Below are positions 1 through 38,339 of a stretch of DNA of 38,339 nt, piece by piece. Source of the DNA: Bacteroides fragilis. GTDB taxonomy: Bacteria > Bacteroidota > Bacteroidia > Bacteroidales > DTGW01. The translations under genes and the position numbers were made by a program. The notes beneath the pieces are model-generated. The model was not told the origin of the DNA. It made no database searches and worked only from the letters and a program-made list of their open reading frames with translations. Position 1 is the stretch's first letter. Each line of letters opens with the position of its first letter. The stretch is taken from assembly GCA_945889005.1 (NCBI GenBank), contig CAMDBI010000030.1:1-38339 (forward strand), given 5' to 3'.

Positions 1-27
1 TAGAGAATCATTGTAAATGCGTCAACA

Positions 28-226
28 GGCGCGTAGCGCCGGAATCTTAGACTGTTCCAATATTAATATATAGAGACTCCGTCCCTTAACAAGGACTGAT
101 TATTTCTTTCCTACAAATATTTCGCAACTACGTTGCTATTATTGAATAAATGTAACAAAAAAAGGACGTAGTCCTGAAACCTTTGTAGCAAAGAAAAACG
201 AGAACAAATCTAAGGTGCGTAGCACC
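28..226. repeat. Cluster of short palindromes with an invariant CGTAG core
   Basis: Four short palindromes lie within 200 bases: GGCGCGTAGCGCC (28-40), GCAACTACGTTGC (124-136, the same core on the other strand), AGGACGTAGTCCT (163-175) and GGTGCGTAGCACC (214-226). The central CGTAG is constant while the four-base arms differ and stay complementary. The stretch from 1 to 413 otherwise holds no gene that I can see. The 14-mer CTACAAATATTTCG (111-124) recurs in reverse complement at 3578-3591, inside another palindromic element, so the two repeat regions are related. Such intergenic repeats are common in Bacteroidota; the mobilising enzyme is not in this window. Confidence 0.7.
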
Positions 227-413
227 GAAATCTTTGACAGCTTCTTTAGTAAATTTTAAAATATTTTATAATGAATTTAGATTATTGAAAGCTGTGAAAT
301 TATTGGTTTTATTACTCCAAAAATGTTTTTAGTTATTGCATAAATATCATTCTCTTAATCTCGTCGCAACCAACCCCTAACAATCGTTTTATATTTTAAG
401 GAAAATATTATGT

Positions 414-539
414 ATGGAAAACCAATACGACGAAATGTATGCCTCGAAAGGCTATTACTGGGGCAAACGTCCTTCAACTATGTGTCCATATAACATGCAG
501 CAAACAGGATGGTTGCAAGGAAAGTATGAAAATGCTTAA
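414..539 (+). pseudogene. N-terminal remnant of a TehB-like SAM methyltransferase
   Basis: A 41-codon frame begins with residues resembling the start of tellurite-resistance/TehB-like class I methyltransferases (YDEMYASKGYYWGKRPS around residues 5-21). The glycine-rich SAM-binding motif and the rest of the roughly 200-residue fold are absent: after about residue 24 the sequence becomes unrelated (PYNMQQTGWLQG) and stops at 537-539. The stop abuts the 3' end of the opposing toxin gene. I read this as a truncated leftover, not an active gene. The family match rests on a short stretch recalled by eye, so a genuine small protein remains possible. Confidence 0.45.
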
Positions 540-836
540 TTATTTAAAAATTAAATCATCGGGATTTCTTCTTCCATCCCAAATGTGTACAATATGAATA
601 TCATTTTCAACTATAGAATAAAATATCTGATAAGCATCTTTAACCAAGAAAAGTTCTTCTCTATGTTCTAATTTTCTTCCCATTTCAGGAAATCTGGCAA
701 GATGTTGAATGGTATCTTTTAGTGTTTTGTCTAATTTTCTACTATAATTTTTATTGCCAATTCTTTAATTCCAATATTCGAGAATTTGAATCCTATCTGA
801 TAAAGCATTTGCAGACCATACTATTCGTTTAACCAT
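540..836 (-). pseudogene. ParE/RelE-family toxin with an in-frame stop
   Basis: Reading from 836 down to 540 gives a 98-codon frame with one internal TAA at 765-767 (codon 24). It encodes MVKRIVWSANALSDRIQILE at the start, then after the stop RKLDKTLKDTIQHLARFPEM and a C-terminal ending in HIVHIWDGRRNP. This order (N-terminal strand, 'I..YW' helix, 'FPEMGRKL', C-terminal beta strand ending in a DGRRNP-type tail) is typical of ParE/RelE mRNA-interferase or gyrase-inhibitor toxins of 95-100 residues. The stop sits where WNKR would be expected, so one base change would restore it. The start codon lies inside the end of the antitoxin gene, the usual coupled arrangement. The toxin is probably dead, unless the stop is suppressed or is a sequencing error. 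Confidence 0.75.
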
Positions 837-1057
837 TTCTCTACTAATAAATCTGCTTCTTCATTTGAAAAACAATTTCCAAGTTTAATTTGCTTATGCG
901 AATCTTCAATTCGACTAATTTGGCAATCTGATAGTTTAGGAGCATCATTTACAGCGTATTTTCTGTCAATAATCTCTTTTACGGCATTTAAGAAATCGTC
1001 ATCGTCAATATTCTCGATGCTTTCGTGAAGTACCTCTTTCAATTCTCTTGTACTCAT
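821..1057 (-). CDS. Antitoxin partner of the ParE/RelE-type toxin
   Basis: A 78-residue acidic protein starts MSTRELKEVLHESIENIDDD and ends WLNE. It resembles small antitoxins that sit in front of ParE/RelE toxins: a helical N-terminus, then a region that would wrap the toxin. Residues 8-22 are rich in Asp and Glu. A longer frame would start at 1099, but the start at 1057 is preferred because it follows a promoter box by about 17 bases and removes a hydrophobic lysine-rich extension unusual for this family. Its last 16 bases overlap the toxin start. The antitoxin frame is intact although the toxin is interrupted, which fits loss of toxin first. No DNA-binding motif is obvious. Confidence 0.65.
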   Translation of the reverse strand: MSTRELKEVLHESIENIDDDDFLNAVKEIIDRKYAVNDAPKLSDCQISRIEDSHKQIKLGNCFSNEEADLLVEKWLNE

Positions 1058-1073
1058 TTTGAATATGTTTTTA

Positions 1074-1104
1074 CAAATATACAAAATTAAAAAAAACATT
1101 ACAA
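1074..1104 (-). promoter_or_regulatory. Promoter of the antitoxin-toxin unit
   Basis: On the minus strand TATATTTG (1074-1081) fits the Bacteroidota -7 consensus TAnnTTTG, and a TTG lies 20 bases upstream (1102-1104), within the normal spacing. The antitoxin ATG follows about 17 bases downstream, giving a short leader. The -33 TTG is part of CAATTG. Confidence 0.5.
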
Positions 1105-1308
1105 TTGAGTATGGAGTTTAATCTTACACAACAACATAGCAGTTCATGCTCCATTTGCGGATTTATACTTCGAAAATTCATACTCAATGTTCTATTCTTT
1201 TGCAAAAGAAAATTCTATTCTAACGATTTCTTAACAATCGTTTTGTAACATCGCACAATATAATAGCACATTTGTTATGAACTTTGTTTAACTATTCAAC
1301 TTAAATAT

Positions 1309-2886
1309 ATGAAAAAGCTTATATTTCTTGGCATCTCACTGGTAATGTCGTTCAACATATTTGGACAAACCAAAGGAAAAATCTATTCCGACCTCAACAA
1401 CAATCGCACTTTAGATAAAAACGAGCCCGGAATAGCCAATGTGCTCGTGTCTAATGGGAGCGAAGTGGTGAAAACCGATAAAACCGGTAATTACGAGATT
1501 TCCTTAAAACCGGGAGAAATTCTATTTGTTATAAAACCTCATGGCTGGAAATTTCCTCTCGATAAGAATAATTTATCGCAGTTTTATTATATCTATAAAC
1601 CCGAAGGCTCGCCTACTACAAAGTATATGGGTTCGCAGCCAACAGGTGCTTTGCCTTCAAGCATCGACTTTCCGCTTTATGCCTCTGCAGAGCCCGACAA
1701 TTTCAAGCTCTTCCTCTTTGGCGACCCACAACCTGCCAATGTGCAAGAAACAGAATTCCTGGCTAAAGACGTGATATCTGAGGTGGCAGGCGATACAGTT
1801 TGTAAATTTGGTATTTCACTTGGCGATATCGTTTCCGACAATTTGAACGATTACCCTTTTGTAAAAAGCTCTTTTGCTCAAATAGGCTTGCCGTGGTACA
1901 ATGTAATGGGCAATCACGACCTTAATTTCGATGCCCCTTCCGACAAACATACAGGCGAAACGTTTGAAGCTACATTTGGTCCTGCAACGTATGCATTTCA
2001 ATATGCAAAAGCTCATTTTATTGTGCTCGACGATGTGGTATATGGCGAACAATCGTCGGGCAAAAACAAATACATCGGGGGCTTCCGACCAGATCAACTC
2101 CAGTTTATCAAAAACTATCTTGCTTTTGTACCAAAAGACGAATTAATAGTTCTGTGTATGCACATCCCACTTTTTCAAGAGATAGCAACCTATTACAAAG
2201 ACATCAATACATTCAGACCTGAAGACAGGCAACAACTCTTCGATATTTTAAAGGAACATCAGCATACCTTTTCTGTTTCGGCACATACACACTATCAAAT
2301 GCACTATTTTTTTAAAGCTGCCGATGGGTGGAATCAAACAATGCCGCATCATCATTTCAATGCCGGAGCAACCTGTGGCGATTGGTTTAGAGGACTACAA
2401 AATCCTGAAGGCTATCCCGATGCCACCATGCGCGATGGTACACCTAATGGCTACACCATTATGACAGTGCAAGGAAACACTTACAAACTAAAATACAAAG
2501 CTGCAGGTATGCACGATAACAAGCAAATGTCAATAACTATAGCCGCTTCCGACACACTTGCTCAGTCGCAGAAATATGTGTATGTCAATTTTTACATGGG
2601 CAACGAATTGTGCAAAGCATCGTGCAGGTTCGATAATATGGGCAGTTGGGCAAGCATGGTAAAAACCGAAGAGTTTGACCCTCGAATGGTAGCCATGAAA
2701 AAAGCACTCGCGAACCTCGATTCTAAAGCCATTGGCCGACAAGTATCAGACCCTCAGCCATGCTGGCATTTATGGAAATTAGAACTACCTTCTCAACTCG
2801 AAAAAGGCTATCACACAGTAGAAGTACGTGTTACAGACATGTACAACGAGGTGCATATTGATAAATTGGTGTTTTTGGTGAAATAG
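1309..2886 (+). CDS. Exported three-domain calcineurin-like metallophosphoesterase
   Basis: A 525-residue protein with a signal peptide (residues 1-20, ending FGQ) and three parts. An N-terminal beta domain at about 22-125 begins with a calcium-loop-like DLNNNRTLDKNEPG. A metallophosphoesterase core at about 132-335 has GDPQ (138-141), GDIVSD (172-177), GNHD (201-204), H285 in MHIPL and AHTH (325-328). A C-terminal beta domain follows from about 360. This matches the MetallophosN-Metallophos-MetallophosC architecture common in Bacteroidota, acting on phosphoester substrates outside the cytoplasm. GDPQ replaces the usual GDxH, as is normal in this subgroup. The gene stands alone between a repeat-containing spacer and a palindromic element. 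The substrate cannot be read from sequence. Confidence 0.85.
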   Translation: MKKLIFLGISLVMSFNIFGQTKGKIYSDLNNNRTLDKNEPGIANVLVSNGSEVVKTDKTGNYEISLKPGEILFVIKPHGWKFPLDKNNLSQFYYIYKPEGSPTTKYMGSQPTGALPSSIDFPLYASAEPDNFKLFLFGDPQPANVQETEFLAKDVISEVAGDTVCKFGISLGDIVSDNLNDYPFVKSSFAQIGLPWYNVMGNHDLNFDAPSDKHTGETFEATFGPATYAFQYAKAHFIVLDDVVYGEQSSGKNKYIGGFRPDQLQFIKNYLAFVPKDELIVLCMHIPLFQEIATYYKDINTFRPEDRQQLFDILKEHQHTFSVSAHTHYQMHYFFKAADGWNQTMPHHHFNAGATCGDWFRGLQNPEGYPDATMRDGTPNGYTIMTVQGNTYKLKYKAAGMHDNKQMSITIAASDTLAQSQKYVYVNFYMGNELCKASCRFDNMGSWASMVKTEEFDPRMVAMKKALANLDSKAIGRQVSDPQPCWHLWKLELPSQLEKGYHTVEVRVTDMYNEVHIDKLVFLVK

Positions 2887-2922
2887 TTTTGAATGTTTTC
2901 GAAAAAACCATTTTTTATCAAT

Positions 2923-3105
2923 ACTGACCGATTAAATTAAATAGAGATGAGATTTCTCCCTACGGTCGAAATGACTAGCAGCAAGTTGTTTCTTTAGGAG
3001 AGGGGTGGTTTGCCGGCCGCAAACCACCCCTCTCTCGGCTCAATCATTCTGTACGCATTGTCATTTCGACTGTAGGGAGAAATCTGTATTTTTTAACCGG
3101 ACAGT
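2923..3105. repeat. Long imperfect palindrome of about 183 bp (MITE-like)
   Basis: The left arm begins ACTGACCG and the right arm ends CGGACAGT. Inside, GATTTCTCCCTAC (2951-2963) on the left is mirrored by GTAGGGAGAAATC (3072-3084) on the right, followed inward by GTCGAAATGAC and its complement. The centre is a strong GC-rich hairpin, GGTGGTTTGC / GCAAACCACC (about 3004-3033). The arms diverge between these blocks. A second copy, matching the right arm more closely than the left, begins at 38247. No ORF or transposase is inside. Such elements could form a cruciform or a large RNA hairpin. Confidence 0.75.
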
Positions 3106-3141
3106 AGTAATAACGAAATAATACAGTAAAAAAATAAACCG

Positions 3142-3491
3142 ATGACAATAATCTATGCCAAAGAATTAAAAGAAACTGAAGCATTTCAACAAATTTTACA
3201 AGAATACAAGCAGGTGTATGTATCGATACCGCAGCCTCGTTGGGCATTTGTGCTGAGCGAAAAGCCATTGCTAATATGATTGCCAATGGCGAAATCAAAA
3301 TAGTGAAGTTGGTTTGCTGTTTTCGTGATGGTAAATTGGGTCTACCTTGCGGTGCTTGCCGCGAATTCTTGATGCAATTAGACGTGAATAGTGCTTCTAT
3401 CGAAATATTGGTCGTTTTGAATACCTTGAAGAGCATTATGTTGGGTGAGCTTATGCCCAATTGGTGGGGAGTTGAACGATTTTTAAATTAA
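3142..3491 (+). pseudogene. Cytidine-deaminase-like gene, truncated and out of frame
   Basis: From ATG at 3142 one frame encodes an N-terminus (MTIIYAKELKETEAFQQILQ). The catalytic part lies in another frame (from about 3213) and reads VCIDTAASLG, then CAERKAI, then PCGACREFLMQL, ending NWWGVERF. C-A-E and P-C-x-x-C supply the zinc ligands and catalytic Glu of the cytidine deaminase superfamily. Full-length relatives have a further segment of 20-30 residues between these parts, so a deletion with loss of frame is likely. The second frame has no ATG upstream; only TTG at 3240 could start it, just before the CAE motif. I call it a pseudogene. The remaining catalytic residues are intact, so decay is recent or partial. 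Confidence 0.65.
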
Positions 3492-3507
3492 AAATAATTT
3501 CATGAAA

Positions 3508-3635
3508 GTCGTCCCTAGGGGACAAAAAAATTTATAAAAAATACTTTTCCTCTATAAGGTTTTCAGTACCATTGGCACGAAATATTTGTAGAAAAATATT
3601 GACCAATTATACCTCTAGAGTCCCGTAGGGACGAC
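3508..3635. repeat. 128-bp element with 16-bp terminal inverted repeats
   Basis: GTCGTCCCTAGGGGAC (3508-3523) and GTCCCGTAGGGACGAC (3620-3635) are inverted repeats with one mismatch. The right end includes GTCCCGTAGGGAC, the same CGTAG-core palindrome type seen at the start of the window. The interior is AT-rich and non-coding, and contains the 14-mer shared with 111-124. It fits a MITE-like or REP-like intergenic repeat. Confidence 0.65.
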
Positions 3636-3671
3636 ATATTAATAATCTTGTTAAAGTAGCATAAAATAATA

Positions 3672-4340
3672 ATGAATATGTCCGAAAAACTTTTGCAAAA
3701 AACTAAAAAACAAACAGATTATTCAAATACTATCAAAAATCTCGAAAACAACAACTTCGAAGTGTTTTGGGCTTACGATATTCAAATGACAAAGGATATT
3801 TTTATACACCAAATACTTCCGAATATCAAGTGTTCTTCAGTTTCTTATGCCGATTCACAAACCTTACACACTACCGGTATACTCGAAATGCTCAGAAACA
3901 AAAGTGAAATCGAGTTTATTGACACCTTTAACCCTGCCAACAGTTGGAAGGAACAAATATACCAACGTAAAAAGGCTCTTACTGCCGATTTGTTCCTTAC
4001 TGGAACCAATGCTATTACCGAAGCCGGTCAATTGGTCAATCTCGACATGGTTGGCAACCGTGTTGCAGCATTGGCTTTTGGCCCTCGAAACGTGGTGCTG
4101 TTTGTTGGAATCAACAAAATTGTAAAAAATTTGGACGAAGCTTTTCAACGCATCAAAAACATTGCAGCACCGATGAACGCCAAACACCACCCGAACCTTA
4201 AAACTCCATGCCAAACCACCGGAACATGCAGCGATTGCAGCAGTCCGCAACGAATTTGCAATACTTGGACCATTACAGAGAAGTCATATCCCAAGCATAG
4301 GATAAAGATTGTGTTGATTGATAGAGAGTTGGGGTTTTGA
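3672..4340 (+). CDS. LUD-domain (DUF162) protein
   Basis: A 222-residue cytoplasmic protein of the LUD/YkgG family, the family of LutC and of the N-terminal part of LutB in lactate utilisation. Recognisable features are LFLTGTNAITEAGQLVNLD (108-126), NRVAALAFGP (129-138) and a C-terminal cysteine group at 180, 186, 189 and 196 ending SPQRICNTW, which the stand-alone DUF162 subgroup shares. No LutA or LutB partner is present nearby, so a lactate role is not supported by context. ATG at 3672 is used; ATG at 3678 is equally possible. It follows a MITE-like element by only 36 bases, so its promoter may lie within or against the repeat. Confidence 0.8.
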   Translation: MNMSEKLLQKTKKQTDYSNTIKNLENNNFEVFWAYDIQMTKDIFIHQILPNIKCSSVSYADSQTLHTTGILEMLRNKSEIEFIDTFNPANSWKEQIYQRKKALTADLFLTGTNAITEAGQLVNLDMVGNRVAALAFGPRNVVLFVGINKIVKNLDEAFQRIKNIAAPMNAKHHPNLKTPCQTTGTCSDCSSPQRICNTWTITEKSYPKHRIKIVLIDRELGF

Positions 4341-4381
4341 TTAATATTTAAGTAATAACAAACATAATTTGGTCGAAAGCT

Positions 4382-4507
4382 ATGCAACATTGTATTAAAC
4401 TGGAAAATCATCCTTTTTTTGATGCTACCGTTTATGTTCCATCGGTATATTCAATGCTTGAAAAACCCGACACTTTGGTTATTGCATTTGTATGTAATGT
4501 GTCTTAA
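4382..4507 (+). CDS. Short hypothetical ORF, doubtful
   Basis: A 41-codon frame begins 41 bases after the LUD gene and encodes MQHCIKLENHPFFDATVYVP, ending CNVS. It could be a small protein or the start of a gene that lost its remainder: the composition is protein-like, but there is no recognisable domain, signal or membrane segment. It stops 12 bases before the end of the opposing DUF2442 gene. Given the decay around it, a remnant is as likely as a gene. Confidence 0.2.
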   Translation: MQHCIKLENHPFFDATVYVPSVYSMLEKPDTLVIAFVCNVS

Positions 4508-4519
4508 TTTTAGCATATT

Positions 4520-4774
4520 TTATTTTCCCCATTCATATAAGCTATCAGGACAAAAGTCAATTCCATTATCCCAGTATACTGTTTCTAAATCGGAATGTAA
4601 CTTAACAGTCATAAAATAAGCGGGATTGAGTAAGTCCTTAAATTTTGAATTATCAGACTTAGACCAACCAATCAATTTTTCATTTAAGTCAACCGTTTTT
4701 GATTCACCTGTATTAAACAAAATATTTAGCTTAAATGGCTCAACCTTATTTATTTGCTTTACTAGATGTAACAT
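4520..4774 (-). CDS. DUF2442 protein
   Basis: An 84-residue protein with the DUF2442 pattern: F-N-T-G-E-S-K-T-V-D-L near residues 20-30, a middle LNPAYF-TVKL segment, and the C-terminal YWDNGIDFCPDSLYE. DUF2442 genes are often found directly after DUF4160 genes, as here: it begins 13 bases downstream of the DUF4160 gene. The pair has been regarded as toxin-antitoxin-like from its context, but the biochemical role is unknown. This member appears intact while its partner is frameshifted. Confidence 0.7.
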   Translation of the reverse strand: MLHLVKQINKVEPFKLNILFNTGESKTVDLNEKLIGWSKSDNSKFKDLLNPAYFMTVKLHSDLETVYWDNGIDFCPDSLYEWGK

Positions 4775-4787
4775 TTTGTTATTTCAT

Positions 4788-5050
4788 TTATTCCAATGGT
4801 TCAATCTTGTGAAATTCAGGATTATCTTTTTGACTTTGATTCCAATTATCCATCAAATCTGACCGTTGTAATTCAGCCAATCCTGAATCAATCTTACAGC
4901 TCTCCGAGGCATGTTCCCTTCAATCAAATCTCCGGTTTCTATGTTAAACAGTCCCAAATAATCACCATATTTAGCATGAAAATTTGGTGGAAGATGATCT
5001 TTTGCATACATCGCAATAATTATCTCAAAGAACCTACTAATTTCAGGCAT
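4788..5050 (-). pseudogene. DUF4160 protein, one-base frameshift
   Basis: From 5050 the frame encodes MPEISRFFEIIIAMYAKDHL and onward to about residue 63, matching DUF4160 (PEISRF-I-I-MY-DH-PPHFH-like, then a G-(D/E)-IEG-P-RA motif). It then hits TGA at 4853-4855. The -1 frame continues as DLMDNWNQSQKDNPEFHKIE and stops at 4788-4790, which is the expected C-terminus of the family (helix followed by KIEPL). One extra base near 4860-4866 would give a normal protein of about 87 residues. The gene immediately precedes DUF2442. The break could be a real mutation, a sequencing error or, less likely, programmed slippage; no slippery heptamer is visible. Confidence 0.7.
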
Positions 5051-5241
5051 TTTTTAATACAAATTGAATCATTATCCATCCATTTTTACAAGATTTCTTT
5101 TCAATATGTATTAATGATTATTATCATTCCTAACGCATTTCTAACATCTCATTTATACATTTACAAGTGATTCATGTAGCTATTTTTATATAATCGAAGT
5201 TGATAAATAATTACAAACACATCAATAAATCTCTATATAAC

Positions 5242-5889
5242 ATGGAATTACTTAAAAATTTCGGAGCCGATTATATACAACGAGTCGAACAAGCAATTCA
5301 GACCTTAAAACAAGGGAAAGGTATACTTATGATAGATGACGAACAACGCGAGAATGAGGGCGATCTTATATTTCCTGCATCTACAATGCATGTAAACGAT
5401 ATGGCATTGATGATACGCGAGTGCAGCGGCATTGTTTGTCTTTGTCTTACTCCCGAAAAAGCTAACAGTTTAAGCCTTACACCCATGGTCGAACAAAACA
5501 CAAGTAAATTTCAAACAGCTTTTACTATCTCAATAGAAGCTAAAGAGGGCGTAAGTACCGGGGTGTCGGCAGCCGACAGAATCCATACTATTCGCACTGC
5601 AATAGCCCATGCTGCAAAACCCGATGACTTATCTAAACCAGGTCATGTATTTCCGTTAGTTGCCGATGCTCAAGGAGTGCTCCAACGTAAGGGGCATACC
5701 GAAGGAAGTATCGATATCGTGAGGCTTGCCGGATTAGGCGATGCCGCTGTATTGTGTGAGCTTACTAATGCTAACGGCACAATGGCTCGCTTACCCGAGA
5801 TTGTTGCTTTTGCTTTTAAACAAGGCTTTTCTGTTGTTTCTGTTGAAGATATTTTTTTGTATCGAATTCATATCAATAACAATAGCTAA
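5242..5889 (+). CDS. ribB: 3,4-dihydroxy-2-butanone 4-phosphate synthase
   Basis: RibB converts ribulose 5-phosphate to 3,4-dihydroxy-2-butanone 4-phosphate and formate in riboflavin synthesis. The 215-residue protein has the acidic loop [10 protein letters not shown] (32-41) that binds metal and substrate, STGVSAADR and GHVFPL in the middle, and GHTEGSIDI near residue 155. Its length is that of a stand-alone RibB, with no GTP cyclohydrolase II domain. An in-frame ATG at 5200 would add 14 residues unlike the family, so ATG at 5242 (MELLKNFG) is chosen. No other rib gene is near, and no FMN riboswitch is recognisable upstream. Confidence 0.93.
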
Positions 5890-5962
5890 ATACTTGATGA
5901 CACGATTTGTTGGTACCTCAGAAAACGAAGTATAAGCTTTTCTTTTACAATAAAAAATTTGC

Positions 5963-6730
5963 ATGATGAAAATAGATAACCCCGCCTTTGACTACGATCA
6001 ATCGGGTCAGAAATACTCTGGCTATCGCCGTACCGATCCACGCATAGCAGCTTATGTACACGAAGCGCTGGGCGATGCCAAAACTGTACTTAATATTGGA
6101 TCCGGAGCCGGCTCGTACGAACCTGCCGACCGATATGTGGTAGCCGTGGAACCATCGGCTGTGATGCGCTCGCAACGGCAAGCAAACAACAAAGTACCTG
6201 CCATTATTGGTACTGCCGACGCCTTGCCTTTCGACGACAATGCTTTCGATGCGTCTATGGCTATGGTTACGGTGCATCATTGGCCCGATATGGCCAAAGG
6301 CTTGAAGGAACTTCGCAGGGTGACCCGCAATCAGGTCATTGTTATGACTTTCGACCCCGAGCATTTACACTATTTCTGGAATGTGCATTATTTCCCTCAA
6401 TTGATTGAAGTAGAGCGTCAGCGATACCCAAGCATTGACTTTGTAACCCATTCTTTAGGGGGAAAATGCGAAGTAATTCCCATTCCCATCCCGCTCGACT
6501 GTGTCGATGGATTTCAGGAAGCTTTCTATGGCCGACCAGAAGCTTTTCTCGAAAAAGAAGTGCGTCAATCGCAATCGGCATGGGGCTTTTTGCCCAAGGG
6601 ATTGGAAGAAACCTATGTAAATGCACTTGCTACCGACCTACAATCGGGCAAATGGGATAAAAAATATGGGTATTTTCGCTCTCAGCCAAGTTTTACCTGT
6701 GCTTTGAGGTTGATAATTTCAAAAAAATAA
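5963..6730 (+). CDS. Class I SAM-dependent methyltransferase
   Basis: A 255-residue protein of the Methyltransf_11 type. Motif I is VLNIGSGAGSYE (about 42-53), an acidic residue ends the second strand (VAVEPS), and DALPFDDNAFDASMA with VHHW marks motifs II-III. The C-terminal third, about residues 150-255, has no family signature and probably sets substrate choice. It starts at ATGATG (5963 or 5966). It is the second gene of a possible pair with ribB, 73 bases downstream. The next transcription signal is about 230 bases past its end. The substrate is unknown; small-molecule methylation is the default reading. Confidence 0.8.
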   Translation: MMKIDNPAFDYDQSGQKYSGYRRTDPRIAAYVHEALGDAKTVLNIGSGAGSYEPADRYVVAVEPSAVMRSQRQANNKVPAIIGTADALPFDDNAFDASMAMVTVHHWPDMAKGLKELRRVTRNQVIVMTFDPEHLHYFWNVHYFPQLIEVERQRYPSIDFVTHSLGGKCEVIPIPIPLDCVDGFQEAFYGRPEAFLEKEVRQSQSAWGFLPKGLEETYVNALATDLQSGKWDKKYGYFRSQPSFTCALRLIISKK

Positions 6731-6843
6731 CTTTTTTTAAGAAATTTTAGTAATTCATGTTTAATTAACCTTATTTTAACACACCAATCAAAAACATTTT
6801 ATATTTTCGTATTTCAAACTTTTAACATAAAAAAAACAAACAA

Positions 6844-6942
6844 ATGATGTCATTAAAGCATACAAACCCCAATAGGTATCAACACTTAACAGTTGGTTCC
6901 TTTGATTGGATTACGCGTACCGGGTGTATAATGTATTTTTGA
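6844..6942 (+). CDS. Putative 32-codon leader ORF
   Basis: An ORF starts ATGATG, preceded by an A-rich stretch typical of Bacteroidota starts, and encodes a 32-residue peptide (MMSLKHTNPNRYQHLTVGSF, ending TGCIMYF). It stops 20 bases before a strong intrinsic terminator that lies just in front of the TPR gene. The peptide has no signal sequence, membrane segment or known domain. Codons 26-28 (ACC GGG TGT) cover a segment complementary to the terminator stem, so translation could influence termination. No run of a single amino acid points to a specific signal. A stand-alone small protein or chance ORF is also possible. Confidence 0.4.
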   Translation: MMSLKHTNPNRYQHLTVGSFDWITRTGCIMYF

Positions 6943-6972
6943 TGTCTGTAAAAGATAACAACAAAACCCGGT
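6919..6972 (+). promoter_or_regulatory. Possible antiterminator pairing
   Basis: ACCGGGT (6919-6925), inside the leader ORF, is exactly complementary to ACCCGGT (6966-6972), the left side of the terminator stem. The two pairings exclude each other: forming this 7-bp, GC-rich helix would break the terminator. This is the arrangement of an attenuator. The structure was judged by eye and not folded by computer. Confidence 0.4.
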
Positions 6973-6998
6973 TCATATTTTGAATCGGGTTTTTTTTT
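6963..6998 (+). terminator. Intrinsic terminator just upstream of the TPR gene
   Basis: AACCCGGTTCA (6965-6975) pairs with TGAATCGGGTT (6981-6991) through 11 positions, including one G-T wobble, around a five-base loop, followed by a T run to 6998. The A residues before it can extend the stem. It lies only 30 bases before the TPR gene start, leaving no room for a separate promoter downstream. It either ends the leader or the preceding methyltransferase transcript, or controls read-through. Confidence 0.8.
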
Positions 6999-7028
6999 GC
7001 CCGTTCTTTCCCTTTAACTCCGAAAAGC

Positions 7029-7544
7029 ATGAAAACAAAGAAAAGTATCGAATCGTTATTTTTAAAGGCTTACGAGTATGTCGAACTTGGCGAAATTTGC
7101 AATGCCAAGCTGGTGCTGGACGATATAGTAATGGAGGAGCCCGCTTATGCACGTGCTCACTATTTGCTCGGGTGGATTTATTTTAGTCATTTGTCCGATT
7201 ACCGAACAGCCGAAAAACACTTGAAGCTTTGCAAACAGTACGAGCCAAACTTTGCGCCAAACTACAGTGTTTATGCCGATGTGCTTACGGCTCAGGATAA
7301 ACTCGAAGACCTCACAAAACTTGCTGTCGAAGGCTTGAGCGTTCCGGGTATCGACCGTGCTTATATGTTCTTCAAACTGGCACATGCCAAAGAAGCACGC
7401 GAAGATTATTCGGAAGCATTGAAATTTATCAATAAATCGAGGAAGTTTAGCACATCGACCGAATGGCTGCACTTTATCGATAAAGAGAAAATACGTTTAA
7501 ACAAGAAGATTGGGCTTTTTCAGCAAATAGCATCATTGCTTTGA
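7029..7544 (+). CDS. Tetratricopeptide-repeat protein
   Basis: A 171-residue cytoplasmic protein built of helix pairs. TPR-like units are visible at about 8-41 (FLKAYEYVELGEICNAKLVL), 42-76 (ARAHYLLGWIYF, then AEKHLKLCKQYEPN), 77-110 and 111-145 (AYMFFKLAHAKEAREDYSEA). TPR proteins act as binding scaffolds; the partner is unknown. The spacing to the downstream 588-residue gene is 134 bases, so co-transcription is possible but not shown. A terminator 30 bases upstream suggests that expression depends on read-through. Confidence 0.75.
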   Translation: MKTKKSIESLFLKAYEYVELGEICNAKLVLDDIVMEEPAYARAHYLLGWIYFSHLSDYRTAEKHLKLCKQYEPNFAPNYSVYADVLTAQDKLEDLTKLAVEGLSVPGIDRAYMFFKLAHAKEAREDYSEALKFINKSRKFSTSTEWLHFIDKEKIRLNKKIGLFQQIASLL

Positions 7545-7678
7545 CTGGAAAGCAAATAGTAACGCTAAGATGCGATGCCAAAAAAAAATGTTTTTTTATT
7601 AATGTAATTCTAACAAAACCTTAGCTTTAATAAAACTCTTTTGTTGTTATTTTGTTTAAATATTTTTAACCGAAGAAG

Positions 7679-9445
7679 ATGCACGAAACACCTGATTTCA
7701 CGAACGAGCGCGTAATGGAAAAATATTCATCGGCATTTACTTTGTCCGATATGGAAATTTTTGTTTTTCCCGAATTGTTTTATCCTTTGGTGCTGTCGAA
7801 TATTATGAGTCCCATAATTTGGCAATGGCGCGAAGACCCGTGGTTTGCCGATATAAGCCAAAAGTCGTTTACCTACAAGGCCAATCGTATTAAGCAATAC
7901 ATCATGGATCACTACACCTTCAACCTCGATCTCGAAACATGGGGATTGACTAACAAGGATGTTGAAATGGATCGGTTCAGCCAATTTGTCGATATGGACA
8001 TTTTGCGCCAATCAAACGCGCTGTTTGGCTACGAAGGCGATAAGTATTACTTCGATATGGACATACGCAGCCATTTCGGGCTCGACAAGTTTACAACCGA
8101 CACCATACCTTATTGGAAAACCGAAACCGTCGAAGCCATGACAGCTTTTCGCTACAAGCAGGGCTATACTACAGGTGCAGGCGAATGTGTCTCGCTCTCT
8201 GCCTTGTATGCAGCAGCCATGTTTATTGTAGGTCGTATACCACTCGACAATATTTTTTTGGTTGCCACTCCTTTGCATTCGCAGAATTTTATCGATATCA
8301 ACGAAGGGCTCATTACCAACAACCGCCGCATAGTTACCAAAAACATGTGGTTCAACGGCACTGTGCTTACCGACAAGGCTCGACGTGCGCTTGAGAAAGA
8401 GCGTGTAACCATAGTAGCGCATATTTCGGGTTACATTCACCGGATATATGATAAAGCTACTATTGCCCCCGATGCTTACAAACGATTCGACAATAAATTG
8501 CGAAATTTCCTTAAAACCGATTTGACTTTTGCTTCATTCATCGGTTTTTTGAGGCTTAATAAGCAATTTTGCATGTATTTTCAATACCGGCAAATGGTCA
8601 ATGGGCAGGCGCAATATATTGCAATGGAACGCATTTTTGAACTCGAACAAAATATTCAGTTAAGTTTCTCGGAGCAAAATGCAAAAAGTTTCATGCTTCA
8701 TGTATCCAACGACGAGTTTATTAGCTCAGTTCTTATTGAACGAATTGTGCTTCAGGATGTCGAAGCTTTCTTGGCCCAAAAAAACGAAAATAAAAGTCGC
8801 GCAGGCATCGTACAGGCATTATTAGAAATGGCTAACAGGGCGGGTTGTATACATGTATCTCAATTCGAAGCATTGCTAAGCGAATTGTTTACTTTTATTG
8901 AAGTAGAACCACGTTTGCCTGAGCCCGAAAAGCAATTTGAGAACACCGAGATGCTCGATATACCTACAAATAAGTACAGAGATGAAATAATTGAATATAT
9001 ATCCGAAAAAGCCGGCGAAAATGAAGTTGCCCGGTTGGCTATGTATACTTACCGTCAAATGGATACAATTGACTGGCAGCCATTTGTAAAAGCGGCATTA
9101 GAGCGCAATCCGTTGTCTATTGCCGGTTTGAGCGGTACATCGATTCAAGATGCATACCAGATCATTGCTCGTTTACTGAACGAATCAGTTTACGACTCGA
9201 ACCGCTTGGCATTACCCGACGAAGTTTGGAACTTCCAACGAGGCGATGGGGTTGAAAAGGCTTTTCTTTTTGCAAACTATATTTTGAGTCTCGACAAAAA
9301 CGATAGAATTTGTTTGAAAATTAATAAGGATGCTGTTCAATTGATTCACAATCAGATTAAATATTCTTTTCTTTCTTCAAAATCGATCACAAAAGAACTA
9401 AAATTGTCGCTTTGTTGTAAGGAATATCTTTGCAGGTATTATTAA
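7679..9445 (+). CDS. Transglutaminase-like domain protein, function unknown
   Basis: A 588-residue protein without a signal peptide. The segment from about 160 to 210 reads GAGECVSLSALYAAAMF, then ATPLHSQNFID, placing C170, H200 and D206 as a possible Cys-His-Asp triad of the transglutaminase-like fold. That is the best functional clue, because Cys followed by a helix and His on a strand near Asp is typical. The N-terminal 150 residues are aromatic-rich (WQWREDPWFAD), and the C-terminal 300 look helical without a known domain. It might be a cysteine protease, amidase or inactive scaffold. I do not recognise the full-length family. Confidence 0.55.
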   Translation: MHETPDFTNERVMEKYSSAFTLSDMEIFVFPELFYPLVLSNIMSPIIWQWREDPWFADISQKSFTYKANRIKQYIMDHYTFNLDLETWGLTNKDVEMDRFSQFVDMDILRQSNALFGYEGDKYYFDMDIRSHFGLDKFTTDTIPYWKTETVEAMTAFRYKQGYTTGAGECVSLSALYAAAMFIVGRIPLDNIFLVATPLHSQNFIDINEGLITNNRRIVTKNMWFNGTVLTDKARRALEKERVTIVAHISGYIHRIYDKATIAPDAYKRFDNKLRNFLKTDLTFASFIGFLRLNKQFCMYFQYRQMVNGQAQYIAMERIFELEQNIQLSFSEQNAKSFMLHVSNDEFISSVLIERIVLQDVEAFLAQKNENKSRAGIVQALLEMANRAGCIHVSQFEALLSELFTFIEVEPRLPEPEKQFENTEMLDIPTNKYRDEIIEYISEKAGENEVARLAMYTYRQMDTIDWQPFVKAALERNPLSIAGLSGTSIQDAYQIIARLLNESVYDSNRLALPDEVWNFQRGDGVEKAFLFANYILSLDKNDRICLKINKDAVQLIHNQIKYSFLSSKSITKELKLSLCCKEYLCRYY

Positions 9446-9531
9446 TGTTTTTTATCTGATGCTAAATAACATAGAAACTACACGGTTATATGGCGAGAAA
9501 CCCGATGTGATTCATTGGCCTTATTTATCAA

Positions 9532-10374
9532 TTATAAACTCATAAAATCGAGCTTTAATATTTCTTCATATTGCTCAAATGTTATTTCAAAGTCAAGGTA
9601 CATTTTATTGCAATGCAACAAAGTGAAATTCAATTGTTCAAAGTTTTTATATACTCCAATTTTTGTATCGTTCGATAAATCAAAACAGAAAGTAAAATCG
9701 ACTTTTTTTTGCTCACTGATAGGGCTAAGATTGTACCTGATAATAGTATCTTCAAACTGATAAGGAACAAGAATGGTATAGTCGGCATTGTCTTTCTGAG
9801 CAGCAATAAGCTCGTTGTGAGCATTTAGTGTCGGAAAGAAATTTGTAAACGCTCTTTCAGGCATAGCATTGTATCGATCGTATGTGTTTCGAAAAATTCT
9901 TCTCAACAAACGGGCATATAATGGGCTTTCGACATAAACCACCAAATCGGCAAGTGCGGCAAGCTCCTTGTATGCAGCAAATAAGCCTTCGTACACTATA
10001 ACTGGTGCAGGTTGTATAATTTTATATCCTGTCTGTTTACCCAATGTATAACTATATTCGGGTATATTTGATTGCTTGTTTTCACTTAAAGTTTTTAATG
10101 CAGAGTAGCTTTCGCCAACTTCAAAATACTCGGGATTGTCGTGCCCATAGCTGCCTTTAATGAGGTTCTTTGATTCTCGCCCTTTTTGAAAATTGTCTAA
10201 TTCAATGATTGTTGCCAACCCGGTACCTACTTGGCTCCATATCTGGTTCGTTACCATTGTGCTTTTACAGGTCGAAGTGCCGCCACATACTGCAACCATT
10301 ACAGGGGCGTACTTCCATTTTCGTAATTCGTTGATATGATTTGAAATATAATATATTTCGGGTAACAAATCCAT
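9532..10374 (-). CDS. PRK/uridine-kinase-family P-loop kinase
   Basis: A 280-residue protein. The P-loop GGTSTCKST (31-39) is followed by a strand ending ELDNF (about residues 57-62, as in uridine kinase D-D-F/Y), GSYGHDNPEYFE (about 74-85, matching the 'DHP.A.D' region) and VIVYEGLFAAY (about 125-135), which corresponds to the EGILL/EGLF motif of phosphoribulokinase/uridine kinases. The P-loop has Cys36 where Gly is normal (GxxxxGK), a substitution that may alter nucleotide binding. The last 100 residues do not match classical uridine kinase. The gene is divergent from the first PhnD-like gene, so a role phosphorylating a ribose compound in phosphonate metabolism is possible; this is inference only. 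Confidence 0.7.
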   Translation of the reverse strand: MDLLPEIYYISNHINELRKWKYAPVMVAVCGGTSTCKSTMVTNQIWSQVGTGLATIIELDNFQKGRESKNLIKGSYGHDNPEYFEVGESYSALKTLSENKQSNIPEYSYTLGKQTGYKIIQPAPVIVYEGLFAAYKELAALADLVVYVESPLYARLLRRIFRNTYDRYNAMPERAFTNFFPTLNAHNELIAAQKDNADYTILVPYQFEDTIIRYNLSPISEQKKVDFTFCFDLSNDTKIGVYKNFEQLNFTLLHCNKMYLDFEITFEQYEEILKLDFMSL

Positions 10375-10394
10375 GTTTATTTTTTTCTTTTTTA

Positions 10395-10402
10395 CAAAAA
10401 TA
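10395..10402 (-). promoter_or_regulatory. -7 box for the kinase gene
   Basis: On the minus strand TATTTTTG matches TAnnTTTG, 20 bases before the kinase start codon. A TTG lies 17 bases further upstream, slightly short of usual spacing. The box is back to back with a similar one serving the plus-strand phn genes. Confidence 0.35.
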
Positions 10403-10519
10403 ATGTCTGATTATTATTGCAATATAAGCTGCATATTAATTATATGTTGAATCAATATTAACTTTTTAAAACTCATTTAGTGGTAACTAAAACAAAACAA
10501 TGTGCTAATAATTGCAATT

Positions 10520-10527
10520 TATTTTTG
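10520..10527 (+). promoter_or_regulatory. -7 box upstream of the first PhnD-like gene
   Basis: TATTTTTG matches TAnnTTTG and lies 43 bases before the start at 10571. No clear TTG is at the normal distance, so support is weak. The alternative longer frame from 10502 would start upstream of this box, which argues for the start at 10571. Confidence 0.3.
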
Positions 10528-10570
10528 TAAATGTTTTCAATATTCCCCCAAAAACAAAATTTCTATAAAA

Positions 10571-11512
10571 ATGAAAACATATTATTATGTATTTCTGCTC
10601 ATAATTATAATGGCAGCTGGGTGTAAAAACGAGAGCGACTTGGATTCAAACGCGTTCCCAAAAGTTTTTAAAATAGCACTCTCAGTTGCAAATGATGATA
10701 TGCCAGAAGAAGTTTTTACCAAAATGGAACCTATGAGGCTCTATCTTGAGAAACAACTTGGAATACCCGTTAGATATTTGCACATAAATGGCAATTCGGC
10801 AACCATAGAGGCAATGAAAGCAAAAAAAATACACATGGCAAATTTGTCTCCTTTCCCTTATCTGTTAGCTCGTGAAAGAGCTCAAGTTACAGTATCATTT
10901 TATATGGGTAAAAAAAATGGAAAACCCACAGGCGAATATAGAACCGCTATCTTCACTAAGAAAGATTCAAATATTAAAACTATAGCAGATTTAAAAGCCA
11001 AAAGCCATGAGTTAACAATAGCATTTGTCGATCCAGCATCTACCTCAGGTCATATTATTCCTTATAATTTTTTATTGAGCCAAGGTATTGAGCCCGACAA
11101 GGATTTTAAAAAGCAGGTTTTTGCCAATAGTACGCTTGCTTGTATATTAACACTCTATTCGGGCAAGGTCGATGTTGCGTGTGTTCAAACAAATTCATTC
11201 AGGAAAGTTTACTCTATGAATAAAAATATAAATGACAGTAGTTTCAATTTTTTGTGGATTTCAGAACCTATTCCTCCAACTTCTTATTGTTTAAGAAATG
11301 ATCTAAATCCAGAATTTAAGAAAAAAGTATTTGATGCTTATATAAATGTAAAAAATGATACTGCTGCATGGGGAGCTATAAAACATAGGCTTACATCAAG
11401 ATCTGTAACTCAAACACCAATAGATTCTCTTTGTTACTTACCTATTAACGATAGTGCATACAATGATTTTGCAAAAATGGTTAAAAAAACAAAGGGACTT
11501 AAAATAGAATAG
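10571..11512 (+). CDS. phnD: PhnD-like phosphonate-binding lipoprotein 1
   Basis: A lipoprotein of 313 residues, with lipobox MAAGC (Cys18), of the PhnD/PtxB family that delivers phosphonates, phosphite or related anions to a PhnCE-type ABC transporter. The oxyanion-binding loop DPASTSGH is at residues 154-161; IEAMKAKKIHMANLSPFPYLL (79-99) is the typical domain-1 motif, and SGKVDVAC supplies a conserved Asp. The frame extends upstream to 10502, but the signal peptide begins at 10571. It is followed after one base by a second family member, and its closest homologue here appears to be that neighbour (both have a pre-domain of about 20 residues after the lipobox). No PhnC or PhnE is adjacent; these lie at 25-28 kb. 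Confidence 0.88.
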   Translation: MKTYYYVFLLIIIMAAGCKNESDLDSNAFPKVFKIALSVANDDMPEEVFTKMEPMRLYLEKQLGIPVRYLHINGNSATIEAMKAKKIHMANLSPFPYLLARERAQVTVSFYMGKKNGKPTGEYRTAIFTKKDSNIKTIADLKAKSHELTIAFVDPASTSGHIIPYNFLLSQGIEPDKDFKKQVFANSTLACILTLYSGKVDVACVQTNSFRKVYSMNKNINDSSFNFLWISEPIPPTSYCLRNDLNPEFKKKVFDAYINVKNDTAAWGAIKHRLTSRSVTQTPIDSLCYLPINDSAYNDFAKMVKKTKGLKIE

Positions 11513-11513
11513 A

Positions 11514-12458
11514 ATGAAAAACATCTTCCAAACAATTTTAATTTTCTTGTTTGCACTTCTCTCTGCATGCAACAGCTCTATAGATATAGATAAAAATGGC
11601 AATCCAAAAGTATTGAAGATTGGTATGTCTACCCCTTCGACGAGCGGCGAGGATGCCAGCATGGTTTTTCGCAATATGGAGCCTTTGCGTTTATACCTCG
11701 AGAAAAAACTCGATGTACCAGTGCAATTTATTGCAGTAAGCGGTTATGCCCCTATAGTAGAAGCATTGAAAGCAAAGAAAATACATGTTGCCACCATGGC
11801 GCCCTATCCCTATCTGATTGCACGTAAAACAGCCAATGTAAAAGCGCTCTTTACAACCGGCAATGCACAAGGTCTTCAGGTTCCTTACAAAAGTTGCTTA
11901 ATATTCAACAAATCGCTGGGCATTAAAAATATCGACAGTCTGAAAGCCAATGTGCACAAACTAACCATTGCTTTTGGCGACCCATCGTCGACATCGGGAC
12001 ACGTGATTCCGATTATTTACCTGAGGGAAAATGGCATTGACCCCGAAAAAGACTTTAAGAAAACTGTGTTTGCTCCCGACCAATTATCGGCAGTATTGTC
12101 GGTGAGCAGCGGAAAGTTGGACGTTGCCTGTGTGATGCCCCAATTGCTCAATTCTATTTACATGATGAACAAAAACATTTCGATGAATAACTTTGATATT
12201 ATTGAAATATCGAAACCAATTCCACAAAGCCCTCATTGCATCCGTAAAGACATAAACCCCCAATTTGCCGAAAAAGTAATGAACGCATACTTGGAACTCC
12301 GGCAAACCGACTCAGCTGCATTTTATTGTGTTTTAAATATGTACAAGAAATACATCGTGTTTAATCCCGATTCGTTCCGATATATCGCGGCAGACGAAAA
12401 ATGGTACGACCAATACGAAATCATGATTAAAGATATTAAAGGCCTGAGTATCGAATAA
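11514..12458 (+). CDS. phnD: PhnD-like phosphonate-binding lipoprotein 2
   Basis: A 314-residue lipoprotein (LLSAC, Cys19). The loop reads DPSSTSGH, with Ser in place of the usual Ala, followed by VIPIIYL. Domain-1 motif: VEALKAKKIHVATMAPYPYL. The Asp motif is GKLDVAC. It begins one base after the stop of the first copy, so the two are certainly co-transcribed and probably arose by tandem duplication, although they now differ over most of their length. They may bind different ligands for one shared transporter. It is followed by a 56-bp palindromic repeat and a 155-base spacer before the next gene. Confidence 0.88.
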   Translation: MKNIFQTILIFLFALLSACNSSIDIDKNGNPKVLKIGMSTPSTSGEDASMVFRNMEPLRLYLEKKLDVPVQFIAVSGYAPIVEALKAKKIHVATMAPYPYLIARKTANVKALFTTGNAQGLQVPYKSCLIFNKSLGIKNIDSLKANVHKLTIAFGDPSSTSGHVIPIIYLRENGIDPEKDFKKTVFAPDQLSAVLSVSSGKLDVACVMPQLLNSIYMMNKNISMNNFDIIEISKPIPQSPHCIRKDINPQFAEKVMNAYLELRQTDSAAFYCVLNMYKKYIVFNPDSFRYIAADEKWYDQYEIMIKDIKGLSIE

Positions 12459-12461
12459 TTT

Positions 12462-12517
12462 AACACAGAGGCACGTAGACGAAGTTTTATTTCTCTGTGC
12501 CTCCGTATCTCTGTGTT
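12462..12517. repeat. Inverted repeat, ACACAGAG family
   Basis: AACACAGAG at 12462-12470 and CTCTGTGTT at 12509-12517 are complementary, with further imperfect pairing inside (GGCACGTAGAC against CTCCGTATC). A second CTCTGTG at 12493-12499 makes a partial direct repeat. It lies immediately after the stop codon of the second PhnD gene and can form a stem-loop in the mRNA. It may act as a weak terminator or 3' end stabiliser. Confidence 0.55.
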
Positions 12518-12613
12518 CATCTATATTTCCATTTCCTCATCAAAACCTAACATAAATTTCAAATTAGGCTAATATTAAACCCATACATTTAGTCCGAAAA
12601 AATTTTGTAAATT

Positions 12614-14497
12614 ATGAGAAATGTTTTTTTATTATTGGCAATTAACTTGCTTATTATGAATGTAAAATCGTATAGCCAAGAGTCGAATGATAACTTTAGT
12701 ATTCAAAAAGACATAATGGTTCCCATGCGCGATGGCGTAATGCTCGCAACCGACATATATTTACCTGCCAAAGATGGTAAAGCCATCAACGGGAAATTTC
12801 CTGTAATTTTCCACCGTACACCCTATAACAAAAATCAAAGCGACTTCACAGCTGTAAATCTCTTTTGCAGTAATGGCTATGCGGTTGTTTTTCAGGATTG
12901 CCGCGGACGATACAAATCGCAAGGAAAGTTTACCAAATATGTAAACGAGCCCGAAGATGGCTACGATGCTGTTGAATGGATTGCCAAACAAACCTGGAGC
13001 AACGGAAAAGTGGGTATGCGTGGAGGTTCGTACCTTGCTCACGTGCAAGCATCGGCAGCTAAGCTCAATCCGCCACACCTTTCAACTATTATACTTACAG
13101 TCGGGGGTACTTCGAATAGCTGGAAACATGCCGTACGCGACCATGGAGCTTTTTGCCAGAAACAACTTACCTGGGCTTTTTCGAATCTCAGAAAAGAATC
13201 GGACGACTCGGTGGTTGTGAAAATGATGCAAAGAGAATCTGTGGGTGATTGGTTCCAAGCATTGCCTCTCAAAAAAGGTTTAAACCCCCTATCGGTTTCG
13301 CCCGAGATGGAGGATTATATTTTTGAACAAATGTCGCATACCGACTACGATGCATATTGGAAACAAATGGGCATGAACTGGATGGAATACTACACGCAAA
13401 CATCCGATATACCGATGATTCACGTATCGGGTTGGTACGACAATTATTGCCAGACTGCAGCCGATAATTATATGGGACTGAGTGCCATTAAAAAATCGCC
13501 TGTTCGCTTAATGCTTGGACCATGGATGCACGGCACTTTCGACAAATCGTACTCGGGCGATGTCGATTTTGGCACAGAATCGACTATTCCCGAATACAAC
13601 CTGCAATGGCACTTGCGTTGGTACGACCATTTCCTGAAAGGCATAAAAAATGGCGTAGAAAGCGACCCTGCTGTAAAAGTATTCGTGATGGGAACCGGCA
13701 ATGGGCATAAAGATGCTGCAGGTCGATTGTTTCACGGAGGATATTGGCTTACTTCTTCCAAATGGCCATTGCCCGAAACTCGCTTTACCAACTATTATAT
13801 GCACCAGGGAGGCTTGCTAAGTATGGTCCAACCTACAAAAGACGAAAAGCCGGTAACGTATATTTTCGACCCCGAAAACCCTGTACTAACTATCGGGGGG
13901 GCTATGGCATCGACCGAGCCATTGTGGATTGGTGGTGCATACGACCAACGCGAAAAACCATACAACGGCGACCCGAAAAAAGGCCATTATGGCTCTAAAC
14001 CACCCTATCTGCCTTTAAAAGCACGTAAAGATGTGATGGTATACCAAACAGAACCTTTAGAAAACGACGTACAAATTGTTGGACCCATAGTTATCAAACT
14101 TCATGCGTCGTCCGACTGCTACGATACAGATTTTACTGGTAAACTGATTGATGTGTACCCGCCATCTGCCGACTTTCCAAGCGGGTTCGAAATGAACCTT
14201 ACCGATGGCATTATCAGGGCTCGTTACCGTAATTCACCGGAGAAAGCAGAGCTCATGGAACCCGGCAAAACCTACGAGTTTACTATAGAACCTTTTTCAA
14301 CTGCCAATGTATTCAAAAAAGGACACCGTATACGTGTCGATATTTCGAGTTCCAATTTCCCGAACTACGATGTAAACCCCAATACCGGCGAACCATTGGG
14401 TTTCAACCTGATGAGCAAAAAGGCTCAAAACTCCATACATCATAGTTCCGAAACTCCTTCTTACATAATATTGCCCATAGTCGAATTGAAAAATTAA
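12614..14497 (+). CDS. CocE/NonD-family alpha/beta hydrolase, exported
   Basis: A 627-residue protein with a signal peptide (about 1-21). The catalytic domain shows VPMRDGVMLATDIYLP (36-51), DCRGRYKSQG (95-104), nucleophile Ser139 in GGSYLA, Asp276 in GWYDN and His306 in MHGTF, followed by the jelly-roll C-terminal domain typical of X-Pro dipeptidyl-peptidases, glutaryl-7-ACA acylases and cocaine esterase. The family cleaves acyl-ester and amide bonds. The gene sits between two pairs of PhnD-like proteins and is 6 bases before the phn-type hexapeptide gene, so it could release a small acyl or peptidyl group from a phosphonate-containing substrate. That link is inference from context; generic peptidase activity is the safe reading. 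Confidence 0.85.
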   Translation: MRNVFLLLAINLLIMNVKSYSQESNDNFSIQKDIMVPMRDGVMLATDIYLPAKDGKAINGKFPVIFHRTPYNKNQSDFTAVNLFCSNGYAVVFQDCRGRYKSQGKFTKYVNEPEDGYDAVEWIAKQTWSNGKVGMRGGSYLAHVQASAAKLNPPHLSTIILTVGGTSNSWKHAVRDHGAFCQKQLTWAFSNLRKESDDSVVVKMMQRESVGDWFQALPLKKGLNPLSVSPEMEDYIFEQMSHTDYDAYWKQMGMNWMEYYTQTSDIPMIHVSGWYDNYCQTAADNYMGLSAIKKSPVRLMLGPWMHGTFDKSYSGDVDFGTESTIPEYNLQWHLRWYDHFLKGIKNGVESDPAVKVFVMGTGNGHKDAAGRLFHGGYWLTSSKWPLPETRFTNYYMHQGGLLSMVQPTKDEKPVTYIFDPENPVLTIGGAMASTEPLWIGGAYDQREKPYNGDPKKGHYGSKPPYLPLKARKDVMVYQTEPLENDVQIVGPIVIKLHASSDCYDTDFTGKLIDVYPPSADFPSGFEMNLTDGIIRARYRNSPEKAELMEPGKTYEFTIEPFSTANVFKKGHRIRVDISSSNFPNYDVNPNTGEPLGFNLMSKKAQNSIHHSSETPSYIILPIVELKN

Positions 14498-14503
14498 AAT
14501 TTT

Positions 14504-15157
14504 ATGTTACAATACGTTAAGCAATTTCCTGAAGTTTCGACCCATCAAAAAGTTGAACGCGACCAGTACAACCGTACCATCGACCCAAGCTGCCGCATAG
14601 TCAATAGCCATGTTGGCGAATATGTCGACCTCTACGCCAACACAATGATGCTCGATTCGTCTATCGACGATTATAGCTACATAGCTGGCAACGGGCAGGT
14701 TATATATTCGACCATCGGGAAGTTTTGCAGTATAGCCAACCAGACCGTAATAAACCCCGGAAACCACCCACAATGGAGGGTTACGCAGCACCACATGACC
14801 TATCGCCGAAAGCACTACGGCTTAGACGCGGTCGACGATGCTGAATTCTTCCAATGGCGCAAAGACCATGCTTGTAGTATCGGTCACGATGTGTGGATGG
14901 GTCATGGGTCAATTGTTTTGCCGGGTGTAAAAATTGGAACTGGTGCCATAATTGGTTCGGCAGCAGTGGTTACCAAAGATGTTCCCGACTACGGTATTGC
15001 CGTAGGTGTGGGTGCAAAAGTCATCAAAAAACGCTTTTCGGACGATATCATCAACAAATTATTGAAATCGGAATGGTGGAACTGGGATCGTGCAACGCTC
15101 GAAGCCCGATACAACGATCTGTTCGACATGAATCTTTTTCTTGAAAAATATTGCTAA
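14504..15157 (+). CDS. Hexapeptide acyltransferase of the phosphonate-operon family
   Basis: A 217-residue left-handed beta-helix acyltransferase of the xenobiotic acetyltransferase group. Residues 30-80 form hexapeptide turns ([30 protein letters not shown]); [19 protein letters not shown] (72-90) and [12 protein letters not shown] are typical, and the second helix [20 protein letters not shown] (126-145) contains the catalytic-type His. This matches the family recorded in phn operons as 'phosphonate metabolism protein, transferase hexapeptide repeat'; its exact substrate is not established. It lies 6 bases after the CocE-like gene and 13 before a PhnD-like gene, so the operon context agrees with a phosphonate role, possibly acylation of an aminophosphonate. 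Confidence 0.85.
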
Positions 15158-15170
15158 AAATAAATTCATT

Positions 15171-16076
15171 ATGAGAAGTTTAATTATTATTATGTTTGCT
15201 ATATTACTAACAACCTGTGTTGGTAATTCCGATACAAAAATCAAAGAACTTACTTTTGCTGTCATTCCAAGCGACGACATGGTTCAAACTACTCAATATA
15301 ATAAAAATATTAGTAAATATCTTGAAAAAGAGCTTGGAATTGAAATTAAATTTATAAAAGCTACTGATTATACAGCAGTAATTGAAGCCATGCGTTCCAA
15401 TAAATGTCATATATGCATTTTGGGGCCATTTTCTTATTTGCTAGCTTCGCAAAATGCTGGAGCAGAGGCAATAGCTACTATTGGTTTACAAAGTACAGGA
15501 TTGTATACTTACCGAAGCATGTTACTTACCCATCCAAAGTCAGGTTTGAAAAGTACCGACGATATTAAAAAAAATGCAAAATCGCTTCAATTGGCTTATT
15601 CCGATCCGGCATCAACATCTGGGCATTTAATTCCAAGAACATACATAAGCAGTTTGGGATTAGACCCCGATAAAGATTTTGCCGGAGTGCGTTTTTCGGG
15701 AAGTCATGTTGCATCGTTGCTTTCGTTGCGAAATGCTAAGTTCGACTTGGCTGGTGTGAGTTCAGAATCGTACCTTCGATTGTTAGCCAATAAACAAGCC
15801 GATAGTAGTGATTATGTCGTACTTTGGCAATCGGATCCTATACTTACCGACCCTTTTTGTGTGAAAAACACATTGCCTACAGAGCTTAAAGAAAAAATAA
15901 GAACTGCATTATTAGAAATGCATATTAAAGATACCGCTACGTTCAAACAATACATCAGATATACATACAAAGGCGACAAAATGCGTGATTCGCTTATTTT
16001 TATGGCAGCACACGATTCAGCTTTCAATTCGCTAAGAGTAATTGCTCGTTCAGTTAAATCGCTTAATATTCGATAA
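15171..16076 (+). CDS. phnD: PhnD-like phosphonate-binding lipoprotein 3
   Basis: A lipoprotein with lipobox LLTTC (Cys16), about 301 residues. The loop DPASTSGH is followed by LIPRTYI; domain-1 motif IEAMRSNKCHICILGPFSYLL; Asp motif NAKFDLAG. The frame opens at 15141, but a start at 15171 gives a proper signal peptide. It is more similar to the following gene (shared AMRS-K, SYLLA, AGAEA) than to the first two copies, so it forms a second pair. It has a Cys in place of Asp in the KVD-like motif (NKCHI). The start follows the hexapeptide gene by 13 bases. Confidence 0.88.
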   Translation: MRSLIIIMFAILLTTCVGNSDTKIKELTFAVIPSDDMVQTTQYNKNISKYLEKELGIEIKFIKATDYTAVIEAMRSNKCHICILGPFSYLLASQNAGAEAIATIGLQSTGLYTYRSMLLTHPKSGLKSTDDIKKNAKSLQLAYSDPASTSGHLIPRTYISSLGLDPDKDFAGVRFSGSHVASLLSLRNAKFDLAGVSSESYLRLLANKQADSSDYVVLWQSDPILTDPFCVKNTLPTELKEKIRTALLEMHIKDTATFKQYIRYTYKGDKMRDSLIFMAAHDSAFNSLRVIARSVKSLNIR

Positions 16077-17012
16077 ATGAAAACTTTTTCTCAACTATTG
16101 CTTTTATTATGTTTTTTTATATTTTTTATTGGGTGCAACTCCAAACCCCAAAACCTTGTTATCGATAAAATTGTTGTTGGAGTTGTTGGGGGCGACGATC
16201 CGGCCGAGCGAGTCAGTTGTTTTAAAAAACTAACTCCCTATTTCGAAAAAGAATTTGGAGTAAAAAAAGTCGATATTTATGTAACGAGCGACTATGCATC
16301 GGTTATTGAAGCCATGCGCTCCAAAAAGGTCGATATTGCTCACCTGGGTGAATTGTCGTACCTATTGGCAGCCGAAAGAGCAGGGGCCGAAGCTTTTGTT
16401 ATGGCTGGTACTGCCGATGGACAAAGAGCTACAAGCAGTATTATTCTTACAAGCTCAAAATCGACAATAATGAATATCGACGATGTGAAAAAGCGCTCCA
16501 AAGAACTTTCACTTGCATTTGCCGACCCGGCATCTACTTCGGGCCACTTGTACCCTCGCAACTATTTCAATTCAATTGGTCTCGATCCCGAAAAATCGTT
16601 TAAAACTGTGTCGTTTACAAACGACCATTCGACTGCTATTTTAACAGCTATGTCGCAAAAAGTTGATATTACATGTACGTATTCTTTAGCTGTCAACAGG
16701 CTAATAATAAAAAAACGCATTCAAAAAGACGATTATCGCATTCTTTGGGAATCTGAGCCATATATAACTCCCCCAATTTCTGTCAGAGGGGATCTGCCCG
16801 CAACTTTGAAAGAAAAAATCAAACAAGCCTATCTCGACCTGCCGGTGAAAGAGCCTAAACTCTGGAGCGATTATAAAAACACATTGTATATTATGTACCC
16901 CGATGAAATACGCGAAAAACTCATTTATATTCCTTCGCACGACAGCATGTACAATGGTATTAGAGAATTGGCCCGCAATTGCAAGAATTTTAATTTCTTA
17001 GGCTCAAAATAA
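16077..17012 (+). CDS. phnD: PhnD-like phosphonate-binding lipoprotein 4
   Basis: A 311-residue lipoprotein (FFIGC, Cys20) with loop DPASTSGH followed by LYPRNYF. The start directly abuts the stop of copy 3 (TAA then ATG). The domain-1 motif is IEAMRSKKVDIAHLGELSYLL, with Glu where copies 1-3 have Pro in the same turn (SP-, AP-, GPFSYLL), a change next to the ligand pocket that could alter specificity. Asp motif: QKVDITC. With copy 3 it forms the second tandem pair and leads into a methyltransferase and a GNAT in one operon. Confidence 0.88.
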   Translation: MKTFSQLLLLLCFFIFFIGCNSKPQNLVIDKIVVGVVGGDDPAERVSCFKKLTPYFEKEFGVKKVDIYVTSDYASVIEAMRSKKVDIAHLGELSYLLAAERAGAEAFVMAGTADGQRATSSIILTSSKSTIMNIDDVKKRSKELSLAFADPASTSGHLYPRNYFNSIGLDPEKSFKTVSFTNDHSTAILTAMSQKVDITCTYSLAVNRLIIKKRIQKDDYRILWESEPYITPPISVRGDLPATLKEKIKQAYLDLPVKEPKLWSDYKNTLYIMYPDEIREKLIYIPSHDSMYNGIRELARNCKNFNFLGSK

Positions 17013-17019
17013 TGTAGCA

Positions 17020-17784
17020 ATGGATAAGAAACGTCCGTTTTACCACGAATATGCCTGGGCATACGATTTGCTGGTCGATTCGAACACCTACAAACAGTTG
17101 TCTTTTATTAAAACTATTGTTTCTTTACACCTATTGCCGCAACCTCTTCAGGTGCTTGATGCCGGTTGTGGCACAGGCTCTCTGGCAATTGCATTAGCGG
17201 GCGATGGACACCAGGTTACAGCCATCGACCTTTCAGAGCCACTTTTAGAAGAAGCAAAGAGAAAAAATACCAACGAGCAGAATCTTACTTTCGTAACAGT
17301 CAATATACTTGAGTTGGAGACCTCAAATACCTACGATCTTATTGTTTGTCGCGGAGTGCTTAACGATTTTACGCTGGATGAACAACGCGAAAAGCTTTTT
17401 AGTATTTTTCACAAAGCATTAAGGCCAAACGGTTTGCTTGTTGCCGATGTTCGCGATTGGGAAGCTACCCAACAACGAAAAACCGAAAAACCTTTGTACA
17501 AAAAGAAAGTAAAAACCAATAAAGGCACATTGACCTTCACCAGTGTAACCCACCTGAACCCCACCTCCCAAACCCTCGAGATTAGCGAATCACATAGGCT
17601 CGAAACCAAAAAAGGCACTTTCGATTCCGATAGTTTTTTTGTAATGAAATGCTGGAACTTGAACGAGATTGTGCAATACAGCCAAAAAGTTAAATTTTCG
17701 GTCGAAAACCTTCTAGGCGGCTACGATATCAATACCAAAAAGGGCGAAACCGACCGAATAGTATTTGTTTTAAAGAAATTGTAA
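17020..17784 (+). CDS. SAM-dependent methyltransferase in the phn operon
   Basis: A 254-residue class I methyltransferase. Motif I is VLDAGCGTGSLAIAL (about 45-59), the second-strand acidic residue is in TAIDLSEP, and VCRGVLNDF supports motif III. A C-terminal region of about 100 residues, rich in beta structure (TFTSVTHLNPTSQTLEI), is of the type seen in small-molecule N- or O-methyltransferases. It starts 7 bases after the fourth PhnD-like gene and precedes a GNAT by 11 bases, so it belongs to the same transcript. The substrate is unknown, but the context suggests modification of an imported compound. Confidence 0.82.
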   Translation: MDKKRPFYHEYAWAYDLLVDSNTYKQLSFIKTIVSLHLLPQPLQVLDAGCGTGSLAIALAGDGHQVTAIDLSEPLLEEAKRKNTNEQNLTFVTVNILELETSNTYDLIVCRGVLNDFTLDEQREKLFSIFHKALRPNGLLVADVRDWEATQQRKTEKPLYKKKVKTNKGTLTFTSVTHLNPTSQTLEISESHRLETKKGTFDSDSFFVMKCWNLNEIVQYSQKVKFSVENLLGGYDINTKKGETDRIVFVLKKL

Positions 17785-17795
17785 ATTCGATTCCT

Positions 17796-18218
17796 ATGGA
17801 AATCAAGTATGAAAAGCTTTTGTCACATCACTACAACGAAGTCATCAACCTGTGGCTGCATACCGAAGGGGTTGGTGTCGGTATGGGCGACGATGAAGAA
17901 GAATTGGCAGTTTTTCTTGTCAAAAATGAGGACTTATGCTTTGTTGCCAAAGCCGACGAAGAGATAGTCGGCACCATTCTTTGCGGTCACGATGGTCGAC
18001 GAGGCTATGTCTATCATGTAGCAGTCGATAGCGACTACCGTTATCTCGGAATTGCAAAAACATTGGTCGACATGAGTATCAAAGGCCTGAAAGAAGCCGG
18101 TATAGGCAAATGCCATTTATTTGTGTTTAAAAACAACACGAGTGCTCAGTCCTTTTGGTCGCACAATGGTTGGAATGAACGTACAGACTTGTTTATTATG
18201 TCGAAAACAATTAAATAA
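17796..18218 (+). CDS. GNAT-family N-acetyltransferase
   Basis: A 140-residue GNAT. Motif A, VAVDSDYRYLGIAKTLVDMS (75-94), is a slight variant of the acetyl-CoA-binding Q/RxxGxG/A, here RYLGIA. Upstream CGHDGRRGYVYH (63-74) and downstream FVFKNNTSAQSFWSHNGW (113-130) are normal for the fold and resemble the YpeA-like subgroup. It lies at the end of a tightly packed run, 11 bases after the methyltransferase. In phn operons a GNAT such as PhnO acetylates aminoalkylphosphonates; this protein is not recognisable as PhnO itself, so the analogy is only contextual. Confidence 0.8.
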   Translation: MEIKYEKLLSHHYNEVINLWLHTEGVGVGMGDDEEELAVFLVKNEDLCFVAKADEEIVGTILCGHDGRRGYVYHVAVDSDYRYLGIAKTLVDMSIKGLKEAGIGKCHLFVFKNNTSAQSFWSHNGWNERTDLFIMSKTIK

Positions 18219-18280
18219 TAATGTTTTAATCAATATGGGTAAATATATCTTGCACAAAAGTTTATAAAAATATATAGATT

Positions 18281-19477
18281 ATGAAAAAAGTCATTTTATC
18301 GGTATTATTAATCTGTTGTTTAAGTTGTTTTGCACAAAAAACAAACACTCAGCCATATTTGGTAGTGCTATCGATGGATGGCTTTCGCTGGGATTATGTC
18401 GATTCGTTTCCTACTCCCAATTTGCATTCGATTATAAAAAAAGGAGTTAGTGCCAAATCGGCAATACCATCGTTTCCAACTGTTACATTCCCAAATCATT
18501 ACACCATGGCTACCGGCCTGTACCCCGACCATCATGGTATAATAAATAACAACTTCTACGATAGCGAATTAGGCGTTTATAAAATGAGCGACAATAGTAA
18601 AGCCAGCGATGGTAGGTTTTATGGAGGCGAACCAATATGGGTTAGCGCACGTATGCAGGGTTATACAACAGCCAACTACTTTTGGCCCGGAAGCGAAGCT
18701 GAAATTAAAGGGATGCGCCCAAACTACTGGAAAAAATTCAACACGAAAGACACCTACCAACAACGCATCGACACTGTGATTCATTGGCTTAGCCTGCCCG
18801 AAGCATCGAGACCTCATCTTGTGATGTTTTATTTCGACGATCCCGATCACTTGACTCATAGTGTTGGTCCTTTTGGCTCCGAAGTCCGAAACATGGTAAT
18901 GTATTTGGATAGCATGGTTGGACAACTTTTATCAAAAATACAAACGTTGCCAATTGGACAACAAGTAAATATAATGTTTGTTTCTGACCATGGCATGGAA
19001 GCTGTTAGCGAAACAAGGACTGTTGAACTCGACAAATATATTCGTAAAGATTGGTGCGATAAGATAAATGGCCACAACTATCTGATTACCATTAACCCAA
19101 AACAAGGATACTCAGATAGCATTTTGAATGGACTTGCTCTTGCTCCACATTTAAAAGTATGGCGAAAAAAAGATTTACCCGAAAGGTTTCATTATGGATC
19201 AAATGCTCGTATTGGCGACATTGTTTTACTTGCCGACAGTGCATACTCAATGACATGGCCCGACTATAAGCTTACTGTTAGAGGCAATCATGGCTACGAC
19301 AATCTGAATACCAATATGCATGGAATTTTTTATGCAATTGGTCCTGCATTCAAAACAGATTACCTGCAACCTGCATTTGAAAATGTAAACCTCTACGAAC
19401 TAATGGCTAAAATACTGAAAATTATTCCTGCTAAAAACGATGGAAATATCGATGCTGTTAAAGGTATGTTAAAATGA
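18281..19477 (+). CDS. Exported nucleotide pyrophosphatase/phosphodiesterase
   Basis: A 398-residue alkaline-phosphatase-superfamily enzyme with a signal peptide (about 1-18). Metal and catalytic sites: D33 (MDGFRWDY), nucleophile T69 (PTVTFPNHY), YFDDPDHLTH near residue 188, SDHG near 235, and a C-terminal HGYDN and MHGIF. NPP enzymes release nucleoside monophosphate from nucleotide pyrophosphates or cleave phosphodiesters, and relatives include phosphonoacetate hydrolase. At a spacing of 62 bases it could still share the phn transcript. A plausible role is to release a phosphonate or phosphate from an ester outside the cytoplasm for the binding proteins. The assignment to NPP is firm; the substrate is not. 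Confidence 0.88.
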   Translation: MKKVILSVLLICCLSCFAQKTNTQPYLVVLSMDGFRWDYVDSFPTPNLHSIIKKGVSAKSAIPSFPTVTFPNHYTMATGLYPDHHGIINNNFYDSELGVYKMSDNSKASDGRFYGGEPIWVSARMQGYTTANYFWPGSEAEIKGMRPNYWKKFNTKDTYQQRIDTVIHWLSLPEASRPHLVMFYFDDPDHLTHSVGPFGSEVRNMVMYLDSMVGQLLSKIQTLPIGQQVNIMFVSDHGMEAVSETRTVELDKYIRKDWCDKINGHNYLITINPKQGYSDSILNGLALAPHLKVWRKKDLPERFHYGSNARIGDIVLLADSAYSMTWPDYKLTVRGNHGYDNLNTNMHGIFYAIGPAFKTDYLQPAFENVNLYELMAKILKIIPAKNDGNIDAVKGMLK

Positions 19478-19510
19478 ACATGTTTTACAAACTGCAGTTT
19501 GGTTCTAAGC

Positions 19511-20260
19511 TTATATTTTTTTCACTACTAGTAAAGCATGTATAAATTTTTCATTGATCAATTGAATATCAGGCAATACTAAGTTTTCTTCAAGCCAGAA
19601 ATGATAATCTTCTATCCTCAATTCATTTATCTGAAATGACGAGTTTTTAACATTTTTGGCCTGAAGAAAATGCTTTTCAAAATCAGCAAAAAAATCGGCA
19701 TCGGTAGGCGAATGCAAAACTATGCTTTCTTTTTGACTTCTGAAATATTGCTCAATTTCAAATGGAGAATAGAATTTGAAAAGGTTTCCATACTTCTTAA
19801 GCTCGGTTTCGAATCCCTTGTACTTATTTAAATAAGTCAAAGCCAGGTAGCCCCCGGGTTTCAGAACACGCAAACATTCATTTATACAGCCGGGTATTTC
19901 TTTTTCTTCGATATGATAAATAGCACCCATGTTTAATACTATATTGAAACTTTCGGGGCTATATTTTTTTAAATCACGAGCATCGCCTACCATCGCTTCG
20001 ATGTTTAAACCACGAGAGCTTTTTGCTTTTAGTATATCGATATGCTTGGGCACAATATCCAAAGCCTCAACCCGACAACCTCGCTGAGCATAATAAAACG
20101 AATATATGCCAGTACCGGCGGCTACATCAAGAATAGAATCCTTACATTTTATAATACTGTCAAGAAAATAAGTAGTTACCCAAAACTCTGTTTGGTGCCT
20201 AATACTAAGTCGGGTATCTTCGTCGTATTGGTTATAATAGTCGACTACAGTTTGCATCAT
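19511..20260 (-). CDS. SAM-dependent methyltransferase
   Basis: A 249-residue class I methyltransferase: motif I ILDVAAGTGIYSFYY (about 43-57), acidic residue in EALDIVPK, then GDARDLKKYSPESFNIVLNMG. An LKPGGYLALTYLNKYKG segment follows. The start is ATGATG at 20260 or 20257. It is the last gene of a minus-strand set with a GNAT and another methyltransferase, spaced by 6 and 8 bases. The opposing nucleotide phosphodiesterase ends 33 bases away. Codon use and motifs look native. Confidence 0.8.
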   Translation of the reverse strand: MMQTVVDYYNQYDEDTRLSIRHQTEFWVTTYFLDSIIKCKDSILDVAAGTGIYSFYYAQRGCRVEALDIVPKHIDILKAKSSRGLNIEAMVGDARDLKKYSPESFNIVLNMGAIYHIEEKEIPGCINECLRVLKPGGYLALTYLNKYKGFETELKKYGNLFKFYSPFEIEQYFRSQKESIVLHSPTDADFFADFEKHFLQAKNVKNSSFQINELRIEDYHFWLEENLVLPDIQLINEKFIHALLVVKKI

Positions 20261-20266
20261 CGTACA

Positions 20267-20713
20267 TTAAATGTCTATTTTCTTTAAGAAAGCGTGTTGA
20301 GATTTTACGATCGAGTATCCCTCGCGTAGGTAGAATTTGTGCGCTTTGTCGCGTTTTACATTTGAACGTAAATAAATGTAATGTATATTCTTCGACAAAG
20401 CTATTCTTTCGAGCTCGCTCAAAAGCTTTACTCCAATATTAAACCCTCTGTATTCCTCGCGGACAATCAAACCCAAGGCTTCATAGGTGCATTCTTCCAT
20501 TATCGATCGTTTGATATATGCAAAAAGGTAACCTGCCAATAAGCCGGTAACTGTCTGTTCGGCCACCAATATTTCATAGTCCTTATTTTGAAGTAGTTCA
20601 ACAAGTGAGTTGCTCAAATACTCGACTGAAACAGTGTAGCCTAATTGTTCGTTTAAAATTTGTAATTGTTCTACGTCTTTTATCTCGGCCGTACGAATTT
20701 TTATTTCTTCCAT
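20267..20713 (-). CDS. GNAT-family N-acetyltransferase
   Basis: A 148-residue GNAT. Motif A is LIVREEYRGFNIGVKLLSEL (about 82-101), with the acetyl-CoA loop RGFNIG. The N-terminus IKIRTAEIKDVEQLQILNEQ and the C-terminal RDKAHKFYLREGY are typical. It is sandwiched between two methyltransferases, with gaps of 6-8 bases, so the three are co-transcribed. The substrate is unknown. Confidence 0.82.
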   Translation of the reverse strand: MEEIKIRTAEIKDVEQLQILNEQLGYTVSVEYLSNSLVELLQNKDYEILVAEQTVTGLLAGYLFAYIKRSIMEECTYEALGLIVREEYRGFNIGVKLLSELERIALSKNIHYIYLRSNVKRDKAHKFYLREGYSIVKSQHAFLKKIDI

Positions 20714-20721
20714 ATCTTTTT

Positions 20722-21504
20722 TTATTCTGAAATGATGTACATTACTGTATTATAATCGAATCTGATTTTGTTATCGGAATGGTGAATATCAAAAATATCT
20801 TTTAAACTGCCCATTAAAGGTGCAAAATTTCTGTCCTGAGGCTTAGGGCAATAGGAACAAGATCTAACCCGTCCAATGAATGATTCCAAATCCATATATT
20901 GATGATTGTTGAGCATGTATAAGTCAATATTTTTATCTTTAAAAAGACCTTTAATTATCGGGAAAGTAAATAGATTGTGATTGGTTTCTTTATAATCTAC
21001 ACAGTATTTTCGCAAAACCTTTTCATATTTGCTCATTAGAATGGTTTCACTGTTTTTTCGTTCGTTCCAAATAAGTAGAATAATACCTTCTGGAATAAGT
21101 ATTCTGTAAAATTCGCTTATTGCACTTTTTGTATCGAACCAATGAAACGATTGAGCAGCTGTAATTAAATCAATGCTATTGTTTGCTAATTGTGTATTTT
21201 CGGCTGTGCCATTGATTGCTTTAAAATTACTAAAAGCAGAAAAATCGTTTTCACTTTTTTTTCGCATTTTGTCATTGGGTTCAACACCGAACACAATTTT
21301 TCCAAGTTCCATAAATTGTTTGGTAAAAATTCCGGTACCCGAACCAATGTCTGCAATTGAATTCATGTTTTTAAAACCGTAGAATTTGTCAAGTATATCA
21401 ATTACTTGAACTGGGTAGTGGGGCCGATATTGATAAAACGTTTCGGCTATATCTGTAAACCGTTCCGTAGGTTTTAATGTGTCTATATAGTTCATAATAT
21501 TCAA
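20722..21504 (-). CDS. SAM-dependent methyltransferase
   Basis: A 260-residue Methyltransf_11-type protein. It starts with a region found in the 'FSxxAxxYxxYRPxYP' methyltransferases (RFTDIAETFYQYRPHYP, about 15-31), then motif I SIADIGSGTGIFTKQF (about 49-64), VEPNDKM and NGTAENTQLANNSIDLI, with AAQSFHWFD. This N-terminal pattern is characteristic of a large SAM methyltransferase subgroup acting on small metabolites. An internal ATG nine bases later is an alternative start. It begins the three-gene minus-strand set, 102 bases downstream of the ABC exporter. Confidence 0.82.
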   Translation of the reverse strand: MNIMNYIDTLKPTERFTDIAETFYQYRPHYPVQVIDILDKFYGFKNMNSIADIGSGTGIFTKQFMELGKIVFGVEPNDKMRKKSENDFSAFSNFKAINGTAENTQLANNSIDLITAAQSFHWFDTKSAISEFYRILIPEGIILLIWNERKNSETILMSKYEKVLRKYCVDYKETNHNLFTFPIIKGLFKDKNIDLYMLNNHQYMDLESFIGRVRSCSYCPKPQDRNFAPLMGSLKDIFDIHHSDNKIRFDYNTVMYIISE

Positions 21505-21606
21505 ATTACTGTTTTGTCGACTTGCAATATATATTTGTTTTATTAGCGTTTTAAAAGCAAAATTTTATTTATGTATTAATTATGTGTGTTGTAAATAAAA
21601 TGTTTC

Positions 21607-23442
21607 TTATATCTCTTGTGTTACCGAAATGCTATTTAGGCTGTAGCTTTTATAATAGCTGTAATAATTACCTTTCAGTAGCATCAGTTCTTCGTGGTTT
21701 CCTTGTTCGGCAATATTTCCATTTTTAATAAACAAAATACGGTCGCACTCTCTAATGGTTGAAAGCCTGTGCGCAATAATAATTGCTGTACGACCTTGTA
21801 TAATTTTTTTGATGCACTGCTTTATGCGAAGTTCTGTAATAGCGTCCATCGACGAGGTAGCCTCGTCCATAATCATTATTCGGGGATGTTTTATTATAGC
21901 ACGTGCAAACGAAATCATTTGTTTTTCGCCATTCGATAAGCTCTCGCCTTCGTTACCAACCTCGTCGTGCAAGCGATTTACAAGATCTTCGGCTCCAATA
22001 AGCCTCAAAGTTTCTATAGCCTCCTGATCGCTGGCATCGGGGCGAGCAAAGCAAATATTGCTTTTAACAGTTCCGGTAAAAACATGTGGCACCTGCGGAA
22101 TAATGCCAATTTGCTGAAGGTAAGCACTTATAGAAAGTGTTTTAATATCTAAGCTGTTAGCCGCAATCTCGCCCGATACTGGCTCGTAGAATCTGCAAAT
22201 AAGATTCACGATGGTTGTTTTGCCTTCGCCCGATGGTCCTACCAATGCCACCGATTCTCCGGCTTTGATGTGCAGGTTGAAATCAATTAACACTTTTTGA
22301 CCCGGCAAATAACCAAAGTTTACATTTTTGAATTGAATGTCGCCCGAAAGGCTAAAATCGGTAATAGCATCGGAATTGTCCTTGATAGTGACCGGTTCGT
22401 CGATAAGCGAAAAGATACGTTCTCCGGCAGACATAGAGCTTATAACCGACGAATAAGCTCTGGATATATCGAAAATAGGCATAAATATGCTTCGAACATA
22501 AGCAAAAAATGCGCCAAACGTACCTATGGTAATAATGCCGACACCTATAAATGCCATTTTGCCGCCAACATACATTACAATACCGGCAACCAACGAGCCC
22601 AGTAATACAAGTATGGGGTTGAAAAACGATGAATAAATTGATGTTTTGAGAGAGGCCGTTTTTAAACGGCTATTGATGTCGAAAAAACCATTGTTCCGGT
22701 AATCTTCTATGGCATTAGATTTTACAACCTCTATGGCATTAAGGTTTTCGGTAAAGTAACCAGTCAACTCGCTATTGATTCGGCGCGAATCGCGTGCATA
22801 CTTCAACACCACAACCTTGAGTTTAACCGACACGAACAGCACAACCGGAATCGATAACAATACGATAAGTGTCAATGGTACATTGAGTATAAACATGGAG
22901 ATCAAACAGGCAGTAATCATTACAATTGCTCCAACAAAATTGATAAGCACCCACGACATTACTTCCGACAGCCTTTCAGTATCGTAAGTTAAGCGTGCAA
23001 CCATCCAACCTGCCGACGATTTGTCGTAGTATTGGTACGATAAGCTCTGCATCTTGCTAAACATCTGGCTTCGCAAATCACGAATTACGAAATGCCTCAA
23101 ACGCCCAGTTTCTAATTGCATAAACCTTTCGGAAAGTGCATTGGTAATAAGTAAAACCAAGTATACCGATATAAATTTCACAAAAACTTCCAATGGAATA
23201 TTAAAATGAATCGATTCGATAATTCCCTGAGCTTTTATGGGCGTAATGGTGGCATCGATGAGGTATTTCCAAACCAATGGCAGCAATGCTTCGGTTGCTC
23301 CGTTTAAGACTATCATTACCAGCAATATCCACAACCAACGGCGATATTTTAAGAAATAGCCAAAAAGCCTCGTGATAAAGGGCCAAATAGACTTCGATTC
23401 GCTGTATACCTTTTCGTTTCGGTGGTTTGTTTTTAATTCCAT
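21607..23442 (-). CDS. ABC exporter half-transporter, catalytically competent partner
   Basis: A 611-residue half-transporter: transmembrane domain at about 25-335, nucleotide-binding domain at about 365-600. Walker A GPSGEGKT (402-409); Walker B ending MIMDEATS, with catalytic Glu527; H-loop H558. The signature is LSNGE (502-506) instead of LSGGQ. Its start overlaps the end of the other half by 10 bases. In heterodimeric exporters one site is degenerate. Here the competent site would pair this Walker B with the partner's LSGGQ, and the degenerate site this LSNGE with the partner's Asp. The substrate is unknown. Confidence 0.88.
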   Translation of the reverse strand: MELKTNHRNEKVYSESKSIWPFITRLFGYFLKYRRWLWILLVMIVLNGATEALLPLVWKYLIDATITPIKAQGIIESIHFNIPLEVFVKFISVYLVLLITNALSERFMQLETGRLRHFVIRDLRSQMFSKMQSLSYQYYDKSSAGWMVARLTYDTERLSEVMSWVLINFVGAIVMITACLISMFILNVPLTLIVLLSIPVVLFVSVKLKVVVLKYARDSRRINSELTGYFTENLNAIEVVKSNAIEDYRNNGFFDINSRLKTASLKTSIYSSFFNPILVLLGSLVAGIVMYVGGKMAFIGVGIITIGTFGAFFAYVRSIFMPIFDISRAYSSVISSMSAGERIFSLIDEPVTIKDNSDAITDFSLSGDIQFKNVNFGYLPGQKVLIDFNLHIKAGESVALVGPSGEGKTTIVNLICRFYEPVSGEIAANSLDIKTLSISAYLQQIGIIPQVPHVFTGTVKSNICFARPDASDQEAIETLRLIGAEDLVNRLHDEVGNEGESLSNGEKQMISFARAIIKHPRIMIMDEATSSMDAITELRIKQCIKKIIQGRTAIIIAHRLSTIRECDRILFIKNGNIAEQGNHEELMLLKGNYYSYYKSYSLNSISVTQEI

Positions 23443-25277
23443 TGATAATTTGCAAGAGTGGTTTCTATTTTTTCTGCTTTGCCCTCGGTCTGAAGATTGT
23501 ATATTACTTTGAAATAGCCTTCGATATTGACTAATGTTTCGCGATTGCCAATTTGCTCTACCCGCCCATGGTTTAGTGCTACAATCTTATCGGCAAATAC
23601 TATCGACGATAGTTTGTGCGATATAACAATGCAAGTACAATTGTTTATAACCTCTTTGAGCGATCGCAATATCGATTGTTCGTTCAATTCGTCGATATAC
23701 GATGTTACATCGTCGAGTATATACAAATCGGGTTTTTTGAGCAGCAAACGAGCCAGTGCCATGCGTTGTTTCTGCCCTCCCGAAAGGTTTATACCCCTTT
23801 CACCAATCATTTTATTGAAACCCTCGTCGTATCGCGTCAAAAGATCCGAAATACAGGCCATTTCCATAGTCTTTTCTATCACATTGCTTGTGGCTTTAGG
23901 ACTCACAGAACACAAATTTTCTCTAATCGATGCCGAGAACAATATCGAGCTTTGAAGCGCTATACCCAAGTGTTGGCGTAGGAAAAGTTTCGAATAGGTG
24001 CGAATATCGAGTCCATCTAACAGGATTGTTCCTTCTGTTGGTTCGTAGAGCCTCATGAGAAGTTTTCCAATGGTCGATTTGCCCGAGCCTGTTGGACCAA
24101 TAATAGCAACTTTTTCTCCAGCCTCAATTTTAAAGCTTACGTTGCGCAATGCATAGGTTTTTTGCCCGGGGTACTGAAACGAAACATTGACAAATTCAAT
24201 ATTGCCTTTTATTGGTTCATCCGATATGTACTCGATATCTTCTTCGGAAGGCAATGTTAGCAACTCGTCGATGCGTTGAAGGGCTACCATTGCCATTGAA
24301 AAGTTCGAAAGTACAGAACTTACCTGACGCAAGGGCCACAACATCATATTTACAAATATTCCAATACCCAGAAGCTCACCAATGGTTAAAACTCCTATCG
24401 AAGCCAGATAAATGGCACAAAGGTTGGAAACAACTATTTGCAAAAAAACTACGAAGTTCATTGCCGGCCAATAAAAACTATGCAACTCGATGTGCTTTAT
24501 GCCTGCATCTAATCTTCGTTGGTTTTGTTTTTCAAATGTGTCGATAGCCAAAGGTTCGTTAGCATAAGCTTTTATGGTTCGTATACCTTGTATATTCTCC
24601 TGTATAATGGTGTTGAGCAAATCCGACTCCGCCTCGTGCTGTTCCCAAATGTGTTTCTCACGTTTGTAAAATCGAAATGAAAGCACCACCACGATTGGCA
24701 TCAAACAAATAGAGATTACCGTTATCAGTATATTGATTTTGCACATGATGATAATTGAAAAAACCACCATGAAGAAAATGCGGATCACTTCCACGATATT
24801 GCCCTGAATAAAACCTTTAACAACCTCCAAATCGTTGGTAGATCGTTGAATAATTTCGCCCTTCGAATGGTGAATATAATGGTGTATCGATATTCCTTGC
24901 AAATGACTAAATAGCTTGTTGCGCAAGCGACTCAGAGCGCTTTCGGTTGAAGTAGCATTAATAGTATTGGCACCAAATACAACAATACTTCGGGCAAAAG
25001 TGACCATAACATACAATATTGAAAAATAGAGCAATGTAGATATTATGGGACTAAAGTTCCGGGTAATGCTCTCTAGTATTGGAAAACTAACAACATGGTT
25101 GACAACTGCTTTGTGGGTTTTGGACAAAGTTACCAACTCATCGGTAAGCCACTGAAATACCTTGGGTTCTATGGTTCTTAAAAAAATAACACCAATAAAT
25201 AATATGCTCGAAACCAAATAAGACCACTTATTTCGTCCGAGAATTTTCAATAATATTGAAAATGAAGAAGATTTCAT
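23433..25277 (-). CDS. ABC exporter half-transporter with degenerate Walker B
   Basis: A 614-residue half-transporter. The TMD spans about 15-335 and the NBD about 358-600. Walker A GPTGSGKS (394-401), signature LSGGQ (498-502), H554. Walker B ends LYILDDVTSYID: residue 523 is Asp where the catalytic Glu is expected. Together with the partner's LSNGE this gives a coherent heterodimer with one consensus and one degenerate ATP site, as in TM287/288 or BmrCD. It lies upstream of its partner on the minus strand and is divergent from phnC. Confidence 0.88.
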   Translation of the reverse strand: MKSSSFSILLKILGRNKWSYLVSSILFIGVIFLRTIEPKVFQWLTDELVTLSKTHKAVVNHVVSFPILESITRNFSPIISTLLYFSILYVMVTFARSIVVFGANTINATSTESALSRLRNKLFSHLQGISIHHYIHHSKGEIIQRSTNDLEVVKGFIQGNIVEVIRIFFMVVFSIIIMCKINILITVISICLMPIVVVLSFRFYKREKHIWEQHEAESDLLNTIIQENIQGIRTIKAYANEPLAIDTFEKQNQRRLDAGIKHIELHSFYWPAMNFVVFLQIVVSNLCAIYLASIGVLTIGELLGIGIFVNMMLWPLRQVSSVLSNFSMAMVALQRIDELLTLPSEEDIEYISDEPIKGNIEFVNVSFQYPGQKTYALRNVSFKIEAGEKVAIIGPTGSGKSTIGKLLMRLYEPTEGTILLDGLDIRTYSKLFLRQHLGIALQSSILFSASIRENLCSVSPKATSNVIEKTMEMACISDLLTRYDEGFNKMIGERGINLSGGQKQRMALARLLLKKPDLYILDDVTSYIDELNEQSILRSLKEVINNCTCIVISHKLSSIVFADKIVALNHGRVEQIGNRETLVNIEGYFKVIYNLQTEGKAEKIETTLANYQWN

Positions 25278-25303
25278 CGGCAGTAAACTTTCATAATAAG
25301 CAG

Positions 25304-25311
25304 CAAACCTA
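25304..25311 (-). promoter_or_regulatory. -7 box for the ABC exporter operon
   Basis: On the minus strand TAGGTTTG fits TAnnTTTG, 26 bases before the exporter start codon. No clear -33 TTG is seen. It sits in the divergent 181-base spacer shared with phnC. Confidence 0.4.
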
Positions 25312-25433
25312 CATTGTAAAAATTTATAAGATATTACCCATTTGTTAGTTTTTAATTAAGCTTGGTATATTGTTAATTTAATAAATTAATACAATACTAA
25401 CATTCAGCTTAAACATACCTAATATTGACCGTG

Positions 25434-25441
25434 TACATTTG
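25434..25441 (+). promoter_or_regulatory. -7 box for phnC
   Basis: TACATTTG fits TAnnTTTG and lies 17 bases before the phnC start codon, similar to the antitoxin promoter in this window. The -33 element is not clear. The rest of the spacer (25312-25433) is AT-rich with no visible operator. Confidence 0.45.
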
Positions 25442-25458
25442 TCGAAAATTAGTTTGAA

Positions 25459-26271
25459 ATGATACAAGTTAAGGATATAACCAAGCAATTGCCAAACGGT
25501 AAACAACTTTTAAAGGGAATAAGTTTCTCGGCAGCTAAGGGTGAATTTATAGGTATTTTAGGACCTAGTGGCGCAGGCAAAACTCTTACTATGAAGTGCT
25601 TGAATGGTCTGCTAAAGCCCACTACCGGTAGTGTAAATATTACCTTGCCCGATAAGCATCAGGTAGACCTTGCAAAAATTGGCAGAAAAGAATTGAAACA
25701 TGTTAGAGAGCATATTGGCGTTATTTTTCAAGGTTTTAATCTTGTAAAACGATTGACTGCCCTAGAAAATGTGATGATTGGAAAATTGGGTCAAATCAAT
25801 GTTTTCAGAAGTTTATTTTATGGCTTTACCGACCACGAAGCTGAACTTGCCTTGGAAACTCTCAAGAAAGTTAAAATGGAAAGCATGGCACATCGAAAGG
25901 TTGAAACTATGAGTGGAGGCGAAATGCAACGTGTAGCTATCGCTAGAGCTATGTTTCAAGACCCTATCATGATCTTGGCCGACGAACCCATTGCAAACCT
26001 CGACCCTTCAAATGCCAAAAGTATTATGAAACTGCTCAAACCACTTTCCGAAACAATGCCTGTTATTGGTGTTTTTCATCAACCCGAAATAATAATGGAA
26101 TATTGCACTCGTGTAATTGCTATTAAAGATGGAAAGGTATTTTACGATGGCGATCCAAAAATGAGCCAGCAATTGCTATTCCAAATATACGAAGATGAGT
26201 TTAACAGCATTATATCTCATCATATAGTTCCTTCTCCAGAAGAGTCCTTGTTCGATTTGAAAACATCTTAA
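25459..26271 (+). CDS. phnC: PhnC-type phosphonate ABC transporter ATPase
   Basis: A 270-residue ATPase that powers import by the PhnDE system. Walker A GPSGAGKT (35-42), Q-loop Q91, signature MSGGE (151-155) replacing LSGGQ, Walker B ending ILADEP (172-177), and D-loop LDPSN. The segment GQINVFRSLFYGFTDHEAEL (111-130) matches the insertion characteristic of PhnC ATPases. It is 27 bases before the fused permease. The binding proteins it should serve lie 8-15 kb upstream, beyond a minus-strand block. Confidence 0.93.
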   Translation: MIQVKDITKQLPNGKQLLKGISFSAAKGEFIGILGPSGAGKTLTMKCLNGLLKPTTGSVNITLPDKHQVDLAKIGRKELKHVREHIGVIFQGFNLVKRLTALENVMIGKLGQINVFRSLFYGFTDHEAELALETLKKVKMESMAHRKVETMSGGEMQRVAIARAMFQDPIMILADEPIANLDPSNAKSIMKLLKPLSETMPVIGVFHQPEIIMEYCTRVIAIKDGKVFYDGDPKMSQQLLFQIYEDEFNSIISHHIVPSPEESLFDLKTS

Positions 26272-26298
26272 CCATCAACATATATCAACCAGTTTTTT

Positions 26299-27921
26299 AT
26301 GAAAAAAGTAGAAGATAGAAATCCTCTTTCACTAAAGAGGTATCGTATGCCAATATTGATAATATTTGTGCTTACATTGTCGATATATGGTTCTGCATTG
26401 TTGGTGGGTTTCAATATACCCGATTTGATTGCGGGTTTTCCAAAGGGAATGGAAGTTGTGTCGTTTATGTTTCCTCCCGATTGGAGTGCATTTGGCGATA
26501 TGATGATGCCAGCATTGCAAACAATCGTAATGGCTTTTTTAGGAACAGTTATTGGGGCTGTATTGTCAATTTTATTTGGTCTGGCAGCTGCTGCAAACAT
26601 TGCTCCTATATGGATTCGCAATACAAGCCGATTTCTTATAGCTATAGAACGTGCATTGCCAGAGACCATTGTGATATTGATATTGGTTGCAGGTCTGGGG
26701 TTAGGACCTTTTCCGGGCATAATGGCTTTAGCATTGGGTTGCATCGGTATGTTGGGCAAATTGTTTGCCGATGCCATTGAAGAAATCGACTCGAAAGTGC
26801 TCGAATCTATTGCATCGACTGGTGCAAGCCGCTTTCAGGTGATACGTTTTGGGGTAATCCCGCAGATATTTCCTGCATTAATTGCAAATACCATTTTTCG
26901 TTTCGAAATTAACATTCGTTTATCGGTAATACTTGGTGCTGTTGGAGCCGGAGGTATTGGATTTGAACTCTACCACGCTATAGGACTATTGGAATACCAA
27001 AGAGCCACAGTAGCTCTAATATGTATATTGTCGCTTGTGTTTCTTACCGAACGTCTTTCGATTTACCTGCGCAAAAAGGTACTCGACGAAAACGAAATTA
27101 TGAAACGCTCTGAGGTGAAGGCTTTGATTCCTTCGCAAAAATTTAACCGTCAAATGAAAGTTATTACTGGAGTTCTTGTACTTGTAAGTGCCTTATTTAT
27201 CGTGTTAGAAATAAATCCGTTTATTATTTTTACCGATTTTCATTATATGACCAGCCTTATTTTCGACGACATGCTCCCGCCCGATTTTAAAATACTTTGG
27301 GAAAATACTACCATTTTTAAGAGTATATTCGAAACCTTGTCTATGGCATTTTTGGGAACACTCATTGGAGGTTCGTTGGCATTGTTTTTTGCTATGTTTG
27401 CTTCCGACAATACTGCTCCTACAAAAAGTATACGTTCGATAACCCGATTTTTACTTGCTTTCGAGAGGGTTACTCCTTCGCTTATTATTATTCTTATTTT
27501 TATTATTGCACTTGGTATAGGCTCCTTTGCCGGTACGTGCGCTCTTATAGTCGGCACAGTCGGCACTTTTGGCAAACTTTTTTCCGATGCCATCGAACAT
27601 GTCGATCGAGCACCGGTCGATGCCATTTATTCTACTGGTGCTAATAAGTTACAAGCCATTAGGTTTGGCATTATGCCACAAGCTATGCCCTCTATTATTG
27701 CCAGTTGGTTTTATGCTCTCGATGTAAATATTAGAATGGCTATCGGTTTAGGTATTTTTGGAGGTGGAGGTATTGGTTTTGAACTTTATATGGCCATGAA
27801 GGTTTTACGATACAAAGAAGCGCTGGCTTTAATTTTCTTTACAATTATTTTAGTGAGTTCAATCGAGAAAATATCAGATTATTTTAGAGGAAAAATAATT
27901 TACAATTCTCATTTGAAATAA
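26299..27921 (+). CDS. phnE: Fused double PhnE permease
   Basis: A 540-residue permease containing two PhnE-type domains, at about 20-270 and 290-540. Each has a long first loop with a PPD motif (PPDW, PPDF) and a C-terminal EAA-like motif: ADAIEEIDSKVLESIASTGA in the first and SDAIEHVDRAPVDAIYSTGA in the second, both followed by VIPQ or IMPQ and the GxGGIGFELY end. Canonical PhnE is about 260-280 residues and works as a dimer. Here the two halves are joined in one polypeptide and have diverged, which would create a fixed heterodimer. PhnC lies just upstream. Confidence 0.92.
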   Translation: MKKVEDRNPLSLKRYRMPILIIFVLTLSIYGSALLVGFNIPDLIAGFPKGMEVVSFMFPPDWSAFGDMMMPALQTIVMAFLGTVIGAVLSILFGLAAAANIAPIWIRNTSRFLIAIERALPETIVILILVAGLGLGPFPGIMALALGCIGMLGKLFADAIEEIDSKVLESIASTGASRFQVIRFGVIPQIFPALIANTIFRFEINIRLSVILGAVGAGGIGFELYHAIGLLEYQRATVALICILSLVFLTERLSIYLRKKVLDENEIMKRSEVKALIPSQKFNRQMKVITGVLVLVSALFIVLEINPFIIFTDFHYMTSLIFDDMLPPDFKILWENTTIFKSIFETLSMAFLGTLIGGSLALFFAMFASDNTAPTKSIRSITRFLLAFERVTPSLIIILIFIIALGIGSFAGTCALIVGTVGTFGKLFSDAIEHVDRAPVDAIYSTGANKLQAIRFGIMPQAMPSIIASWFYALDVNIRMAIGLGIFGGGGIGFELYMAMKVLRYKEALALIFFTIILVSSIEKISDYFRGKIIYNSHLK

Positions 27922-27969
27922 TCATTTTAATAAGCGATCAGGAAGTTGATATCTTAAATATTGTATTGT

Positions 27970-29283
27970 ATGCCTTATAAAAACTTATTTCCATCGCTTA
28001 ATTCGTCTAATTACAAGCTGTTTACCATTGGTCAGTTTATTTCAAATATTGGCTTTCTGATCGAAAATATTGCATTGTCATGGTTGGTATATCGGCTTAC
28101 AGACTCTGCTATGTATATCGGCATATTGGTTTTTATCGGGCAAATTACAATTTTTTTCACATCGCCTTTTTCGGGAATCTTGGCCGATCGATTTTCGCGT
28201 CATAAACTTCTAATACTAACAAATATAATAGCGGCCTTTGTTTCTTTTATATTAGGGCTTTCGGTCTTGTTTAATGTTGCAAGTTTATGGTTTGTGTTTG
28301 CCACTCAAATAATTGTTGGCTTTGCTCGAGGTATTGACAATCCGATTCGTAACACTTTTGTAAACGACCTTATTGATAAACCCGAACATCTGGTAAATGC
28401 AATTTCTTTCAACTCATGTATTTTCAATATTGCTAAAATTATTGGACCATCGTTGGCGGCTATTCTTATACCCTGGGCGGGCGAAGGCATTTGTTTTATT
28501 TTAAACAGTATTTCGTTTATTTCGTTTATTTGGTTGTTATACTATATAAAACTTAAACCCCAAGAATTAAACACAAAAAAAACTAATGTTTTTTATGAAA
28601 TTCGTGAAGGTTTTAATTATTCGTTTAATTACTCCCCAATTCGATCTGTCATTGTTTTTGTGAGTTTAATTGGATTATTAGCTTTTTCACTTTATATTGT
28701 TTTGCCAGTATATTCCAAATTGATTCTCAAAGGAGGGGCAGATACTTATGGATATATTACAATGTTTTCGGGTATTGGAGCATTGGCGGCAGCTCTATAT
28801 TTGGCAGCAAAAAAAAACGCTTTGGGTTTTGATTTTTTAATTTTTATAGCCGGTTTAATCTATAGCTTGGGTTACATGATGCTGTCATTTGTGTCAAATT
28901 TTGTTTTTGCCTCAATAATCATGATTTTTATTGGGTTTGGACAGGTTCTGTTATTTGCAGCTGCCAGTTCAATACTTCAGACCCTTACCAACGAAAAAAT
29001 GTTGGGAAGAGTATATGGCCTGTATTTTATGTTTTTTATGGCATGTACTACCATAGGCAGTCTTATGGTGGGCAAACTAACCGATTTAATTGGTCCTTCA
29101 AAAACTTTTCTTATTATTTCAGGTCTTACGTTTTTTTTGAGCATGGCATATAGCACACAAATTAAACATGTTAGGCGAAAAAGTTTTCGACGTTTCATTT
29201 CGCTTGGTATTGATCCTGTTGCTTTAAGAAAGGTCAAAATAGTAAATGGTGCAAATAAAATCAGAAATTTTTATGTCCGATAA
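27970..29283 (+). CDS. MFS transporter
   Basis: A 437-residue MFS membrane protein resembling EntS-type exporters: first helix with LFTIGQFISNIGF, DRFSRHKL in the loop after helix 2 (the MFS motif A), and about twelve hydrophobic segments with a longer central loop. A TTG-started extension from 27961 is possible, but the ATG at 27970 is preferred. It is 48 bases after the phnE stop and precedes phnM by 99 bases, so it probably belongs to the phn unit. Whether it exports a product or imports a precursor is unknown. Confidence 0.8.
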   Translation: MPYKNLFPSLNSSNYKLFTIGQFISNIGFLIENIALSWLVYRLTDSAMYIGILVFIGQITIFFTSPFSGILADRFSRHKLLILTNIIAAFVSFILGLSVLFNVASLWFVFATQIIVGFARGIDNPIRNTFVNDLIDKPEHLVNAISFNSCIFNIAKIIGPSLAAILIPWAGEGICFILNSISFISFIWLLYYIKLKPQELNTKKTNVFYEIREGFNYSFNYSPIRSVIVFVSLIGLLAFSLYIVLPVYSKLILKGGADTYGYITMFSGIGALAAALYLAAKKNALGFDFLIFIAGLIYSLGYMMLSFVSNFVFASIIMIFIGFGQVLLFAAASSILQTLTNEKMLGRVYGLYFMFFMACTTIGSLMVGKLTDLIGPSKTFLIISGLTFFLSMAYSTQIKHVRRKSFRRFISLGIDPVALRKVKIVNGANKIRNFYVR

Positions 29284-29382
29284 GTTTTTTATTGTTTAAT
29301 ATTTATTTAATTCTCATTATTTTCTAATCAAATACTAATATTACTACCTCAATTTTGGCTAAAACAATTAATTATTTTCAAT

Positions 29383-30570
29383 ATGAATATGTTTATTTTA
29401 ACAAATGCCAATATTGTAACTCCAACAGAAAGTTTCGAAGGTAGTGTAATCGTCGAAAATGGAATTATTTCTGATATAATAAAATTCAAAACTTACAATG
29501 AAGGTATAAACCTTGAAGGTCAATGGCTTATACCTGGCATTATCGATATTCATTCCGATTATCTCGAAAAAGAGATTCACCCTCGCCCAAGTGCCGATTT
29601 TCCAATACCTTTTGCTATGCACTTTATGGATGCACGTGCTGCTTCATGTGGTATTACGACCTTATTTAGTGCTGTAAGTTTTTCACAAGACAATATGAAA
29701 TCGCGTACATTTGCCGATGCCATCAATCTGGTAAAAGCCATTGAAAACACCACCGACAATTTGCTTGTCCGTCATTATATTCATGCTCGGCTCGACCCCA
29801 ATACTGCTGCCGTACTCGAATATCTCGAAGAAATGAAAAATCTTCGAAATCTAAAATTGGTTGTTTTCAACGAAAATATTCCCGGTCAACGTCAGTTCCC
29901 GCTCGAACGACAAATTGAAATGCGCGCTAAAAGTCTTGGTATTAGCCGCGAAGAAGCTCATAAACTTCTGCTCGATTTTATAGAAGAAAAGAGTAAAATT
30001 AACCATAGAGGCGATATTCAAAAAGCGTTTTCTCAAAGTATGATAATTGGAAGCCACGACGATACTACGATTGAACATGTAATAGAAGCCAAATTATTTG
30101 GAGCTACACTATCCGAAATGCCTACAACGATTGAGGCTGCTCGTAAAGCCAAAGAATTAAATATGTTTGTGTGTATGGGTGCGCCAAATTACTATCGTGG
30201 AGGGTCTCATTGTGGAAATCTTTCTTGTATAGATGCGATGAACGAAAATCTTGTTGATATTTTTTGCAGCGATTACCATTTCCCAACTATGTTGGGAAGC
30301 CTTGTTAAAATGTTTAATTCTGGAGTAAATTACAGTTATGCAACAAACCTTATGACCAAAAATGCAGCAGACTACCTAAATATGCCACAAATTGGAAGCA
30401 TTGAAATTGGAAAAGTAGCTGACCTTGTAAGTTTCAATATTAAAAACGATTATGGTATTGTGAAAAATGTATGGGTCGATGGTTTTTTGAAATTTTCTAC
30501 TAAATATATCAATGACAATAAAAATAATGATATTATAAATGAGCTAAATGTTATATCTAATATGAATTAA
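29383..30570 (+). CDS. phnM: Ribose-1-methylphosphonate 5-triphosphate diphosphatase PhnM
   Basis: A 395-residue amidohydrolase-superfamily enzyme. PhnM removes pyrophosphate from alpha-D-ribose 1-methylphosphonate 5-triphosphate in the C-P lyase pathway. PGIIDIHSDYLEKEIHPRPS (52-71) carries the metal-binding H-x-D variant typical of PhnM. SCGITTLFSA, SHDDTTIEHV (about 225), MGAPNYYRGGSHCGNLS (about 265-281) and SDYHFPTM supply the remaining ligands and PhnM-specific turns. The genes producing and using its substrate (phnGHIJKL) are not in this window. The protein is intact, so the pathway is probably completed elsewhere or the enzyme acts on another ribose phosphonate. Confidence 0.93.
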   Translation: MNMFILTNANIVTPTESFEGSVIVENGIISDIIKFKTYNEGINLEGQWLIPGIIDIHSDYLEKEIHPRPSADFPIPFAMHFMDARAASCGITTLFSAVSFSQDNMKSRTFADAINLVKAIENTTDNLLVRHYIHARLDPNTAAVLEYLEEMKNLRNLKLVVFNENIPGQRQFPLERQIEMRAKSLGISREEAHKLLLDFIEEKSKINHRGDIQKAFSQSMIIGSHDDTTIEHVIEAKLFGATLSEMPTTIEAARKAKELNMFVCMGAPNYYRGGSHCGNLSCIDAMNENLVDIFCSDYHFPTMLGSLVKMFNSGVNYSYATNLMTKNAADYLNMPQIGSIEIGKVADLVSFNIKNDYGIVKNVWVDGFLKFSTKYINDNKNNDIINELNVISNMN

Positions 30571-30624
30571 AGGATATAGTTGTCATTATGTTTTTTATTA
30601 AAACACAACCTCAACTTTTTTAAA

Positions 30625-31749
30625 TTATTGAAACATAGACCTAATATCATTGACAAATTCAAGCAATTTGTCGCGACTTTCTTGAGGAATATTAAATTTG
30701 TCGGGTGCTTCTAAATACTGTTCGGTTGGAATAATGTAATATTGGTACTTTCCATTGAGTACTCCTTTGTATACCCAGTAGGGAATGTATTTGAAGTTGG
30801 TGATAAATGTTTTTGTCGCGGTTTTGTTGATGGTAAACTGAACCATAATACCTCCATCTTTGTATCGGTCGCGTTGGTTCGATACAAAGTTTCCTAACGA
30901 GTAAACTACAGGTAATATATTTAGGGTATCGCTACTTTCTTTTCTAATTAATTCTATAGGCTGCACAACATGTGGATGTGAGCCAATAACTGCTCCACAA
31001 CCCTCGTGGATCAGAAATTTCGCCAGGTCTTTCTGCGTAGCGTTGGCTTGTCGCTCATACTCAATGCCCCAGTGTATATAAGGTATGGTAATGTCGGTAT
31101 TTTGCGAATCGGCTTTCTGAATGTCTTGCGATATTTGTATTTTGTCAATTAGGTTTACAATATTTCCTTCGGGAACAGGTATTCCATTAGTTCCATAAGT
31201 ATAATTGAGCAGAGAAATTGACATTTCGTTTTTCTTCAAAACTAAAGGATAAGTCGTATCTCTATGGGCTTTGTTGTAGAAAGTTCCGGTATACTTAATG
31301 TTCAACGAATCGAGAATCTTAATGGTTCGTTCGAGACCCAGTCTACCACGATCAACACAATGGTTGTTGGCTGTAGCAAGTACATCGAAACCAGCATCTT
31401 TACATGCTATGGCAAGCATGTCGGGACTCGAAAATTGTGGATAGCCTAAGTAGGGTGGCCCCGCCAGTGTTACTTCAAGATTTCCGATGGCAATATCGGC
31501 TTTTTCGATTGTGGGTTTAACAAACTGAAATACAGGTGTATAATCCCATGTTTTATTTGCCGAATCCCACGCTGCATTGATTTGTGGCCCATGTCCCATT
31601 ATGTCGCCCGCAAAAAGCATGGTGACACGAGATGTATCTTGTGCGCTTAATTGAAAACAGAAAAATAAAAATAAAATGTGCAAATTACGAATGTGAAAAT
31701 GTGCAAATAAAATTCGCGATATATTTTCTTTTAAATTGAAATTCAACAT
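30625..31749 (-). CDS. CapA-family poly-gamma-glutamate-like metallophosphatase
   Basis: A 374-residue exported protein of the CapA/PgsA family: FAGDIMGHGP (46-55), IGNLEVTLAG (about 92-101), NNHCVDRG (about 127-134), HWGIEYERQA and GSHPHVVQPIE, the calcineurin-like metal ligands. CapA proteins take part in capsule or poly-gamma-glutamate synthesis, but this isolated copy has no capB/capC partner. The signal peptide (FFCFQLSAQD) is preceded by an odd basic-aromatic stretch (FAHFHIRNLHILF) encoded by a low-complexity repeat, so the true N-terminus may have been extended by repeat insertion. It is 77 bases downstream of a TPM gene. Confidence 0.8.
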   Translation of the reverse strand: MLNFNLKENISRILFAHFHIRNLHILFLFFCFQLSAQDTSRVTMLFAGDIMGHGPQINAAWDSANKTWDYTPVFQFVKPTIEKADIAIGNLEVTLAGPPYLGYPQFSSPDMLAIACKDAGFDVLATANNHCVDRGRLGLERTIKILDSLNIKYTGTFYNKAHRDTTYPLVLKKNEMSISLLNYTYGTNGIPVPEGNIVNLIDKIQISQDIQKADSQNTDITIPYIHWGIEYERQANATQKDLAKFLIHEGCGAVIGSHPHVVQPIELIRKESSDTLNILPVVYSLGNFVSNQRDRYKDGGIMVQFTINKTATKTFITNFKYIPYWVYKGVLNGKYQYYIIPTEQYLEAPDKFNIPQESRDKLLEFVNDIRSMFQ

Positions 31750-31820
31750 TTTATTCTTTACCTTAATTTTTCAGCAAATCAGATTTCATTTTCACATTTA
31801 CTAATTTGACATTTGCAAAT
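31676..31820. repeat. Low-complexity ATTTGCACATTT repeats around the CapA start
   Basis: Two patches of one repeat family flank the start of the CapA gene: 31676-31708 (ATGTGCAAATTACGAATGTG and onward, inside the signal-peptide codons) and 31784-31820 (TTTCACATTT, TTTGACATTTGCAAAT, in the spacer). A third patch lies at 33907-33945 downstream of the SpoU gene. The unit is roughly ATTTGCACATT/ATTTTCACATT. Confidence 0.55.
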
Positions 31821-31826
31821 TATTTT

Positions 31827-32606
31827 TTACCAGCTTCCGCTCGATCCGCCGCCGCCAAAACTGCCACCACCAAAACCTCCGAAGCTACCGCCGCCGCTCG
31901 AGAAACCGCCATAGCTACCTCCACCGCTATTGTTGCCCATGCCCAATAATAACCACCAAGGTAAGCTCGCTGCTGCTGCGCCTCCAATGTTGTTGTGACG
32001 ATCTTTGCGTTTGTTGCCAAATACAAAGAATATGAAGAATAAACCAGCTATAATTAAAAAAGGTATTAGCGATTCTTTCTTTTTCTTCTTCTTTTTCGAG
32101 TATTGGTCGGCTGTATATTCGCCTTTGGTAAGCGAAATAAGTGTATTTACAGCAGCTTCGACACCTCGGTTGTAATCGTTTTGTTTAAAATAGGGTATCA
32201 TCTCGTTGTCGATGATACGGTTTGCAATAGCATCGGGTACTACACCTTCGAGTCCATAACCAACTTCAATGCGGACTTGTCCTTTCTCATTACCCTTTTT
32301 AGGTTTTATAAGGATAACGATACCGTTGTTCTTTCCTTTTTGACCAACACCCCATTTTTCGCCAATGGCAAAAGCTACTTGTTGTACATCGTAGCCATTG
32401 AGACTGGGTACAGTAACAACAACAATCTGATTTGAAGTACTATCGTCGAAAACTATGAGTTTCTGTTCGAGATACTGAACATAGCTTGGGTCGAGTATAC
32501 CGGCAAGGTCGTTGACCAATCGGGCTGGTTCTGGTCGTTGAGGTATGTCTTGTGCTGATAATAGAATACTAAATAATAAAAAAGAAAGTATTAGTTTTAA
32601 TTTCAT
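31827..32606 (-). CDS. TPM-domain protein with Gly-rich tail
   Basis: A 259-residue protein with signal peptide (LLFSILLSAQ), a TPM domain (RLVNDLAGILDPSYVQYLEQ, then GIVILIKPKK, VRIEVGYGLEG and AIANRIIDNEM), a KKKKKKK linker followed by a membrane segment (SLIPFLIIAGLFFIFFVFG), and a C-terminal tail of Gly/Ser/Phe repeats ending SGSW. This is the YgcG-type TPM architecture, often beside LemA. Function is not well established; membrane-associated stress or envelope quality-control roles have been suggested. The upstream start at 32651 would place the signal sequence too far in. It is the third gene after lemA on this strand. Confidence 0.85.
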   Translation of the reverse strand: MKLKLILSFLLFSILLSAQDIPQRPEPARLVNDLAGILDPSYVQYLEQKLIVFDDSTSNQIVVVTVPSLNGYDVQQVAFAIGEKWGVGQKGKNNGIVILIKPKKGNEKGQVRIEVGYGLEGVVPDAIANRIIDNEMIPYFKQNDYNRGVEAAVNTLISLTKGEYTADQYSKKKKKKKESLIPFLIIAGLFFIFFVFGNKRKDRHNNIGGAAAASLPWWLLLGMGNNSGGGSYGGFSSGGGSFGGFGGGSFGGGGSSGSW

Positions 32607-32643
32607 ATTGTTGTTATTATCAGTTTTATAATAATTGAATTTG

Positions 32644-32709
32644 AAACGCAAAGACGCGAAGACGCAAAGTTAAAAATAATTATCTTAGCGACTTCGCGTC
32701 TTTGAGAGT
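32644..32709. repeat. GCAAAGACGCGAAG inverted repeat
   Basis: AAACGCAAAGACGCGAAGAC (32644-32663) and its extension GCAAAG pair with CTTAGCGACTTCGCGTCTTT and GAGAGT (32684-32709), a near-palindrome with several mismatches around an AT loop. It lies between the two TPM genes, just upstream of the start of the second, so it would lie in the operon mRNA. Repeats of this type are common in Bacteroidota intergenic DNA. No ORF is inside. Confidence 0.65.
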
Positions 32710-32725
32710 ATCTTTTTTAAAAAAA

Positions 32726-33163
32726 TTAGTTTCCGAATGAAACATCGTTGCTCAGTTCGTTTACATCGTTAGATTGATAAGGGAAGTGCTGTTTGAGTTG
32801 TTCGCCAGTCATCAATATGCCTTTTTCCAAGCCTTCGGCAAATTTCTTTTCGATAAAAAGCTCGTACATAGCCGAGCGTATATCGTCCCAGAAGTTGGCA
32901 GGTACTTTGATGTTGATGCCCACATCGCCAATAATGGCAAATTTCTTGTCGGCTATAGCAATGTAAAACAACACAGCATTGCGTTGTTCTGTTTTGTGCA
33001 TTCCCAGCTTTTCGAAGATATAGGTTGCCCTGTCGAGGGCTTCTATTTTGCAATCGCTTTCGATGTGTACGCGTATTTCGCCCGAAGTATTGAGTTCGGC
33101 CTTACGTATGGCTTCTTCAATAATCTTTTTTTCTTCGAGGCTAAAAAAATCTGAGGTTTTCAC
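32726..33163 (-). CDS. Short TPM-domain protein
   Basis: A 145-residue protein with a TPM domain (IEEAIRKAELNTSGEIRVHI, then TEQRNAVLFYIAIADKKFAI and GDVGINIKV) but no signal peptide or membrane tail, so it is a cytoplasmic TPM protein. It lies between lemA and the larger TPM gene. The LemA-TPM-TPM order is recurrent in Bacteroidota and suggests a common but undefined function. The start codon is ATG at 33163. Confidence 0.82.
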   Translation of the reverse strand: MKTSDFFSLEEKKIIEEAIRKAELNTSGEIRVHIESDCKIEALDRATYIFEKLGMHKTEQRNAVLFYIAIADKKFAIIGDVGINIKVPANFWDDIRSAMYELFIEKKFAEGLEKGILMTGEQLKQHFPYQSNDVNELSNDVSFGN

Positions 33164-33207
33164 GGTGTTGTGATTTTATTGTTATTGAAATTCTTGTTAG
33201 ATAACAA

Positions 33208-33282
33208 AGCCCGGTGGCTGAGCAACCTGTGCTGAGCGTAGCCGAAGTAAATCGAAGCCCGGTGGCTGAGCGAAGTCGAAGC
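33208..33282. repeat. Repeated GCTGAGCNNAGTCGAAG units
   Basis: AGCCCGGTGGCTGAGC occurs at 33208-33223 and 33256-33271 (direct copies, 48 bases apart). GCTGAGCGTAGCCGAAG (33231-33247) and GCTGAGCGAAGTCGAAG (33265-33281) are further units of the same family, which also occurs as GCTGAGCATAGTCGAAG near 36168. The units lie in the lemA-TPM spacer, ending against the lemA stop codon. Confidence 0.6.
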
Positions 33283-33861
33283 CTAAAATTTTACTTCCGG
33301 TGCTTTTTCGGCTCCCTTGTCGGCTTCGAAGTATGTTTTCTTTTCGAAACCAAACCAGCCCGAATACATTACTTGTGGGAATTTGCGAATATAGGCATTA
33401 TATTCTTTCGTAGCATCGTTGAATTTCTGACGTTCAACGGTAATTCGATTTTCGGTGCCTTCCAATTGAGCCTGTAAGTCCAAAAAGTTTTGGTTTGCTT
33501 TGAGGTCAGGGTATTTTTCGACTACCACAAGTAGTTTAGAAAGAGCGCTGGTCAATCCCCCTTGTGCTGCCTGAAATTGTTTAATCGAATTTTCGTCAAG
33601 CTTAGTTGGGTCGATGTTTACCGAGGTTGCTTTTGCGCGAGCTTCAACTACAGCGGTAAGTGTTTCTTGTTCGTATTGAGCATAGCCTTTTACGGTATTG
33701 ACCAAATTTGGTATGAGGTCAGAGCGACGTTGATACACGTTTTCGACTTGTGCCCATTGCGAAACTACGGTCTCTTGTAGCGTTACCATTTTGTTGTAAC
33801 CACAACTGCTTAAAAAAGGGATGGTTAATGCAGCAATTAAAAGTACATAAATTGTTCTCAT
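33283..33861 (-). CDS. lemA: LemA family lipoprotein
   Basis: A 192-residue LemA protein with lipobox LSSCG (Cys20), then the typical long helical-bundle sequence: YNKMVTLQETVVSQWAQVEN (22-41), YQRRSDLIPNLVNTVKGYAQ (43-62), and AYIRKFPQVMYSGWFGFEKK near the end. LemA proteins anchor at the membrane and are often near TPM and metalloprotease genes. It is first in a minus-strand set with two TPM genes, 119 bases upstream of the next, and that gap is occupied by repeats. Confidence 0.9.
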   Translation of the reverse strand: MRTIYVLLIAALTIPFLSSCGYNKMVTLQETVVSQWAQVENVYQRRSDLIPNLVNTVKGYAQYEQETLTAVVEARAKATSVNIDPTKLDENSIKQFQAAQGGLTSALSKLLVVVEKYPDLKANQNFLDLQAQLEGTENRITVERQKFNDATKEYNAYIRKFPQVMYSGWFGFEKKTYFEADKGAEKAPEVKF

Positions 33862-33906
33862 ATTATAAATTTATTTATTTAACATTTAAAGTTTTACACT
33901 GTTTTA

Positions 33907-33945
33907 TTTCATTTGCATATTTACACATTCGAAATTTGCACATTG
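33907..33945. repeat. Low-complexity ATTTGCACATT repeat
   Basis: TTTCATTTGCATATTTACAC and the following ATTCGAAATTTGCACATT belong to the same repeat family as the patches at 31676-31820. It occupies most of the spacer between the SpoU gene and lemA and is the only feature I see there. Confidence 0.5.
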
Positions 33946-33992
33946 TTTTCTGTAAATATATTATTTTGTTTGAAATGTATTAAGTTAATATT

Positions 33993-34787
33993 TTATAAAA
34001 AATCTCTTTGTCTTTTAGCCTCGAATGCCAATATTGCACTTGCAGTGCCTACATTGAGCGAATCGTGAATGCCACTCATGGGTATAATTACCTTTTCGTT
34101 ACATTTTTCGATCCAAAATTTACTCAATCCATCGGCTTCGGTACCCATTATAAACGCAGTGGGCTTGGTAAAGTTCATTTTATGATATGCACTTTTTGCA
34201 TCGAGCGAAGCTGCATAAGTACTTATATTGTTTTGAGTAAGCCACTTGTGAGCGTCTTCGTTATTGCAAACTGCAATTTGTGTAGAAAACACGCAACCGA
34301 TACTCGACCTTATGGCATTGGGATTGTACACATCGCAACGTGAATCGCAAACAATAACAGCATCGAGCGCTGCGGCATCGGCTGTTCGCATTATGGCTCC
34401 AAGGTTTCCGGGCTTCTCAACCGACTCAAGTACCAACAATAGTGGATTTGGCGAAAGTTTGATTTCAGACAAATCGTGTTTTTTCGGTTTGACAATGGCT
34501 ATAAGTCCATCGGAACTCTCGCGGTATGCAATTTTTTCAAAGACATCTTTATTTATTTCAAATAACTTAGCGTCAAATGTACTATTTATCCAATTGCTGT
34601 ATGAGGTTTTATCGGCAAGTTGGGGGAAAACGAAGAGCGAATCGACCAAATACCCCGCTCTAATGGCGTGGTTTATTTCTCTATAACCTTCAATAACAAA
34701 AAGCTCCCGAGCCTTACGTTCAGAAGCCTTTTCGAGTTTTACGATGTTTTTTATCCTTGTGTTTTGAAGACTGGTAATGAGTTCCAT
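33993..34787 (-). CDS. TrmH/SpoU-type RNA methyltransferase
   Basis: A 264-residue SPOUT methyltransferase. N-terminal RNA-binding substrate domain (residues 1-95, with VKLEKASERKARELFVIEG, typical of rRNA 2'-O-methyltransferases), then the knotted domain with EKPGNLGAIMRTADAAALDA (about 117-136), IMGTEADGLS (about 212-221) and IPMSGIHDSLNVGTASAILA (about 235-254), the three SpoU motifs. It methylates a ribose in tRNA or rRNA. The specific position cannot be told. It is 11 bases downstream of the ATPase gene. Confidence 0.9.
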   Translation of the reverse strand: MELITSLQNTRIKNIVKLEKASERKARELFVIEGYREINHAIRAGYLVDSLFVFPQLADKTSYSNWINSTFDAKLFEINKDVFEKIAYRESSDGLIAIVKPKKHDLSEIKLSPNPLLLVLESVEKPGNLGAIMRTADAAALDAVIVCDSRCDVYNPNAIRSSIGCVFSTQIAVCNNEDAHKWLTQNNISTYAASLDAKSAYHKMNFTKPTAFIMGTEADGLSKFWIEKCNEKVIIPMSGIHDSLNVGTASAILAFEAKRQRDFL

Positions 34788-34798
34788 TGAGAAGTATT

Positions 34799-35926
34799 TT
34801 ATTTAATCATCAGAAAATCGAGATAATTATCGGGTGTAACAAGCAATGTTGTATGTTCGGGGTATGCTTCCATAAATGTACCGGGAAACTTGTACGATTT
34901 GTTTTTGTTCCATTTCATTTCGTAGGCATGCGTTTTACCGGCATACTCTTCTATATAATCAATTTCTTGCTGGTTGTGGTTGCGCCAAAAGTAACGATTG
35001 ACCCACAAACCATGTTCTTCGGTTGCCTTTATGCGCTCACTGATAATAAAGTTTTCCCATAATGCTCCAACATCTTGTCGTAACGATATAGGGTTGAAAT
35101 TGCGAATCAGAGCATTTCTTATTCCATTATCAAAAAAATAGATTTTTCGACTTTTTTTCAACTCGTTTCGGAGGTTTCGGCTAAGAGAGCTCAACTGAAA
35201 GATAATAAATGCCTTTTGCAACAAATCAATATATCGTTCAATGGTTTTGTTGTCTGCACCAACTGTCTGTCCAAGTTCGTGAGCCGAGACTTCGCTGCCT
35301 ACCTGAAAAGCCAATGCTTGAAGTAGTTTTTCTACAATCAAAGGTTTTTTGATATTTTCAAGTGTAAAGATATCTTTATACAAATAGGCATCGGACAAGC
35401 GTTTGAGAATATTAATCTCGTTTCCGGGAGAGGTTACAACTTCAGGATAATAGCCATATATAAGCCTGTGTTCGAGCAATCGTCTTTCGTTTTGAAGTCC
35501 ATGATTGGTAACCATTTCGGAAAATGAGATTGGGAAAAGGTTAATCTCTGTTTTTCGACCGGTAAGTGGCTCGTTTATGGTGTTTGCCATTTCGATTGCC
35601 GACGAACCTAGGGCTATTACTTGCTTGTCAGGAAAATTATCGACAATTAGTTTGAGGGTAAGGCCAATATTCGTTATCCGTTGGGCTTCGTCAATAACAA
35701 TAACTTTCTTGTTTCCAAATTCGGTTTTAAGTCTTGTGGTGTTAATGTTACTGAGCAATTCGCGTGTATCAGGCTCATCACCATTGTAGTTCAAAACATC
35801 GTCGGGCGAAATACCCAACTGTCGAAGCATAGTTGTCTTTCCAACCTGACGCGCACCGGGAATGTATATCACTTTCCCTTTGAACATCGAATCGTTTAGA
35901 AGTTTTATGGCTTTACGTTTAATCAT
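34799..35926 (-). CDS. AAA_14/DUF4143 ATPase
   Basis: A 375-residue protein with the AAA_14 domain: Walker A GARQVGKT (24-31), Walker B KVIVIDEAQR (about 74-83), sensor-like VIALGSSA and an LTGRKTEINLFPISFSE motif, then the DUF4143 C-terminus (LQALAFQVGSEVSAHELGQT, then FFDNGIRNALI and QEIDYIEE). This family is very abundant in Bacteroidota, is often in genome-variable places, and has no settled function; the C-terminal E..IDY motif resembles PD-(D/E)xK-like cores. It probably shares a transcript with the SpoU gene. Confidence 0.88.
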   Translation of the reverse strand: MIKRKAIKLLNDSMFKGKVIYIPGARQVGKTTMLRQLGISPDDVLNYNGDEPDTRELLSNINTTRLKTEFGNKKVIVIDEAQRITNIGLTLKLIVDNFPDKQVIALGSSAIEMANTINEPLTGRKTEINLFPISFSEMVTNHGLQNERRLLEHRLIYGYYPEVVTSPGNEINILKRLSDAYLYKDIFTLENIKKPLIVEKLLQALAFQVGSEVSAHELGQTVGADNKTIERYIDLLQKAFIIFQLSSLSRNLRNELKKSRKIYFFDNGIRNALIRNFNPISLRQDVGALWENFIISERIKATEEHGLWVNRYFWRNHNQQEIDYIEEYAGKTHAYEMKWNKNKSYKFPGTFMEAYPEHTTLLVTPDNYLDFLMIK

Positions 35927-35956
35927 TATGTATTATTGTAAAGCACAAATTTAATA

Positions 35957-35964
35957 CAAATATA
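35957..35964 (-). promoter_or_regulatory. -7 box for the AAA_14 ATPase gene
   Basis: On the minus strand TATATTTG fits TAnnTTTG, 30 bases before the ATPase start. A clear -33 TTG is missing. The remaining spacer (35965-36245) is AT-rich, including the 12-bp palindrome GGATTTAAATCC near 36030, and contains the hairpin repeat at 36145. Confidence 0.4.
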
Positions 35965-36144
35965 TGGAATATAGTCTAAATATATATATTAAAATAAGTA
36001 TATATGTCAGTATATTTGTATTAATATTAGGATTTAAATCCATATATTAATACGAAAATTAGGATTAATATATTATGATAGTCTCATAATCTGCATTAAA
36101 AACGATTATAGTTTTTGTATGTGCTAAGTCCAATAATATCTAAT

Positions 36145-36204
36145 ATTCACTGCCATTGGTTTACTTGCTGAGCATAGTCGAAGCATAAACCAACGGCAAT
36201 GAAT
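36145..36204. repeat. Hairpin repeat with GCTGAGCATAGTCGAAGC loop
   Basis: ATTCACTGCCATTGGTTTA (36145-36163) pairs with TAAACCAACGGCAATGAAT (36186-36204) with two mismatches, forming a 19-bp stem. The loop carries GCTGAGCATAGTCGAAGC, the same unit as at 33208-33282. It lies between the M56 peptidase stop codon and the divergent spacer before the ATPase gene, and may act as an RNA 3' hairpin for the peptidase operon. Confidence 0.6.
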
Positions 36205-36245
36205 AAGAACTGAAATATTCGGATTTATTCAAATAATTATTGGAT

Positions 36246-37760
36246 TTATTCTATTGTAAATGCCAAAGTGCCTAAATTTCTGGTGAATCCATCGGGGCCA
36301 ATAGCCTTTATATCTTCAAGATATACTTTTAATCCGATTTCTTGCTTTTGGATAAGATCAATTTGTTGTTGAGTAAACCGATCGCTTTTTGATGGTTCAA
36401 TTTTAGCAAATCCATCTTTTACAGTTGTTACTAAAAACTCTACTACTTTAAATGACAAATCAAAGTCGAAGTTTTCCATTGCAGCCACAATGCCACCTGA
36501 TGCAATTAATTCCTCTTTTCTAATTCCTCCCCCTTTTTTTAATTTAAATTGATTGTATCCTTTCGAATCTACTGGTAATGCAATACATGCAACTGGGTCT
36601 GGAACATACTTTGCCCTAAATGTAGACTGTTGAATTATTTTACCCTTGCAACTAACAGTAACCAATGCTTTCCCTTTTTCTTTAGGATTAACAATGAATT
36701 CTCCATTTTTCCCTTCAATGGTACCATTGTCTATGGTAACGTCGAGGTCTGACGATTCGTAACCCGAAGCCGCAATTCGTATGGGATTGTCGACTCCAAT
36801 GTACAGAACATTCATACGTACTGGTTCTACAGCGGTTATCACGTTCTTTTGATCGTTTAAGCACGAAACGCCTAAAAATAATAATACTGCTACCGGAACT
36901 AAAAGTAAAAGTTTTACCTTTGTTCGGTTGTCCGATTTAAGTGTTGTCATCATAATAATTCGTTTTTTGATTAGTGAATGATTAAAACTTGAAGCTAGGC
37001 TCAACAGCCTGCTTTCGGCAACCTGATTGATAAGGAGTGCTTGGTACTCGAGCCTGTCAAAACCGGTATTGAGTACTCCTTCATCGGCCAGGTATTCATG
37101 AATCTGCCTAATAGATTTCCGCATATACCAAACTACAGGATTGAACCACATTACGGCCGCTACGAGTTCAATCAACAATAAATCAATATAATGGTATTGC
37201 GAAACATGAATGTTTTCGTGGGTAATGATGCTCTTAACTTCCTTTTCGTTCAAATCGCTGGTGTTTATGAATACTAAGTTCATAAAGGAAAATGAGTGAT
37301 TGAGCTTTTCGTTGACAAAAAACCTTGTATTGTCGATAGTCTTCTGTTTCGATTGTATGTAAATACGTAAAATATTTAATACCCCCAGCAATAGACTTAT
37401 AAGAATGCCTATGAGTACAGTGATGTAAATCAATTGTAGAATTTGAAGAAAATCTATTTTGTGTGAAGGTTCAATGATTTGAGTTTTTGGATTGGTTTGA
37501 ACTTCGGAGGTGAAAGATGTTTCTTTTTTAACAATGCTAGTGTTTTCATATTGCTGTTGAACAGTTGCTGGAATTATGTCTTGAGTAAAGCCTATTGAAT
37601 AGTGGTTTAGAGGTAGTAAAAGCGACAGTATAACGGATGATACCAAATAAATACGGATAAATTTAAAACCACTTTCTTTTCGTAAAAATAAGAAATACGA
37701 TATATAGAAAAACGTCAAACATGCCGTAGATTTAAGCAAATACACAATGATAGTTTCCAT
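36246..37760 (-). CDS. BlaR1-like M56 peptidase fused to a GldM-type C-terminal domain
   Basis: A 504-residue membrane protein. Transmembrane segments lie near 3-25, 35-53, 107-132 and 283-300. The M56 zinc site is HENIH (181-185), and HEYLADEG (221-228) supplies the third ligand region. The last 190 residues (about 313-504) match the GldM C-terminal region: VLYIGVDNPIRIAASGY, YVPDPVACIALPVDSKGYN and a final KVYLEDIKAIGPDGFTRNL. BlaR1-type peptidases sense a signal and cut a BlaI repressor. Here the sensor part is GldM-like instead of penicillin-binding, so a beta-lactam role is unlikely. It begins 4 bases after the repressor gene. Confidence 0.88.
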   Translation of the reverse strand: METIIVYLLKSTACLTFFYISYFLFLRKESGFKFIRIYLVSSVILSLLLPLNHYSIGFTQDIIPATVQQQYENTSIVKKETSFTSEVQTNPKTQIIEPSHKIDFLQILQLIYITVLIGILISLLLGVLNILRIYIQSKQKTIDNTRFFVNEKLNHSFSFMNLVFINTSDLNEKEVKSIITHENIHVSQYHYIDLLLIELVAAVMWFNPVVWYMRKSIRQIHEYLADEGVLNTGFDRLEYQALLINQVAESRLLSLASSFNHSLIKKRIIMMTTLKSDNRTKVKLLLLVPVAVLLFLGVSCLNDQKNVITAVEPVRMNVLYIGVDNPIRIAASGYESSDLDVTIDNGTIEGKNGEFIVNPKEKGKALVTVSCKGKIIQQSTFRAKYVPDPVACIALPVDSKGYNQFKLKKGGGIRKEELIASGGIVAAMENFDFDLSFKVVEFLVTTVKDGFAKIEPSKSDRFTQQQIDLIQKQEIGLKVYLEDIKAIGPDGFTRNLGTLAFTIE

Positions 37761-37763
37761 AGC

Positions 37764-38138
37764 TTATTTCGATTTGTTCTGGATTTCTTGTTCGATATAT
37801 TTTTTCAATTCTTCCAATTCGCCAATACTCACTTTATTTTCTTTAACAAAAAATGAAACAGCCTGATTGAGCGAACCATTGAATAAACCTTTGATCGAAT
37901 TTTTTATAATATGCTGACCGTAATTTTCTTGCGACACCAATGCAAAGTAAACGTGCGTTTTGCCATAAGTCTTATGTGTAACATACGCTTTTTTTTCGAG
38001 AACTTTAATAACTGTTGCTACGGTATTATAGGCTGGTTTTGGCTCTGGAAGAACATCGAGCACATCGCTCACGGCGCCTTCTTTAATTTTCCAAAGGGCT
38101 TTTAGAATGTCTTCCTGTGCTTTTGTAATTTCTTTCAT
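37764..38138 (-). CDS. BlaI/MecI/CopY-type repressor
   Basis: A 124-residue winged-helix repressor: EITKAQEDILKALWKIKEGA (3-22), then the recognition helix YNTVATVIKVLEKKAYV (about 37-53) and wing THKTYGKTHVYFAL, followed by a dimerisation helix region ending EEIQNKSK-like. BlaI repressors bind an operator in front of their own operon and are cleaved by the partner M56 peptidase. The peptidase gene follows after 3 bases. An operator-like dyad and promoter are just upstream. Confidence 0.92.
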   Translation of the reverse strand: MKEITKAQEDILKALWKIKEGAVSDVLDVLPEPKPAYNTVATVIKVLEKKAYVTHKTYGKTHVYFALVSQENYGQHIIKNSIKGLFNGSLNQAVSFFVKENKVSIGELEELKKYIEQEIQNKSK

Positions 38139-38153
38139 CTATTATAATTTTTA

Positions 38154-38195
38154 CAAATATACTATTAATATTATATTATTACTATAAATGTAGTA
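38154..38195 (-). promoter_or_regulatory. Promoter and BlaI-type operator
   Basis: On the minus strand TATATTTG (38154-38161) is a TAnnTTTG box, 16 bases before the repressor start. Upstream TACTACATTTATAGTA (38180-38195 read on the minus strand) is a dyad with TACTA/TAGTA arms, resembling the TACA/TGTA operators of BlaI-type repressors, and it would overlap the -33 region. Self-repression is the expected outcome. No other gene in the window has this dyad that I noticed. Confidence 0.5.
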
Positions 38196-38246
38196 TATGT
38201 TTTTTTAAAATTTGTATTTAATTTAAAATAGAGATGTTAATGCACT

Positions 38247-38339
38247 ACTGACCAGTTAAACAATAGATTTCTCCCTACGGTCGAAATGACAATTCGTATA
38301 GAATGATTGAGTTGGGAGGTGGTTGGTTTGCGGCTTTTG
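38247..38339. repeat. Second copy of the long palindromic element, cut by the window end
   Basis: ACTGACCAGTTAAACAATAG (from 38247) followed by ATTTCTCCCTACGGTCGAAA, TGACAATTCGTA and AGAATGATTGAG matches the complement of the right arm at 3010-3105, with GGTTTGCGGC close to the window end. Only one arm is visible. The full element would presumably continue to about 38430. Confidence 0.7.

Follow-up and report, generated by a model that had tools for sequence, protein, structure and literature searches.

A locus probably encoding the uptake half of a split C–P lyase system, whose core carries a one-cysteine PhnJ

The window, that is, the whole stretch of 38,339 nucleotides analyzed here, is one contig (C30) of a draft assembly comprising 62 contigs, and carries a PhnD operon and a phnC operon on its plus strand. 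In the former, four phosphonate-type binding lipoproteins, each matching both Pfam and TIGR01098 profiles, were identified as PhnD1 (10502–11512), PhnD2 (11514–12458), PhnD3 (15141–16076), and PhnD4 (16077–17012). Between PhnD2 and PhnD3 lie a CocE/NonD-family hydrolase (12614–14497, profile match) and a phn-type (phn_thr-fam) hexapeptide acyltransferase (14504–15157; TIGR03308, 251.8 bits against a cut-off of 201.65). A class I methyltransferase (17020–17784) and a GNAT acetyltransferase (17796–18218), both assigned by profile matches, also belong to the operon, and an NPP-type phosphodiesterase (18281–19477, plus strand; PF01663, 1.2e-92), whose N-terminus, judged by eye, looks like an export signal, lies downstream. 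A PRK/uridine-kinase-family protein (9532–10374, minus strand; Pfam PF00485, 1.3e-17) is divergent from the PhnD operon. The phnC operon includes the PhnC ATPase (25459–26271; 254 bits, below the equivalog cut-off of 266.1), a fused PhnE–PhnE permease (26299–27921), and an MFS transporter (27961–29283), and is followed on the same strand by PhnM3 (29383–30570; TIGR02318, 318.2 bits against a cut-off of 390.55), the divergent third PhnM of the genome. Two ABC exporter half-transporters (21607–25277, minus strand) are divergent from PhnC, and a further methyltransferase (20722–21504, minus strand) marks the edge of a block syntenic with a sibling genus. The genes named in the first-pass annotation (PhnC, double PhnE, PhnM, four PhnD, hexapeptide transferase, kinase-like enzyme, NPP, methyltransferases, and GNATs) were all recovered by profiles at the places it gave.

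All four window PhnD proteins passed the Pfam cut-off and that of TIGR01098 (170.9–221.8 against 112.05 bits), and scored below the PhnD equivalog cut-off (148.6–211.6 against 261.1 bits). The genome contains five PhnD-type binding proteins in total, every one above the TIGR01098 cut-off. The two halves of the fused PhnE, which are 43% identical over 210 amino acids, matched TIGR01097 separately (252.2 and 233.7 bits; cut-off, 216.7), and the fused gene was the sole match in a TIGR01097 search of the genome (E ≤ 1e-10). With the PhnC, PhnD, and PhnE families all present, the window encodes a PhnCDE importer, for which phosphonate transport is predicted. The eight residues that line the 2-aminoethylphosphonate (2-AEP) pocket of E. 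coli PhnD were all kept only in PhnD3 and E. coli PhnD among 16 PhnD proteins compared, with PhnD3 position 177 depending on the alignment (Ser in the first, Glu in the second); PhnD1 differed from E. coli PhnD at four of the eight. The solved structures nearest to PhnD3 by sequence were PtxB (1.5e-31) and a Phn-type protein (1.9e-29), both closer than E. coli PhnD (1.6e-18), which counts against a role in 2-AEP binding.

The first-pass annotation had described the locus as lacking a C–P lyase core, a statement that holds for this contig but not for the genome, and its suggestion that the core lies elsewhere was borne out by a genome search. Another contig, C25, carries phnG, H, I, J, K, and L, two phnM genes, and phnN. 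The operon runs in the order PhoB-like regulator, phnG, H, I, J, K, L, M1, M2, a 2H-like protein, and a hexapeptide transferase, with phnN nearby. PhnG, PhnH, and PhnN exceeded their NCBIfam cut-offs; PhnK and PhnL were best matches below theirs, and the two core PhnM copies fell below that of TIGR02318 (350.2 and 329.5 bits against 390.55). NCBIfam profiles (E ≤ 1e-8) named neither PhnI nor PhnJ on this contig, and their identity is based on Pfam matches (427 and 417 bits, respectively) and alignment. The 2H-like protein (C25 4575–5384) has two HxT motifs in both the window genome and the sibling; these motifs are the sole support for the 2H fold, no Pfam family was assigned at E 1e-5, and the label DUF1045 was discarded as a guess. 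A full-length match to PhnP on contig C29 was weak (83.1 bits against a cut-off of 272.25), suggesting that a distant form of PhnP may exist in the genome. A candidate "mini-PhnJ" at C25 29284–29793 was rejected as a functional protein because, after approximately 108 good PhnJ residues, the sequence lacks an internal segment and shifts frame. PhnJ was present in one of 395 sampled Bacteroidota.

The two contigs share an exact suffix–prefix overlap, in which window positions 1–83 (plus strand) are identical to the end of C25 at 83 of 83 bases. Matches to this stretch in the genome (E ≤ 1e-5) were window 1–83 and, on the minus strand of C25, 1–83, 1208–1290, and 1026–1108 (98%). Because the only contig ends sharing it are the window end and that same C25 end, the core is probably the left neighbor of the window, a few kilobases past its left edge, with roughly 14 kb separating it from the PhnD operon; because the overlap falls within a repeat with further copies on C25, adjacency is likely rather than certain. 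The arrangement that the first-pass annotation had held would make this an ordinary split locus, a complete phnGHIJKL operon immediately beyond the window, is probably present.

The regions upstream of the phn genes gave a hint of shared regulation. When 11 phn upstream regions were scored for direct repeats with patterns picked after inspecting the sequences, a period of 11 bases ranked top for two of the three (CTTAACAT and CTAACAT), and for the third, CTGTCAT with two units, period 14 outscored period 11. The phn mean exceeded that of 61 control upstream regions of unmatched length for each pattern, and the top control regions scored equal to or above the top phn regions. These repeats hint at a shared Pho-box that is not separable from the controls.

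The genome of a sibling genus retains much of this arrangement. The PhnC–PhnEE–MFS–PhnM3 block is intact (73%, 76%, 60%, and 71% identity, respectively), the adjacent exporter half-transporters are 62% and 58% identical, and the methyltransferase at the block edge is 48% identical. The order PhnD–hexapeptide transferase–PhnD3–PhnD4 is also retained, spread over two contigs, with the hexapeptide transferase at the same operon position (81% identity) and an orthologous PhnD4 (61–63% identity). The CocE hydrolase is missing between the matching genes, and the three sibling contigs examined showed no relative of the NPP or of the PRK/uridine-kinase-family protein. The outside step proposed in the first-pass annotation, in which the NPP and CocE-type enzymes would release phosphonates ahead of uptake, is neither strengthened nor dismissed by the analysis. 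The sibling also has its own C–P lyase core operon. Conservation of the neighborhood in relatives, which the first-pass annotation had treated as a mark of a genuine system, was therefore observed, and it argues that these genes form one.

PhnM3 differs from all other PhnM proteins compared at a presumed metal site. Positions 138 and 165, both presumed metal-ligand positions, are Asp and Asn; at alignment position 165, where His is presumed to be the strand-5 metal ligand, Asn occurs in both PhnM3 sequences (window and sibling) and His in 20 of 20 other PhnM. The motifs H57, D59, H225, and D297 are kept in all 22, including both PhnM3, and the PhnM1 and PhnM2 of the core retain the usual residues. 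A single scan of genome contigs, with patterns from one sequence, found an Asn-165 PhnM in the sibling only, and none was present on viral contigs by profile or DNA pattern. His is kept at position 165 by the PhnM of Peteryoungia, Pseudonocardia autotrophica, Bacillus subtilis DK01, and S. meliloti AK83 and is changed in the window PhnM3. An AlphaFold2 model of PhnM3, built from two sequences, was too poor to place N165 (mean pLDDT, 37.3) and was not used. The loss of so widely kept a residue, together with the length of the stem branch (1.33 changes per column), would fit a non-catalytic relic or a regulatory pseudoenzyme, a possibility that we consider unlikely: the two PhnM3 are 71% identical over their full length despite belonging to different genera, dN (0.27) is well below dS (1.9, near saturation), and the four motifs are intact in both copies. 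Since the motifs are mostly kept, the presumed metal site is changed, and the gene is under purifying selection, the likeliest role of PhnM3 is to bind or hydrolyse a related ribosyl-phosphonate, not to carry out the standard step a second time.

The PhnJ of the core is also unusual. Cys241, Cys244, Cys266, and Cys272 have been assigned to the Fe4S4 cluster or the thiyl radical, according to passages of PMC9947105, PMC7916636, and PMC11978286. In a comparison of 19 PhnJ proteins, those of the window genome and the sibling kept only Cys241 and had lost C244, C266, and C272. The same three losses were shared by nine of nine one-Cys PhnJ, which span three phyla and form one group in the tree (support 84/87). 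Seven of these are encoded on plasmids (Mesorhizobium AR07, Haematobacter OT1 operon 2, Nitratireductor OM-1, Sinorhizobium B11, Thermus HB8, Microvirga VF16, and Rhizobium 11515TR), all grouping with the PhnJ of the window genome. Gly32 and the Zn/His-site residues Arg107, His108, and Gln124 were kept in all nine, and His328 and His333 of PhnI in 14 of 14 proteins compared, seven of them partners of a one-Cys PhnJ. The Zn/His site is described, in part of PMC9947105, at the PhnI/PhnJ interface with a ligand modeled as the cyclic-phosphate intermediate; a mismatch noted in passages of PMC9947105 and PMC7916636 is that the Fe4S4 cysteines lie approximately 30 angstroms from Gly32. By these residues, the PhnJ of this lineage falls into a one-Cys class, in which the Zn/His site is preserved and the assigned Fe–S/thiyl cysteines, Cys241 apart, are lost. 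No description of a Cys-poor PhnJ was found in the literature searched, which included passages of PMC9947105, PMC7916636, PMC11978286, and PMC10574752. The loss of three of the four assigned cysteines might be taken as a sign of decaying C–P lyases; however, the identical pattern of loss and retention across phyla, the conserved residues of PhnJ and PhnI, and the Haematobacter plasmid pOT1-5, on which an operon of the four-Cys kind is maintained beside one of the one-Cys kind, make decay improbable. With only one of these cysteines present, the accepted radical route of C–P cleavage should not be assumed. The first-pass suggestion that these proteins act on a different ribose-phosphonate thus gained some support from an unexpected side, namely the loss of a presumed metal ligand from PhnM3 and of three of four cysteines from PhnJ.

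We consider it very likely, from gene content, that the window encodes the uptake half of a two-part C–P lyase system, given a core in the same genome, a sibling with both halves, and a precedent in Sinorhizobium meliloti. In S. meliloti R28, phnGHIJKL lie at 174–182 kb of pSymB, in a stretch with no annotated phnM, and the single PhnM match on that replicon is at 534.8–535.9 kb; in strain 2011, PhnM adjoins PhnE- and PhnD-like genes. The likeness is a transporter and phnM apart from phnGHIJKL (the core as seen in R28, the PhnM surroundings in 2011), whereas here the core holds its own PhnM1 and PhnM2, the separate PhnM3 is divergent, and PhnJ is of the one-Cys rather than the four-Cys form of R28. 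Homologues of phnC, D, E, G, H, I, J, K, L, M, and N occur both here and in the phn operon of E. coli K-12, and PhnI His328/His333 and PhnJ Gly32/His108 are kept. Unlike E. coli, this genome has its phn genes at two loci, with PhnE fused, five copies of PhnD, and three of PhnM; upstream of phnG, a PhoB-like regulator takes the position that phnF has in E. coli, the only PhnP match is a weak one elsewhere in the genome, and PhnJ is without C244, C266, and C272. Among the plasmid one-Cys operons, four are annotated for both transporter and core (Haematobacter, Nitratireductor, Sinorhizobium B11, and Thermus), and in each of them the two adjoin, whereas here they are split; the two plasmid PhnM compared (those of Mesorhizobium and Thermus) carry the usual His, as opposed to the Asn of PhnM3. 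Marine bacteria carry a second phnM outside or inside C–P lyase clusters, and resemble this genome in having an extra phnM, a hexapeptide transferase, and a GNAT in or near phn clusters; the passages of PMC9381506 and PMC3840354 that describe them do not mention loss of the presumed metal-ligand His, which PhnM3 has lost.

In such a split system, a single permease would be supplied by several PhnD proteins, which would broaden the set of compounds imported, and PhnI, G, H, and L would couple these compounds to ribose triphosphate. PhnM1 and PhnM2 would trim the coupled product, and PhnJ would convert it to the cyclic phosphate. The ring may then be opened by the 2H-like protein, or by a distant relative of PhnP encoded at another place in the genome, and PhnN would produce PRPP. 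A self-standing uptake and salvage pathway for phosphonates or their esters, working without C–P lyase and with PhnM3, NPP, and CocE as its catalysts, would have parallels on plasmids where phnM lies beside PhnC/D/E (Peteryoungia and P. autotrophica) or phnD and phnC only (B. subtilis DK01) with no phnG–L annotated 2.9–4 kb to either side, or on S. meliloti AK83, where phnF–phnM adjoins an alkaline-phosphatase-family gene, but it is very improbable in view of the full core in a genome with no other PhnE match, the sibling carrying both halves, and the lack of CocE between the matching sibling genes. The layout is a rare but ordinary split C–P lyase locus and no new uptake system, contrary to the first-pass proposal of an undescribed uptake-and-salvage system.

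It is the catalytic make-up, not the gene layout, that matters. One speculative view, which we hold to be possible but doubtful, is that the one-Cys PhnJ marks a second, radical-free "C–P lyase" complex, with the Zn/His site, where the ribosyl 1,2-cyclic phosphate has been modeled, and without the Fe–S cysteines, accompanied in the window lineage by a re-tooled PhnM3 and varied PhnD pockets. Zn-assisted attack of the ribose 2'-OH would then free the phosphorus group as a cyclic phosphate, and the substrates would be those whose leaving group is better than an unactivated carbon, such as phosphorus esters, P–N compounds, or activated phosphonates; alternatively, C–P bonds may be cut by a cluster-independent route. 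In the window lineage, PhnM3 and the differently lined PhnD pockets would serve other ligands.

Natural complexes that lack three of the four cysteines while keeping the Zn site and Gly32 may reveal which parts are dispensable, and the one-Cys PhnJ makes the disputed role of the Fe–S site testable. Counts of phnJ in metagenomes serve to infer methane release from methylphosphonate, and the existence of the one-Cys class suggests that such counts may mix two kinds of enzyme.

In terms of gene content, the phosphonate genes listed in the first-pass annotation were recovered by Pfam and NCBIfam profile matches in the window, which corresponds to C30, one of the 62 contigs of a 3.26-Mb draft genome (99.4% complete). 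The plus strand carries two blocks, PhnD1–PhnD2–CocE–hexapeptide transferase–PhnD3–PhnD4–methyltransferase–GNAT–NPP and PhnC–PhnE/PhnE–MFS–PhnM, and the minus-strand block encodes methyltransferases, one GNAT, and two ABC exporter subunits. A PRK-family kinase gene is divergent from the PhnD block. The PhnE of the window is a single chain with two PhnE domains, both exceeding the TIGR01097 cut-off, and its halves share 43% identity over 210 amino acids. Beside PhnC and the window PhnM (PhnM3; 29383–30570, plus strand), an MFS transporter (27961–29283) and an ABC exporter pair (21607–25277) were found both here and in G001, a genome of a sibling genus. Pho-box-like runs (CTAACAT-like, with an 11-base period) occur upstream of PhnC in both genomes (window 25278–25458 and L020:4572–4726), although they were not clearly separated from controls.

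The absence of phnG–L noted in the first-pass annotation holds for the window contig but not for the genome. Whole-genome searches located the core on contig C25, with adjacent PhnJ (417 bits) and PhnI (427 bits), as expected if the core lay elsewhere, and the idea of a phosphonate locus without a C–P lyase core is thus rejected. The genes on C25 form a same-strand operon consisting of a PhoB-like response regulator, phnG, phnH, phnI, phnJ (L005:9391–10302, minus strand), phnK, phnL, two phnM (PhnM1 and PhnM2), a 269-amino-acid protein with two HxT motifs (L005:4575–5384, minus strand), and a hexapeptide transferase, the second phn-type one in the genome; phnN lies close by. The regulator, identified with Pfam, is directly upstream of phnG (C25 12735–13433, minus strand), and one is found immediately upstream of phnG in G001 as well (L019:7473–8168, minus strand). 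PhnG, PhnH, and PhnN exceeded their NCBIfam cut-offs; PhnK and PhnL were best matches but fell below theirs, and NCBIfam at E 1e-8 gave no name to PhnI or PhnJ of C25. At E 1e-10, the genome yielded a single PhnE match, the fused protein of the window, so each contig provides what the other misses. C25 also encodes a fifth PhnD (PhnD5; 27210–28130). A broken second PhnJ near it (C25 29284–29793, plus strand; L006:9284–9793), whose first 327 bases are 72% identical at the DNA level, is probably the remnant of a second C–P lyase locus.

According to the first-pass annotation, a complete phnGHIJKL operon just outside the window would refute an undescribed system. Such a core exists in the genome, and an overlap of contig ends makes its adjacency probable, subject to gap closure: bases 1–83 of the window match the reverse-complemented bases 1–83 of C25 exactly, an end-to-end overlap with only two further matches in the genome at E 1e-5, both in the first 1.3 kb of C25. 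A 182-base repeat array is located at the end of C25 (L005:954–1406), with related sequence at window positions 1–237. Judging from these sequences, the array probably caused the assembly break, and C25 and the window are probably neighbouring contigs. If they are joined, coordinate arithmetic places the hexapeptide-transferase end of the core operon (C25 3826) approximately 14 kb from PhnD1, plus any collapsed repeats. Furthermore, relatives of the genes at 31–39 kb of C25 lie between PhnM3 and PhnD4 on contig C186 of G001, a further sign that the two regions belong together.

The neighbourhood, whose conservation in relatives had been named as a check, was retained in G001 (87% complete) as syntenic blocks together with a core of its own. 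The series methyltransferase–ABC exporter pair–PhnC–PhnEE–MFS–PhnM3 is unchanged in order and orientation, at 48–76% identity. One end of contig C83 carries a PhnD akin to both PhnD1 and PhnD2, a hexapeptide transferase (81% identical), and the start of a PhnD3, and the opposite end of C186 carries the remainder of a PhnD3 followed by PhnD4; we infer that the two PhnD3 pieces are one gene. CocE was not among the matching PhnD-operon genes at these contig ends. The G001 core operon, on C144, has the same gene order, a PhnJ with 85% identity, and one phnM only. A search with PhnM3 at E 1e-40, a threshold that more distant PhnM proteins would escape, matched two of five genomes of the family (the source genome and G001) and, across the order, 2 of 295 genomes. 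Samples of 395 phylum genomes and 395 class genomes, which may overlap, each contained a single PhnJ carrier, in both cases the source genome; neither sample included G001, which also has PhnJ. Because C–P lyase genes are listed for Bacteroidota/Bacteroidetes in published surveys (PMC10734540, PMC9617973), this rarity applies to these samples and does not mean absence in print. The locus is a rare split C–P lyase system.

The split arrangement itself is of a known kind, as indicated by Sinorhizobium meliloti and published cases with two phnM. On pSymB of S. meliloti R28, phnGHIJKL and then a hexapeptide transferase occupy 174–182 kb with no phnM across that stretch, and the one PhnM match is at 534.8–535.9 kb. 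In strain 2011, PhnE- and PhnD-like genes adjoin PhnM. Some organisms are noted to carry two phnM, one outside the operon (PMC9381506), and marine phn clusters are reported to include a hexapeptide transferase and a GNAT along with an additional phnM-like gene (PMC3840354). Elsewhere, phnM was seen beside phnC/D/E in Peteryoungia and Pseudonocardia autotrophica (L044, L045), and with phnD and phnC only on a Bacillus subtilis plasmid (L041), phnG–L not being seen in the stretches examined; the PhnM proteins of these three loci are on long tree branches.

In an alignment of 22 PhnM proteins, the column of PhnM3 residue 165 held Asn in the window protein and in its orthologue from G001, and His in all 20 others (identity down to 24%; four from loci without phnG–L in the examined stretch). 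At position 138, both PhnM3 proteins have Asp, 19 others have Glu, and one has Ala; H57, D59, H225, and D297 were present in all 22. From the pattern of the amidohydrolase superfamily, H165 and E138 are presumed metal ligands. In a tree, PhnM1, PhnM2, and PhnM3 clustered with a Mesobacillus PhnM (98/96), PhnM3 having a long stem of 1.33 changes per column. The PhnM3 proteins of the two genera share 71% identity; their dN of 0.27 is low relative to a dS of 1.9 (near saturation), indicating purifying selection.

For the binding proteins, eight residues that we presume to line the 2-AEP pocket of Escherichia coli PhnD served as the comparison set. With E. coli PhnD as the reference, PhnD3 keeps all eight, one position being alignment-dependent, and none of 14 other proteins does; PhnD1, PhnD2, PhnD4, and PhnD5 each deviate. 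Over the whole sequence, solved proteins of the PtxB type are closer to PhnD3 than E. coli PhnD is. It is likely that several PhnD proteins with different pockets feed one permease.

In E. coli PhnJ, Cys 241, 244, 266, and 272 are assigned to the Fe4S4 cluster and thiyl radical, and Gly32 is the glycyl radical, according to published accounts (PMC9947105, PMC7916636, PMC11978286). Of these four cysteines, Cys241 alone remains in PhnJ of both the source genome and G001 (L019:4226–5134, minus strand). This one-Cys pattern was found in 9 of the 17 PhnJ proteins compared, a non-random panel in which most one-Cys members were chosen as best matches to the source-genome protein. Besides the two lineage members, these are Mesorhizobium AR07, Haematobacter op2, Nitratireductor OM-1, Sinorhizobium B11, Thermus HB8, Microvirga VF16, and Rhizobium 11515TR, all seven plasmid-borne and from Alphaproteobacteria and Thermus. 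C241 is kept in 9/9 of this set and C244, C266, and C272 in 0/9, each of the four being present in 8/8 of the remainder; two additional PhnJ proteins (S. meliloti R28 and Marinobacter VT8) have all four. Gly32, Arg107, His108, and Gln124 are kept in all nine one-Cys proteins, and PhnI His328/His333 in all 14 compared. Four of the nine contain one cysteine in the entire protein, too few for PhnJ by itself to bind a four-Cys cluster; partner subunits may supply cluster ligands. The nine fell on one side of a branch with moderate support (84/87; 79% of bootstrap trees). Among 215 plasmid records with PhnJ, eight were at least 60% identical to the Mesorhizobium protein and eight Thermus records were at 55–59%; judged by identity and not by the residues of every record, the one-Cys class looks like a minority among plasmid PhnJ. 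Haematobacter massiliensis pOT1-5 carries a four-Cys and a one-Cys operon (L024, L050) on one plasmid, two naturally paired operons whose functions could be compared. Nothing in the literature searched describes a one-Cys PhnJ.

We infer the functional steps from which genes are present, how they are arranged and conserved, and which residues have changed. PhnD1–5 would capture different phosphorus compounds, PhnC/PhnEE would import them, and the core would couple them to ribose triphosphate. PhnM1/M2 would trim the product and PhnJ/PhnI would make the cyclic phosphate, with C–P cleavage by a one-Cys PhnJ only putative; PhnN would produce PRPP. In the profile search, nothing exceeded the PhnP cut-off in either genome. 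The two-HxT protein, also present in the G001 core operon (L019:676–1515, minus strand), matched no Pfam family at E 1e-5 on C25, and its motifs suggest that it is possibly a 2H-like 1,2-cyclic phosphodiesterase that may stand in for PhnP. A 2H phosphodiesterase has been described in operons without phnP (PMC10574752). A weak full-length PhnP match on contig C29 (5118–5867, minus strand; L060; 83.1 bits against a cut-off of 272.25), for which G001 has no close equivalent, could also perform the ring-opening step. The catalytic variants worth following are PhnM3 in the window and the one-Cys PhnJ in the core; the latter is outside the original finding and bears on what the system does.
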